A stretch of DNA of 64,000 nucleotides from Scatophagus argus (taxonomy: Eukaryota; Chordata; Actinopteri; Scatophagidae): assembly GCF_020382885.2 (NCBI RefSeq), contig NC_058503.1:23614535-23678534 (forward strand). The letters run 5' to 3'. The translations under genes were made by a program, and so were the position numbers. Shown piece after piece: positions 1 to 64,000 of the stretch (the stretch's first letter is position 1; each line of letters begins with the position of its first letter). Below the pieces are notes generated by a model. It was given only the letters and a program-made list of their open reading frames with translations. It ran no database searches and was not told where the DNA came from.

Positions 1-168
1 CTGGCGAGAGATAAGAGTAAATATAGTAAGATTATAATTCACGTCACTGCTAATGACACCCGGTTACGCCAGTCGGAGGTCACCAAAGCTAATCTGGAGT
101 CGGTGTGTAATTTGGCAAGAACTATGTTGGACTCTGTAGTGTTCTCTGGTCGCCTACCAAATCTGTGA
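1..168 (+). pseudogene. L2 LINE ORF1 fragment (SGNH-hydrolase-like)
   Basis: The first bases read as the middle of an L2 ORF1 protein, with [12 protein letters not shown] followed by LARTM and FSGRLPNL. The same protein is seen more fully at 9,480-9,690 and 35,710-36,060 and in reverse at 2,997-3,380. ORF1 proteins of CR1/L2-type LINEs are known to carry an esterase (SGNH) domain. The copy is cut by the window edge on the left and runs into a stop after a small deletion on the right. In the block that should read G-x-N-D the glycine is a threonine (TAND), so the copy is degenerate. Confidence 0.75.
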
Positions 169-922
169 TGACATGATCAGCCATGTCATCGCTCTGTCGC
201 TGGCTGTCACGGTGGTGTCCAGAAATTGAATCCCATAGAATTAGTGTCAGTGCCTTGTCCTCCCATAGTCAATTCAATTTCAATTCAATTCAATTTTTTT
301 AAAGTGCCAATTCATAACACAGTTATCTCAAGACACTTTACAGGTGTGTAAACAACAAGATAAGAGAATCAGAGAGAAACAGGTCCCAGGGCAAAACCCC
401 ACACTGAGTCAGCATTTGGTGACAGTGGAGAGGAAAAACTTTGTTTTAACAGGCAGAAACCTTGAGCAGAACCAGACTCAGTGAAGATGGCCTTCTGCTG
501 TGACTGCCTGGGAGGGAAAGGGGGGAGAAGAGAGACAGGGAGATGGAGAGAGACAGGAGAGGGAGAGAGGACAGACAGGGAGGATAGAGAGAACAGTGCA
601 AAGCAATAGCAGCAGGATCCGGGAAGGCCATGGATAGGGTTCTGGATCCAACAGCACTATCAGTGCAGTAGGCAGGGCCATAGAGGGCTCAGGATCCAGC
701 AGCAGTACCAGGCCTCAGGAGGGCGGGGTAGGAGATTCTGGATCCAGCAACTTGCTCCGGAAGTGCTAAGGAAAGATGGATCACAAGAGCTCCGGGGGAG
801 AGGACGAGTTAGTACTGTAATGGTGATGGGACATGATGAGTGAGTCCCCCTGCTCTGAAAGTTCAGTGTCTAAGGATCTCCCCCAGCTATCTAAACCTAT
901 GGCAGCACAGCTAGGGGTTGGT

Positions 923-2679
923 CTAACTATAGGCTTTGTCAAAAAGGAGGGTTTTAAGTCTACACTTAAACATAGAGAGGGTGTCTGTCGTCTGAACTGA
1001 GGCTGGTAATTGGTTCCACAGAAGAGGAGCTTGATAACTGAAGGCCCTGGCTCCATATTTATATTTGGAGATTCGTGGTGTTACCAGTAAGTCTGAATCT
1101 AAGGAATGCAGCATCCTAGAGGGCTGATATGGTTCAATGAGATCAGTGATATATGATGGTGCCAGACCATGCAAGGCTTTGTAGGTTAGGAAGAGGATCT
1201 TAAATTCTACTCTAAATTTTACTGGAAGCCAATGTAGAGAGGCCAGCACAGGTGAAATGTGGTCACGCCTCTTAGTCTTAGTCAGGACACGAGCTGCAGA
1301 GTTCTGAATGAGCTGCTGAGTCCTGAGGGACTTTTTAGGGCATCCTGACAAAAGAGAGTTACAGTAATAAAGCCTAGAGATAACAAAAGCATGGATGAGC
1401 TTCTCAGCAGCATCTAAGGAAAGGACATGCCTCATTTTTGCAATGTTACGAAGGTGGAAGTATGCAGTCTTTGGGATTTGTTTTATGTGAGTGTTGAAAG
1501 ACAAGTCCTGATCAAAGCTAATATCCAGGTTCTTTACAATGGTGCTAGAGGCAGGAGCTAGTCCGTTATGAAAGGCTTGAACCAGCTTAAAGCAGTTCCA
1601 TTTATACCAATTTGATTTTCTAGTCTCTGTAAAAGAATCTGGTGATCAACACTATGAAATGCAGCACTGAGGTCCAGAAGGACAAGTACTGAAACACTGT
1701 CCTGGTCAGAGACCATTAACAGGTTGTTGGTGACTTTTACTAGTGCGGTCTCTGTGCTGTTATGTTCCCTAAAACCTGACTGAAAGACTTCGAATAGGCT
1801 GTTATTGCGAAGATACTTGCACAGCTGACTGGCGACAACTTTCTCCAAAATTCTTGAAGTGAAGACCAGATTGGAGATAGGCCTATAATATGCTAAAACC
1901 CCTGGATCAAGAGTGGGCTTTTCTAGCAGAGGTTTGATTACAGCAACTTTAATCCTCTGTGGGACATAGCCTGATGTCAGGGACAAATTAATAATGTCTA
2001 GTAAGGAGATGCCAAGTAAAGGGAACACTTCCTTAAGTAGCCCAGTAGGAATAGAATCTAAGAAACAGGTTGTGGATTTAGAGGAGGAAAGGATAGAAGC
2101 CAATTGTTGATGGTTGATAGGAAGAAATGAGTCCAGGTACGTATCTGAGTTAGTGGTTATCTCTAATGCGGCTGCATTCACGGACAAATTTGTGGTAGGT
2201 GATGCTAGGAGGTATTGAACGTTATCTTTAATGGTTACAATTTTTTCATTAAAGTAGTTCATGAAATCCTTGCTGCTGAGATGTGGAGGAATGGATTGCT
2301 CAATAGAGTTATGACTCTGGGTCAGCCTGGCTACAGTGCTGAATAGAAACCTGGGGCAGTTCTTATTTTCTTCTATGAGTGATGAGTTATAACTGGCTCT
2401 GGCTGTACGGAGTGCTGCCTTGTATGTTTTTAGACTATCTTGCCAGGCCTGATAGAATTCATCCTTTTTTGTTGAATGCCATTTCTTCTCTATGTGTCGT
2501 GATCTTTGCTTTAACTCGTGTGTTTCCTGGGTGTACCACGGAGCAGAGCTTCTTCTAGTTCTATTCTTTTTAGATCGAGGTGAAATTAGGTTGAGCGTGC
2601 TGTGCAATGAGCCTGCAATGCTATCAACAAAGTTATCAATGTCATGGCAACTAGGGGTAGTGCATGAGTCCCCTGACAC
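923..2679 (-). pseudogene. L2 ORF2, reverse transcriptase with deleted catalytic core
   Basis: Two open stretches belong to one ORF2. The upstream one (2,679-1,558, 373 aa) has the endonuclease-RT linker, then YYRPISNL, GFREHNSTETALVKVT and VLLDLSAAFHSVDHQILLQ, which are RT motifs of the L2 clade. The downstream one (1,504-923, 193 aa) has the L2 C-terminal block IQNSAARVLTKTKRRDHISP and [14 protein letters not shown]. The segment between them, which in other copies carries [11 protein letters not shown] and [10 protein letters not shown], is absent. The element cannot have been autonomous in this state. Confidence 0.85.
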
Positions 2680-2996
2680 GCTGAGCCTGGGTATTGTACT
2701 AAGAATCGACGGAACTGCTTCCTTAAATTTGGCTATGGCATTATCAGACAGACATCTAGTGAGAGTGCTTCTGCTCGGTTCTGTGCAATCGGCTAAAAGA
2801 AAATCAAAAGTTATTAAATGATTGATGATGTCAGATTATCTTGAACAGCTCCTCTACTACGTACATCAATTTTAGGTCTAAATAAACGAGGAACAGACAC
2901 AGTCTCTATGGGGTTTTGGGCAGGTGACTGCTCTAAGAGAAGCACAGAGAAGTGTGTAGCACTGCAGCTCTGCCTCCTGGTGTCAGCTCTGAACTG

Positions 2997-3380
2997 TCAG
3001 GGTGTTGGGATGCTGATAAAATTGGCCAAATTACTAGAAATAAGAGCTGCTCCGCCCAAAGTGGGATGGATGCAGTCTCTCCTAATTAGACCAGGTTTTC
3101 CCCAGAAGGCCTGCCAATTGTTAACAAAGCCCACACCATTTGCTGGGCACCACCTCGATAACCAGCGACTGAAGGATGAATAGCGGCTATACATTTCATC
3201 ACTGGCCGAATTGGGCAGGGGTCCAGAGAAAACTACAGAGTCCGACATTGTTTTGGCATATGAACACACCGACTCAACATTAACTTTAGTGACCTCCGAT
3301 TGGCGTAGACGGATGTCATTACTGCCGACGTGAATAACAATCTTACTGTATTTACGTTTAACCTCGGCCAGCAGATTCAA
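2997..3380 (-). pseudogene. L2 ORF1, C-terminal half of the SGNH-hydrolase domain
   Basis: A 127-aa open stretch. It keeps two of the blocks typical of SGNH/GDSL hydrolases: [15 protein letters not shown] (G-x-N-D block) and [15 protein letters not shown] (D-x-x-H block near the C-terminus). The first block with the catalytic serine (GDSVLRY in the copy at 35,770) lies beyond the break at 3,395. In CR1/L2 LINEs this domain is thought to act on lipids or membranes. That role is family knowledge and nothing here tests it. Confidence 0.75.
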
Positions 3381-3395
3381 ATTTGATTCAATGTT

Positions 3396-3631
3396 GCCCG
3401 CTCTTGCCCCAGGACAAAAAGGTTTACTATAGCAGATGCCTCTCTGAGAATGCTGTAGACAGAGTTAGGGATGCAGTCCCATCACAGCTCTCTTCAGCAC
3501 TATGTACTAGTACAACAAAGCATACTGATTTAAATATTATATATTATAGTATAACTCAAATATCTGAACACTGAAGCTCTCTCTCTCTCTCTCTCTCAAC
3601 CCAACCTGTCAAGGCAGATGGCCGCCCATCT
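3396..3631. other. No gene; junction DNA with a (TC)n run
   Basis: No coding signal is convincing here. A (TC)n microsatellite lies at about 3,574-3,598. From 3,599 the sequence (AACCCAACCTGTCAAGGCAG and onward) is the start of an L2-type 3' tail that also occurs at 16,705-16,745, but here it jumps directly into the C-terminal coding part of another L2 copy. Confidence 0.6.
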
Positions 3632-5303
3632 ACTTACATATAAGGCCCTAAATGGACTCGCCCCAACATACCTGCAGGATCTAATAGTCCCATATATTCC
3701 CAATAGAACACTCAGATCACAGAGTGCAGGTCTACTTGCAGGTCCCAGAATTCACAAAAGTGGAACGGGAGGACGAGCCTTTAGCTATCAGGCACCCCTA
3801 CTGTGGAACCAGTTGCCAATCTGGGTTCAACAGGCAGACAGCACCTCCAGTTTTAACACCAGACTTAAAACCTTTCTGTTTAGTAAAGCATATAGTTAGC
3901 CTCAAACAAAGTGTGTAGGGCTGGTAGGCATAGTTACAGTCACTTCGTGATATACAGCCACAGGTAGAATAGGTCTGACTAACTATTGTCAGGATCAGGC
4001 TCAAACAGGACTCAGATGCAGAGATAGTTGCACAACTGCTGTCTTTATTCGTATTCTCAGTCTTGAGTTTCTCACACAGAGTGATGAAACAACAGGCTAT
4101 CAGATTACCTGAGGCGGAGAGAAGCGTGACTATGAAATCTACTAGAGAAAAGAAACAAAAGAGCTTTTAAGATTTCCGAGGGAAATATCTACTCTAACTA
4201 CAACTGAAAACGGTCCCATAGGAGGAAAGAATAACTAGAAAAGAAAAACTAACTGGAGAACAAAAAATCACTCGCAAAGCTGAGAACAAAACTACTATCT
4301 ACAAAGATAACTACTAACGAACTAAAAATCACTCCTAAGGAGGATAACAAAAGCAAAGCACAAAAACCTGATACTATTCTATAGATAAAAGAGATCTAAG
4401 CTATGAAAATTACAACAAAAATTCACTCTGTGACAGAGGCAAGAGTTACTTTTCAAAATAAACAGGAAATGACGAGACATAAAACCAAAACGAGACAATA
4501 CCTCACCGCTGTGTGACAACTGTTAATCTTTAAATCTCTATCATAGCTAAGCTGCTATAGGCCTATGCTGCCGGGGGACACAAACATGATCCACCAAGCA
4601 GTTCCCCCTCCTCCTTTTCCTCTTCTTCCTCTCCCCTCGTCAGATTAACATACAGTTCATTATTTTATGTCACTAACTGTGTGTCCAGTTCTCCTCGTAG
4701 TTTTGTGTCTCTCCCTCCCTTTCTCTCTCTCCCTCTCTCTCTCCGTATCTTTCTGCAGGTATCTCTCCATCCAGATCTTCATGTTGAACTGCATCCGGCC
4801 CTACGACCAACCCAGTGTCTTCTGTGCACCGACTATCAGCGGGGTGGTTCTCCCTTGCGGGCCGGGTCCTGCTCAGGGTTTCCTCAGCATTTCACCATGC
4901 AGCATTTCATAATAATTTCATTATTATAATTTCAGTCTCGTGAAATGTTAAAATCATATTGAGGTGGTATGGAAAGTGAAACTGAACGGATGAATGAAAA
5001 TTTTTATGAGTTGAGATTTTGTTTTATTTGTCTTTTTGGTAATGTCATTCTCATGTTGTTAACTGCTTTCCTGCCTGTACAACATCCACTGCACGTCTGC
5101 CCGTCCTGGGTGAGGGATCCCTCCTCTGTTGCTCACCCTGAGGTTTCTCCCAGTGTTTTCCTGTTAAATGTTTTTCTGGGAGTTTTTCCTCAGTTGATGT
5201 GAGGGTCGAAGGGCAGAGGATGTTGCTGATGTTATGTTAAGCCCTTTGAGACAAACTACTTGTAAAAATGGGCTGTACAAATAAAGTTGTCTTGTCTTGT
5301 CTT
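3632..5303 (+). mobile_element. L2-type LINE 3' end (C-terminal ORF2 plus 3' UTR), split by an LTR-like insert
   Basis: Coding remnant 3,632-3,899 reads [21 protein letters not shown] and ends FLFSKAYS, the usual L2 C-terminus. The 3' UTR follows, is interrupted at 3,987-4,518, resumes at 4,519 and ends near 5,303 with ACAAATAAAGTTGTCTTGTC and a short TCTTG repeat. The same UTR occurs at 31,846-34,331, where the interruption is absent but a Tc1 element sits 30 bp upstream instead. The two copies therefore give natural empty sites for each other. Confidence 0.85.
3987..4518 (-). mobile_element. Solo-LTR-like element, 532 bp
   Basis: The insert starts TGTCAGGATC and ends TGTGACA on the + strand, so it has TG...CA ends, with TGTCA/TGACA as a 5-bp terminal inverted repeat. 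It is flanked by 5-bp direct repeats ACTAT (3,982-3,986) and ACTGT (4,519-4,523). The uninterrupted site with a single ACTGT is seen at 33,509-33,513. A TTTATT at 4,044-4,049 would be an AATAAA signal near the end if the LTR is on the minus strand. No coding sequence is present. A solo LTR is the best reading. The family is not identified. Confidence 0.55.
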
Positions 5304-5505
5304 GAGCCGGGGATCCGAGGTTTCTGCCTTCTAAAAGGCAGTTTTTCCTCCCCACTGTCGCCAAGTGCTTGCTCAAGGGAGAATGTTGGATTCTCTATAT
5401 TACAATTTAATTAAAGAGTTTCGTCTAGACCTGCTCTAATTGGAAAGTGTCATGAGATAACTTTTGTTGTGAATTGGTGCTGTATAATAAACTGAACTGA
5501 ATTGA
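5304..5505 (+). repeat. L2-type 3' tail
   Basis: Common fish L2 3' tail: TTCTGCCTTCTAAAAGGCAG, then TGTCGCCAAGTGCTTGCTCA, GGAAAGTGTCATGAGATAAC and a terminal AACTGAACTGAATTGAA. The same tail is at 16,745-16,915 and 56,750-56,865 and in reverse at 250-430. It abuts an L2 coding fragment on its right, so the junction is a composite of two copies. Confidence 0.75.
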
Positions 5506-6690
5506 AAGTATCAAGATGTATGGAGAGGAAGTGGTACTCCTCCAAATCAGTTGAACTCCAGACTGCCTGGGGAGATAGTTTACTGATGTATGAAAAGGCC
5601 CTTCGGAAAGCCAGAACACCTTATTATTCATCATTAACAGAACAAAACAAGAACAACCCCCGTTTTCTCTTTAACGCTGTAGCTAGCCTTGTATTCCCGC
5701 AGCTGTTAGTAGTGAAGACTTTGAGTTTCTTCACCAATAAAATCACTAACATTAGAGAAAAAAATCTATCAAGATCTCTCCACAATAGCCAATATAGTCC
5801 TCCAATTTTAGTCCTAATTCACCTCTGGACAGCTTCCTGTCCATAGACCTCCCTGAGCTCACCTCCAGCATTAATAAATCTAACCCAACTACATGTCTCT
5901 TAGACCCCATCCCAACTAAGCTCCTCAAGGATGTCTTTCCTCTGATTGGGGCATCCTTATTAGATCAGATCAGCTCATCTTTAACAACACGTTATGTGCC
6001 ACAGGTGTTTAAAACTGCTGTTATCAGACCTTTACTTAAAAAACCTTCACTTGACCCAGACATCTTAGCAAACTATAGGCCGATATCCAACCTCCCGTTT
6101 GTTTCTAAGATACTTGAAAGAGTAGTTGCAAGTCAGTTAACTGATCACCTACGCAGGAACAGTCTGCTTGAAGTGTTTCAGTCTGGTTTCAGAGCCCATC
6201 ACAGCACAGAAACAGCACTGGTTAAAGTTACAAAGGACCTCCTCATGGCATCAGACTGTGGACTTGTCTCTATACTTGTTCTACTGGATCTCAGTGCTGC
6301 TTTTGACACTGTAGATCACAGCATTTTATTACACAGATTAGAACATGAGACTAAAATCACAAGGACAGCACTAGGCTGGTTTAAGTCATATTTATCAGAT
6401 AGATTTCACTTAAGGTTAATGATGTTTCCTCATCACTATAAGGATTAATCATGGTGTTCCACAGGGTTCAGTGTTCAGGCCGATCCTGTTCACTTTATAC
6501 ATGCTCCCTCTAGGAAATATTATTCAGAAACATGGCATAAACTTTCATTGTTATGCTGATGATACGCCGCTGTACTTATCAATAAAGCCTGAAGAAACAG
6601 AGCTGTTAGCCAGACTTCAGGCATGTCTTAAGGACATAAAGGACTGGATGTCTTTTCAGGATCTAATAGTCCCATATAGTCCCAGTTGAA
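5506..6690 (+). pseudogene. L2 ORF2 fragment with reverse transcriptase
   Basis: Three open stretches follow each other: a linker (5,502-5,846, KARTPYYSSLTEQNKNNPRF), the RT fingers and palm (5,996-6,448; NYRPISNLPFVSKILERVV, GFRAHHSTETALVKVT, DLSAAFDTVDHSILLHRL) and the YADD region (6,471-6,689, [19 protein letters not shown]). The catalytic YADD is kept. Frames change between the stretches, and after KDIKDWM the reading jumps to QDLIVPYSPS, which belongs about 200 codons further on, so a large internal deletion lies at about 6,650. This piece begins the duplicated block that lies downstream of OR1. Confidence 0.85.
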
Positions 6691-7032
6691 CACTCATGAA
6701 TTTGAATTCAAATTCTCATCTTTGGTCATGAGCTCTGAGTAGTGACCGAAAGGATGGAATCACAGATACATGTGGCTGAAATGGGCTTCCTCCATAGGAT
6801 GGCTGAGTCAGGAGCTCTGACCTGGTCCATGGGAAGAACAATTGACTGGATATTTTATTTAGAGCAAGGAACAAATGGAGTCAAATTCAGTGTGCGTGGA
6901 CACATACTTGGCCAATAAAGGTGATTCTGGCCCTGAACTGTTCTGAGAGGAAATAGAATTTAATATTGCATAGCTTATGATGATCATTGCTGCTGCTGCA
7001 CTGCAATTTCCCAGCCTGGGATCAATAAAGTA

Positions 7033-7080
<48 letters not shown>

Positions 7081-7773
7081 ATTGGTACTAAGCTGAACTA
7101 CAGTACAGACATTGTTTGTTTGTTTGTCAGTCTAATAATTGTAATTCAGCTCATGAATAAGTAGAGATTGTATCCAATATGTCATTGTTTCACAGCAACA
7201 ACTGCATGTTGTGTATCTCTTTCAATCAAATTTGAATCCACTTTGCCTCACAAGACACCAAATCACAGTCTGGAGTACATGATTTCGCTTTCAAGGTATT
7301 TAATTTAAAATGCTGACATGCTCATTTCATGACCTACATGAGATTTAACAACACACCCAGACAATGTAAGAAAATATGGAATAATACAACATTAGTGGTT
7401 TGATGATTTGGTTTTCTGCAGTGAATGAAAAAGTAAGTGAAATAATTAACAGTGAGAAAAGAAGAAAAAAACTCTGGTGTTTTGACACAGCAAACCTGAT
7501 GAAGATCCTAAAAGGAAACATGCTGGGCTCACAAAAGTTCTTCATTTAGTGTTGCTGCAGTGTTGATTGTTTTGTTAAAAAGAACAGTCTAGTTCATAGA
7601 CATTATTCATTACATTGATGAAACTGATGATACTCCTTACTGTACACGAGTGCTACAGAAACAAATCCTCACATTAAGGTCCTTTTCAAGGATCACAGAA
7701 ATCACATCTCTAAATGATTATGACAGGAGGACAGTGACTGTGCAGTTATCGTTTGTTTGTTCATTAGATCTTG
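6691..7773. repeat. Duplicated downstream flank of OR1
   Basis: No host gene. The block from about 6,700 to the OR1 stop codon is nearly the same as 19,200-20,253 (OR2) and 41,740-42,772 (OR5). Its left end (6,716-6,830) is a LINE chip: on the + strand it reads FGHEL, VVTER and AEMGFLHRM, as in the C-terminus of the LINE family at 56,870-58,500. The OR1 copy has a (TATC)n expansion at 7,033-7,080 that the other two lack. Since the L2 piece, the LINE chip and the receptor flank are joined the same way in all three, they were duplicated as one unit. Confidence 0.75.
7033..7080. repeat. (TATC)n microsatellite
   Basis: About twelve TATC units, following GATCAATAAAG. It is absent from the paralogous flanks of OR2 and OR5, so it expanded or was inserted after the duplication. 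Confidence 0.95.
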
Positions 7774-8688
7774 TTACTTACACAGCAGCTTCTTGAGGTG
7801 TTTATAGATTTCTTTCATTTTCAGTCCATATATGATTGGATTAAAGAGAGGATGATACAGGATGATTTGTAATGTTATTATGAAGCGGGCAGTTTTAGGA
7901 AAATCAGTTTCCAGTCGCAGTAAAAGCACATCAAATGTAATCAAACAGGAAAAGTTGGTCAAAACCATCAAGTGTGGTAAACAAGTCTGTGCAGCTTTTC
8001 TTCTGACTTCTCTACAACTTCGATAGGATATTATAAATATTCTGGTGTATGTAAAAAGGATAAAGAGCACAGGTAGAAGTACAAGATTTACCAAAATAAC
8101 CAAACCATATATATTCAGCAGCCTTGAACTCTCACAGTGAAGTTTGTAAACTGTGCTGTTACAAATGATTCCTTTGAAAGTAAAGTTACAGAGTTTCTTA
8201 TTAGCATTCATTACAGGTGGTACTGCCGCCTGACAAACAGGCACAAGCCAAGCTAAAGCCAGAAATATACTGACAGTTGTTTTCCTCATGATAGCTGGAT
8301 ACTGCAGAGGTTTACATATGGACACATATCTGTCATAAGACATGGCTGCCAACAGTAAGAACTCTGAACCAGCTAAATAGTAAAATATAAACCACTGAAA
8401 GAGGCAGGCTGAATAAGATATGATCTGTTTCTCAGATAAAAAGTCAATCAACAGCTTTGGGTAGATCGCAGTGCTGAAAACAAGAGAGTTGATTAACAGA
8501 GCTGCAATGAAAATGTACATGGGCTCATGGAGGTTTTGATGAATCCAGATGAGATACACAACAGTAGAATTACTGCAGATTATTAGAATATAAGCTGTGA
8601 ACATGATGACAAAATAAAGATATCTGTATTTGTACAAATCCACGTACCCATCAACAGTTATATATGTTACATTTACTCTGTTATCCAT
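7774..8688 (-). CDS. Olfactory receptor OR1 (group A)
   Basis: A 304-aa intronless seven-transmembrane receptor, the usual length for a fish OR. Landmarks: N-glycosylation site N6 (NVT); TM1 about 24-46; LHEPMY 53-58 leading into TM2; C95 at the top of TM3 for the TM3-ECL2 disulphide; MSYDRYVSICKP 116-127 (G-protein contact); TM4 about 138-158; ECL2 cysteines 167, 176 and 185; TM5 about 192-216; KAAQTCLPHL 231-240 opening TM6; PLFNPIIYGLK 280-290 in TM7. These mark odorant receptors, which couple to Golf in cilia of olfactory neurons. The start is the Met that follows an A-rich leader and is conserved in the group as MDN. Group-specific residues here: LVFSTA at 69-74, YYLAGSE at 103-109 and AAVPPVM at 154-160. 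By type it resembles the teleost delta-like ORs. That assignment needs a tree. Confidence 0.96.
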   Translation of the reverse strand: MDNRVNVTYITVDGYVDLYKYRYLYFVIMFTAYILIICSNSTVVYLIWIHQNLHEPMYIFIAALLINSLVFSTAIYPKLLIDFLSEKQIISYSACLFQWFIFYYLAGSEFLLLAAMSYDRYVSICKPLQYPAIMRKTTVSIFLALAWLVPVCQAAVPPVMNANKKLCNFTFKGIICNSTVYKLHCESSRLLNIYGLVILVNLVLLPVLFILFTYTRIFIISYRSCREVRRKAAQTCLPHLMVLTNFSCLITFDVLLLRLETDFPKTARFIITLQIILYHPLFNPIIYGLKMKEIYKHLKKLLCK

Positions 8689-8866
8689 TAAGTTAATCCA
8701 GACAAACTGTTAACAGACAAGACTACTTTCAGTCTTTAAGTCACGATTACATTAACATACCTCATGCAGCAGCTCGTGAGCTTGATTGCACGTGTGTTCG
8801 TTGAAATATTGCAGGAACGACAAAAATTGAAAATGCTGACAATGAACTCACTGAGTTTGTGGGCTG

Positions 8867-8957
8867 TTTTTATATCAGTTTGCATTGTCCTCCACGGATC
8901 TCATTAAAGTCTTCACCAAACACTCCTGTCATCTGAACAGTTTCATCAAACTCTAGA
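8867..8957 (-). promoter_or_regulatory. Conserved upstream module of OR1
   Basis: On the gene strand a perfect TATAAAAA (8,874-8,867) lies about 180 bp before the start codon. Upstream of it comes ACTTTAATGAGATCCGTGGAG (reverse of 8,890-8,910) and then a TTTGATGAAA-type string (8,941-8,952). All ten receptor genes have this order of elements, although the DNA between them has diverged. TAATGA suits homeodomain factors such as Lhx2, known OR regulators. The promoter role is inferred. Confidence 0.55.
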
Positions 8958-8959
8958 GA

Positions 8960-9239
8960 TTTGAACCTTTTTTTGAATTTTACTGGATTCTTGCCTCTAT
9001 CACACTTTGCAACTGCATTGCAATCCTTATTACTACAGAAACAGTTTTTAAGTGTTTTATGTTTATGTTGACTGGTTACAGTCTTTGCTGAGCAATACAT
9101 TATGGGAACATTCAACACTAAAGAAAGGCAAATAAATGTAGAAAAAACAAAATGAAAAGTTGAACAAACAAAAACCAAACAAACCCCCATCAGACAAGAT
9201 GAGATGCAACTCACGTCTGTACAGGAGTATTCATAGCCT
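8960..9239. other. No recognised feature
   Basis: This stretch follows the OR1 upstream module. The open frame at 8,870-9,214 on the minus strand has no recognisable domain and no match to the receptor or LINE proteins. I treat it as chance. Confidence 0.5.
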
Positions 9240-9985
9240 TGGAGGCGAGGCTAAGTGAGTTAGCGCCGTACTCTAGATCATAGTCCAGCAGCCCCGGTAG
9301 CTAGCCAGCAGCAGTTAGCCTGTGCGGACCGGCCTGGCTTAGCTGCTGTTAGTCCCCGAGCAGCCGGGAAGTCAGGGAGGTTGGGTGGCGGTTCAAAGGA
9401 AGTGTAGCCTGAAACAAAGGCCCGTGGTTCCCCACCAGCTGCTTTACGTATTGAAACGTTTTTCCCCACTCAGCGACACACCCACTGAGAAACCAACCGT
9501 GGGTATTAGCGATTCTGTTTTGCGATACATGAAGCTGACACCAGCGATCATAGTCAAATGCATCCCGGGGGCCAGAGCAGGCGACATACAGGGCAACTTA
9601 AAGCTGCTGGTGAGAGATAAGCGTAAATATGGTAATATGGTAAATATAGATTGTAACTCGCGTCTGCGCTAATGACACCCGGCTACGCCAGTAGGAGGTC
9701 ACCAAAGTTAGGGTAGGGGTGGTGCGGCTCTTATTTCCACCAATATGGCCAAGTTTATTAGACAACCAACCCCCTGGTTGTCTAATAAACTTGAGGCCAG
9801 GAGGCAGAGTCGCTGTCTTACACACTTCTCTGCTGCTTCTGTAGGACTGCCGCTGTAGCTGACGCTCGCAGTACGGCAATGTGTTAACATGGCAATGCCA
9901 GAAGTTAGGGTGCAATCATCGTATTTGAGTTCTGATTGTTTTTTGTTCGTGTGAATTTGTGGTGGGGCATCCTGCATTATGATCT
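9240..9985 (+). pseudogene. L2 LINE 5' region with ORF1 fragment
   Basis: Contains the L2 5' region and ORF1. From 9,448 the reading is FSPLSDTPTEKPTVGISDSV (the catalytic block is ISDS here, GDS in the copy at 35,770), then LRYMKLTPAIIVKCIPGARA and GDIQGNLKLLVRDKRKYG. The G-x-N-D block is out of frame at 9,660-9,680, and a block reading GGAALISTN-like residues follows near 9,720. A perfect 18-bp hairpin sits at 9,751-9,792. The BEL/Pao fossil begins just to the right, so this L2 copy was probably its target. Confidence 0.7.
9751..9792. repeat. Perfect inverted repeat (18-bp arms, 6-nt loop)
   Basis: Left arm AAGTTTATTAGACAACCA (9,751-9,768), loop ACCCCC, right arm TGGTTGTCTAATAAACTT (9,775-9,792). 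The arms are exact reverse complements. The related L2 ORF1 copy at 2,997-3,060 has no such hairpin at the same place. Confidence 0.9.
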
Positions 9986-10631
9986 ATGATTCTGTTGTGG
10001 CACCTTGCTGAAATGTTTCAGTTAAATTATTGTGAAAAGGTCACTTCCTGTGTAACATTAACCGGAACTTGAGAGCGGGAACTGAGGGAGAGAGGAAAAG
10101 AGATGCGAGATGACTGTCTACTACTGGCTAACCAGGCCTACACGGTAATTATTCTGAATACGGAAATCCATGTACTCCACGTCCTGCAACAAGCTACAGT
10201 TTTAAGGCGAGCAGCGGTATCGCTGCTACACATCCGACAGCAAGCTACGGGTTTCAGCGGACACTCCGTGGAGCGGTTTCGGGCTGCAGCGTAGGTGCTC
10301 AGGTTGGGCAATTATTATGTCTCAGGAAGTTGATGGATAGAATATAAGCTACCGATTAATCATAATAAGCAAGACATTAAAGGGATTTTGGACAATCAAA
10401 AAATCTATTGAATGTTCTGATAATAATTGCTATTGTTTGTTGTCTTGCTGAGAACACTTACATTTATTTGACTTCAGTAATTTGAGAAAGTAATCTCAGG
10501 TGCTGGTTAATTATTAAGGGTGTCATTTTTGTGTTATTTGGTTACTCATTGCCAATTATAGCCACGATATATCCTTGTAACTTACCTTACTTACCTTGCT
10601 TTCTCCATATGGTAATTATTGAAGGTTCAAA

Positions 10632-12494
10632 ATGTCTCAAAGTGGTGATAGTCAATCTGATATCATGTTACATTCGCAAGATATCGGGGAGCTAGATGAG
10701 GGAAAAGTAAGAAAATCCTCTCGTGAAAGACGGATAACACCAAAAATGCAAGAACCGAAAGAGCAAGACTTAATTCAAAAGGAGAAAAAGTTTAAAACAA
10801 CGTATGAAAATTGGAAAAAAGGAGTAAAAGGTATTCGTACAAGGCCGAAGCAAGAGTGCTCTGAAGGTGACATGTATCACACGATGGATGAGGCTGAGAT
10901 GTTTGACTCCAAATTAAAGGAGCTGTATGATAGCATCCGAATCCAAACTACACCAAGCCAAGAAATTTGGTGGAAAGTTGATGCATGCTCTTCTGTCACA
11001 GCAGACTTATTGCAGTTGATGAGAGTGCGGCTCACTGAAGGCGGAGGTCAGTTTGACGCTGAGGCAGAGGGATCAAGATTACGCATGCTACTTGATAATG
11101 AATATGCTAGGTCCATATATGGATCCACGGTTTCCAGAGTTGTTGGCTGCAAAGAGAGCTGAAATTGATATGGGAGCTGCCATTGAAACTCAACGTCTCG
11201 AGAATCAGAGAGACATTGATGTTATTCAAGCAAAGCTAAATGTTTACACTGAAGAAGAGACAAAGGGAAGGGGTGGATCATGCAGTCCTCTATGTAACAA
11301 AGTTAATGATACAAACCCATTCACTCACCCCATACCAGGTCAAGAACAGCAAGCTGTAAAAAATGAGACATCCTTAGTACAAGCATTACAAGAATCCTTA
11401 GCTCTCACTTGCCTTCCAACCCCAGAACCTATTCTATTTTCAGGAGATCCTCTGAAGTTAACAGAATGGAGCACAAGCTTTAAAGCTCTCATAGAAAGAC
11501 GATGCTCTAATCCAGCAGATAGGCTGTTCTACCTGCAAAAGTACATAACAGGGGAAGCAAAATCTTTTCTTGAGGGCAGATTCTACAGGAAAGACGAAGA
11601 AGCCTATCAACTAGCGTGGAATAGGTTGAATGCTAGATATGGACATTCTTTTGTAGTGCAGCGGGCCCTCAGAGAGAAGCTAAATGCATGGCCAAAGATT
11701 GGTGGAAAAGAGTATATCAAGCTGAGAGAATTCAGCAATTTCCTCCAAACATGTAGTAATGCCATGTCTCATATAAAGGGTTTACAGGTTCTGAAGGACT
11801 GCGAGGAGAACCAGAAAATGCTGGTCAAGCTTCCTGAATGGGTGACAACCAGGTGGAACCGCTACGTCTCAGAGGAGCTGGATCAAGGCTATGACTACCC
11901 AAGCTTTCACGAGTTTGCTTCGCTCATCGCTAAAGAGGCACGTATTGCATGTAATCCAGTGTCATCCTTACATGCTTCAAAGCACTCTGCAGAGACCCCG
12001 GTAAGAGAGATGAAGCGCTCAAAAGCAAACACATTTGCCACAAACGTGAAGGCTCCAGTTTCATCAAGCTCCACATTCAAACCAGAATGGCAAACAGGCA
12101 AGTGTATTTGCTGTGGAGAAAACCACTCCATACATAAATGCAAAAGGCTAACAGAAATGTCTGTAGAAGAAAAGAGCGTGTATACATGAGAACAAGTTGT
12201 GTTTTGCATGTCTGAGAAAAGGTCACAACTCTAGAGATTGTAGAAACAGAGCCATGTGTGGCATATGCAGAAAGAGTCACCCAACTCCATTGCATGAAGA
12301 TCGTTTCCCAGCAGTTTCAAAGCAAAGTGCAGGTGGAGAAAGCACATCCTCATTATCATGCAGTGTGAAGGGAGGAAAAGGTGGTAGCACTTCTATGATC
12401 GTGCCTGTGTGGATTTCAGCACCTAACGCTCCTGATAAGGAAACCTTAGCATATGCACTACTCGACACACAAAGTAGTAAGTAAGTAGTAGTAA
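10632..12494 (+). pseudogene. BEL/Pao fossil: Gag and protease region
   Basis: The N-terminal part is lysine- and glutamate-rich. The middle has the BEL Gag-type block beginning SLALTCLPTPEPILFSGDPL and later FYLQKYITGEAKSFLEGRFY, known as the DUF1759-type capsid region. Next come cysteine-histidine knuckles (CICCGENHSIHKC, then CFACLRKGHNSRDC and CGICRKSHPTPLH). The protease motif ALLDTQS closes the region. Such proteins form the retrotransposon particle and cut the polyprotein. The region is broken and is recorded only as a fossil. Confidence 0.85.
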
Positions 12495-14400
12495 TGTTGT
12501 GCGACTTAGTAGGAGCAATTTGGTTATTGGCAAAGAATCAATGATTATGGGAAATAATCATCAAAGTAAAATCAGTGTATGCTTAATACACATAAATATC
12601 GGGGCACCACCCTGTCACCAGGGACCAATAGCCAAATTAATTAATGGGAAAACAGTCTCTTAAAATTGTGAAGGATGATTCCGAGCACTGGCTGTCATGA
12701 ATTCAGCTGTTATTACAAGTACATACACAATAACCACAGACAACGACAGGTTAAACTATAACAGGATTTATTAAACAGCAACAACCATCCATAGATAAGT
12801 ATCACTTTATAATAAACACTATTATAATCTAAGTTTTATCAACACACATTAACTATTAACTAAAGATAACACAGGTACAGCAACAAGAGTATATCTATAT
12901 ACAGGAGTGTGTGTGTGTGTGTGTGTGTGTGGGTGTGTGTGAGAGAGACCGATGACAACAAAAGTATGGAGGCTAACAAGCTAGCCAGGTAGCGGCTAAC
13001 AAGCTAGTGGCTAAAAACAAACAAGATGGCGGTTAGCAAGCTAGCAGCTAACAAGATAGCAGCTAACAACAAGCTAGTGGCTGACTACAATTAAGATGGC
13101 GGATGGCCACATGAGGGGAGGAGCTACAACCAGAATGGCGAGTGGGGAAACTACAACCAAAATGGTGGAGGACTACAGGAGGAGGGGTCAGCACACCAGG
13201 ATGAACAACCACATAAAGGATGACTCAGCAAACAAAACTAGTCACACGCATGTGATGACTCAGCAAAACCCAAAATGACTACGGAAGAATACGCCGGCCG
13301 TATTATTCAGAGCCAAGATGGTGATAACCAATGTGATGTTGCTTATGTGGTCACAGAAGAGAACGATGGGCGGAAGCCTTTGAGCGCCACGTACCCCTTG
13401 GTTACGGTTCGTGATCGCGTGCTCGGACTTTCGCCTCACCGTTCAGAAAGAAGAGTGTGAGGAAAGATAGAAATGAAAATACAAGAAACACAACCCAATA
13501 AAATAATCCACTCTAATTCTTTAGAGACTCGCGTGTCACCACACAATAGCGGAGTCAGTAAACCGGAGCTTATCTGCTCAGCTATTGGTCCTTTAACTGG
13601 TGACGCGCGGTCTCGCTGAAACGGCGGAAATGACCGACCGGAAAACAAAATCAATGAATGCAGCACTTAAAAGTTACAGAAATCATGTGCAAACAACCCT
13701 ACGTTACACTATCTCTGCCCAGACATAAGCCTCTTACGTTGCGTTGCTCCGATCATTCGGAGTTTGAAAGAATGATCCGCTTAAACGTTCGCCGCGTCGT
13801 CCTCGGCGGGATGCTGGCGGTCCGTTATCTCAGATGATGCGGAGTGTTGATCTCTCGGCGGCAGCGGAGAAAATCACCGGTGAAAAAGTTAACAAACTTT
13901 GTTTCGTCCTTAACAAAGTCGGCGCGCGGCTCGTTAACGTGCGATCAGCTGATTGTTCAGCGATCCACGTCGGAAAAAGGAAAAAAGGAAAAGTTACAGG
14001 AAAAATACAGCAGTCTGTTTCTCGGCCTGCGAGTTGCAGAACTGTGACCCGGGATCTAAAATGATGTTAATCAAAACGTTTGATTGTTGCTCCCTTTTGG
14101 CGGTTTGGACATTTGGAGAGCCTGGAGAAGCTCTCACTGTCACAGCACGCACGGGGAAAAAGCGCATGCTGATGGTCGCAGTGACCTTTTATTACCTGAG
14201 TGACGTCACCTCGGACCCCCGTGGAGATGGCTGGCACGCAGCCAATGTCCGTGCTGGTTCTGAGTTTAAACTCAGGAATTTATGACTAGTTGCACATCAT
14301 GAGTGGGGTCTCTAACAGTTGGTCACTCTAATTCAGGCTTTATGGGTTACATGTAGGCCGCTCTATTGTTCTCCAGAGCGCATGGCCAGAGATCCCAACA
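12495..14400 (-). mobile_element. LTR-like element inserted in the BEL/Pao fossil
   Basis: The insert starts TGTTGTGCGAC and ends GATCCCAACA (5-bp inverted ends TGTTG/CAACA). It is flanked by GTAA on both sides (12,491-12,494 and 14,401-14,404), a likely 4-bp target duplication. About 1.1 kb of it (about 13,280-14,400) is found again in inverted orientation at 36,375-37,515, including the same terminal TGTTGAGATC. No protein is recognised inside. A (GT)n tract lies at 12,907-12,931 and a degenerate GCTAACAAGCTAG tandem at about 12,970-13,085. A large solo LTR is the best guess. A second TGTCA string at 12,691 could be an alternative left end. Confidence 0.45.
12970..13085. repeat. Degenerate GCTAACAAGCTAG minisatellite
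   Basis: Six or so imperfect copies of GCTAACAAGCTAG/GTGGCTAA with interspersed AAGATGGCGG. It lies within the LTR-like insert. Confidence 0.7.
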
Positions 14401-16340
14401 GTAAGTAGCAAAAAGCTTCAGGCAGCGTTGCAGCCAGTAAAACTGAAGCTCTCCACCATGATGGGGAAAGATTCAATTGTGGAAAATCAAAGAGTATGTG
14501 ATCTCAAAGTCAGAGGTTTCTCCTCAAACATTTCCATCAACTTACCTCCGGCCTACACGAGAGACTTTATTCCTCTTGACCATGCACGTATCCCCACCTG
14601 TCAAACAGCCAACAAATGGAAACACCTTATCAACATAGCCCAAGAGATACCCCCATTAATGGGCTGTGGTGTTGGATTATTGATTGGCTATGACTGTTCG
14701 AGAGCGTTAATTCCAAGAAAGGTCATCACTGGGGGTGACTATGAACCCTACGCCATTAAAACTGATCTCGGTTGGAGCATTCTGGGAAGTGTGCCTCAGC
14801 ATGTGAATGCTAAAGATGTGACTGGTCTTTGTCATCGGGTGTCTGTTGGAGAACTGCCACCTATAACGCCACCTTCGGCCATTAAGGCTCTTGAGTCCGA
14901 TTTTGCAGACACAAAATCATGCGACAAAAGCATATCTCAAGAAGATATTTGCTTCCTGCAGATCTTAAGAGGAGGAATTCAACAAAACGAGCATGGTCAC
15001 CTTGAGATGCCTCTCCCCTTTAAGGTACGTCCTCACCTTCCAGACAATAAAAAGCTGGCCTTGGCTCGACTGAAGCACCTTAAAAGGAAGCTGGACAGAG
15101 ATCCCAAGTTCAAAAGGGACTATGTGAGGTTCAAGGAAGGTGTGTTCAAGCATGATGAGGCAGAGAAAGTAGACACCCAACCAGAGCCTGGGAAAACCTG
15201 GTATATCCCACATCAGGGGGTTTACCACCCCAGGAAACCAGACAAGATCTGGATGGTTTTTGACTGCTCTGCAAAGTATGAAGGCACCTCATTAAATGAT
15301 CATTTGTTAGGATCTGACCTTACAAATGGTCTCACAGCTGTACTATGCCGTTTCCGTAAACATCCCATTGCAGTCATGTGTGATGTGGAAAAGATGTTCC
15401 ACCGGTTTCATGTCAGCAAAGAAGATAGGGGCTATTTGCGGTTTCTCTGGTGGGAAAATGGGGACACAAACTCAGAACCCACAGAATACTGCATGAAGGT
15501 GCACCTGTTTGGAGCATCATCTTCCCCTAGCAGCGCAAATTATGGCATGAAACATCTTGCCAGTCAGAGTGAGAAAGAATGCCCCTTTGCAGCTAGCTTC
15601 ATCAGGAATCATTTTTACGTTGATGATGGCCGCATAAGTGTGCAATCGGTTGGCGAGGCAATTAAGTTAGTGAAGGAAGCCCAATCTGTGTGTGCTAAAG
15701 GAAAGTTGCACCTTCACTAATTTCTTTCTAACAACCGAGAGATACTTGATTCCTTCAGCATTGCAGAATGTGCTGAGGAGGTAAAAAATGTTGATCTCAG
15801 TCATGATGACTTACCGGTGCAAAGAGTGCTAGGTATAAGATGGAACACTGAAAGTGACAACTTCACCTTCAAGGTGACACCTGATGAGAAGCCAGCGACA
15901 CGACGAGGGATTCTCTCAGTCATGGCCTCTTTATACGACCCTTTAGGGTTTCTAGCTCCATTTATTCTTGAAGGAAAAAGAGTGCTGCAGGAGATGTGTC
16001 AGAGAGGTACTGGGTGGGACGAACCACTACCCAGGGACTTGAAGTTCAGGTGGGAGACTTGGATGAAGGATTTGGAAAACCTTGAGGAGATCGAGATTCC
16101 AAGATGCTTCATACCTAACAGCTTTGGTGAGGTCCAGAGAGTTGAGCTACATCATTTTTCTGATGCGAGCAGTCAAGGGTATGGTCAGTGCTCTTACATC
16201 AGATTGTTGAGCAAAGAGAAAGTGCACTGCTCCTTGGTCATGGGCAAAGTGAGAGTTGCACCAACTAAAATAGTCACTATACCAAGGTTGGAGCTAACTG
16301 CGGCAGTAATCTCAGCAGCCATGATACAAGAGATACAAGA
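14401..16340 (+). pseudogene. BEL/Pao fossil: Pol (reverse transcriptase and RNase H region)
   Basis: Typical BEL/Pao Pol blocks appear in order: YTRDFIPLDHARIPTCQTA, GVGLLIGYDCSRALIPRKV and KTDLGWSILGSV before the RT; KIWMVFDCSAKYEGTSLND, MCDVEKMFHRFHV and FYVDDGR (RT active site) within it; and SVMASLYDPLGFLAP and HHFSDASSQGYGQ in the following A17/RNase H part. It ends near IPRLELTAAVISAAMIQEIQ where the LINE tail begins. The region is broken and truncated. Confidence 0.88.
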
Positions 16341-16690
16341 TAGGTTTATTTGTCACATACACAATCATACACGGTACAATGTGCAGTGAAATTTTTTATG
16401 TCCCTGCTACCCAAAAATAGGTAAGTAAAAATTAAAAATTAAATATTGTAAAATAGAAACCTTATTAAAAATAAAATTAAAATGTGAGAATGTGCCATAT
16501 TTACATGTGCAGTATTTACAGGTAGTGCAGGTGGGAGTAGGATTGTCCAGTTTAATGCTCACTGTTGAGCAGACGGATGGCCTGGGGGAAGAAGCTTTTC
16601 CTCATCCTCTCAGTGTTGGTTCTCAGGCAGCGGAACCGACGGCCTGATGGCAACAGGGAGAGGAGTGAGTGTCCGGCTTTAAATATATGA
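16341..16690 (-). mobile_element. Rex1-type LINE 3' end
   Basis: On the minus strand the region 16,680-16,555 reads SLLSLLPSGRRFRCLRTNTE and RMRKSFFPQAIRLLNS, the C-terminus of a Rex1-like LINE (compare FQPLPSGRRLRSIRSKTTGL near 29,510). A 3' UTR follows and ends near 16,341 with a CAAATAAA string on the minus strand. The insertion truncates the BEL/Pao fossil. Confidence 0.8.
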
Positions 16691-17130
16691 ACACTGAAGC
16701 TCTCTCTCTCTCAACCCAACCTGTCAAGGCAGATGGCCGCCCATCTTGAGGTTTCGGCCTTCTAAAAGGCAGTTTTCCTCCCCACTGTCGCTAAGTGCTT
16801 GCTCAAGGAGGAATGTTGGGTTCTTTATATTACAATGTAATTAAAGAGTTTCGTCAAGACCTGCTCAAATTGGAAAGTGTCATGAGATGTTGCTGTTGCT
16901 GTGAATTGTCCCAGAGGGCCTGGAGAGATTGTCTATTGACATATATAAAGACCCTTCATACAGCCAGAACGGTTTATTATTCATCATTAATAGAGCAAAA
17001 AAGAACAACCCACGTTTTCTCTTTAACGCTGTAGCCAGGCTGACAAAGAGTCACAGTTCTGTTGAACCTTGTATTCTTGCAGCTGTTAGTAGTGAAGACT
17101 TTGAGTTTGTTGACCAATAAAATCACTAAC
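16691..17130 (+). mobile_element. L2 3' tail joined to an L2 ORF2 fragment
   Basis: 16,691-16,915 repeats the tail of 3,555-3,630 plus 5,310-5,470: a (TC)n run, AACCCAACCTGTCAAGGCAG, then GGAAAGTGTCATGAGAT. From 16,912 an L2 ORF2 linker fragment reads SQRAWRDCLLTYIKTLHTAR and TVYYSSLIEQK, then in another frame NPRFLFNAVARLTKSH. The same tail-to-ORF2 joint is present at 5,480-5,520, so both descend from one composite copy. Confidence 0.75.
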
Positions 17131-17499
17131 ATTAGAGAAAAAAACGCTCCCCTAATTTAAATGACAATCCAAGGGTGACTCAGATGAGGTTGACCAGTGT
17201 TGTGTCTGCACACCAGGAGGGAATGGACGTTTGTGAAAAGTATTGGAGGAGAATCGGACAAGGAAAAGGCTAAAAAGACTTCGAAGGGACTGTCAGTAAG
17301 CGCTGGAGTGACGCTTGCCTCGGTTTTCGTTTAAATTAATTGATTAATGTATGCAACAGTTCGTGCTGTGATTTGTTGGACGCACTTAAAATGTTTTCAG
17401 TTTAAAAGTACATATTAAATATATTAATTCATTTGAGTAAAACTGTAAGAGGCCCCTCCCCTTTCAAGTGTGGCAAAGCTTGCCCAAAAAAACACTTGA
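17131..17499. other. No recognised feature
   Basis: AT-rich intergenic DNA after the L2 fragment. I see no gene or repeat signature that I can name. Confidence 0.5.
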
Positions 17500-17850
17500 C
17501 AAACATCCATCCATCCATTTTCTATACTGCTTATCCTCAGGGTCGCAGGGGGCTGGAGCCTATCCCAGCTGACTACAGACGAGACTGGTCGCCAGTCAAT
17601 CGCAGGGCCAACAAACAAAGACAAACAACCACACACTCTCACACTCACACCTAGAGGCAATGTAGAGTAGCCAATTAACCTAATGTGCATGTTTTTGGTA
17701 TTGTGGGAGGAAGCCGGAGAAACCGGAGAAAACCCACACAGGCACAGGGAGAACATGCAAACCCCACATAGAAGGGCCCAGACCGGGATTCGAACCTGGA
17801 ACCCTCTTGCTATGAGGCGACAGTGCTAACCACTGCACCAGAAGGAGAGG
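17500..17850 (-). repeat. Fish interspersed repeat (CCATCCATCC ... GAACCTGGAACCCTCTTGCT)
   Basis: Starts with CATCCATCCATCCATTTTCT and goes on with GGTCGCAGGGGGCTGGAGCC, AATTAACCTAATGTGCATG, GGGAGAACATGCAAACCCC and CGAACCTGGAACCC, ending CTAACCACTGCACCA. This string is very common in fish genomes. A shorter copy is at 45,350-45,495. The repeat class is not certain. Confidence 0.75.
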
Positions 17851-17859
17851 GAGAGGAAG

Positions 17860-18256
17860 AAAGAGCTCAGTGCATCGTGGGAGATCCCCGGCAGTCTAAG
17901 TCTATAGCAGCATATCTAGGGGCCGGCAAGCCCTGTCTATGAGCTTTATTAAACAGGAAAGTCTTTGGTCCACTCTTAAATGTAGAGAGGGTGTCCGCCT
18001 CCCGGACCGAAACCGGAAGATGGCTCCATAGTAGAGGAGCTTGATAACTAAAGGCTCTGGTTCCCAATTTACTTTTGAAGACTCCAGAAACCACAAGTAG
18101 CCCTGCATTTTGGGAACACAAAGCTCTGGTGGGATAATAGGGAACTATCATCTCTTTGTGATAGGATGGTGCCTGACCGTTCAGGGCTTTATATGTGAAG
18201 AGGAGAATTTGAAAATCTATCCTGAATTTTATAGGTAGCCAATGGAAAGAAGTCAT
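17860..18256 (-). pseudogene. L2 ORF2 C-terminal fragment
   Basis: 129-aa open stretch with [40 protein letters not shown] and FLFNKAH, the L2 C-terminus, from a different subfamily than the neighbouring + strand copy. It meets that copy head to head at about 18,260-18,275. Confidence 0.85.
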
Positions 18257-18269
18257 TACAGGAGAAATA

Positions 18270-19200
18270 TGATCTCCTGTTGTGTTCCACAGGGTTCAGT
18301 GCTCGGGCCGATCCTGTACACCTTATACATGCTCCCTCTAGGAAATATTATTCAGAAACATGGTATAAACTTTCATTGTTATGCTGATGATACCCAGCTG
18401 TACTTATCAATAAAGCCTGAAGAAACAGAGCTGTTATCCAGACTTCAGGCATGTCTTAAGAACATAGAGGACTGGATGACCTCCAATTTTTTACTATTAA
18501 ACCCAGACAAAACTGAGGTCATTGTTTTTGGCCCCAGACATCTCAGAACTAGAATAGCTGATAATATTCTCTCTCTGGATGGCATTACTTTGGCCTCCAG
18601 TACGACTGCGAGGAAGTTTGGCATTATCTTTGATCAAGACGTGTCATTTATCCATGGAGCATCCTCTCTCAGAGTGATGCTGAAAAACTCATCCATGCTT
18701 TTGTTACTTCTAACCTGCACTACTGCGACTCATTATTGTCAGGATGTCCAAATTACTCCATTAATAGCCTGCAGCTGATCCAGAATGCAGCAGCTAGAGT
18801 TTTGACAGGAATCAGCTAAAGGGATCACATCTCGCCTCTCTTAGCTTCTCTTCACTGGCTTCAAATAAAATTCAGAACAGATTTTAAAATTCTCCCACTG
18901 ACATATAAGGCCCTAAATGGACTCGCCCCATCATACCTGCAGGATCTAATAGTCCCATATATTCCCAATAGAACACTCAGATCACAGAGTGCAGGTTTAC
19001 TTGCAGTTCCCAGAATTCACAAAAGTAGAACGGGAGGATGAGCCTTTAGCTATCAGGCACCCCTACTGTGGAACCAGCTGCCAATCTGGGTTTGACAGGC
19101 GGACACCACCTCCAGTTTTAAGACCAGACTTGAAGAGGGAGCTGAAGCATGAGGCAAAGTCGATTTACATTTAAATTGCCCCTTGGGGACAAATAAAATT
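18270..19200 (+). mobile_element. L2 ORF2 3' half, part of the OR2 duplication unit
   Basis: Reads [40 protein letters not shown] and [20 protein letters not shown]; then, after small deletions, the C-terminal region to about 19,133. It ends with a LINE tail (TTGGGGACAAATAAAATTTT, 19,176-19,195, and a CAATTTGAATTTGAATT run). The same joint is present at 40,740-41,745 beside OR5. The copy has frameshifts around 18,650 and 18,820 and is not functional. Confidence 0.85.
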
Positions 19201-20253
19201 TTTCAATTTGAATTTGAATTCAAACCCTCATCTTTGGTCATGAGCTCTGAGTAGTGACCGAAAGGATGAGATCACAGATACATGTGGCTGAAATGGGCTT
19301 CCTCCATAGGATGGCTGAGTCAGGAGCTCTGACCTGGTCCATGGGGAGCTTGGAGAAGAGCTTTCCTTTTCACTATTTCAATTGTTTACAATTTCCAGAA
19401 CACTTGACTGGATATTTTATTTAGAGCAAGGAACAAATGGAGTCAAATTCAGTGTGCGTGGACACATACTTGGCCAATAAAGGTGATTCTGACCCTGAAC
19501 TGTTCTGAGAGGAAACAGAATTTAATATTGCATAGCTTATGACCACCAGTGGTACTAAGCTGACCTTTCTAGCTGAACTACAGTACAGACATTGTTTGTT
19601 TGTTTGTCAGTCTAATAATTGTAATTCAGCTCATGAATAAGTAGAGATTGTATCCAATATGTCATTGTTTCACAGCAACAACTGCATGTTGTGTATCTCT
19701 TTCAATCAAATTTGAATCCACTTTGCCTCACAAGACACCAAATCACAGTCTGGAGTACATGATTTCGCTTTCAAGGTATTTAATTTAAAATGCTGACATG
19801 CTCATTTCATGATCTACATGAGATTTAACAACACACCCAGAAAATGTAAGAAAATATGGAATAATACAACATTAGTGGTTTGATGATTTGGTTTTCTGCA
19901 GTGAATGAAAAAGTAAGTGAAATAATTAACAGTGAGAAAAGAAGAAAAAAACTCTGGTGTTTTGACACAGCAAACCTGATGAAGATCCTAAAAGGAAACA
20001 TGCTGGGCTCACAAAAGTTCTTCATTTAGTGTTGCTGCAGTGTTGATTGTTTTGTTAAAAAGAACAGTCTAGTTCATAGACATTATTCATTACATTGATG
20101 AAACTGATGATACTCCTTACTGTACACGAGTGCTACAGAAACAAATCCTCACATTAAGGTCTTTTTCAAGGATCACAGAAATCACATCTCTAAAAGATTA
20201 TGACAGGAGGACAGTGACTGTGCAGTTATCGTTTGTTTGTTCATTAGATCTTG
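19201..20253. repeat. Duplicated downstream flank of OR2
   Basis: Nearly the same as 6,700-7,773 and 41,745-42,772. It includes the LINE chip (19,226-19,345) and then the receptor 3' flank. No independent gene; the short open frame at 19,825-20,025 is present in the OR1 and OR5 copies too but has no recognisable domain. Confidence 0.75.
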
Positions 20254-21168
20254 TTACTTACACAACAGCTTCTTGAGGTGTTTATAGATTTCTTTCATTT
20301 TCAGTCCATATATGATTGGATTAAAGAGAGGATGATACAGGATGATTTGTAATGTTATTATGAAGCGGGCAGTTTTAGGAAAATCAGTTTCCAGTCGCAG
20401 TAAAAAGACATCAAATGTAATCAAACAGGAAAAGTTGATTAATACCATCAAGTGTGGTAAACAAGTCTGTGCAGCTTTTCTTCTGACTTCTCTACAACTT
20501 CGATAGGATATTATAAATATTCTGGTGTATGTAAAAAGGATAAAGAGCACAGGTAGAAGTACAAGATTTACCAAAACAACCAAACCATATATATTCTGCA
20601 GTCTTGAACTCTCACAGTGAAGTTTGCCAACTGTGCTGTTACAAATGATTCCTTTGAAAGTAAAGTTACAGAGTTTCTTATTAGCATTCAGTACAGCTGG
20701 TCCTACCATCTGACAAACAGGCACAAGCCAAGCTAAAGCCAGAAATATACTGACAGTTGTTTTCCTCATGATAGCTGGATACTGCAGAGGTTTACATATG
20801 GACACATATCTGTCATAAGACATGGCTGCCAACAGTAAGAACTCTGAACCAGCTAAAGAGTAAAATATAAACCACTGAAAGAGGCAGGCTGAATAAGATA
20901 TGATCTGTTTCTCAGATAAAAAGTCAATCAACAGCTTTGGGTAGATCACAGTGCTGTAAAGAAGAGAGTTGATTAACAGAGCTGCAATGAAAATGTACAT
21001 GGGCTCATGGAGGTTTTGATGAATCCAGATGAGATACACAACAGTAGAATTACTGCAGATTATTAGAATATAAGCTGTGAACATGATGACAAAATAAAGA
21101 TATCTGTATTTGTACAAATCCACGTACCCATCAACAGTTATATATGTTACATTTACTCTGTTATCCAT
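20254..21168 (-). CDS. Olfactory receptor OR2 (group A)
   Basis: 304 aa, with the same landmarks and residue numbering as OR1 (N6 glycosylation site, MSYDRY 116-121, KAAQTC 231-236, NPIIY 283-287). Differences from OR1 lie where ligand contacts are expected: LLYSTV at 69-74 (TM2), YSLAGSE at 103-109 (TM3), MVGPAVL at 154-160 (TM4/ECL2), G181 in place of Y, Q191 in place of L, VVLVN in TM5, and I244 with VF near 254-255 (TM6). The downstream flank matches OR1 and OR5. The upstream flank matches OR3 for about 0.9 kb. Intact from start to stop. Confidence 0.96.
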   Translation of the reverse strand: MDNRVNVTYITVDGYVDLYKYRYLYFVIMFTAYILIICSNSTVVYLIWIHQNLHEPMYIFIAALLINSLLYSTVIYPKLLIDFLSEKQIISYSACLFQWFIFYSLAGSEFLLLAAMSYDRYVSICKPLQYPAIMRKTTVSIFLALAWLVPVCQMVGPAVLNANKKLCNFTFKGIICNSTVGKLHCESSRLQNIYGLVVLVNLVLLPVLFILFTYTRIFIISYRSCREVRRKAAQTCLPHLMVLINFSCLITFDVFLLRLETDFPKTARFIITLQIILYHPLFNPIIYGLKMKEIYKHLKKLLCK

Positions 21169-22100
21169 TAAGTTAATCCAGACAAACTGTTAACAGACAA
21201 GACTACTTTCAGTCTTTAAGTCACGATTACATTAACATACCTCATGCAGCAGCTCGTGAGCTTGACTGCACGTGTGTTCGTTGAAATATTGCAGGAATGA
21301 CAGACATCCAAAATGCTGACAATGAACTCACTGAGTTTGTGGGTTGTTATTTTTATCAGCCTGCATGACCCTCCATGGATCTAATTAAATTTCCACCATG
21401 TGCTACTTTTCATCCAAACAACTTCATCAAACTCTGGAGGCCTGAACTCAGAGGTCTTGTTGGGCATATTTGCACCTGTCATACTTTCCTTTGCCCCCTC
21501 ATCACACTTGTGCCTGTATTATACTGTAATTTTTACACACAACAATAGATTGTGTGTTTTAAATATTTTGAATCCTGCAGTGTTCACATCAGCGTTTACT
21601 ACCTCGTAGTTTCTGTCTTCCCTGAAGATTTCCGACATAGCTTGACATGTTGATCAGCGGCAGATGTGAAACCGTTAGCAGAACTGAATTTGGATTTGAG
21701 GTAGTCACAGAAAAGCCAGCAAGGTCTTCTTGAGAAGACTCAGATATGGTTCACTCTCTGTGATTGCACCTAGACTTCAAAACTTCTTTCTGACGTATCC
21801 CAGAAAGAAACTGGCATCTGGCCAGCTGTTAACCAAGCCGACATGTCCCAGTTTCTTCACATCCCCACTGACTTACAATAAAGATGGACAACATGAGACT
21901 CTAAACGTGAAACCAACCATCTGGATGGCCTCCTGGTGGGAGGGGACATGGCTTGTTTCGCCACCTGACAACAGTAGTAGCCGAGACTCATATGGTGATC
22001 AAAGGCAAATATTACAGATGCGTTAAAGAAAACGTTGCCTTTAACCCATCTCAGTGGTATTTTCAACATGGTGATGGAAGCATAAGCTGGTTTTATTCAG
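21169..22100. repeat. Duplicated upstream flank of OR2
   Basis: Nearly identical to 26,698-27,475 upstream of OR3, and the last 40 bp (22,055-22,097) reappear at 30,023-30,060 beyond a Rex1 insertion. Open frames at 21,400-21,609 and 21,730-22,026 have no recognisable domain. The proximal 130 bp also match OR1. Confidence 0.75.
21347..21436 (-). promoter_or_regulatory. Conserved upstream module of OR2
   Basis: Gene strand: GATAAAAATA (near 21,356-21,347), about 185 bp before the start codon. Upstream of it is ATTTAATTAGATCCATGGAG (from 21,390; here TAATTA, a full homeodomain core) and then CCAGAGTTTGATGAAG (21,436-21,421). The order is shared with the other nine genes. Confidence 0.55.
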
Positions 22101-22362
22101 TGATGTAAGGCTCCTTGCTGTGCTCCATCTTGTTGCTGATTCTTGTTAATTGACCCACAAACCGACAGTTCTGGTTAAAGTATTTCCTAGGGAATTTTTA
22201 AATGCTTCCTTTCCATAGCTGTTAACAGATGCCCCTCATGCATCATATGTCACATAATATAATAATTGTTCTTCGTACTGCCGGTTTTCCCTTTGTATTG
22301 ATACACGTTGTTAGCCTTTTGTGGGTTTTAAGAATCTGTGTATTCACTTCCTCATCACAGAT
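22101..22362. other. No recognised feature
   Basis: Beyond the end of the OR2/OR3 shared flank. I see no coding region or repeat I can name. Confidence 0.5.
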
Positions 22363-22410
22363 TGATAGACAGATAGATACTTTATTGATCCCGGGGTAAA
22401 TTCAGTATCC
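22363..22410 (-). repeat. LINE-type 3' tail chip
   Basis: GATAGATACTTTATTGATCC with a preceding GATAGACA repeat is the reversed 3' end common to many fish LINEs. Too short to assign to a family. Confidence 0.5.
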
Positions 22411-22489
22411 AGTAGTATGCAGCACAAAACTCAAAAACCAAGCTATATTTAGGTTCAGGGTTAAATATATATTTTATAAAAGCCCCCAA

Positions 22490-23110
22490 GTCTCCTTATC
22501 ACCCCCTTTGGGGTGGTGTGTGTGTCTTTCTCAAGTTCTGCATCTGGAAGTCCCAAGTTGTCTTAGCTTGGTCATTCTTAGCCACTTTGAGAGGTGTCTT
22601 CCATTCTGATGCTGGGACTTCCAGCCCATACTCAGTGTAGATATTCCTGTATACTCTGCCAACCATGGTGTCCCCCTTTATGTGGTTCCTGTCTGCATCT
22701 TACACTCAGGTGTTATGGGCTGAGTTGTCTCCAGGGCACCTTCACACAACCTGCAACTGGGATCCTGTCTGGTGTGGTAGACCCGAGCCTCTACTGATCT
22801 TGCACTGAGTGCCTGTTCTTGTGCTGCCACGTTTAGCACTTCCTTCAGTCCAGCCATTTCCAGCCATTGGTTGAATTTCGTCATAACGGTGGTACACACC
22901 CTTCAGGAGTTTGTCCCTCCCCAACGGTTCATCCTCTCCCCCTCATCATTGCCAGGTTTCTGTTGCCTGAGATATTCATTTAGCAGTTTGTCTCTGGCGG
23001 CCATGTTCCTGATGTATTCCTGCATCTTTGTTGTTGCATCCTGAATGCTGGTTCTGACACTCACTAGTCCACCATTCAGCTGACCTCTCACTGCCTCACC
23101 TTGTGCAGCT
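22490..23110 (-). pseudogene. LINE ORF C-terminal fragment with zinc-knuckle block
   Basis: On the minus strand the reading includes KLLKGVYHRYDEI, AAQEQALSARSVEARVYHTR and QDPSCRLCEGALETTQPITP with a following C-K-M-Q. This is the CxxC...H/C knuckle block near the C-terminus of some fish non-LTR elements. Several frames are used, so it is decayed. The LINE clade is not settled: the block recalls elements with a C-terminal knuckle and a restriction-like nuclease. Confidence 0.6.
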
Positions 23111-23279
23111 TACTTGCAGCCTCTTCATGGTTTCCATTTGCCTGCGGGATCCCAAAGTATTTGTAACTGCCCTGAAACTCTGTAATATTGCCTTCTGGTG
23201 TCTCAAGCATATCTTGCCTTGATTCTTATCTTCTCCTTTTCTGTCTAATTTCTTTCTGTTCCATTTCATGATCCTTTAT

Positions 23280-23960
23280 TGACATTTCCCTACTTTATCC
23301 TGAATCAGCAATTGCCCTTTTTTATATATGGCTATGGCATATGGCTTTGCCCCAGCATTGTCAGCCATTTCCCTGTTGCATTACCCCTGCATCTTTCAGC
23401 TCTTACCCTGCATCAGCATTTGCACCATTCTGCAAGATATGGGGCAACTGTGGTTCAGGAGTAGAGCAGGTTGTCCACCTATGGTGGTTCGATTGCTCCA
23501 GATGCTGCACCATCGGTGTGTGAATGTTTGTGAGTGGTTAGCTCATGGTGTTCTGATTGTCATTATCCTCTGCCGTCAGTGTGTGAATGTGTATGTGAAA
23601 AGCGCTACATAACTATAGTCCATTTTCATATGGCTGTTCCCCTGCATTTACAGCCATTATTCCTGTTGTGTTACCCTGCTATCATCCTGCATTCTGCATT
23701 AGCATTTGCCACCTTCCTGCATCATAATGGCTTTTCCCCCTGCATTTACAGCCACTATCCCTGTGTCATGCATTACCCCTGCATCATTTGCTAATTTCCC
23801 CAGGTTTTCTGGTTAACCTTTCTCCCTTGCGTCATTATTTGCATTTCCCTGTATCATTTTGGTATTTTCCTGCTTCTCTGGACGACCCTTGGCCTTATTC
23901 CCTTGTGTTGCTTTCATTCTTACTCCCTTTATTTTTAGCCTGTAATATTTTATTGTTCAC
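23280..23960. repeat. Degenerate CCCTGCATYTACAGCCATT tandem repeat with a SINE-like insert
   Basis: Many imperfect copies of a CCCTGCAT(C/T)..TTTGC/CAGCCATT unit (for example 23,350-23,430, 23,635-23,830). Between them, 23,430-23,620 resembles the fish repeat GTGGTTCAGGAGTAGAGCAG ... GTTCGATTGC ... GTGTGTGAATGT ... AAGCGCTACATAACTA, which looks tRNA-derived (a GTTCGATT box-B-like string) and also occurs around 58,800-59,870. Confidence 0.6.
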
Positions 23961-25540
23961 AGATGCTTTCAATTGTGCTTTCGCCTTCTCGCACTGCAAG
24001 TCAGACATGGTATAACTTCTATTTTGGGGGGGAAATCTCCTTCATGTTAAAGTGCTAGTTCATTAGAGAATGTCCAGTGGTCAAATACTTCCTGCCAGGG
24101 TTGAAGTGCCAAAGTCTATTTCGTTGTTCTCAATAAATTCATTTTACTTCAGTTTTGTCCTGCACTTCTGTCATTCAATTCTTTCTCATTAGTCTTTCCT
24201 GATTGGAATAACATTACCTTACAGAACTCCATAAAGACTGAAAAAAACTGCAGGACAAAGTATGTAAAATATTGGATATTTTATTAAGAAGCCTTACATT
24301 ATAGAAGCAGGGGCCACCCTACATATTTTATATTCACTATTAGTGGAGGCTGTAAAGCTGAATTGATTTTGATCAGTGTATCAGGTCAGTGATCAATGAT
24401 CCACTACCATTGGTGCAAAGTTAAAATCATCAACATTCAGGTGCATTTGTTCTAAAGCAGAAACAAAATTTGCGGCAGCTGATTAAGTTAAATACAACGG
24501 GACATTTGCAGTCCCCCGATTTCAATCCAACTGAAATTATATTGTAGCAGACTTTACGATATCCCCAAATATCAGGTTGTTGTCCAAAGAATCAGTTTCA
24601 TATCGTATCGTAATTCATACTGTGATTTTCTCTCCAAAGTGTCAGGAAATCAAGCAGAGCCCGCGGCTCCTGTGAGAGCATAAATGGCAGTTGAGTTTGA
24701 ATGAAACATCATGGCTACCGCAGTGCCACCAGAGTACCTGCCCATATACTCACATATGCTAAGTTAAACACCAGCCATAAAATAAATGAAAGACGATGCA
24801 GTCGGCGTACCGTTCCCGACGCAAGACACACTGTAAAAGTAAAGGATGTTGTTCAGAGCTGGTGTCCAATTTGTCGGAGCTACGGATCCGATAACTCACT
24901 GATAACGGTAACTCAGGTCATGTGGTGTTAGTTCAAACCCAGCAAACTGCAGCGCTTCCAGGATCATCTTTGAGGACTGTGGTCATGGACCGATTGGCAA
25001 CACATGGTTGTACGATCAGCGTGCATGTGTGGCCTCTCCGAATCCTTCCTATGACTCAGCCTACAGCTAACATCTGTATACTGAGTACATTAGCTATTTG
25101 ACAAATAAACACTATGGACCATTTGCCAAATACTCATGGGAGGCAGAAGTTTACTTGGATTTCTGTCTGAACACAACCGGCGTCTCGTTCCCACTTTTGT
25201 CTCTCAATCAGCTTCAATACTTTGGTTTTGAGCTGCTCTCAATGTTGCACACAGGTTCAGTAAAAAGACAGATAGAAAAATACATACAACCAAGAACAAG
25301 GACAACAAAGCTGAACAAGATGGATTCAAATAAACATAAATGATATGGACATACAAATTGGGTAAAACACATATATGTGTTGCATATGGGGCGGATGGTT
25401 TCCTGTGGCCGGTGATGTCCTGCTGGACGCGGGTCATTTGTGCACTTTTAAGCATAGCTTCTCCTTCCAACTCTGATCTCCTTCATCAGCATGTCTCATT
25501 TAATAAATAATAGAATAAGAAAAATTCTGTTGTGTTGACA
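23961..25540. other. No recognised feature
   Basis: About 1.6 kb without a convincing gene. Short open frames at 24,701 and 25,098 lack domains. The region 24,560-24,630 has a CGTATCGTA-type string that may be an old DNA transposon piece, but I cannot support a call. Confidence 0.4.
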
Positions 25541-25546
25541 CAGTCA

Positions 25547-25575
25547 GCCTGATGAAGAAGAAGAAGAAGAAGAAG
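25547..25575. repeat. (GAA)n microsatellite
   Basis: About eight GAA units replacing the GATGAAGATCC string found in the OR1, OR2 and OR5 flanks at the same place. Confidence 0.9.
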
Positions 25576-25782
25576 AAACATGTTGGGCTCACAAACTTCT
25601 TTATTTAGTGTTGCAGTATTTTTGATCTCTTAAGTTCTCTTTAAACTGCAGTCATTTGTTTAGTCATTACATTAATGAAGCCGATGATGCTCTTTACTGA
25701 TTCACAGAAATCACATCTCTAAATGATTATGACAGGAGGACAGTGACTGTGCAGTTATCGTTTGTTTGTTCATTAGATCTTG

Positions 25783-26697
25783 TTACTTACACAACAGCTT
25801 CTTGAGGTGTTTAGAAATTTCTTTCATTTTCAGTCCATATATGATTGGATTAAAGAGAGGATGATACAGGATGATTTGTAATGTTATTATGAAGCGGGCA
25901 GTTTTAGGAAAATCAGTTTCCAGTCGCAGTAAAAGCACATCAAATGTACTCAAACAGGAAAAGTTGATTAATACCATCAAGTGTGGTAAACAAGTCTGTG
26001 CAGCTTTTCTTCTGACTTCTCTACAACTTCGATAGGATATTATAAATATTCTGGTGTATGTAAAAAGGATAAAGAGCACAGGTAGAAGTACATTATTTGC
26101 CAAAGCATACAAACCATATATATTCAGCAGTCTGGAACTCTCACAGTGAAGTTTGTAAACTGTGCTGTTACAAATGATTCCTTTGAAAGTAAAGTTACAG
26201 AGTTTCTTATTAGCATTCATTACAGGTGGTACTGCCGTCTGACAAACAGGCACAAGCCAAGCTAAAGCCAGAAATATACTGACAGTTGTTTTCCTCATGA
26301 TAGCTGGATACTGCAGAGGTTTACATATGGACACATATCTGTCATAAGACATGGCTGCCAACAGTAAGAACTCTGAACCACCCAAAGAGTAAAATATAAA
26401 CCACTGAAAGAGGCAGGCTGAATAAGATATGATCTGTTTCTCAGATAAAAAGTCAATCAACAGCTTTGGGTAGATCGCAGTGCTGAAAACAAGAGAGTTG
26501 ATTAACAGAGCTGCAATGAAAATGTACATGGGCTCATGGAGGTTTTGATGAATCCAGATGAGATACACAACAGTAGAATTACTGCAGATTATTAGAATAT
26601 AAGCTGTGAACATGATGACAAAATAAAGATATCTGTATTTGTACAAATCCACGTACCCATCAACAGTTATATATGTTACATTTACTCTGTTATCCAT
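25783..26697 (-). CDS. Olfactory receptor OR3 (group A)
   Basis: 304 aa, intact, same framework and numbering as OR1. It combines OR1-type LVFSTA (69-74) and TAVPPVM (154-160) with YSLGGSE (103-109), shared with OR4, OR5 and OR10. TM5 is unusual: YALANNVLLPV where the other group A members have V(V/I)LVNLVLLPV, which places a tyrosine at 197 and an extra asparagine in the helix. TM6 has CLSTFDVLL. The C-terminus is KEISKHL as in groups B and C. The proximal 3' flank (25,700-25,782) matches OR1; further down it has diverged. Confidence 0.96.
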   Translation of the reverse strand: MDNRVNVTYITVDGYVDLYKYRYLYFVIMFTAYILIICSNSTVVYLIWIHQNLHEPMYIFIAALLINSLVFSTAIYPKLLIDFLSEKQIISYSACLFQWFIFYSLGGSEFLLLAAMSYDRYVSICKPLQYPAIMRKTTVSIFLALAWLVPVCQTAVPPVMNANKKLCNFTFKGIICNSTVYKLHCESSRLLNIYGLYALANNVLLPVLFILFTYTRIFIISYRSCREVRRKAAQTCLPHLMVLINFSCLSTFDVLLLRLETDFPKTARFIITLQIILYHPLFNPIIYGLKMKEISKHLKKLLCK

Positions 26698-27475
26698 TAA
26701 GTTAATCCAGACAAACTGTTAACAGACAAGACTACTTTCAGTCTTTAAGTCACGATTACATTAACATACCTCATGCAGTAGCTCGTGAGCTTGACTGCAC
26801 GTGTGTTCGTTGAAATATTGCAGGAATGACAGACATCCAAAATGCTGACAATGAACTCACTGAGTTTGTGGGTTGTTATTTTTATCAGCCTGCATGACCC
26901 TCCATGGATCTAATTAAATTTCCACCATGTGCTACTTTTCATCCAAACAACTTCATCAAACTCTGGAGGCCTGAACTCAGAGGTCTTGTTGGGCATATTT
27001 GCACCTGTCATACTTTCCTTTGCCCCCTCATCACACTTGTGCCTGTATTATACTGTAATTTTTACACACAACAATAGATTGTGTGTTTTAAATATTTTGA
27101 ATCCTGCAGTGTTCACATCAGCGTTTACTACCTCGTAGTTTCTGTCTTCCCTGAAGATTTCCGACATAGCTTGACATGTTGATCAGCGGCAGATGTGAAA
27201 CCGTTAGCAGAACTGAATTTGGATTTGAGGTAGTCACAGAAAAGCCAGCAAGGTCTTCTTGAGAAGACTCAGATATGGTTCACTCTCTGTGATTGCACCT
27301 AGACTTCAAAACTTCTTTCTGACGTATCCCAGAAAGAAACTGGCATCTGGCCAGCTGTTAACCAAGCCGACATGTCCCAGTTTCTTCACATCCCCACTTA
27401 CAATTAGGTATGGACAACATGAGAACACCCTAAAAGTGAAACCAACCATCTGGATGCCCCCTGGTGGCGAGGAAA
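26698..27475. repeat. Duplicated upstream flank of OR3
   Basis: Close copy of 21,169-21,950 upstream of OR2. It ends at about 27,475 where a Rex1 LINE begins. The string TTTTCAACATGGTGATGGAA, which continues this flank in the OR2 copy, reappears only at 30,025. Confidence 0.75.
26876..26965 (-). promoter_or_regulatory. Conserved upstream module of OR3
   Basis: Same sequence as the OR2 module: GATAAAAATA about 185 bp before the start codon, ATTTAATTAGATCCATGGAG upstream of it (from 26,919), and the TTTGATGAAG string at 26,965-26,950 (gene strand). Confidence 0.55.
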
Positions 27476-30022
27476 ACGGGCAGGCGCGCTTGCCCAGCTG
27501 AAAGCTAGCAGGCCACCAATTCCAACTCTGTTCCTGGCCAACGTCCGCTCCCTGGACAACAAAGTGGACCTGTTACGTCTGAGGCTGAGTGTTTCCACAG
27601 AGATGAGGAACTGTGCTGCCCTTTGCCTCACGGAAACCTGGCTAAATCACAACATGCCGGACTCAGCATTCCAGATCAACGGCCTGCAGCTCTTCTGGGC
27701 GGACCGTGACCACCGGTCGGGGAAGTCACGAGGAGGAGGACTCTGAGGCGATAGAACTTATGACAGTGAAATGTCGGCCGCACTATCTGCCTCTGGAGTT
27801 CACCACGGTGTTCGTCACCACTGTAAACGGAGGCGTTTTACGTGGTTGTGGGGGACTTTAATCACGTGAAACTGATGGACACTGCTTCCAGTGCACAGAC
27901 TGGCAGGTCTTCAGAGAAGCGGCTACATATGAGGGAGAGGTGAACCTGGAGGAATACACCTCCTCCGTCCTCGGCTTCATCTCCAAGTGTGCTGATGATG
28001 TCGCCACCACCAAGACAGTAAAAGGCATCAGCACTGAGAGTGGCGAGGAAAGAACTGACGGCAGGCATCAACAGGGCCAAAGCCACATATGCTCACAAAA
28101 TTCAGGGGCACCTCACCTCCAACGACCCCCGGAGCATGTGGAAGGGCATAAAGTGCATCACGGACTATAACATCAGAGATGCACAATGCCCAAGGGACCC
28201 CTCCCTGCCGGACAAACTCAACAGGTTCTACGCTCGCTTTGAGGATCCTGACACACACCCCTGCACTAGACTTACACCACTACCCAGTGACACGCCCCTC
28301 TGTGTGTCCACAGCGGATGTGAGGAAGACCCTCAAAGGTATCAACCCCCGCAAAGCTGCTGGCCCAGACAACATCCCAGGGCGTGTACTGAGGGACTGCG
28401 CACACCAGCTGTCTTTAACACCTCACTGTCACCGGCGTCCGTCCCCACCTGCTTAAAGACTGCCACTATTGTCCCCGTCCCAAAGTGCTCCACAGTGACA
28501 GGCCTGAATGACTACCAACCCATAGCTCTGACCCCGGTAGTCATGAAGTGCTTCGAGAGGCTGGTCATGGCACACATCAGAGACTCCATCGACGTCACTG
28601 TGGAGCCCCACCAGTACGCCTACAGGAAGAACCGCTCCACGGATGACGCCATCTCGTCAGTGGTCCACACAGCTCTCACCCATCTGGAGAGCAGAAACTC
28701 CTACGTCCGCCTGCTCTTCCTGGACTTCTCCTCTGCTTTTAACACCATCATCCCACAGACCCTGGTACAGAAACTCTCCACCCTGGGTCTGAGTCACACA
28801 CTTCGGAACTGGGTCCTGGACTTCCTGACTAACAGACCTCAGACTGTCAGGATCCACAACTCCACCTCCTCCTCCATCACCCTCAGCACTGGTTCCCCCC
28901 AGGGCTGCGTGCTGAGCCCCCTCCTGTTCACTCTGCTGACGTACGACTGCTCGGCGAGGCATCCCAGCTGTCATGTAGTGAAGTTTGCAGACGACACAGC
29001 AGTGGTGGGACGCATCAACAACAATGATGAGTCGGAATACAGAGAGGAGGTGGAACACCTGGTGCAGTGGTGCAGAGAAAACAACCTCTCCATCAAAGAG
29101 ACGGTGGTGGACTTCAGAAAGGACAGGCGCCTCACCCCTCCACTGCACATCGGAGGAGTAACTGTGGAAGTGGTCTCCAGCTACAGGTACCTTGGTGTAT
29201 ACCTAACCGAGGACCTCACCTGGAACACCAACACTTCCAGGCTGGTCAGGAAGGCCCACCAGTGTCTCTACTTCCTCAGGAAGCTGCGGCGAGCTGGGCT
29301 TGGGAGAGCATCCTCTGCACCTGCATCACTGTGTGGCACAGCAACTGCACCACTGCTGAGAGGAAGGCTCTGCAGAGGGTGGTAAAGGCTGCACAGAGGA
29401 CCACGGGGGGCAGCCTCCCCACCACCTCAGACCTCTACACAGCACGATGCAGGGGGAGAGCCCTCCGCATCATGAAGGACTCCACCCATCCTGCACACGG
29501 ACTTTTCCAACCCCTCCCCTCAGGCAGGCGGCTGAGGAGCATCCGGAGCAAGACCACCGGGCTCAGGAACAGCTTCTTCCTCGAAGCTGTCAGACTGCTG
29601 AACTCCGGCCATGCCCTATAGTCCCCCCCACCCCCCATACCCATACACACACACACACACCCCTGACCCCCTGCACTACAAACACTTTAACCTACAAGTG
29701 CAATATTCATAATTGCAATACTAAGGACTCACAAGTGCAATATTAAGGACTACTTTCTGGACTACCTCATACTGCACACACTTGCACATGCATACTTAGG
29801 CCGCTACATGTTAAAACCGGCTTCTTATTTAAGGTTTAGCTTATTTAAATGTTTAGTTTTATATTCTTTTATATTCTATTTTCTGTTTAGCTTATATTCT
29901 ATTCGTACTTTATATTTTTATATTTTATAGTCACTTACTGCTCCCGGGACCTGAGTCCTAATTTCGTACCATAAACATGTGAATGTGAGCTGGTATGACA
30001 ATAAAGTTCCTTGAATCCTTGA
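27476..30022 (+). mobile_element. Rex1-type LINE, nearly full coding region
   Basis: It starts in the endonuclease N-terminus (PTLFLANVRSLDNKVDLLRL, then CLTETWLNHNMPDSAF, 27,520-27,740). A shortened endonuclease, a linker (28,040-28,456, [20 protein letters not shown]), RT (28,495-29,385) and a C-terminus in another frame (29,390-29,621, LPSGRRLRSIRSKTTGLRN) follow. The 3' UTR has a (CA)n run at 29,645-29,662 and ends with the Rex1-type tail AATAAAGTTCCTTGAATCCT (30,000-30,019). Most of the endonuclease between 27,750 and 27,930 is collapsed. It sits in the upstream duplicated flank of OR3. Confidence 0.88.
28495..29385 (+). pseudogene. Rex1-type reverse transcriptase
   Basis: 296 aa open. 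RT motifs in order: [75 protein letters not shown] and [13 protein letters not shown], where FADD is the active site. The thumb region ends [20 protein letters not shown] frameshift at about 29,300 separates it from the C-terminus. The upstream linker is also broken (about 28,420), so the LINE is dead although its RT palm is open. Confidence 0.88.
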
Positions 30023-30059
30023 ATTTTCAACATGGTGATGGAAGCATAAGCTGGTTTTC

Positions 30060-30835
30060 TGCAGGACCAGATGAGATCCGCCCCAGACTGCTTAGGGACT
30101 GTGCTGACCAGCTCTCCTCCTGTGTGGTTCCAGTTCCTAAGACTGCACATCCCAAGGAGCCAAACCACTACAAGCCTGTTGCCTTGACCTTTCACCTGAT
30201 GAAGACCATAGAGTGCGCCGATGAATGCGTCGATACGTGTGCAGCCTGTTACAGACGCTCCCGATCTTCTTCACTGTTTTCTACTGTTTTTATTGTATTT
30301 TCGCGACTCTTTTTACTCTCTTTTACTCTGGACTACACAGTTTTTCTATCCACCACACACCAGGACTGGTGTGAGCGCAACCACCTGTGCTTAAACACTA
30401 GTAAAACAAAGGAGATGGTGATTGACTTCCGGAGAAGGACATTACCACATATACCAGTGAACATCCAGGGCTCGGACATTGAGATTGTGGACAGTTTTAA
30501 GTATCTGGGTGTCCACCTCAACCATAAACTGGACTGGTCACATAACACCGATGTCCTGTACAAGAGGGGCCAAAGTCGCCTCCACCTTCTGAGGAGACTG
30601 AGGTCCTTTGGAGTGTGCAGGCCCCTCCTAAGGACTTTTTATGAATCTGTGGTAGCCTCTGCTATTCACTACGCTGTGGTCTGTTGGGAACCGGGCAGCA
30701 CGGACCGGAACAGGAAGTGACTGAACAAGCTGGTCAGGAGGGCCAACTCTGTCCTGGGCTGCCCACTGGACTCCATGGAGGAGGTGGGTGAGAGGAGGAC
30801 GTTAGCCAAGCTACTAAGCACAGGGACTGCGCTAC
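30060..30835 (+). pseudogene. Second Rex1-type LINE fragment, internally deleted
   Basis: Begins AGPDEIRPRLLRDCADQLSS, loses the RT palm (after HLMKTIE at about 30,210 the frame goes into non-RT sequence), and resumes at QDWCERNHLCLNTSKTKEMV, then SFKYLGVHLNHKLDWSHNTD and RLHLLRRLRSFGV, to the stop at 30,718. It is closer to the element at 37,516-39,214 than to the Rex1 copy just upstream. The L2 element begins at about 30,836. Confidence 0.75.
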
Positions 30836-30916
30836 GCTGGTTCAAATCATATTTAACATGTTAATGATGTTTCCTCTTCATATTTAAGGGTTAGCCTCGG
30901 TGTTCCACAAGGTTCA

Positions 30917-31840
30917 GTGCTCGGGCCGATCCTGTTCACCTTGTACAAGCTCCCTCTAGGAAATATTATTCAGAAACATGGCATAAACTTTCATTGTTAT
31001 GTTGATGACACTCAGCTGTACTTATCCTTAAAGCCTGAAGAAACAGAGCTGTTAGCCAGACTCCAGGCATGTCTTAAGGACATAAAGGACTGGATGACCT
31101 CCAATTTTTTATTATTAAACTCAGACAAAACTGAGATCATTGTTCTAGGCCCCAAACACCTTAGAAATAGAATAGCTGAAAATATTCTCTCTCTGGACGG
31201 CATTACTTTGGCCCCCAGTATGACTGCGAGGAACCTCGGCGTTATCTTCGATCAGGACGTGTCATTTATTCATCACATTAAACAGATCTCTAAGACCGCC
31301 TTCTTTCACCTCCGTAATATTGCTAAGATTAGGAGCGTCCTCTCTCAGAGTGATGCTGAAAAACTTGTCCATGCTTTCGTTACTTCTAGGCTGGACTACT
31401 GCAACTCACTATTGTCAGGATGTCCAAATTACTCTGTTAATAGCCTACAGCTGATCCAGAATGCAGCAGCTAGAGTTTTAACAGGAATCAGTAAAAGGGA
31501 TCATATCTCCCCCATCTTAGCTTCTCTTCACTGGCTTCCAGTAAAATTCAGAATAGACTTTAAAATTCTCCCACTTACATATAAGGCCCTAAATGGACTC
31601 GCCCCATCATACCTGCAGGATCTAATAGTCCCATATATTCCCAATAGATCACTCAGATCACAGAGTGCAGGTTTACTTGCAGGTCCCAGAGCTCATAAAA
31701 GTAGAACAGGAGGACGAGCCTTTAGCTATCAGGCACCCCTGCTGTGGAACCAGTTGCCAATCTGGGTTCGACAGGCAGACAGCACCTCCACTTTTAAGAC
31801 TAAACTTAAAACCTTTCTGTTTAGTAAAGCGTATAGTTAG
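30917..31840 (+). pseudogene. L2 ORF2 C-terminal half, open
   Basis: The longest unbroken L2 coding piece here (307 aa): [40 protein letters not shown] (YVDD in place of the usual YADD), [60 protein letters not shown] and the end [15 protein letters not shown]. Its reading continues upstream as [12 protein letters not shown] (30,890-30,925), but everything before RT motif 5 is missing (5' truncation). Confidence 0.88.
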
Positions 31841-31895
31841 CCTCAAACTAAGTGTGTAGGGCTGGTAGGCATAGTTACGCTCACCTCATGATATA

Positions 31896-33479
31896 TACTA
31901 CCGTTCAAAAGTTTGGGATCCCTTAGAAATTTCCTTATTTTTTTAAGAAAATCACAGTTTTTTTTCAGTGAAGATAACTTTAAACTAATCACAAATACAC
32001 TCTATACATTGCTAATGTGGTAAATGACTATTCTACCTGCAAATGTATGGTTTTTGGTGCAATATCTACATAAGTGTATAGGGGCCCGTTTTCAGCAACT
32101 ATCACTCCAGTTTAATGGTACAGTGTGTTTGCTCATTGCATCAGAAGGCTAATGGATGATTAGAAAACCCTTGTGCAATCAGGTGTGCAAAATGTTAGCA
32201 CACCTGAAAACAGTTTAGCTAATTAGATAAGCTATAAAACTGACCTTCCTTTGAGCAGGTTGAGTATCTGGAGCATCACATTTGTGGGGTCGATTAAACG
32301 CTCAAAATGGCCAGAAAAAGAGAACTTTCATGTGAAACTCGACAGTCTATTCTTGTTCTTAGAAATGAAGGCTATTCCATGCGAGAAATTGCCAAGAAAC
32401 TGAAAATTTCTTACAACAGTGTGTACTACTCTCTTCAGAGAAGAGCACAAACAGGCTCTAACCAGAGTAGAAAGAGAAGTGGGAGGCCCTGCTGCACAAC
32501 TGAGCAAGAAGATAAGTACATTAGAGTCTCTAGTTTGAGAAATAGATGCCTCACAGGTCCTCAACTGGCAGCTTCATTAAATAGTACCCGCAAAACGCCA
32601 GTGTCTACATCTACAGTGAAGAGGCGACTCCGGGATGCTGGTCTTCAGGGCAGAGTGGCAAAGAAAAAGCCATATCTGAAACTGGCTAATAAAAGAAAAA
32701 GATTAATATGGGCAAAAAAACACAGGCATTGGACAGAGGAAGATTAGAAAAAAGTGTTATGGACGGACAAATTGAAGTTTGAGGTGTTTGGATCACACAG
32801 AAGAACATTTGTGAGATGCAGAAAAACTGAAAGGATGCTGGAAGAGTGCCTGACGCCATCTGTCAAGCATGGTGGGGGTAACGTGATGGTCTGGGGTTGC
32901 TTTGGTGCTGGTAAGGTGGGAGATTTGTTCAGGGTAAAGGGGATTTTGAATAAGGAAGGCTATCACTCCCTTTTTCAACGCCATGCCCTACCCTGTGGAC
33001 AGCGCTTGGAGCCAATGTAATCCTACAGCAGGACAATGACCCAAAGCACACTTCAACATTGTGCAAGAACTATTTAGAGAAGAAGCAAGCAGCTGGTATT
33101 CTCTCTGTAATGGAGGGGCCAGCGCAGTCACCTGATCTAAACCCCATTGAGCTATTGTGGGAGCAGGCACGCAAGAAGTGCCCATCCAGCCAATCCAACT
33201 TGTGGGAGGGGCTTCTAGAAGCGTGGGGTAAAATTTCTCCAGATTACCTCAACAAATTAACAGCTAGAATGCCAAAGGTCTGCAATGCTGTAGTTGTGCA
33301 AATGGAGGATTCTTTGACGAAAGCAAAGTTTGAAGGGACAAATCATTATTTCAAATACAAATCATTATTTCTGCCCTTGTCAATGTCTTGACTATATTTT
33401 CTGTTCGTTTTACAACACATGGTGGTAAATCAATGTTACTTTTCATGGAAAACACAAAATTGTCTTTTGAATGGTAGCG
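31896..33479 (+). mobile_element. Tc1-like DNA transposon with TA target duplication
   Basis: 1,584 bp. Ends TACTACCGTTCAAAAG (left) and, reversed, CGCTACCATTCAAAAG (right) form short terminal inverted repeats. TA flanks it at 31,894-31,895 and 33,480-33,481. The empty site is seen in the L2 copy at 3,949-3,960. The insert is a Tc1/mariner-superfamily element lying in the 3' UTR of the L2 LINE. Confidence 0.9.
32307..33391 (+). pseudogene. Tc1-like transposase, broken
   Basis: The start MARKRELSCETRQSILVLRN is followed by a paired-like helix-turn-helix (YSMREIAKKLKISYNSVYYS), a GRP-type linker (KRSGRPCC) and a second helical domain. The DDE domain has its first Asp in LWTDKLKFEVFG, the second in LQQDNDPKHTS and the last acidic region in DLNPIELLWEQARKK. 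An in-frame TAG at 32,745-32,747 lies just before the first Asp, and a frameshift at about 33,008 lies before the second. About 350 codons in all, normal for Tc1. Cannot make active protein as it stands. Confidence 0.9.
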
Positions 33480-34331
33480 TATAGCCACAGGTAGAATAGG
33501 TCTGACTAACTGTTAATTTTTAAATCTCTATCATAGCTAAGCTGCTATAGGCCTATGCTGCTGGGGGACACAAACATGATCCACCAAGCAGTTTCCCCTC
33601 CTCCTTTTCCTCTTCTTCCTCTCCCCTCGTCAGATTAACATACAGTTCATTATTTTATGTCACTAACTGTGTGTCCAGTTCTCCTCGTAGTTTTGTGTCT
33701 CTCCCTCCCTTTCTCTCTCTCCCTCTCTCTCTCCGTATCTTTCTGCAGGTATCTCTCCATCCAGATCTTCATGTTGAACTGCATCCGACCCTACGACCAA
33801 CCCAGTGTCTTCTGTGCACCGACTGTTGGCGGGGTGGTTCTCCCTTGCGGGCCAAAATTGAACTGAATTGAATTGATAGGATAGTGGTTTTCAACAGAAT
33901 ATGAAAAATACATGAATGATATAGCATTTCATTATAATTTCATTATTATAATTTCAGTCTTGTGAAATATTAAAATCATATTGAGGTGGTATTAAAAGTG
34001 AAACTGAACGGATGAATGACATGAAAATTTAAAATTTTTATGAGTTGAGATTTTGTTTTATTTGTCTTTTTGGTAATGTCATTCTCATGTTGTTAACTGC
34101 TTTCCTGCCTGTACAACATCCACTGCACGTCTGCCCGTCCTGGGTGAGGGATCCCTCCTCTGTTGCTCACCCTGAGGTTTCTTCCATTTTTTCCTGTTAA
34201 AGGTTTTTCTGGGAGTTTTTCCTCAGTTGTGTGAGGGTCGAAGGGCAGAGGATGTTGCTGATGTTATGTTAAGCCCTTTGAGACAAACTGCTTGTAAAAA
34301 TGGGCTGTACAAATAAAGTTGTCTTGTCTTG

Positions 34332-35246
34332 TTACTTACACAGCAGCTTCTTGAGGTGTTTATAAATTTCTTTCATTTTCAGTCCATATATGATTGGATT
34401 AAAGAGAGGATGATACAGGATGATTTGTAATGTTATAATGAAGTGGGCAGTTTTAGGAAAATCAGTTTCCAGTCGCAGTAAAAGCACATCAAACATACTC
34501 AAACAGGAAAAGTTGATTAATACCATCAAGTGTGGTAAACAAGTCTGTGCAGCTTTTCTTCTGACGTCTCTACAACTTCGATAGGATATTATAAATATTC
34601 TGGTGTATGTAAAAAGGATAAAGAGCACAGGTAGAAGTACAAGATTTACCAAAACAACCAAACCATATATATTCAGCAGTCTTGAACTCTCACAGTGAAG
34701 TTTGTAAACTGTGCTGTTACAAATGATTCCTTTGAATGTAAAGTTACAGAGTTTCTTAAAAGCATTCAGTACAGCTGGTCCTACCATCTGACAAACAGGC
34801 ACAAGCCAAGCTAAAGCCAGAAATATGCTGACAGTTGTTTTCCTCATGATAGCTGGATACTGCAGAGGTTTACATATGGACACATATCTGTCATAAGACA
34901 TGGCTGCCAACAGTAAGAACTCTGAACCACCCAAAGAGTAAAATATAAACCACTGAAAGAGGCAGGCTGAATAAGATATGATCTGTTTCTCAGATAAAAA
35001 GTCAATCAACAGCTTTGGGTAGATCAAAGTGCTGTAAAGAAGAGAGTTGATTAACAGAGCTGCAATGAAAATGTACATGGGCTCATGGAGGTTTTGATGA
35101 ATCCAGATGAGATACACAACAGTAGAATTACTGCAGATTATTAGAATATAAGCTGTGAACATGATGACAAAATAAAGATATCTGTATTTGTACAAATCCA
35201 CGTACCCATCAACAGTTATATATGTTACATTTTCCTTATTGTCCAT
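34332..35246 (-). CDS. Olfactory receptor OR4 (group A)
   Basis: 304 aa from the conserved MDN start. An in-frame Met 14 codons upstream (35,288) exists in OR4 and OR5 only; it is not used by the group and probably lies in the leader. Framework as OR1. Marks: LLYSTL 69-74 (shared with OR9), YSLGGSE 103-109, MVGPAVL 154-160, F163 in place of N, D227 in place of E (CRDVRR) and CLSMFDVLL in TM6. The stop codon is followed at once, on the gene strand, by reversed LINE tail sequence, so its transcript must find a poly(A) site in antisense L2/Tc1 DNA. The coding part is intact. Confidence 0.95.
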   Translation of the reverse strand: MDNKENVTYITVDGYVDLYKYRYLYFVIMFTAYILIICSNSTVVYLIWIHQNLHEPMYIFIAALLINSLLYSTLIYPKLLIDFLSEKQIISYSACLFQWFIFYSLGGSEFLLLAAMSYDRYVSICKPLQYPAIMRKTTVSIFLALAWLVPVCQMVGPAVLNAFKKLCNFTFKGIICNSTVYKLHCESSRLLNIYGLVVLVNLVLLPVLFILFTYTRIFIISYRSCRDVRRKAAQTCLPHLMVLINFSCLSMFDVLLLRLETDFPKTAHFIITLQIILYHPLFNPIIYGLKMKEIYKHLKKLLCK

Positions 35247-35288
35247 TAGGATAGCATGAGGACTAACATACTCTATGTAGTATTTCAA

Positions 35289-35605
35289 ACTAGATCACCC
35301 TTTACTCACTGATCTGGCTCTGACATGCACTTGTGTGTTCATTGAAATGTTTCAGGAAACACAACATCCTAAAGTGAGCTGCTTGAGTCTGTGCACAGTT
35401 TTTTATGAGCTTTCATCACTCTGTGGATCTCATTAAGATTTTCATCAAGTGCTCCTTTCATCAACAACATTACGACGTGTCAGAGCTAAAACTCACGGGG
35501 CAAATCAGGCCTGTCACCTCATTTTCTGTGGCCTGTGAGAGTTTACAATTAAAATAAGTTGCACATTACCATTCTGCTGCTACAATGCTGCATTACTTTT
35601 GTATG
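35289..35605. repeat. Duplicated upstream flank of OR4
   Basis: Close copy of 43,730-44,050 upstream of OR5. It ends at about 35,605 where an L2 copy begins. No gene in it. Confidence 0.75.
35399..35440 (-). promoter_or_regulatory. Conserved upstream module of OR4
   Basis: Gene strand: CTCATAAAAAA (35,409-35,399), about 155 bp before the start, and upstream of it TCTTAATGAGATCCACAGAG (near 35,440). The spacer GTGATGAAAG is shorter than in groups B and C. Confidence 0.55.
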
Positions 35606-36374
35606 GTGTTCATAAATTGACTTCCCGAACAGCCGGGAAGTCAGGTAGGTTGGGTGGTGGTTCAAAAGAAGCATAGTCCAAAACAAAGGTTCGCCACCAA
35701 CCGCTTCATGTGTCCAACCGCTTTTCCCCACTCAGCGACACACCCGCTGAGAAACCGACCGTGGTTATTGGCGATTCTGTTTTGCGATATGTGAAGCCGA
35801 CACCAGCGACTATAGTCAAATGCATCCCGGGGCCTAAAGCGGGCGACATACAGGGCAATCTAAACATGTTGGCGAGAGATAAGAGTAAATATAGTAAGAA
35901 TATAATTCACATCGGCGCTAATGACACCCGGTTACGCCAGTCGGAGGTCACCAAAGTTAACATGGAGTCGGTGTTTAATTTGGCAAGAACCATGTCGGAC
36001 TCCGTAGCGTTCTCTGGTCGCCTCCCAAATCTGACCAGTGATGACATGTTTAGCCGCATAACAATGTTAAGAAGTGTTAATCAAAATAACCTCATAAACA
36101 TACAAATTGGCAATTATTTAGAACTAAAAAATAGGACAATCAGATGTGGATTATACGATAAATTCCTCCTAGTCAATGATCTAATAATTGATCATCAGTC
36201 TCACTGAGATTTGGTTACGGGATGAAGAGTTTAAACGAATCAACTCCATCTGCTTACATTAACTATCATGTCAGGAGGAGTGGCAGCAATCTACCACTGT
36301 TGTGTATCGTCCACCTTCTGCTGCTTACTCAAAGTTCCTGTCTGAGTTTTCAGACTTCCTATCTAGTTTAGTGC
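35606..36374 (+). mobile_element. L2-type LINE 5' half (ORF1 and start of endonuclease)
   Basis: Contains ORF1 (35,710-36,060) and then ORF2 endonuclease start NLINIQIGNYLELKNRTIRC, LYDKFLLVNDLIIDH and, after frame changes, VVYRPPSAYSKFLSEFSDFL near 36,300-36,370. It is cut at 36,374 by an LTR-like element. Confidence 0.8.
35710..36060 (+). pseudogene. L2 ORF1, SGNH-hydrolase-like domain
   Basis: The best copy of the ORF1 N-terminal half: VVIGDSVLRYVKPTPATIVK carries the GDS block with the candidate nucleophile serine, and [20 protein letters not shown] carries the G-x-N-D oxyanion block. The D-x-x-H block is lost after LTSDDMFSR, where the reading passes into the ORF2 region. The family role (esterase of CR1/L2 LINEs) is known. 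Activity of this copy is not expected. Confidence 0.75.
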
Positions 36375-37515
36375 TGTTGAGATCTCTAGTCATGTGCTCA
36401 AGAGACCAATAGAGAGGCCTACATGTACCACAAGAGACCTGAACTAGAGTGACTGACCGTTAGAGACCCCCACCCCATGACGCACACCTTGTCGTAAATC
36501 CTGAATTCAACTCGGGACCAGCACAGACATTGGCTGTGGTCCAAACATCTCCACAGGGGTCCGAGGTGATGTCACTCAGGTAAGAAAAGACCACTGGGAC
36601 CCTCAGACGTTGCTTTTCCCCGTGCGTGCTGTGACAGTGAGAGCTTCTCCAGGCTCTCCTAGGTGTCCAGGTTGCCGAAAGGGAGCAACGTTCAAACATT
36701 TGATTATTATCAACTTAAAAATCCTGGATCACAGTCTTCAACTGGCAGGCTGAGAAACAGACTGCTGTGTTTTTCTGTAATTTTTCCTTTTTTTTCCTTT
36801 TTCCAACTTGGATCGCTGCATAATCAGCTGATCTCACATTAACGAGGACAGTGCACCAACTTTGATAAGGACAAAACAAAGTTAGGTTGGTTTTTTTTAC
36901 CGGTGATTTTCCCTGTTGCCGTTACACATCAATACTCCGCATCACCAAAGGAGCGAAGTAACGGACCCTCAGCACTCAACAGAGGACAGCGCCGTGGACG
37001 TTCATGCGGAATATTTCTTTTCCATGTGAGTAAAACGCACATTAAGAGGCTTATGTTTAGGCAGAGGCATTATTAAGATAGCAATGTTAATGTGTGATTT
37101 TTGGACTTGTAAGTGCTGCACTCATTTACTTTTTGTTACTGATCATCCAAACTCATCAGTTCTGGGAGCTTGCGCATCACAAGTTAAAGGACCAATATCT
37201 GATCAGATAAACTTCAGTTTACTGACTAATAATGTAATATGACTATTGTGTGAGACTCAAAAGAACTGAGGTAGTGATCTTCATTGGGCTCTTTAGTTCT
37301 TCTATCCCTACCTCTTTTCCTCACATTTTTATATGATCATCGAGGGAGAGGCCCGAGCACGTGATCACAAATCTCCTCGCGAGACATGTAACGTTCTTCG
37401 CCTTTGTAATCGTTGTTTTCCACGTAAGCCACATCAGAATCAGAATCAGAATGGGCAATTGCCATCTTCATGCTCTGAGCCGCACACCCTGTGTGCCACT
37501 CTGCTGCCATCTTGT
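36375..37515 (+). mobile_element. LTR-like element, second copy (inverted relative to 12,495-14,400)
   Basis: Begins TGTTGAGATC inside the L2 endonuclease and matches the reverse complement of about 13,280-14,400 throughout: for example CACGGGGAAA/CGTGCTGTGACAG-type strings near 36,620 and AGCTGATC near 36,825. The other end is lost at about 37,515, where a Rex1-type LINE starts. Identity is clearly lower than between the recent OR duplicates, so the element is older. No protein recognised. Confidence 0.45.
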
Positions 37516-39214
37516 TTCTTAAGATAACATAAGATAAGATGATGCTTTATTAGTCCCATAACTGGGAAATTACAGTGTTACAGCAGCAAACAGAGCATAG
37601 AGGGTGCAAAGCATGCAGGGATAAGAGAAGATGAGCATTCAAACAGAATAAATACACAGGAAACAAGTACCAGCTGTACACAGTACAGAGAAGAAAAAGA
37701 CTATTCACACTAGAGTCCCTCAAGTTCTGATTAGTGGATGGATTGATTATTGTACCGATTTGTTTCAGGAAAAGACTAAGTATGTATGTACTGATCCTAG
37801 TAGTAGTGTTACATGAGTAAGGATTATTGCACAGTTACTACTACACATGTATTATTGCAGGTCTGGTGTGACCATTTGTCCCATTATTGCACACGATTTA
37901 TTGTCCAGTTAACACATTCAACACCTTAAATGTCCAGTCTATCGGCTGTGCTTGTTGTGGAGTCTGACAGCAGGGGGCAGGTAGGAGCGGCGGTACCTCC
38001 TCCACACAGAGCGGGTGTAGCAGTCTGTCACTGAAGGAGCTGCCCAGTGCTGTCAGAGTGCCTTACAAGGGGTGGGAGGGGGTCTTGAGCATGGACGACA
38101 GCTTGGCTATCGTCCTCCTGTCACCCACCTCGTCCACTGAGTCCAGGGGGCAGCCCAGGACTGAGGCGGCCCTCCTCACCAGTCTTTCCAGCCTCTTTTT
38201 GTCCCAGGCAGAGATGCTGCCTGCCCAGCAGACCACACCATAAAAGATGGCTGATGCCACCACTGAGTCCACAAAGGCCCCTCAGTCTCCTGAGCAGGAG
38301 TCTGCTCTGGCCCTTTTTGTACAGGGCGTCCGTGTTGTCAGTCCAGTCCAGTTTATTGTTGAGGTGAACGCCCAGGCACTTGTAGGAGATGACTCTCTCA
38401 ATGTATGTTCCCTGGATGTTCACCAGTGTGGGTGGGGTGTGTTGGCGCCTGCTGAAGTCCACCACCAGCTCCTTGGTTTTACACGCGTTGATTTGGAGGC
38501 GGTTCTCGTGGCACCAATCCACAAACACCTGGATGAGTTCTCGGTACTCTCAGTCATCTCCGTCCATGATGAGGCCGATGATCGCAGAGTCATCTGAGAA
38601 CTTCTGTAGGTGGCAGGTTGGGGTGTTGTACCTGAAATCAGAGGTATAGAGAGTGAACAGAAAGGGAGCCAGAACTGTTCCCTGTGGTGCACCTGTACTA
38701 CAGAGAAGCATGTCAGACTCACAGCGCTGCGTCCTCACATACTGTGGCCTGTTTGTCAGGTAGTCCACGGTCCAGGCACTGAGGTGGTGGTCTACTCCTG
38801 CACACTTCAGCTTGTCTCCCAGTAGGTTGGGCTGGATGGTGTTGAAGGCACTGGAGAATTCAAAGAATATCATCCTCACAGTGCTCCCAGCCCTCTCCAG
38901 GTGAGATAGTGATGTTTGCAGGAGGCAGATAATGGCATCTTCCACTCCATTCCTGGCTGATAGGCAAACTGCAGCGGGTCCATCGATGAGCTCACCAGCG
39001 GGCGCAGATAGGCGAGGATGAGGACGAGCTCCTTCGGATGGGGGGTCTTTGACACTGGTACCAGGCATGATGTCTTCCACAGCTGTGGGACTCTGGCCAG
39101 CGCCAGGCTCAGGTTGAACATGTGCTGGAAGATTACACACAGCTGGTCAGCGCAGGATCTCAAGAGCCTGGGACTGATGCCATCTAGACCTGCTGCCTTC
39201 CTTCCTGCCTTCAT
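37516..39214 (-). mobile_element. Rex1-type LINE, 5' truncated
   Basis: On the minus strand: [55 protein letters not shown]-type RT motif, STGAPQGTVLAPFLFTLYTS, LQKFSDDSAIIGLIMDGDD (FSDD at the active site in place of FADD), FVDWCHENRLQINACKTKEL and ISYKCLGVHLNNKLDWTDNT. The 3' UTR (38,060-37,516) ends with an AAGATAACATAAGATAAG-type terminal repeat. Several frameshifts (about 38,550, 38,940 and 38,300). It lies against an L2 fragment at 39,215. Confidence 0.85.
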
Positions 39215-40700
39215 GCTGGTTCTTGTGAGTAATCTTGTTGCAGCGTTCTGGATTAGCTGGAGAGACTTTATAGATTTATTGGGGCAGCCTGATAGAAGGG
39301 AGTTACAACAATCCAGCCTGGAGATAATGAATGCATGGACTAATTTTTCTGCATCTTTCTGACTCAGAATGTGCCTAATTTTTGCAATATTGCAGAGGTG
39401 AAAGAATGCAGTGTTTGAAATATTCGATATGTGTGAGTTAAGGACATGTCCTGGTCAATGATAACTCCTAAATTCCTTACAGTGGAGCTTGAGGCCACGG
39501 CTAAGCCATCTAGCATTGCAATATCACTGGATAATTTGTTTCAGGTGTTCAGGGCCCAGAACAATAACTTCAGTTTTGTCTGAATTTTGAAATAGGAAAT
39601 TGCAAGTCATCCAGGTTTTTATGTCTTTAAGACATGCCTGAAGTTTGACTAGCTGATTTGTTTCTTCTGGTTTCATTGATAAATACAATTGTGTTTCATC
39701 TGCACAACAATGAAAATATATGAGGACATAGCTCACATAGCTGAATGGCGACTGTTCTTTCAAGGATCTTGGAAAGAAATGTAAGGTTAGATATTGGTCT
39801 GCAGTTGCTTAAAATCCCTGGGTCAAGTGTGTGTTTTTTAAGGAGAGGTTTGACTAGGACTGGGTTAGGGTTAGGATTGGACTGGGGTACATGACCTGTT
39901 ATTAGGGAAAAACTGATCATGTCTGATAGACAATTAATTTCGAGTAATGGGCTGCTCTAGCAATCTGTAGGGTCTTCCAGTATAATCTAAGACTGTCTTG
40001 CCAGACTGAGCGAGATTCAATAAGTTTGGAGGAACGAGATTTCCTTTCAAGTTTTTGTGCATTTTGCTTTAATTTGCGAACCTCTGTATTATACCAGAGT
40101 GCAAGTCTCTTTTGCTTTATGCATTTTTTTTTTAGTGGGGCAACAGAGTCTATAATCGTCCTTAATGAGCTTGCAACACTGTCCACAAAATGGTCAGCTT
40201 GAGAGGGATTGTTGTAATGTTCACTAGTATGGGGACATGATACTGAAGTTAATGACAATAGAACTGCTTCTTTAAATTTAGCCACAGCCCTACAGGTATC
40301 TCGTGTAGGAGTTTTTCTTGCTGGGATGAAGTCAAATAGTATAAACTCAAAAGTTAATAAACAATGGTCAGATGGAACAGGATTTTGTTCAAAGAGTATT
40401 AAATGGTCTAATCCAATGCCATATGTCAGAACAAGGTCAAGAGTGTGACTGAAGCAGTAAGTGGGTTTATGTACACACTTACAGAAGCCAGTTGAATCTA
40501 ATAGAGAGATAAATGCTGCACAAAGGCTATCATTACCATTGTTGATGTGGATGTTGAAATCGCCTATAATAATTACTTTATTAGTTTTAAGGATGAGACT
40601 CAATAGGATCTCTGAAATTTCCAGTAGAAATTCAGAGTATGGGCCAGGAGCGCGGTACACTACAACAATAAAAATTGGTTGTACTGCTTTGCAGGCAGGG
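39215..40700 (-). mobile_element. L2-type LINE ORF2 fragments, second subfamily
   Basis: On the minus strand: endonuclease YRAPGPYSEFLLEISEILLS, IIIGDFNIHINNGNDSLCAA (catalytic GDFNIH) and NPVPSDHCLLTFEF (SDH block), open for 247 codons (40,660-39,917); then RT fragment YVPQ-like to PLLKKHTLDPGILSNCRPIS (39,920-39,700); then YADETQLYLSMKPEETNQL with DKTEVIVLGPEHLKQ (39,763-39,524); and a C-terminal remnant to 39,215. RT fingers and palm between these are deleted. A different subfamily from the + strand copy next to it. Confidence 0.85.
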
Positions 40701-41744
40701 TGTGATTATTGATGATGTTTCTTCCTCACTATAAGGGTTAATCACGGTGTTCCACAGGGTTCAGTGCTCGGGGGCCCATCCTGTACACCTTATACATGCT
40801 CCCTCTAGGAAATATTATTCAGAAACATGGTATAAACTTTCATTGTTATGGTGATGATACCCAGCTGTACTTATCCTTAAAGCCTGAAGAAACAGAGCCG
40901 TTATCCAGACTTCAGGCATGTCTTAAGGACATAAAGGACTGGATGACCTCCAATGTTTTACTATTAAACCCAGACAAAACTGAGGTCATTGTTTTTGGCC
41001 CCAGACATCTCAGAACTAGAATAGCTGATAATATTCTCTGTCTGGACAGCATTACTTTGGCCTCCAGTACGACTGCGGGGAACCTCTGCGTTATCTTTGA
41101 TCAAGACGTGTCATTTATCCATCAGATTAGATAACAGATCTCTAAGACCGCCTTCTTTCACCTCCGTAATATTGCTAAGAATAGGAGCATCCTCTCTCAG
41201 AGTGATGCTGAAAAACTTGTCCATGCTTTTGTTACTTCTAGCCTGGACTACTGCGATTCATTATTATCAGGATGTCCAAATTACTCCATTAATAGCCTGC
41301 AGCTGATCCAGAATGCAGCAGCTAGAGTTTTGACAGGAATCAGCTAAAGGGATCATATCTCCCCCGTCTTAGCTTCCCTCTACTGGCTTCAAATAAAATT
41401 CAGAACATATTTTAAAATTCTCCTACTTACATATAAGGCCCTAAATGGACTAGCCACATCATACCTACAGGATCTAATAGTCCCATACATTCCCAATAGA
41501 TCACTCAGATCACAGAGTGCAGGTTTACTTGCAGTTCCCAGAATTCATAAAAGTAGAATGGGAGGATGAGCCTTTAGCTATCAGGCACCCCTGCTGTGGA
41601 ACCAGTTGCCAATCTGGGTTTGACAGGCGGACACCACCTCCACCTTTAAGACCAGACTTGAAGAGGGAGCTGAAGCATGAGGCAAAGTCGATTTACATTT
41701 AAATTGCCCCTTGGGGACAAATAAAGTTTTTCAATTTGAATTTG
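40701..41744 (+). mobile_element. L2 ORF2 3' half, part of the OR5 duplication unit
   Basis: Same composite as 18,270-19,200: [20 protein letters not shown] (YGDD in place of YADD), [20 protein letters not shown], then a frameshifted C-terminus, ending at the TTGGGGACAAATAAAGTTTT tail (41,712-41,731). It shares with the OR2 copy the change to GFDRRTPPP and the abrupt switch to KRELKHEAKSIYI. Confidence 0.85.
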
Positions 41745-42772
41745 AATTCAAACCCTCATCTTTGGTCATGAGCTCTGAGTAGTGACCGAAAGGATGAGAT
41801 CACAGATACATGTGGCTGAAATGGGCTTCCTCCATAGGATGGCTGAGTCAGGAGCTCTGACCTGGTCCATGGGGAGCTTGGAGAAGAGCTTTTCGTTTTC
41901 ACTATTTCACTGTTTACAATTTCCAGAACACTTGACTGGATATTTTATTTAGAGCAAGGAACAAATGGAGTCAAATTCAGTGTGCGTGGACACATACTTG
42001 GCCAATAAAGGTGATTCTGACCCTGAACTGTTCTGAGAGGAAACAGAATTTAATATTGCATAGCTTATGACCACCAGTGGTACTAAGCTGACCTTTCTAG
42101 CTGAACTACAGTACAGACATTGTTTGTTTGTTTGTCAGTCTAATAATTGTAATTCAGCTCATGAATAAGTAGAGATTGTATCCAATATGTCATTGTTTCA
42201 CAGCAACAACTGCATGTTGTGTATCTCTTTCAATCAAATTTGAATCCACTTTGCCTCACAAGACACCAAATCACAGTCTGGAGTACATGATTTCGCTTTC
42301 AAGGTATTTAATTTAAAATGCTGACATGCTCATTTCATGACCTACATGAGATTTAACAACACACCCAGACAATGTAAGAAAATATGGAATAATACAACAT
42401 TAGTGGTTTGATGATTTGGTTTTCTGCAGTGAATGAAAAAGTAAGTGAAATAATTAACAGTGAGAAAAGAAGCAAAAAACTTGACACAGCAAACCTGATG
42501 AAGATCCTAAAAGGAAACATGCTGGGCTCACAAAAGTTCTTCATTTAGTGTTGCTGCAGTGTTGATTGTTTTGTTAAAAAGAACAGTCTAGTTCATAGAC
42601 ATTATTCATTACATTGATGAAACTGATGATACTCCTTACTGTACACGAGTGCTACAGAAACAAATCCTCACATTAAGGTCTTTTTCAAGGATCACAGAAA
42701 TCACATCTCTAAATGATTATGACAGGAGGACAGTGACTGTGCAGTTATCGTTTGTTTGTTCATTAGATCTTG
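41745..42772. repeat. Duplicated downstream flank of OR5
   Basis: Close copy of 19,205-20,253 (OR2), less close to 6,700-7,773 (OR1). It includes the LINE chip (41,755-41,870). No gene. Confidence 0.75.
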
Positions 42773-43687
42773 TTACTTACACAACAGCTTCTTGAGGTGT
42801 TTATAGATTTCTTTCATTTTCAGTCCATATATGATTGGATTAAAGAGAGGATGATACAGGATGATTTGTAATGTTATTATGAAGCGGGCAGTTTTAGGAA
42901 AATCAGTTTCCAGTCGCAGTAAAAAGACATCAAATGTAATCAAACAGGAAAAGTTGGTCAAAACCATCAAGTGTGGTAAACAAGTCTGTGCAGCTTTTCT
43001 TCTGACTTCTCTACAACTTCGATAGGATATTATAAATATTCTGGTGTATGTAAAAAGGATAAAGAGCACAGGTAGAAGTACAAGATTTACCAGAATAACC
43101 AAACCATATATATTCAGCAGTCTTGAACTCTCACAGTGAAGTTTGCCAACTGTGCTGTTACAAATGATTCCTTTGAAAGTAAAGTTACAGAGTTTCTTAT
43201 TAGCATTCAGTACAGCTGGTCCTACCGCCTGACAAACAGGCACAACCCAAGCTAAAGCCAGAAATATACTGACAGTTGTTTTCCTCATGATAGCTGGATA
43301 CTGCAGAGGTTTACATATGGACACATATCTGTCATAAGACATGGCTGCCAACAGTAAGAACTCTGAACCACCCAAAGAGTAAAATATAAACCACTGAAAG
43401 AGGCAGGCTGAATAAGATATGATCTGTTTCTCAGATAAAAAGTCAATCAACAGCTTTGGGTAGATCGCAGTGCTGTAAAGAAGAGAGTTGATTAACAGAG
43501 CTGCAATGAAAATGTACATGGGCTCATGGAGGTTTTGATGAATCCAGATGAGATACACAACAGTAGAATTACTGCAGATTATTAGAATATAAGCTGTGAA
43601 CATGATGACAAAATAAAGATATCTGTATTTGTACAAATCCACGTACCCATCAACAGTTATATATGTTACATTTTCCTTATTGTCCAT
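42773..43687 (-). CDS. Olfactory receptor OR5 (group A)
   Basis: 304 aa from the conserved MDN start; the longer reading from 43,729 is, as in OR4, probably leader. It is mosaic: N-terminal MDNKENVTY as OR4, LLYSTA at 69-74, YSLGGSE as OR3/OR4, AWVVP at 146-150 (V148 in place of L), AVGPAVL at 154-160, G181 as OR2, TM5 VILVN as OR1, and TM6 TNFSCLITFDVFL combining OR1 and OR2 residues. The upstream flank is OR4-type and the downstream flank OR2-type. Intact. Confidence 0.95.
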   Translation of the reverse strand: MDNKENVTYITVDGYVDLYKYRYLYFVIMFTAYILIICSNSTVVYLIWIHQNLHEPMYIFIAALLINSLLYSTAIYPKLLIDFLSEKQIISYSACLFQWFIFYSLGGSEFLLLAAMSYDRYVSICKPLQYPAIMRKTTVSIFLALAWVVPVCQAVGPAVLNANKKLCNFTFKGIICNSTVGKLHCESSRLLNIYGLVILVNLVLLPVLFILFTYTRIFIISYRSCREVRRKAAQTCLPHLMVLTNFSCLITFDVFLLRLETDFPKTARFIITLQIILYHPLFNPIIYGLKMKEIYKHLKKLLCK

Positions 43688-43729
43688 TAGGATAGCATGA
43701 GGACTAACATACTCTATGTAGTATTTCAA

Positions 43730-44056
43730 ACTAGATCACCGTTTACTCACTGATCTGGCTCTGATATGCACTTGTGTGTTCATTGAAATGTTTCAGGAAA
43801 CACAACATCCTAAAGTGAGCTGCTTGAGTCTGTGCACAGTTTTTATGAGCTTTCATCACTCTCTGTGGATCTCATTAAGATTTTCATCAAGTGCTCCTTT
43901 CATCAACAACATTACGACGTGTCAGAGCTAAAACTCACGGGGCAAATCAGGCCTGTCACCTCATTTTCTGTGGCCTGTGAGAGTTTACAATTAAAATAAG
44001 TTGCACATTACCATTCTGCTGCTACAATGCTGCATTACTTTGTATGGTGTCCATAA
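43730..44056. repeat. Duplicated upstream flank of OR5
   Basis: Close copy of 35,289-35,605. It ends in an (ATTG)n run at 44,056-44,083. Confidence 0.75.
43840..43881 (-). promoter_or_regulatory. Conserved upstream module of OR5
   Basis: Gene strand: CTCATAAAAAC (43,849-43,839), about 155 bp before the start, with TCTTAATGAGATCCACAGAG upstream of it, as in OR4. Confidence 0.55.
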
Positions 44057-44083
44057 ATTGATTGATTGATTGATTGATTGATT
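44056..44083. repeat. (ATTG)n microsatellite
   Basis: About seven ATTG units. The OR4 flank has a single copy at the same place. Confidence 0.9.
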
Positions 44084-44560
44084 GTGCTGTAAAGAAGGGG
44101 TTGCCAGTGATGGCAAAGACCAAGAACAACTGGTTACCAGTTTCTCAGAATGGTTGTGAGTGGCAGTGTCTGTATTCAGTCTGTTAAAAGCAAGAAGCAA
44201 CAGTGCATCCATTTTGTCGGCCACAAAGTGGGTATGTGCCAGACGTTTTGACGAGAGTTTTAATGTTTGAATTCCCAGTTGTTGCAGTTTTTAATCACAA
44301 ATCCAAACAAAAGAACGGCTAAATGAAATGTATCTGGTCTCACAAAAAAGACGCCAAATCAATCGGATGAAACTTCATCAGGCAGTTAAAGACGTACTGC
44401 ATATGTGAACCAATGGATGGTCAGCAGAAACATTTAGCTCCCCATCAGCATCAGGGTTCACTGAATATTTTGAAAATACGGTGGTTTGAGTGTTTGTTTG
44501 CTTGCCACACTTGATCCCATAGAGTGTTAGAAAGGTTTTTTTAAGTAAAAACACAAAATA
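44084..44560. other. No recognised feature
   Basis: No gene or repeat that I can name. The minus-strand open frame 43,991-44,224 has no domain. Confidence 0.45.
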
Positions 44561-44840
44561 GAAATAGAATAGAAATTGTGGTCAGGCAATATAATAATGT
44601 AATATAGCAATTTTAGTACCACCCACAAATCACTGAGAGATTGCATCCAGTATCTGTGGGTTGATAGAATTTCACAGTAACAACAATATGATTTTTGAGG
44701 GGTTTTTTTTGTATGAATTTGAATCCAGTTGGCATCAAAAGGCACCAAATCACAGTCTAGACCACACATTCTTGCTTTCAGGGCATTAAATTTAAAATGG
44801 TAACATGTTCATTTCACAACCTTCAGGAGGAACTTCTGCA

Positions 44841-44890
<50 letters not shown>

Positions 44891-45340
44891 GTTTATTTAG
44901 TATACGTTTAGTCTGTTTTTCCCACTAACAGTTAGGCCTTGTTTGGTTGTTTGTTTGCTCACTTTTGACTAACCTACACTGCTGTAATGGGCTACTGGAT
45001 GCTTGAATTTCCCTCAGGATCAATAAAATATCTAACTATCGATCTTTAAATACCGACAGAAAATTGAAGCAAATTTGAAAGGCATTAGCATGAAGTGCTA
45101 ATACAATAAAATAAATTCTATTGTGTTGACATAGCCAACCTAATGAAAAACACAAGAAGACAAGTAAATGTTAAGTAAATGTTCTTTAGTGTTGCTGGAG
45201 TGTTCAAGGTTTTTTAAAAAGTGCAGCTTCACCATTTTTAAATTCATGAAAGTGATTATGTTCTTTGCTGTGCACGAGTGCTGCAGAAACAAATCCTCAC
45301 TTCAAATACCTCCCAAAGATCACATCTCTGATCAATGCAG
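44561..45340. repeat. Decayed OR-type downstream flank without a receptor
   Basis: Strings of the OR1/OR2/OR5 downstream flank appear in the same order but diverged: ATTGCATCCAGTAT (flank: ATTGTATCCAATAT), TTTGAATCCAGTT, GGCACCAAATCACAGTCT (44,737-44,758), TTAAATTTAAAATG (44,785-44,799), GTTCATTTCA, then GCACGAGTGCTGCAGAAACA (45,281-45,300) and AAATCCTCAC. A (TA)(TG)n run at 44,841-44,888 interrupts it. No receptor sequence follows at its right end, where a fish interspersed repeat begins. Confidence 0.65.
44841..44888. repeat. (TA)n(TG)n microsatellite
   Basis: A short ATATAT run followed by about twenty TG units. Confidence 0.95.
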
Positions 45341-45344
45341 AGCA

Positions 45345-45495
45345 GCCAGTTAACCTAATGTGCATGTTTTTGGGACTGTGAGGGCAAACCAGAGTACCCA
45401 GAAAAAACCCACAGAGGCTCAAGGACAACATGCAAACCCAGACCGGGATTCAAACCAGAACCCTCTCGCTGAGAGGCGACAGCGCTGCACCACAA
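45345..45495 (-). repeat. Fish interspersed repeat, short copy
   Basis: CAGTTAACCTAATGTGCATG ... ACAACATGCAAACCCAGACC ... GCTGAGAGGCGACAGCGCTG, matching the right half of the copy at 17,660-17,850. Confidence 0.75.
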
Positions 45496-45852
45496 TTCCA
45501 GCCCTCAGTTCTTAGCGTCACATGCAATATGATTCCCAATGTCAATTCACAGTATCATTTGGAGCACTACCTGTCACTCTATCTTTCTTACTTTGTGGTT
45601 TCATATAAATGCAGCTATTAGTTATTGGTTCTGGCTCATTACACTATAAACTGTTTTCACTTGCATCTTACCTCACAAACATTTTTTACCTTATATTTTC
45701 TCTTTTGTATTTCCACCATTTTGCACATTGTAATGTGCTCTTTTAAGCAATCTCAGCCACAAGGATTTCCTTCGCGATTAATAAAATTCTGTCTTATCTT
45801 ATTTTGTTATTTATTAATGCTATTTTGTTTTATTTGTGCATGCAATAAGACT
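45496..45852. other. No recognised feature
   Basis: AT-rich DNA before the tandem array. It includes TTCCTTCGCGATTAATAAAA at about 45,768, which may be the end of a LINE tail. Open frames here look like chance. Confidence 0.45.
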
Positions 45853-46385
45853 GCTGTCCTGGCTTTTACACAAAATTGATTTGGGTGTTTATTCAGACAC
45901 TAAAATTGATTTCACATTTATGTAACAAAGTGCATGTCTGAAAGAATCTTTAGTATCATGAACACTGACTCCATCAAAGTGGTGGCTTTACTGTTGGCCA
46001 GGGGGTTAAAAGTGATCTTTGAAGCAATTAATGTTAACTATGGCAGCTCACTACATGCATACACAATACACACTTCCTCAATACATGACAGAGTGACAGT
46101 AATAGAAATAACATTATGGCTAATACACTCCTATTTGTCCATAATTAAATTCAAACATTTTTAAGCAAAACTTCATAACTTCAAAAAGAATCAAACTTTT
46201 GTGTTGGGGTTTTGATTCTTTGTGGCAAAATGAATAGTCATTACGCTGTTGAAGCTGATCATACCATTTATTGACAAATAATCCATTTTTTAAGATTAAG
46301 TACCTGCCAAGAATCACAGAAGTGTCAGCTCTACATTATTTTTACAGAAGACATGGCTGTACATGAGTTACCTTGGTTGATAACA

Positions 46386-47312
46386 TTAGTTCACTTTGTC
46401 TTGACAAAACAATCTCTTGAGGTGTTTAGAAATTTCCTTCATTTTGAGTCCGTATATAATTGGATTAAAGAGTGGATGATACAGGATGACTTGTAAGGTC
46501 ATAGCAAAACGCAGAGTTTTTGGAAAATCTGATTCAAGTTTAACTATAATGACATCATATGCAACCAAACAAGAAAAGTTAATCAAAATCAGCAGGTGTG
46601 GCAAACAGGTCTGTGCTGCTTTTATCCTGACCTCTCCACAACTGTGGAAAGTTATTATGAATATCTTTGTATATGTAAAAAGTATGAAAAGCACAGGGAG
46701 AAGTGTAACATTTAACAAAACAAACACACCATATACAGAAAGTGTTTTTGACATCACACAGTGAAGTTTGTAAGCTGAATTGTTGCAAAAGATTCCTTTT
46801 AAAGCAAAGTTACAGAGTTTGGTATCTGCACTAAGTGCTACTGGCACTGCAATCTGACATGCAGGTACAAGCCAAGCCAGAATGAGGAAAATACTGACAG
46901 TTGTTTTCCTCATGATAGCTGGATACTGCAGAGGTTTACATATGGACACATATCTGTCATAAGACATGGCTGCCAACAGTAAGAACTCTGAACCGTTTAA
47001 GGAGTAATACAGGAAACACTGGAAGAGGCAGGCTGAATAAGATATGATCTGTTTCTCAGATAAAAAGTCAATCAAAAGTTTTGGGTAGATAGTTGTGCTG
47101 TAAAGGACAGAATTCATTAGCAAAGCTGCAATGAAAATGTACATGGGCTCATTGAGGTTTTTGTGAATGCAAATCAGACACACAATAGTAGAATTACAGC
47201 AGATTATTAGAATATACACTGTTAACATAATCACAAAATAAAGATATCTGTATTTGTGCACTTCTACATACCCACCAAGTGTAATAAATGTTGCATTTAA
47301 GTCACTATCCAT
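46386..47312 (-). CDS. Olfactory receptor OR6 (group B, array copy 1)
   Basis: 308 aa from MDSDLNATF, the Met that aligns with the starts of the other groups; an in-frame Met five codons earlier (47,327, MLIIF) is less likely. Group B marks: glycosylation site N6 (NAT), CCNSTIVCLICIHKNLNEPM in TM1/ICL1 (N54 in place of H), LLMNSVLYSTT in TM2, FLYYSLNGSEF in TM3, IAVPVALSADTK in ECL2, VYGVFVLLNVTLLPV in TM5, CLVAYDVIIVKLE in TM6, and tail RLFCQDKVN. MSYDRY 116-121, KAAQTC and NPIIY are kept. Downstream an AATAAA (gene strand, 46,272-46,267) lies about 115 bp after the stop, a plausible poly(A) signal. Confidence 0.96.
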   Translation of the reverse strand: MDSDLNATFITLGGYVEVHKYRYLYFVIMLTVYILIICCNSTIVCLICIHKNLNEPMYIFIAALLMNSVLYSTTIYPKLLIDFLSEKQIISYSACLFQCFLYYSLNGSEFLLLAAMSYDRYVSICKPLQYPAIMRKTTVSIFLILAWLVPACQIAVPVALSADTKLCNFALKGIFCNNSAYKLHCVMSKTLSVYGVFVLLNVTLLPVLFILFTYTKIFIITFHSCGEVRIKAAQTCLPHLLILINFSCLVAYDVIIVKLESDFPKTLRFAMTLQVILYHPLFNPIIYGLKMKEISKHLKRLFCQDKVN

Positions 47313-47474
47313 AAAGATGATCAACAAATCTTAGTTTAGACTGAGCAACAGGCGTACATGAATTCAGAACATCTCACTTTGAAGATTACATGCAATCAGT
47401 TTGGACTGTTCCCTGCATCTAGTGTGTGTCGACCTTGAGAATTCAGAAAGTGAAGTGTTCGTCTGTATGGCTCG

Positions 47475-47566
47475 TTTTTATGAGGACGTTTCACCCTCCA
47501 TGGATCTCATTAAACTCTCCTCCATGGCCTTCTAACAACTTCATCAAACTTTGGAGTCTGGGCAAG
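47475..47566 (-). promoter_or_regulatory. Conserved upstream module of OR6
   Basis: Gene strand: CTCATAAAAA (47,484-47,475), about 165 bp before the start; upstream AGTTTAATGAGATCCATGGA (from 47,517) followed outward by CCAAAGTTTGATGAAG (47,557-47,542). This is close to the consensus of the ten modules. Confidence 0.6.
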
Positions 47567-47754
47567 AGGAGGTGCTTGATGTCTCTGGGGATCCAAAGCT
47601 GGACAGATGCCCTTTAACATTTCAGGGATAATAAATTTCATGACCACAAATGTTGCGTCAATACAATTTAATTTAAATTTATTTATGTGCAACAAAACTT
47701 ATCTCACTACACTTCACAAATAAGGCAGCTCGAGCAGTGTTGCAGTGGAGTCAC

Positions 47755-48110
47755 CAAACTTCAAGTCCAGTTTCAAGTTCCCATTGTTCGAGTCCGAGGC
47801 AAGTCCAAGTCATTAAAGGAAACTCCGAGTTGAATCCAAGTCAAGTCCAATCCGAATATATTATTGTGTAATTATTATATAATACTGATATTATCTTATG
47901 CCAAATTACTATGGTGTATTACATAAGATAAAATAAAAATCTGAGGACTCAACTCCGATTTACCCGTCCAAATGCAGTTTGTGCACAAGTCCGAGTCCAA
48001 GTCCAAGTCAGCAGTGCTCGAGTCCGACCAAGTCCAAGTCCTTAAAATTAGGGCTCAAGTCGGACTCGAGTCTGAGTCCTGAACTCGAGTACCACAAGTC
48101 TGAGCTCTAG
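47755..48110. repeat. CAAGTC/GAGTCC degenerate minisatellite (array copy 1)
   Basis: Dense imperfect repeats of AAGTCCAAGTC and GAGTCCGAG around an AT-rich core (47,855-47,935). Copies in units 2 and 3 begin at 50,968 and 54,181; the third is cut at 54,428, the array edge. Confidence 0.8.
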
Positions 48111-49065
48111 ATGAAACACTTTGATTTATTTATTAAAAAAGAGACCTAACGTGCCCCATGAGCAAGCACTTAGCAACAGTGTCAAGGCAACACTACCTTT
48201 TTGGCCATAATTTATACCAGAAATTTATGTGCATCTTTCATGAACAATTTTGTGGACACTTATCACTCCGCCCACTTCCACAATCCCAATCCCTTGCTAT
48301 TATCGTTATTCATCCATCATCACCCACTCTCACAACATAGGACGTGAAACTAAGCTTATCCACAATCAGGTAATCATGCAAAAATAACAAAGACACACTA
48401 CGGACACACGAAGTGAAACATGGCCCCTCTTTCTGCACTTCTTATTCAACAGATTCGGGTTAAATCTAGATGGCCACCAATGCAGACTTCAGGTGTACAT
48501 CATCATGTCAAGTCTGAGAGGTTGTGTGACTGCACACTTACATAAGCTGCTGCGATGTGGCTTATTCTATGTATTTCTGTATCCATGATGAGGCTTAATG
48601 AAATGGCAATGGCAATGAACTCCAGTCATTTGGATTCACCATCACTTTTTCATGGACCAGAAGTTCTGTGAATATGAACTCATCGTAACCTCTAGCAGAG
48701 TAGTGGAGGCTGGAGGTTCACATCAAGCTTTGTTGAGCAATTTTCGGCTAAAATGTTTACATCAAGTCCAGGGATCACAGTATCTCAGTGCATCAGTTGA
48801 TACAGCCATCCCCAGGCTGATCTGAAGCAAATCTCCTTAGAAACCTAAAATTGGTTCATTCACAGATTTTGTTCTTTATCACCATTATTTTGTTTTAATT
48901 TATGCACAAAGTGATAATTTGGCAATGAATTTATTCCAGAGCTAGGAGAATATCGGTCATTTAATCTTTTTATGTATGGTGGCCTTTATTGTGAGGACAT
49001 TTAGTTCATACCTGTGTTGTGTTTAAAGTTTCCAGGAAATGTTACAGATTTGATGTAGTATGATT
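48111..49065. other. Intergenic part of array copy 1, no gene
   Basis: No coding region or known repeat seen. It recurs unchanged at 51,324-52,278. Confidence 0.5.
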
Positions 49066-49598
49066 GCTGTCCTGGCTTTTACACAAAATTGATTTGGCTG
49101 TTTATTCAGACACTAAAATCGATTTCACATTTATGTAACAAAGTGCATGTCTGAAAGAATCTTTAGTATCATGAACACTGACTCCATCAAAGTGGTGGCT
49201 TTACTGTTGGCCAGGGGGTTAAAAGTGATCTTTGAAGCAATTAATGTTAACTATGGCAGCTCACTTCATGCATACACAATACACACTTCCTCAATACATG
49301 ACAGAGTGACAGTAATAGAAATAACATTATGGCTAATACACTCCTATTTGTCCATAATTAAATTCAAACATTTTTAAGCAAAACTTCATAACTTCAAAAA
49401 GAATCAAACTTTTGTGTTGGGGTTTTGATTCTTTGCGGCAAAATGAATAGTCATTACGCTGTTGAAGCTGATCATACCATTTATTGACAAATAATCCATT
49501 TTTTAAGATTAAGTACCTGCCAAGAATCACAGAAGTGTCAGCTCTACATTATTTTTACAGAAGACATGGCTGTACATGAGTTACCTTGGTTGATAACA

Positions 49599-50525
49599 TT
49601 AGTTCACTTTGTCTTGACAAAACAATCTCTTGAGGTGTTTAGAAATTTCCTTCATTTTGAGTCCGTATATAATTGGATTAAAGAGTGGATGATACAGGAT
49701 GACTTGTAAGGTCATAGCAAAACGCAGAGTTTTTGGAAAATCTGATTCAAGTTTAACTATAATGACATCATATGCAACCAAACAAGAAAAGTTAATCAAA
49801 ATCAGCAGGTGTGGCAAACAGGTCTGTGCTGCTTTTATCCTGACCTCTCCACAACTGTGGAAAGTTATTATGAATATCTTTGTATATGTAAAAAGTATGA
49901 AAAGCACAGGGAGAAGTGTAACATTTAACAAAACAAACACACCATATACAGAAAGTGTTTTTGACATCACACAGTGAAGTTTGTAAGCTGAATTGTTGCA
50001 AAAGATTCCTTTTAAAGCAAAGTTACAGAGTTTGGTATCTGCACTAAGTGCTACTGGCACTGCAATCTGACATGCAGGCAGAAGCCAAGCCAGAATGAGG
50101 AAAATACTGACTGTTGTTTTCCTCATGATAGCTGGATACTGCAGAGGTTTACATATGGACACATATCTGTCATAAGACATGGCTGCCAACAGTAAGAACT
50201 CTGAACCGTTTAAGGAGTAATACAGGAAACACTGGAAGAGGCAGGCTGAATAAGATATGATCTGTTTCTCAGATAAAAAGTCAATCAAAAGTTTTGGGTA
50301 GATAGTTGTGCTGTAAAGGACAGAATTCATTAGCAAAGCTGCAATGAAAATGTACATGGGCTCATTGAGGTTTTTGTGAATGCAAATCAGACACACAATA
50401 GTAGAATTACAGCAGATTATTAGAATATACACTGTTAACATAATCACAAAATAAAGATATCTGTATTTGTGCACTTCTACATACCCACCAAGTGTAATAA
50501 ATGTTGCATTTAAGTCACTATCCAT
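49599..50525 (-). CDS. Olfactory receptor OR7 (group B, array copy 2)
   Basis: 308 aa, identical to OR6 and OR8 except V149L in TM4 (AWLLPACQ in place of AWLVPACQ). The codons involved (GCAGGCAGAAGCC on the + strand, 50,075-50,087) are those of OR9 and OR10. The Met five codons upstream (50,540) is disregarded as in OR6. An AATAAA lies about 115 bp downstream (49,485-49,480). Confidence 0.96.
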   Translation of the reverse strand: MDSDLNATFITLGGYVEVHKYRYLYFVIMLTVYILIICCNSTIVCLICIHKNLNEPMYIFIAALLMNSVLYSTTIYPKLLIDFLSEKQIISYSACLFQCFLYYSLNGSEFLLLAAMSYDRYVSICKPLQYPAIMRKTTVSIFLILAWLLPACQIAVPVALSADTKLCNFALKGIFCNNSAYKLHCVMSKTLSVYGVFVLLNVTLLPVLFILFTYTKIFIITFHSCGEVRIKAAQTCLPHLLILINFSCLVAYDVIIVKLESDFPKTLRFAMTLQVILYHPLFNPIIYGLKMKEISKHLKRLFCQDKVN

Positions 50526-50687
50526 AAAGATGATCAACAAATCTTAGTTTAGACTGAGCAACAGGCGTACATGAATTCAGAACATCTCACTTTGAAGATT
50601 ACATGCAATCAGTTTGGACTGTTCCCTGCATCTAGTGTGTGTCGACCTTGAGAATTCAGAAAGTGAAGTGTTCGTCTGTATGGCTCG

Positions 50688-50779
50688 TTTTTATGAGGAC
50701 GTTTCACCCTCCATGGATCTCATTAAACTCTCCTCCATGGCCTTCTAACAACTTCATCAAACTTTGGAGTCTGGGCAAG
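50688..50779 (-). promoter_or_regulatory. Conserved upstream module of OR7
   Basis: Exact copy of the OR6 module, displaced by 3,213 bp. Confidence 0.6.
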
Positions 50780-50967
50780 AGGAGGTGCTTGATGTCTCTG
50801 GGGATCCAAAGCTGGACAGATGCCCTTTAACATTTCAGGGATAATAAATTTCATGACCACAAATGTTGCGTCAATACAATTTAATTTAAATTTATTTATG
50901 TGCAACAAAACTTATCTCACTACACTTCACAAATAAGGCAGCTCGAGCAGTGTTGCAGTGGAGTCAC

Positions 50968-51323
50968 CAAACTTCAAGTCCAGTTTCAAGTTCCCATTGT
51001 TCGAGTCCGAGGCAAGTCCAAGTCATTAAAGGAAACTCCGAGTTGAATCCAAGTCAAGTCCAATCCGAATATATTATTGTGTAATTATTATATAATACTG
51101 ATATTATCTTATGCCAAATTACTATGGTGTATTACATAAGATAAAATAAAAATCTGAGGACTCAACTCCGATTTACCCGTCCAAATGCAGTTTGTGCACA
51201 AGTCCGAGTCCAAGTCCAAGTCAGCAGTGCTCGAGTCCGACCAAGTCCAAGTCCTTAAAATTAGGGCTCAAGTCGGACTCGAGTCTGAGTCCTGAACTCG
51301 AGTACCACAAGTCTGAGCTCTAG
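50968..51323. repeat. CAAGTC/GAGTCC minisatellite (array copy 2)
   Basis: Same as 47,755-48,110. Confidence 0.8.
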
Positions 51324-52278
51324 ATGAAACACTTTGATTTATTTATTAAAAAAGAGACCTAACGTGCCCCATGAGCAAGCACTTAGCAACAGTGTCAAGG
51401 CAACACTACCTTTTTGGCCATAATTTATACCAGAAATTTATGTGCATCTTTCATGAACAATTTTGTGGACACTTATCACTCCGCCCACTTCCACAATCCC
51501 AATCCCTTGCTATTATCGTTATTCATCCATCATCACCCACTCTCACAACATAGGACGTGAAACTAAGCTTATCCACAATCAGGTAATCATGCAAAAATAA
51601 CAAAGACACACTACGGACACACGAAGTGAAACATGGCCCCTCTTTCTGCACTTCTTATTCAACAGATTCGGGTTAAATCTAGATGGCCACCAATGCAGAC
51701 TTCAGGTGTACATCATCATGTCAAGTCTGAGAGGTTGTGTGACTGCACACTTACATAAGCTGCTGCGATGTGGCTTATTCTATGTATTTCTGTATCCATG
51801 ATGAGGCTTAATGAAATGGCAATGGCAATGAACTCCAGTCATTTGGATTCACCATCACTTTTTCATGGACCAGAAGTTCTGTGAATATGAACTCATCGTA
51901 ACCTCTAGCAGAGTAGTGGAGGCTGGAGGTTCACATCAAGCTTTGTTGAGCAATTTTCGGCTAAAATGTTTACATCAAGTCCAGGGATCACAGTATCTCA
52001 GTGCATCAGTTGATACAGCCATCCCCAGGCTGATCTGAAGCAAATCTCCTTAGAAACCTAAAATTGGTTCATTCACAGATTTTGTTCTTTATCACCATTA
52101 TTTTGTTTTAATTTATGCACAAAGTGATAATTTGGCAATGAATTTATTCCAGAGCTAGGAGAATATCGGTCATTTAATCTTTTTATGTATGGTGGCCTTT
52201 ATTGTGAGGACATTTAGTTCATACCTGTGTTGTGTTTAAAGTTTCCAGGAAATGTTACAGATTTGATGTAGTATGATT
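51324..52278. other. Intergenic part of array copy 2, no gene
   Basis: Same as 48,111-49,065, with no coding region or known repeat seen. Confidence 0.5.
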
Positions 52279-52811
52279 GCTGTCCTGGCTTTTACACAAA
52301 ATTGATTTGGCTGTTTATTCAGACACTAAAATCGATTTCACATTTATGTAACAAAGTGCATGTCTGAAAGAATCTTTAGTATCATGAACACTGACTCCAT
52401 CAAAGTGGTGGCTTTACTGTTGGCCAGGGGGTTAAAAGTGATCTTTGAAGCAATTAATGTTAACTATGGCAGCTCACTTCATGCATACACAATACACACT
52501 TCCTCAATACATGACAGAGTGACAGTAATAGAAATAACATTATGGCTAATACACTCCTATTTGTCCATAATTAAATTCAAACATTTTTAAGCAAAACTTC
52601 ATAACTTCAAAAAGAATCAAACTTTTGTGTTGGGGTTTTGATTCTTTGCGGCAAAATGAATAGTCATTACGCTGTTGAAGCTGATCATACCATTTATTGA
52701 CAAATAATCCATTTTTTAAGATTAAGTACCTGCCAAGAATCACAGAAGTGTCAGCTCTACATTATTTTTACAGAAGACATGGCTGTACATGAGTTACCTT
52801 GGTTGATAACA

Positions 52812-53738
52812 TTAGTTCACTTTGTCTTGACAAAACAATCTCTTGAGGTGTTTAGAAATTTCCTTCATTTTGAGTCCGTATATAATTGGATTAAAGAGTG
52901 GATGATACAGGATGACTTGTAAGGTCATAGCAAAACGCAGAGTTTTTGGAAAATCTGATTCAAGTTTAACTATAATGACATCATATGCAACCAAACAAGA
53001 AAAGTTAATCAAAATCAGCAGGTGTGGCAAACAGGTCTGTGCTGCTTTTATCCTGACCTCTCCACAACTGTGGAAAGTTATTATGAATATCTTTGTATAT
53101 GTAAAAAGTATGAAAAGCACAGGGAGAAGTGTAACATTTAACAAAACAAACACACCATATACAGAAAGTGTTTTTGACATCACACAGTGAAGTTTGTAAG
53201 CTGAATTGTTGCAAAAGATTCCTTTTAAAGCAAAGTTACAGAGTTTGGTATCTGCACTAAGTGCTACTGGCACTGCAATCTGACATGCAGGTACAAGCCA
53301 AGCCAGAATGAGGAAAATACTGACAGTTGTTTTCCTCATGATAGCTGGATACTGCAGAGGTTTACATATGGACACATATCTGTCATAAGACATGGCTGCC
53401 AACAGTAAGAACTCTGAACCGTTTAAGGAGTAATACAGGAAACACTGGAAGAGGCAGGCTGAATAAGATATGATCTGTTTCTCAGATAAAAAGTCAATCA
53501 AAAGTTTTGGGTAGATAGTTGTGCTGTAAAGGACAGAATTCATTAGCAAAGCTGCAATGAAAATGTACATGGGCTCATTGAGGTTTTTGTGAATGCAAAT
53601 CAGACACACAATAGTAGAATTACAGCAGATTATTAGAATATACACTGTTAACATAATCACAAAATAAAGATATCTGTATTTGTGCACTTCTACATACCCA
53701 CCAAGTGTAATAAATGTTGCATTTAAGTCACTATCCAT
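52812..53738 (-). CDS. Olfactory receptor OR8 (group B, array copy 3)
   Basis: 308 aa, protein identical to OR6. It lies in the last, truncated unit, with its promoter module and about 0.7 kb of upstream DNA still present. The 3' flank has the AATAAA at 52,698-52,693. Start as in OR6 (alternative Met at 53,753). Confidence 0.96.
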   Translation of the reverse strand: MDSDLNATFITLGGYVEVHKYRYLYFVIMLTVYILIICCNSTIVCLICIHKNLNEPMYIFIAALLMNSVLYSTTIYPKLLIDFLSEKQIISYSACLFQCFLYYSLNGSEFLLLAAMSYDRYVSICKPLQYPAIMRKTTVSIFLILAWLVPACQIAVPVALSADTKLCNFALKGIFCNNSAYKLHCVMSKTLSVYGVFVLLNVTLLPVLFILFTYTKIFIITFHSCGEVRIKAAQTCLPHLLILINFSCLVAYDVIIVKLESDFPKTLRFAMTLQVILYHPLFNPIIYGLKMKEISKHLKRLFCQDKVN

Positions 53739-53900
53739 AAAGATGATCAACAAATCTTAGTTTAGACTGAGCAACAGGCGTACATGAATTCAGAACATCT
53801 CACTTTGAAGATTACATGCAATCAGTTTGGACTGTTCCCTGCATCTAGTGTGTGTCGACCTTGAGAATTCAGAAAGTGAAGTGTTCGTCTGTATGGCTCG

Positions 53901-53992
53901 TTTTTATGAGGACGTTTCACCCTCCATGGATCTCATTAAACTCTCCTCCATGGCCTTCTAACAACTTCATCAAACTTTGGAGTCTGGGCAAG
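53901..53992 (-). promoter_or_regulatory. Conserved upstream module of OR8
   Basis: Exact copy of the OR6 module, displaced by 6,426 bp. Confidence 0.6.
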
Positions 53993-54432
53993 AGGAGGTG
54001 CTTGATGTCTCTGGGGATCCAAAGCTGGACAGATGCCCTTTAACATTTCAGGGATAATAAATTTCATGACCACAAATGTTGCGTCAATACAATTTAATTT
54101 AAATTTATTTATGTGCAACAAAACTTATCTCACTACACTTCACAAATAAGGCAGCTCGAGCAGTGTTGCAGTGGAGTCACCAAACTTCAAGTCCAGTTTC
54201 AAGTTCCCATTGTTCGAGTCCGAGGCAAGTCCAAGTCATTAAAGGAAACTCCGAGTTGAATCCACGTCAAGTCCAATCCGAATATATTATTGTGTAATTA
54301 TTATATAATACTGATATTATCTTATGCCAAATTACTATGGTGTATTACATAAGATAAAATAAAAATCTGAGGACTCAACTCCGATTTACCCGTCCAAATG
54401 CAGTTTGTGCACAAGTCCGAGTCCAAGTATCC

Positions 54433-54494
54433 TAGCTGGATACTGCAGAGGTTTACATATGGACACATATCTGTCATAAGACATGGCTGCCAAC
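54433..54494 (-). pseudogene. 62-bp olfactory receptor fragment
   Basis: TAGCTGGATACTGCAGAGGT onward to GACATGGCTGCCAAC matches, without a mismatch that I can see, the part of the OR genes coding for about residues 114-134 (around MSYDRYVSICKPLQYP). Left neighbour: the cut edge of the tandem array. Right neighbour: a LINE chip. Confidence 0.9.
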
Positions 54495-54623
54495 TGACTG
54501 CCACACAATGCTGCAGTCATGTCAGCCAAAACAGCCCCACAACATAGAGAGCCTTAAGGTACCCAGGACAGATCTCATGCACTCCCAGTGCCGTGCCACT
54601 GAGGAGCTTCCCAACTACCTCAA
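54495..54623 (-). mobile_element. LINE chip, copy of 57,717-57,845
   Basis: TGACTGCCACACAATGCTGC ... CATAGAGAGCCTTAAGGTAC ... GAGGAGCTTCCCAACTACCT matches the LINE at 56,870-58,500 with about ten differences. It begins exactly where the OR chip ends. Confidence 0.85.
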
Positions 54624-54654
54624 ACCCAGTGTCTACTATCAACATCTGCCCACA

Positions 54655-55097
54655 CCAAACCATCTCCTCTCATCCTCCGTCTCCCAAGATTCCTGTGGCT
54701 GAAAATATTTCGACAGTGCATCCAAATCTCACATTTATGTAACCCATTAACACACAAAGCAACAGTGTCAAACCCTGCGTAGCTTCTCTATCAAGACAGC
54801 AGAAAACCTTGACACAAGGACGAGAACGTCAAAATGACAAGCGCCCACTTCAGTGGATAGATTGTCAATGACTTACTGACACAGACTTTTGTTAACAAAA
54901 ATATAATATAATAATAATAATAATATAATTTTCAAAAGTACAACACATTAGTTAGTCATTACACTGTTTAAGGACACTGTATCCATCAAAGTAAGGGCTG
55001 TAGTAAGTACATCAAAGTAAGGCCATTCACATGTCTGCCTTATTTTTACAAAATAAATGACTGTACATCACCATTACTGTTGTTACTCTTTAACACA
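54655..55097. repeat. Duplicated downstream flank of OR9
   Basis: From about 54,813 (ACAAGGACGAGAACGTCA) to the stop codon it is nearly identical to 61,537-61,813 downstream of OR10. A short CAAACCATCTCCTCTCATC at 54,657-54,675 is also shared (61,519-61,538), with extra DNA between in the OR9 copy. An (ATA)n run lies at about 54,900-54,925. Confidence 0.75.
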
Positions 55098-56024
55098 CTA
55101 GATCACTTTGGCTTGACAGAACAACCTCCTCAGGTGTTTAGAGATTTCCTTCATTTTCAGTCCATATATGACTGGATTAAAGAGGGGATGATACAAGAAT
55201 GCTTGTAGTGTAATTATTAAACGCACCGTTTTTGGAATATCGGATTCCAAACGAACTATAGTCACGTCATATGCACACAGACAGGAAAAGCTGATTAAAA
55301 CCAACAGGTGTGGTAAACAGGTCTGAGCAGCTTTTGTCTTGACTTCTCTGCTACTTCGACAGGTTATTATCAGTATCCTGGTGTATGTAAACAGTATGAA
55401 GAGCAAAGGGAGAAGTGCAGTGTTTAGCAAAGCAACAACACCAAATATGGATCGTGCTCTTGATTTGATACAGTGGAGGTTGTACATTGAATTGTTACAC
55501 AAAATTCCATTTAAAGTGAAATTACAGAGTTTCATGTCAGCACTCAGTATTACTGGGACTGCAATCTGACATGCAGGCAGAAGCCAGGCCAAAATGAGGA
55601 AAATACTGACAGTTGTTTTCCTCATGATAGCTGGATACTGCAGAGGTTTACATATGGACACATATCTGTCATAAGACATGGCTGCCAACAGTAAGAACTC
55701 TGAACCGTTTAAAGAGTAAAATGCATGAAACTGAAAGAGGCAGGCTGAATAAGATATGATCTGTTTCTCAGATAAAAAGTCAATCAACAGCTTTGGGTAG
55801 ATCAAAGTGCTGTAAAGAAGAGAGTTGATTAACAGAGCTGCAATGAAAATGTACATGGGCTCATGGAGGTTTTGATGAATCCAGATGAGATACACAACAG
55901 TAGAATTACTGCAGATTATTAGAATATAAGCTGTGAATATAACCAAAAAATAAAGATATCTGTATTTGTGAACTTCCACATATCCATCAAGAGTTATGTA
56001 TGTCACATTAAGTTTATCATCCAT
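55098..56024 (-). CDS. Olfactory receptor OR9 (group C)
   Basis: 308 aa from MDDKLNVTY. The N-terminal half from residue about 31 to 99 reads like group A (IICSNSTVVYLIWIHQNLHE, LLYSTLIYPKLL), while the C-terminal half is group C (IAVPVILSADMKLCN, IFGVVALLNTALLPLLF, CLCAYDVTIVRLE, tail RLFCQAKVI). TM3 has FHAFYSLNGSEF, a histidine at 100 not found in the others. MSYDRY, KAAQTC and NPVIY (V in place of I) are present. 208 bp (55,730-55,937) are identical to OR4. Intact. Confidence 0.96.
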   Translation of the reverse strand: MDDKLNVTYITLDGYVEVHKYRYLYFLVIFTAYILIICSNSTVVYLIWIHQNLHEPMYIFIAALLINSLLYSTLIYPKLLIDFLSEKQIISYSACLFQFHAFYSLNGSEFLLLAAMSYDRYVSICKPLQYPAIMRKTTVSIFLILAWLLPACQIAVPVILSADMKLCNFTLNGILCNNSMYNLHCIKSRARSIFGVVALLNTALLPLLFILFTYTRILIITCRSSREVKTKAAQTCLPHLLVLISFSCLCAYDVTIVRLESDIPKTVRLIITLQAFLYHPLFNPVIYGLKMKEISKHLRRLFCQAKVI

Positions 56025-56214
56025 GAAGAATGTCAGAGATTAAATCATTAATGAATAAGACAGGCAGATCAAAAACATAAATGGAAAAAAGAGCAAAGAA
56101 GTCTTAATAGGAAGATGTGCTTGATTGTCTCATTCCTTTGCAGATGCCTGACCAGCCAATGAATTCAGTTCATCTCTGCATCTGAAAATGTGAACACTTT
56201 GACATAATGGAAAG

Positions 56215-56305
56215 ATTTTATGAGACTTGTTCACCCTCCATGGATCTCATTAACTCCTCAACCAAGAGGAAAAACTTTGTCAGACTCCAGAGGTCTGAGC
56301 CCACA
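56215..56305 (-). promoter_or_regulatory. Conserved upstream module of OR9
   Basis: Gene strand: CTCATAAAAT (56,224-56,215), about 190 bp before the start; upstream GTTAATGAGATCCATGGAGG (from 56,254) with the same AGGGTGAAC spacer as in group B, then a CTCTGGAGTCTGAC-type string (56,300-56,283). Confidence 0.55.
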
Positions 56306-56590
56306 GGTCTTAAACTTTGTCTACATGGGCGTATGTTCTTACATTTTTGTCTACCTTCTTGAACAACACAACAACACCACATTGCATTTTGAGCTATTGC
56401 AGGATTGATGCAAGGCCCACTGACCTGCAAATGCTCTCACCACATTGCCAAACACAATGACCCTTGCTAAATATATGAATGTGCACCTGTGGCCCAAGAA
56501 GTCGAGTGGTCGTCCACCTGTCGGAAGGGCATGGTTCAATCATTGGCCCCTTCTGTCTACATGACAGAGCTTTAAACAACTCAAAATCTT
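56306..56590. other. No recognised feature
   Basis: A possible reversed SINE-like chip lies at about 56,490-56,545 (AGTCGAGTGGTCGTCCACCT ... GGTTCAATCA, compare 23,440). Otherwise nothing. Confidence 0.4.
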
Positions 56591-56865
56591 AGTTTAGTAA
56601 GGCGTTTAGTTAGCCTCAAACAAATTGTGTAGGGCTGATATCTATAGTTACAGTCATTTTGTGACATACAGCCACAGGTAGAATAGGGCTGACTAACTCC
56701 ATCCATCCATCCATCCATCCATTTTCTTCCACTTTATCCAAGGCCTGGGTTCTCTATATTACAGTTTAATTAAAGAGTTTGGTCTAGACCTGCTCTAACT
56801 GGAAAGTGTCATGAGATAATTTTTCTTGTGAATTGGTGCTATATTAATAAGCTGAATTGAAAATT
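56591..56865 (+). repeat. L2 3' UTR remnant with (CCAT)n
   Basis: TTAGTAAGGCGTTTAGTTAG (end of L2 ORF2), ACATACAGCCACAGGTAGAA, a (CCAT)n run at 56,698-56,722, then the tail TAATTAAAGAGTTTGGTCTA and GGAAAGTGTCATGAGATAAT. The CATACAGCCACAG string here is a third view of the site where Tc1 inserted at 31,896. Confidence 0.8.
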
Positions 56866-56869
56866 AAAT

Positions 56870-58500
56870 AGATTGACTCAAATGACTTAAATTGAGACCT
56901 TCACCTATCAGCTTAGTTCCCTCTTCACCACGACAAACCGATACATCGACCTCATTGCTGCTGTCGCTGCACTGATCCTCCTGTCAATCTCACGCTCCCA
57001 TCTTCCTTCACTCGTGAACAAGACCCCAAAATACTTGAACTCGTCCACTTGAGACAGGAGCTCTCCTCTGACCTGGAGGGGGCAGACCACCTTTTTCAAC
57101 GTCGAGAACCATGGCCTCGGATTTGGAGGTGCTGATTCTAATCCTGGCCGCTTCACACTTGGCTGCAAACCTCCACGGTGCATGTTGAAGGTCCTGGCTT
57201 GAAGAAGCCAACAGGACAACATCACCTCAAAAAACCGGAGGACCGGTGACAAAGGGCAGCCCTGCCAGAGGCCAACATACACTGGGAAGAGGTCCGACTT
57301 ACTGCCGGTAATGCGAACCAGACTCCTGCTCTGGGAGTACAGAGACCGCACAGCCCTTAGCAAAGAGCCCCGGACCCCATACTCCCGGAGAACCCTCCCC
57401 GCAGGATGCCACGAGGAACATGGTCGAATGCCTTCTCCAAGTCCACAAAGCATATGTGGACTGGTTGGGCAAACTCCCAAACACACTGCGGAGGGTATAG
57501 AGCTGGCCCAGTGTTCCACGACCAGGGCGAAAGCCGCACTGTTCCTCCTGGATCTGAGGTTCGACTATCAGCCGAATTCTCCTCTCCAGTACCCTGGAAT
57601 AGACTTTCCCAGGGAAGCTGAGGAGTGTGATCCCTCCGTTGGAGCACACCCTCCAGTCCACCATCTTAAAAAGAGGGACCACCATCCCCGTCTGCCAGTA
57701 CAAGGGCACTGTCCCTGACTGACACACGATGCTGCAGAGTCATGTCAGCCAAGACAGTCCCACAACATAGAGAGCCTTAAGGTACCCAGGACAGATCTCA
57801 TCCACTCCCGGTGCTCTGCCACTGAGGAGCTTCCCAACTACCTCAATGACTTCAGCCTGCGTAATGAGTGGATCAGCCTCTGAATCCCCAGCCTCAGGCG
57901 TTTTATCAGAATTGAGGAGATCCTCGAAGTATTCCTTCCGCCGTCAAACAATGTCTCCAGTCGAAGTCAGCAGCTCCCCACTTCCACTGTAAACAGTATT
58001 AATAGGGCACTGCTTCCCCCTCCTGAGTTGCCGGACCGTTTGCCAGAATTTCCTTGAGGCCAACCAACAGTCCTCCTCCATGGCCTCCCTAAACTCCTCC
58101 CAAACCTGAGATTTTCCTTCTACAACTGCTCGGGCCGCAGCACGTTTGGCCTTCTGATACCTGTCAGCTGCCTCGGGGGTCCCACAAGCCAACCAGGCTC
58201 GACAGGACTCCTTCTTCAGCTTGACGGCATCCACCACAACAGCCCCGAACAGCAGCTTCCACAATGGAGGTGAAGAACATGGTCCACTCGGACTCAATTT
58301 CCTCGGCCTCCCTCGGGATCTGGTTGAAGTTCTCCCAGAGGTGTGAGTTGAAGACCCCTCTGACAGAGGGTTTCGCCAAACGTTCCCAGCAGACTCTCAC
58401 AGTGCATTTGGGTCTGCCAAGTCTGTCCAGCTTCCTACTCCAACGGATCCAACTCACTACCAGATGGTGATCAGAGTCTTCAGAATTCCAGTTATAACAA
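56870..58500 (-). mobile_element. LINE ORF fragments, clade uncertain
   Basis: On the minus strand: SEDSDHHLVVSWIRWSRKLD (end of endonuclease, about 58,480), SRKFWQTVRQLRRGKQCPIN (58,060), WQTGMVVPLFKMVDWRVCSN and VYSRVLERRIRLIVEPQIQE, then EEQCGFRPGRGTLGQLYTL, CFVDLEKAFDHVPRGIL, LREYGVRGSLLRAVRSLYSQ, KSDLFPVYVGLWQGCPLSPV, ISTSKSEAMVLDVEKGGL and FKYFGVLFTSEGRWEREIDR. The FADD segment is deleted near 57,230. Many frameshifts. The protein type is well known in fish LINEs, but whether it is RTE-like or I-like I cannot settle here. The chips at 6,716, 19,226, 41,755 and 54,495 are from the same family. Confidence 0.8.
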
Positions 58501-58800
58501 CCTGTCATGTTTGTCCTTTGTAATGTATGATGTTTACTGCATGTATGTTTCTCTCTCTCTCTCTTTCATCCTCTCTGTCCTGTCTACCTCTTCTTCTCCT
58601 CCTTCACCCGGCCGACTATCAGCAGGATGGTTCTCCCTTGTGAGTCGGGTCCTGCTCAGGGTTTCTTCCTGTTAAAAGGGAGTTTTTCCTTTCCACTGAC
58701 TGCTTGCTCGGGGGTTCAGGCTCTGGGTTTCTATAAAGCACCTAGAGACAATTTTGATTGTAAAAGGTGCTATATAAATAAAATTGAACTGAAGTGAATT
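58501..58800 (+). repeat. L2-type 3' UTR
   Basis: CTGACTGCTTGCTCGGGGGT, GGCTCTGGGTTTCTATAAAG, CACCTAGAGACAATTTTGAT and AAAGGTGCTATATAAATAAA, ending AATTGAACTGAAGTGAATTG: another common fish L2 tail. Confidence 0.75.
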
Positions 58801-59870
58801 GAAGTGTCCTTTGGCACGACACTGAACTCCAAACTGCTCCCGATGGCTGCTTCATCGGTGTGTATATGTGTGAGTGAGTGTGAGTGTTCATGTGAATGTC
58901 TGTGGAGATTCTCAGTCATCCAGGTCATATTCACTCAAAGAGTTAAAGCGAGGCGTCTGGACTTGTGAAGATTAGGCTTGAAGACGTTTCGCTGCTAGTC
59001 CAAGCAGCTTCATCAGTTCTGAAAAAACTGTTGGGTGGGGAACAAATATATACACCTCAGTGGGAGTGACTAAGTGAAACTAACTAAAACAAAGGATCTG
59101 ATAGTCCTGCAAATTTGTCTATGTCATCAGCCACTCCACAGAAGAATGGCACAACACAGGAGAGCCACCTCCACAGGAAAAGACTCGGCGGTCCACTTAC
59201 ATCTTAAGGAAAAGGGACATTCCTTTGATGACAACGATGTCCACATTCTTGACAGAGAGGACAGGTGGTACGAAAGAGGTGTCGAGGAAGCCATCTATGT
59301 TAAGTTGGAAAAACCTTCACTTAACAGAGGTGGTGGACTTAGACATCATCTCTCTTGCACCTACAATGCGGTCCTCCCATCCATACCCAGGAAGTTTCAC
59401 TCCAATCCACATGAAATCCATAAGAACGACAGGTTGTTAACCGGTCATACCCGAACTCATTAACAGTCTCACAGCCATTAGCCAGTCGTTTTACTCAGAG
59501 GGCCATCACTGGCAGTCAAACTACATAGACACATTTGCAGGACTGTCAGATCCTTTGTTTTAGTTAGTTTCACTTAGTCGCTCCCACTGAGGTGTATATA
59601 TTTGTTCCCCACCCAACAGTTTTTTCAGAACTGATGAAGCTGCTTGGATTAGCAGCGGAACGTCTTCAAGCCTAATCTTCACAAGTCCAGACGCCTTGCT
59701 TTAACTCTTTGAGTTCATGTGAATGGTTAACTCCTCTTGTGAGTAGGTGGCTCCTTGCATGTTGAATGAGTGCTCTACCAGTGTGTGAATGTGTGAGTGC
59801 TGGCTTGTGTCGTAAAGCACTTTGAATGGTCAGTCAGACCAGGCCGTATAAGTACAGTCCACAAGTCATC
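58801..59870 (+). repeat. SINE-like fish repeat, split by a Penelope-like remnant
   Basis: Left part 58,801-58,898 (GTCCTTTGGCACGACACTGA ... GTGAGTGTGAGTGTTCATG) and right part 59,713-59,870 (GTGTGTGAATGTGTGAGTGC ... AAAGCACTTTGAATGGTCAG ... TATAAGTACAGTCCA) belong to one repeat of the type also seen at 23,430-23,620. The insert is 58,899-59,712. Confidence 0.65.
58899..59712 (+). mobile_element. Penelope-like element remnant with inverted terminal arms
   Basis: Two arms of about 189 bp, 58,934-59,122 and 59,523-59,713, are reverse complements with about six mismatches (for example CTGGACTTGTGAAGATTAGG in the left arm). A 13-bp direct repeat GTTCATGTGAATG flanks the whole (58,886-58,898 and 59,713-59,725). 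Between the arms an open stretch (59,140-59,400) reads AVHLHLKEKGHSFDDNDVHI, DREDRWYERGVEEAIYVKLE and KPSLNRGGGLRHHLS, the C-terminal GIY-YIG nuclease end of Penelope-like elements. Reverse transcriptase is absent, so it is a truncated or internally deleted copy. Confidence 0.8.
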
Positions 59871-61518
59871 AAGCTCTGAAGGACTGAAGCCACAGTTCAC
59901 GCCTTCAGAATAACTAGCTGATAATGTGAAAATATCGCTGCACGGAGTTCAGTCTCATGCAGCATATTTATTTTCCTACTGAAAAGGCCACGGTTTTAGA
60001 CACTATCGTCACCAGTCCACCACAGACTTACAAATCGTGGTGTTTTTCCTCTTGGCTTTGGTGACCACTATTATAGTACTGATCGATAGTATAGATCAGT
60101 CACCCAAAATTAGAAATCACTGTCACAAGGAAGTTCAATTTCTATGAACAAATATTTTTGTTTGATTTGTACTACAGTGATATTGTTTGACCATGATTTT
60201 ATGAAAACATTTAATTTCATTGCAGACAAGGATAAGCCTTTTAAGGCTATCTTATGCTTAACACAAAGCTCAGTGTAGCTTGAATTGAAACTTAGGAGGA
60301 GGCTGGTGGAGGTGGTTGTGCAACTGACCAACAGAAACCTGGTCTGAAGTCAAAGGCACATGCTTTCTGTTTTTTACACTTTAGGGATCTTCAGATCAGC
60401 TCTGATTTCATACTAATCCACACTAAGACTTTTATAGAGAGGATGCTTCCAGTAACTTACATTTAAACATGTAAACTTACAGTTTTAATCTGGCTGTTGT
60501 AACAGAGCCAGACTTGTGGACGATGGCCTACGTCCCTCATTTGCCCAAAGCGTCTCAGTCCACTTTGGTCATGCCTGAGTATTAACAAAATGAGTAAAAT
60601 CTTATCATGGCATTTTAGATGTTAAACTGTACTATGGCGGTAACACCAAAGTCTGGAATGATGGAGCATCAGATAACAGGCAGGGTTATGTCACCGTCTT
60701 TTGCTGATTTATCGAAAGTCTATCTTTTTGGGGGTTTTTTCAAACGCAAAGTTCTCTTCTAGGACCGCCTTTATTCAGTTTTTATAGTTTGGGGTTTTTT
60801 TTAGGTATAAGGTTAGATACACTGCAATTCATCTTAACATCAACAATGTCATTTTATAGCAACTGAGTGAGCTATTGAACTCACATAACCTCAAATGAAA
60901 ATAAAGTGCATGTTGTTCTCTAGAAAAATAGCAGTTGAAGTCCTGTCCTGAGGCTTACAACTGAGAATGGTTTATAAAAAATTATATGAAAAAGTATGTC
61001 GGCATAGTTGTCAGTAAGAAGAGACCAACACTGTACTGTATTATGCATTTCTCTGTAAACTAACTTGGTACATTACATGTGTTTGTGCATCAAGTACACA
61101 CTGCGCTACAGTCAGGATTATTTAATCCATGAAAATCACCACACTAATGCCATGAGTGGGAAACCAGTTTTCAGATTTCATCTTCCTCATAAGTGGAACA
61201 CTAAACAGAAAATTGTGAAGTTGCACATGCATGTCTGCTTTGCCCGGTTTATGGTCTACTCGGCTTGTGACTTGTTTTCACTGTCCATTAAACACACTGA
61301 AGACAGTTAACTTGGGCTATGTGGTATAAATAAAAGTTAAATGAATAGAGCTACAAGATATGAGGAATGTTTAGTGGAAAAACAGATACTTTTCTATTAT
61401 TTTGTGTACTCCAGCATAACTTTATGCCCAAGCTCACACTAGTGCTTTTCTGTGTTCTGTTCTACGCTCCCTGCTGCTGGCCCGAGTCCTCCTCGCCCTG
61501 AGGTCACTTAGAAAACGC
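59871..61518. other. No recognised feature
   Basis: 1.6 kb of AT-rich DNA. Open frames at 60,110-60,331 (minus) and 61,065-61,310 (plus) show no domain and no paralogue in the window. I see no repeat signature. Confidence 0.5.
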
Positions 61519-61813
61519 CAAACCATCTCCTCTCATCACAAGGACGAGAACGTCACAATGACAAGCGCCCACTTCAGTGGATAGATTGTCAATGACTTAC
61601 TGACACAGACTTTTGTTAACAAAAATATAATAATAATAATATAATTTTCAAAAGTACAACACATTAGTTAGTCATTACACTGTTTAAGGACACTGTATCC
61701 ATCAAAGTAAGGGCTGTAGTAAGTACATCAAAGTAAGGCCATTCACATGTCTGCCTTATTTTTACAAAATAAATGACTGTACATCACCATTACTGTTGTT
61801 ACTCTTTAACACA
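61519..61813. repeat. Duplicated downstream flank of OR10
   Basis: Nearly identical to the OR9 flank 54,813-55,097, with a shorter (ATA)n run. Confidence 0.75.
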
Positions 61814-62740
61814 CTAGATCACTTTGGCTTGACAGAACAACCTCCTCAGGTGTTTAGAGATTTCCTTCATTTTCAGTCCATATATGACTGGATTAAAGAG
61901 GGGATGATACAAAACTACCTGTAAAGTCATTATTAAACGTACAGTTTTTGCGAGATCAGATCCCAGTCGAACTATAATCACGTCATATGCACACAGACAG
62001 GAAAAGCTGATTAAAACCAACAGGTGTGGTAAACAGGTCTGAGCAGCTTTTGTCTTGACTTCTCTGCTACTTCGACAGGTTATTATCAGTATCCTGGTGT
62101 ATGTAAACAGTATGAAGAGCAAAGGGAGAAGTGCAATGTTTAGCAAAGCAACAACACCAAATATGGATCGTGCTCTTGAACTCACACAATGTAGACTGTA
62201 AACTGAATTGTTACACAAAATTCCATCTAATATGGAATTACAGAGTTTCACGTCAGCACTCAGTATTACTGGGACTGCAATCTGACATGCAGGCAGAAGC
62301 CAGGCCAAAATGAGGAAAATACTGACAGTTGTTTTCCTCATGATAGCTGGATACTGCAGAGGTTTACATATGGACACATATCTGTCATAAGACATGGCTG
62401 CCAACAGTAAGAACTCTGAACCACCTAAAGAGTAATATATGAAAAACTGAAAGAGGCAGGCTGAATAAGATATGATCTGTTTCTCAGATAAAAAGTCAAT
62501 CAACAGCTTTGGGTAGATCGCAGTGCTGAAAACGAGAGAGTTGATTAACAGAGCTGCAATGAAAATGTACATGGGCTCATGGAGGTTTTGATGAATCCAG
62601 ATGAGATACAAGATGGTGACATTGAAGCAGAGTATTAGAATGTATGCTGTAAACATGATCAAAAAATAAAGATATCTGTATTTGTCCACTTCCACAAGCC
62701 CACCAAGAGTTATATAAGTTATATTAAATTCATCATCCAT
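61814..62740 (-). CDS. Olfactory receptor OR10 (group C)
   Basis: 308 aa from MDDEFNITY (N6 glycosylation site). TM1 is distinct: LILCFNVTILYLIWIHQNLH, with an NVT inside the membrane span. LVFSTA at 69-74 and YSLGGSE at 103-109 are as in OR3, and the DNA from about 62,450 to 62,610 matches OR1/OR3 with one difference. ECL2 is CNSILDGILCNNSVYSLHC, TM5 IFGVVALLNIALLPLLF, TM6 CLCAYDVIIVRLG and tail RLFCQAKVI. MSYDRY, KAAQTC and NPVIY are present. Intact. Confidence 0.96.
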   Translation of the reverse strand: MDDEFNITYITLGGLVEVDKYRYLYFLIMFTAYILILCFNVTILYLIWIHQNLHEPMYIFIAALLINSLVFSTAIYPKLLIDFLSEKQIISYSACLFQFFIYYSLGGSEFLLLAAMSYDRYVSICKPLQYPAIMRKTTVSIFLILAWLLPACQIAVPVILSADVKLCNSILDGILCNNSVYSLHCVSSRARSIFGVVALLNIALLPLLFILFTYTRILIITCRSSREVKTKAAQTCLPHLLVLISFSCLCAYDVIIVRLGSDLAKTVRLIMTLQVVLYHPLFNPVIYGLKMKEISKHLRRLFCQAKVI

Positions 62741-62854
62741 TAATGTTTTCTAAAATAAATGTTTAGCAATAAAGGAGGCAAATTAAGCATCTTATTCATT
62801 CACACACTTGTGTGCTCATCATTCAGAAACTGAACTATGTGAATCTGTGGAAAG

Positions 62855-62896
62855 TTTTTATTTGGTTGCTTCACCCTCCAAGGATCTCATTAAACT
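62855..62896 (-). promoter_or_regulatory. Conserved upstream module of OR10
   Basis: Gene strand: AAATAAAAAC (62,863-62,854), about 115 bp before the start, the closest of the ten; upstream AGTTTAATGAGATCCTTGGA (from 62,896) with the AGGGTGAAGC spacer. Confidence 0.55.
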
Positions 62897-63084
62897 GTCC
62901 ACCAATCTCAATATTAATATGTAAAGAACTTCAGCAAAAGTTTTGCTTCTTTTATTTGGATGCATGCAGCATTATCTACAACATATACAACACATTATAC
63001 AACATTACACTGTTACATTAAAGCCACTCTGTAAATAGACTAATATTTTATTTTATTTATATTTTCAAATATATCGGTTTAAGA

Positions 63085-63390
63085 ATAAAGAAAAAAAAGA
63101 ATCAGCTTTATTGACAGTATATATATTTTTACATACACACACTGAATTTGTCTTCTGCATTTCACCCATCCTTAGTCATATGCCACACCCAGCAAATTGG
63201 GTGCTCAAGGGCACATCAGCCAGTTAATGGAGGGGCATTAATTAATTAATTAATTAATTAATTAATTAATTGTCGCATTAATCACTCCACTACACTAAAA
63301 TTCTTCCTGCCCGTCTGGTGGGGAAATCGAAACAGTGACCCTCCAATCACTGGCTGCTTCTCCGACCTCCAGGCCAAGGCTTGGCCCCTG
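63085..63390 (-). repeat. Fish LINE-tail repeat with an (ATTA)n run
   Basis: AATCAGCTTTATTGACAGTA is a reversed LINE-type end. It is followed by GCATTTCACCCATCC, GGGTGCTCAAGGGCACATCA, an (ATTA)n run at 63,236-63,271, and CTGGTGGGGAAATCGAAACA. Common in fish; class uncertain. Confidence 0.55.
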
Positions 63391-63767
63391 ACTTCCACTG
63401 AAGGGGAATCTTAATGCTAAAATGAGGAGAGTGGAATGTGCAAAAGCCTTGACCAAGCAGTTAGCAAATGTTCACAATATGAATAATATAAAAAAAAACC
63501 ATGCGCAATTAATATCAAGATTTGCAATTAAGATCAAACTTTTGTGTTTATGCAACATGTGCAGTTAGACTTGAGCTGTGCCTGGATGAGCACAGACACA
63601 AAGTAGTCGATCACAGTCAGACCTGAAGGGCTGTGTCAGTGTTGTAATGTGGCCAACAGGCAAGTAGACCTGTAGTAGAGCATACTGTTTGTTAGTTTGT
63701 TAGTTTTACAAAGAAAGAAACAACTTAATGTATTGCATTTAATTTTGAATTTACAAGCAGGCACAAG
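63391..63767. other. No recognised feature
   Basis: No gene or repeat that I can name. Confidence 0.5.
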
Positions 63768-64000
63768 TGTCAGGATCGGCGTTGCTGCCGACACTAAAAG
63801 AGCAGAACCCCGAAGCAGGGATGTGAGGCTGAGGTCCGAGCAATGGCCTTTATTTAACAAAAATCAAAATCTAAACAAAACAGGCTCACAGTTACTGTGA
63901 CTAGGATCAACGAAAAATCTACAGCAAAAAACTCCTGGCAATGCATAGCAAGACAAAAGGGTTTCCTGGCCTGAACAGAGGACATTCAAACACGTACTGA
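63768..64000 (-). mobile_element. LTR-like element, left end only
   Basis: Starts TGTCAGGATC, the same ten bases as the solo-LTR-like insert at 3,987, and has a TTTATT at 63,849-63,854 (AATAAA on the minus strand) at a similar distance from the end. It runs off the window. No protein seen. Related to, but not the same as, the 3,987 element. Confidence 0.4.

What the first reader, a model, noticed from the sequence alone, without database searches (positions are those of the whole stretch)
8867..62896. One upstream module shared by all ten receptor genes
About 115-190 bp before each start codon lies the same ordered module. On the + strand: a TTTTTAT string (TATA-like on the gene strand), a variable 10-15 bp spacer, and then (C)CTCCATGGATCTCATTAAA. 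Seven copies outside group A's OR4/OR5 add a CTTCATCAAACT- or related string 25-40 bp further. Positions: 8,867; 21,347; 26,876; 35,399; 43,840; 47,475; 50,688; 53,901; 56,215; 62,855. The DNA around it has diverged strongly between groups, and the module survives in OR10, where its distance to the start has changed. It contains TAATGA/TAATTA, a fit for homeodomain factors such as Lhx2 that are known to act on OR promoters. It may be the proximal promoter or first-exon control block for this subfamily.
Basis: partly seen in the sequence, partly recalled or inferred. Interest (0 to 1): 0.8.

Follow-up and report, generated by a model that had tools for sequence, protein, structure and literature searches.

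The report
Shared promoter of odorant-receptor genes
All ten odorant-receptor genes in this stretch of a fish-like genome keep the same short control block just before their likely transcription start, laid out like a two-protein docking site known from mouse receptor enhancers; this suggests how such genes may be switched on, but no binding or transcription data were available to prove it.

Summary
The module is real. All ten receptor genes carry it, and within 4 substitutions it occurs nowhere else in the window. On the gene strand it reads TTAAT(G/T)AGATCC-NNN-GAG, with ATAAAA starting 29-33 bp after TAAT (31 bp in 8 of 10). Between lineages the flanks are near the level of unrelated DNA (0.45 against 0.42 identity), while module (0.88), TATA (0.84) and initiator (0.74) are kept: the profile of a core promoter under selection. 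The two halves match a homeodomain (Lhx2-type) and an Ebf-like site, in the order, orientation and 1-bp spacing of the mouse "Greek Island" composite motif, reported depleted from mouse OR promoters. In the same genome 17 of 19 genes of this cluster carry the composite, against 0 of 39 other OR upstream stretches sampled: it is subfamily-specific. A perfect composite lies 2.4 kb before another OR cluster. Weak points: the Ebf half is imperfect in every cluster copy; 1-bp spacing is not clearly enriched genome-wide; two intact cluster genes lack the composite; no transcription or binding data exist here.

The parts
8890..8906 (-). OR1 composite TAATGAG-A-TCCGTGGAG; TATA 8868-8874; predicted start A at 8843; gene 7774-8688
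21371..21387 (-). OR2 composite TAATTAG-A-TCCATGGAG; TATA 21351-21357; predicted start A at 21323; gene 20254-21168
26900..26916 (-). OR3 composite TAATTAG-A-TCCATGGAG; TATA 26880-26886; predicted start A at 26852; gene 25783-26697
35419..35435 (-). OR4 composite TAATGAG-A-TCCACAGAG; TATA 35401-35407; predicted start A at 35375; gene 34332-35246
43861..43877 (-). OR5 composite TAATGAG-A-TCCACAGAG; TATA 43841-43847; predicted start A at 43816; gene 42773-43687
47496..47512 (-). OR6 composite TAATGAG-A-TCCATGGAG; TATA 47476-47482; predicted start A at 47451; gene 46386-47312
50709..50725 (-). OR7 composite TAATGAG-A-TCCATGGAG; TATA 50689-50695; predicted start A at 50664; gene 49599-50525
53922..53938 (-). 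OR8 composite TAATGAG-A-TCCATGGAG; TATA 53902-53908; predicted start A at 53877; gene 52812-53738
56236..56252 (-). OR9 composite TAATGAG-A-TCCATGGAG; TATA 56216-56222; predicted start A at 56191; gene 55098-56024
62876..62892 (-). OR10 composite TAATGAG-A-TCCTTGGAG; TATA 62856-62862; predicted start A at 62831; gene 61814-62740

Best explanation
The module is the core promoter of this OR subfamily. From 5' to 3' on the gene strand it has a LIM-homeodomain (Lhx2-type) site TAATKAG, one spacer base, an imperfect Ebf (O/E) site TCCnnnGAG, a TATA box at about -31, and a TCA initiator at +1, giving a 5' leader of 91-167 nt. Shown here: the sequence layout, its near-fixed spacings, its conservation against saturated flanks, and its restriction to this subfamily among the OR genes sampled. 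Inferred: transcription starts at the TCA; Lhx2 (or another homeodomain protein such as Emx2) and an Ebf protein bind side by side, as on the mouse Greek Island composite motif; their joint binding about 14 bp upstream of TATA recruits the general transcription machinery and makes the gene eligible for choice in an olfactory neuron. The promoter part is very likely (about 0.9); the Lhx2+Ebf composite reading is moderately likely (about 0.6). The overall figure below was lowered from 0.7 to 0.62 on checking, because the invariance of TAAT, TCC and GAG among the 17 cluster copies is partly built into how the copies were called, and the two full matches to the published pattern come from one duplicated lineage.
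For: Module unique to the ten OR promoters in the window. Three-peaked conservation over 14 lineage pairs against an unrelated-DNA level of 0.416; with 8 lineages: module 0.895, TATA 0.845, initiator 0.767, upstream flank and leader 0.43-0.45. TAAT-TATA 31 bp in 8 of 10 genes and TATA-TCA 31-34 bp in 10 of 10, while TATA-ATG varies 121-197. Of 64 3-mers x 80 offset windows after TATA, only TCA at this offset is present in 6 of 6 representatives. Of 133 TAATKA sites in the window, exactly the 10 modules have a published O/E core (TCCCyngrg, from Table 1 of PMC3247239) with at most 1 mismatch at the Greek Island spacing; the other 63 geometries have 0-2 hits; chance per site 0.0014. The mouse J-element composite, derived from its printed mutagenic primers (PMC7804114), fits the published composite pattern (PMC11643329) in the same register. 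17 of 19 OR genes of the extended cluster carry the composite; two of them, from one duplicated lineage with spacer G, match the published pattern at all 17 positions.
Against: All ten window copies have a non-C at the 4th position of the Ebf core, and their spacer A falls outside the published pattern in 10 of 10 (OR1 fails at a second position). The published pattern is degenerate (204 hits in the window against 117 expected). Genome-wide, perfect homeodomain-Ebf pairs are not clearly enriched at the 1-bp spacing (11 against 3-13 distinct strings at other gaps, P about 0.09; against the reversed control P about 0.003). Two intact cluster genes lack the composite (L012:988, L013:5910). Of the 7 flank genes with the composite, TCA is displaced to 36 bp in two, not initiator-like in one and absent in two, and the TATA string differs (ATAAGA or ATTAAAA) in three. 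Predicted leaders contain 3-5 upstream ATGs, so the start or splicing may differ. The preprint PMC11643329 found that Lhx2 and Ebf1 co-bind the composite in vitro but not cooperatively. No expression, 5' RACE, ATAC or ChIP data.
Confidence: 0.62

Rival explanations
1. A core promoter with a homeodomain site, but the second half (ATCC-NNN-GAGG) is bound by some factor other than Ebf, or by a homeodomain partner; the likeness to the Greek Island composite is accidental.
For: The Ebf core misses the 4th C in all ten window copies; spacer A is outside the published pattern; genome-wide spacing enrichment is weak; with free choice of geometry a match with at most 1 mismatch has 4.3% probability per site.
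Against: At the geometry fixed beforehand from the literature the chance is 0.14% per site; within the Ebf half the window copies vary only at its three central positions; Monahan et al. state that the Ebf half of composites tolerates pyrimidine/purine stretches (PMC5608512 section 7). An X-box (RFX) reading, motif recalled, fails because the central CCATGG is kept in only 6 of 10.
Confidence: 0.28
2. The module is only residual homology of recent tandem duplicates or gene conversion and has no function.
For: Duplicates are recent in three groups (OR2/3, OR4/5, OR6-8), and coding regions are homogenised between OR1, OR2 and OR4 (2 of 106-110 fourfold sites differ).
Against: Between lineages the flanks are at 0.45 identity, close to unrelated DNA, on both sides of a 21-bp block at 0.88. 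The OR1-OR4 coding similarity stops within 5 bp of the start and stop codons, so it does not explain the promoter; conversion tracts of about 20 bp at three separate spots per gene would be needed (inference).
Confidence: 0.03
3. The module is transcribed: part of a 5' exon, a small upstream ORF or a leader structure.
For: CCATGG looks like a start context and opens MEGETSS-stop in OR6-8, MEGEQVS-stop in OR9 and MEGHAG-stop in OR2 and OR3.
Against: That ATG is lost in OR1, OR4, OR5 and OR10; a conserved TATA box and initiator lie downstream of it.
Confidence: 0.05

Closest known systems
Lhx2/Ebf composite motif of mouse Greek Island OR enhancers (Monahan et al. 2017, PMC5608512; pattern in PMC11643329)
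   Same: Homeodomain site, 1-bp spacer, Ebf-like site, same order and orientation; an imperfect Ebf half is tolerated there too; association with OR genes.
   Different: Here it is in the proximal promoter of each gene, about 14 bp before a TATA box; in mouse it marks intergenic enhancers and is reported depleted from OR promoters. The spacer base is A in 15 of 17 copies and the Ebf 4th C is absent in all 17.
Mammalian OR proximal promoters with O/E and homeodomain sites (Young et al. 2011, PMC3247239)
   Same: Same two classes of site, close upstream of the start.
   Different: Young et al. report TATA predictions at -60 to -10 in 39% of promoters, and a review states that TATA position does not track the start closely (PMC5318403). 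Here TATA, TCA and the paired site are in near-fixed register in all ten window genes.
J element / H and P element homeodomain motifs (PMC7804114)
   Same: TTTAATGA shared with AACTTTTTAATGA; composite HD2 of J has the same register.
   Different: J is a long-range enhancer of a whole cluster, not a per-gene promoter, and its region was not found in zebrafish (PMC5638857).

Membership tests
RNA polymerase II TATA/Inr core promoter | TATA-like box about 25-35 bp before an initiator, spacing conserved | tested here: met
   TCA at 31-34 bp in 10 of 10 window genes; full YYANWYY (consensus recalled) in 7 of 10; only 3-mer in register in 6 of 6 representatives. Less uniform outside the window: 5 of 7 flank carriers have some TCA 31-36 bp after TATA, one of them not initiator-like; 2 have none.
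RNA polymerase II TATA/Inr core promoter | Transcription actually starts there | not testable with these tools
   No RNA data.
Greek Island type Lhx2/Ebf composite motif | Lhx2-type site TAATKA followed at 1-bp spacing by an Ebf-like site in fixed orientation | tested here: met
   10 of 10 window genes with Ebf core at 1 mismatch; 17 of 19 cluster genes match TAATKAR-N-TCC-NNN-GAG.
Greek Island type Lhx2/Ebf composite motif | Matches the published 17-position pattern | tested here: inconclusive
   0 of 10 window copies match in register: 9 fail only at the spacer, OR1 at two positions. 2 of 7 flank copies, one duplicated lineage, match fully.
Greek Island type Lhx2/Ebf composite motif | Bound by Lhx2 and Ebf in olfactory neurons | not testable with these tools
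   No ChIP data.
Greek Island (intergenic OR enhancer) | Intergenic, distal to promoters, contacts other islands | tested here: not met
   The window elements lie 44-64 bp before the predicted start of each gene; contacts not testable. Not filed as Greek Islands.
General OR promoter motif of this genome | Present before OR genes of all subfamilies | tested here: not met
   0 of 39 upstream stretches (771-951 bp) of other OR genes have it at 1 mismatch or less; 6 hits at 2 mismatches; 0 of 5 further distant ORs in L013-L015, 600 bp or less, gene strand. These are 44 of about 118 matches outside the subfamily. Promoters beyond a 5' intron would be missed.

The most novel reading that the evidence does not exclude
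In this OR subfamily the enhancer grammar that mouse keeps in its 63 or so intergenic Greek Islands is built into nearly every promoter, locked in register with TATA and initiator. Each gene would then carry its own Lhx2/Ebf docking site and might enter, or seed, the receptor-choice hub without distal islands. A perfect TAATGAGATCCCATGGGA composite 2.4 kb before a different OR cluster (C11:19003381) would be a teleost Greek Island using the same core.
Probability: 0.3. Interest if true: 0.8.

Novelty: new variant of a known kind. Interest (0 to 1): 0.5.

Why it matters
How one receptor gene is chosen is best understood in mouse, where composite Lhx2/Ebf sites are reported to be enriched in enhancers and depleted from promoters. 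A paper on TAAR enhancers notes that teleosts may use uncharacterised enhancers of their own (PMC8213717, passages). An OR subfamily with the composite in 17 of 19 promoters, next to two intact siblings that lack it, is a compact natural experiment: it predicts start sites, binding sites, and which genes should be silent or differently controlled. I saw no report of such a fish promoter in the titles and abstract starts listed by my searches of the held open-access library (most listings were capped, for example 20 of 320 papers), nor in passages of three fish-related or review papers; most subscription papers are not held.

Tried and rejected
Tried and rejected: upstream ORF or exon reading; RFX X-box reading of CCATGG (motif recalled; centre not conserved); pure residual homology. 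The published degenerate composite pattern is too loose to use alone. Genome-wide enrichment of the 1-bp spacing was not clear. Three pattern hits at C11:19.012-19.018 Mb lie inside OR coding sequence; 13 pattern hits outside the OR clusters that I fetched (L016-L028, 6-8 kb each) show no OR by tblastn. A promoter-like match in L045 looked to me like part of a repeat (not tested) and was dropped. Of four other perfect composites fetched, one (C24:3007464) lies inside a 966-codon open frame; the other three were not pursued. The viral and prokaryote collections gave no relative of the OR6 protein. No tandem-repeat array at score 300. One search used a pattern that I had mis-specified and found nothing; one search is the corrected one.

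Dropped before counts: L073 (a 101-bp stretch requested by mistake); a truncated 7-base match at the end of L038, removed by requiring full length; the OR1-OR2 pair in the identity averages (leaders 96% identical).
Full report
WHAT IS THERE. The window holds ten intact odorant-receptor genes, all on the - strand; the three scanned with Pfam are 7tm_4 olfactory receptors. Upstream of each lies one copy of CTCCATGGATCTCATTAAA (0-3 substitutions), and within 4 substitutions there is no other copy on either strand. On the gene strand the element reads TTAATKAGATCC-NNN-GAG. The ten copies come from about six lineages: OR1; OR2/OR3; OR4/OR5; OR6-8 (units 3213 bp apart); OR9; OR10.

CONSERVATION. Among the six lineages I compared 14 pairs (OR1-OR2 left out because their leaders are 96% identical). 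Identity was 0.455 in the 120 columns upstream, 0.88 in the 21-bp module, 0.545 between module and TATA, 0.844 in the TATA block, 0.508 between TATA and initiator, 0.741 in the initiator and 0.452 in the rest of the leader. Random pieces of the window aligned with the same program (25 sets of six, fewer refinement rounds) give 0.416 (sd 0.124). With two more lineages from outside the window the pattern is the same. A blind search for shared words in 400 bp gives TTAATGAGATCC with 1 mismatch in total; 12 shuffled sets give 11-14 at best.

GEOMETRY. TAAT to ATAAAA is 31 bp in 8 of 10 genes (29 in OR4, 33 in OR1). From the base before ATAAAA to the A of a TCA it is 31 bp in 7 genes, 32 in OR4 and 34 in OR2 and OR3. 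The full initiator consensus YYANWYY (recalled) is met in 7 of 10; OR1-3 have TCATTGT. Meanwhile TATA to ATG varies from 121 to 197 bp. Testing all 64 trinucleotides in 80 offset windows after the TATA box, only TCA in the initiator window is present in 6 of 6 representatives (OR1 and OR2 are not independent here). The predicted leaders are 91-167 nt and contain 3-5 upstream ATGs, which is unexplained and may mean splicing.

WHICH FACTORS. [quoted passage not shown] The second half, TCCnnnGAG, matches 8 of 9 positions of the O/E core TCCCyngrg printed in Table 1 of PMC3247239 (passages) in all ten copies, always missing the 4th C. In mouse Greek Islands the two sites are separated by 1 bp (PMC11643329, passages), and the Ebf half tolerates pyrimidine/purine stretches (PMC5608512, section 7). 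Of 133 TAATKA sites in the window, exactly the ten modules have an O/E core with at most one mismatch at that geometry; the 63 other geometries have 0-2; the chance per site is 0.0014 for this geometry and 0.043 for any. The register was checked against an experimentally tested composite, HD2 of the mouse J element. Its sequence follows from the printed mutagenic primers and the stated changes, and it fits the published pattern at one register only, the one used here. Against this, the spacer base in all ten copies is A, which the published pattern excludes, that pattern is loose, and the same preprint saw no cooperative binding of Lhx2 and Ebf1 on composites in vitro.

THE REST OF THE GENOME. 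The window is C11:23614535-23678534 of a 570.7-Mb assembly. Of 15 places with at most 1 mismatch to the 19-mer, 14 lie in this OR cluster and its flanks and 1 lies on C14 without an OR. At up to 3 mismatches there are 244 places against 57 for the reversed pattern; only the first were listed, most are not in OR clusters, and this excess is unexplained. The flanks add nine intact genes of the subfamily; 7 of 9 carry the composite, so 17 of 19 in all. In those 17, positions 5, 7, 8 (spacer) and 12-14 (centre of the Ebf half) vary; TAAT, TCC and GAG do not, but keeping them was the criterion for calling a copy, so only the count 17 of 19 is informative. Two genes of one duplicated lineage have spacer G and then match the published pattern at 17 of 17 positions. 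TAAT-TATA is 31 bp in 14 of 17. The promoter is less uniform in the flanks: TCA at 36 bp in two genes, not initiator-like in one, absent in two; TATA reads ATAAGA or ATTAAAA in three. Two intact genes lack the composite: L012:988 has lost the homeodomain half and keeps TCCTTGGAG; in L013:5910 hardly any of it is recognisable. The genome has at least 137 matches to the OR family. Of 39 upstream stretches of OR genes of other subfamilies (20 of 951 bp, 19 of 771 bp) none has the composite with at most 1 mismatch, nor do five distant ORs in L013-L015. As far as sampled (44 of about 118 other matches), the composite promoter is a property of this subfamily.

A SECOND SITE. Perfect pairs TAATKA + TCCCNNGGGA with 0-9 bp between occur 79 times genome-wide against 41 for the reversed control. 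Eleven have the Greek Island spacing, not clearly above the other spacings (P about 0.09; about 0.003 against the reversed control). One of these eleven, TAATGAGATCCCATGGGA at C11:19003381, lies 2.4 kb before the first gene of a different OR cluster, without similarity to the window promoters beyond short chance-like matches. Homeodomain cores around it are not clearly dense (8 within 200 bp, 5.1 expected), and other genes there were not excluded. OR territory with 5 kb on each side is 0.13% of the genome, so 0.014 of eleven is expected; this was noticed after the fact. TAATGAGATCCNNNGRG has 25 places in the genome: 11 in this OR cluster, that one beside the other cluster, and 13 elsewhere; its reversed control has 0.

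MECHANISM. Most likely Lhx2 (or a related homeodomain protein) and an Ebf protein bind side by side at -64 to -44, in register with a TATA box at -31 and a start at the TCA. Layout, spacing and conservation are shown; factor identity, start site and effect are inferred. In mouse, PMC11643329 describes OR promoters as lacking composites, and PMC5608512 reports only 10 OR promoters significantly bound by both factors within 500 bp of the start. If the element works here as it does in islands, these promoters would differ from mouse promoters in kind.

VERDICT. A real, conserved, subfamily-specific TATA/initiator promoter with a Lhx2/Ebf-like composite: a new variant of a known kind. It is of moderate interest as it stands and of higher interest if binding is shown.

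Noticed in passing
OR1, OR2, OR4 coding regions (7774-8688, 20254-21168, 34332-35246): Coding sequences are nearly identical even at fourfold-degenerate sites (2 of 106-110 differ), while the promoter and leader of OR4 have diverged from those of OR1 and OR2; OR1-OR4 similarity runs from 2 bp before the start codon to 5 bp after the stop. This looks like gene conversion confined to the coding region.
   Followed up: partly
54434-54511 (- strand): Isolated OR coding fragment of about 28 codons between OR8 and OR9.
   Followed up: no
46386-53940: OR6, OR7 and OR8 lie in units 3213 bp apart; OR6-OR7 are 99.6-100% identical over kilobases: very recent triplication.
   Followed up: no
L012:988 and L013:5910 (C11:23.68-23.70 Mb): Two intact subfamily genes lack the composite: L012:988 has lost the homeodomain half, keeps the Ebf-like half and has an altered TATA string; in L013:5910 hardly any of the module is recognisable.
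   Followed up: partly
L082, C11:19003381-19003398: Perfect homeodomain-Ebf composite 2.4 kb before another OR cluster; candidate distal enhancer.
   Followed up: partly
window gene strand just 5' of the composite (e.g. 47513-47528): A second, weaker TGGWGGA-like string lies directly upstream of the homeodomain site in several copies; in OR6-8 it repeats CCATGGAGG on both sides of TAATGAG.
   Followed up: no
host genome G000: The 19-mer with up to 3 mismatches has 244 places against 57 for the reversed pattern, far more than the OR cluster explains.
   Followed up: no
1558-2262, 14458-15720, 28543-29385; also 11098-12189, 29995-30720, 31094-31840: Retroelement remains between the OR genes: reverse-transcriptase matches in the first three (14458-15720 below Pfam's cut-off), DUF1759 in 11098-12189, an ALKBH8_N match in 28543-29385 and 29995-30720; 31094-31840 has no Pfam match.
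   Followed up: no
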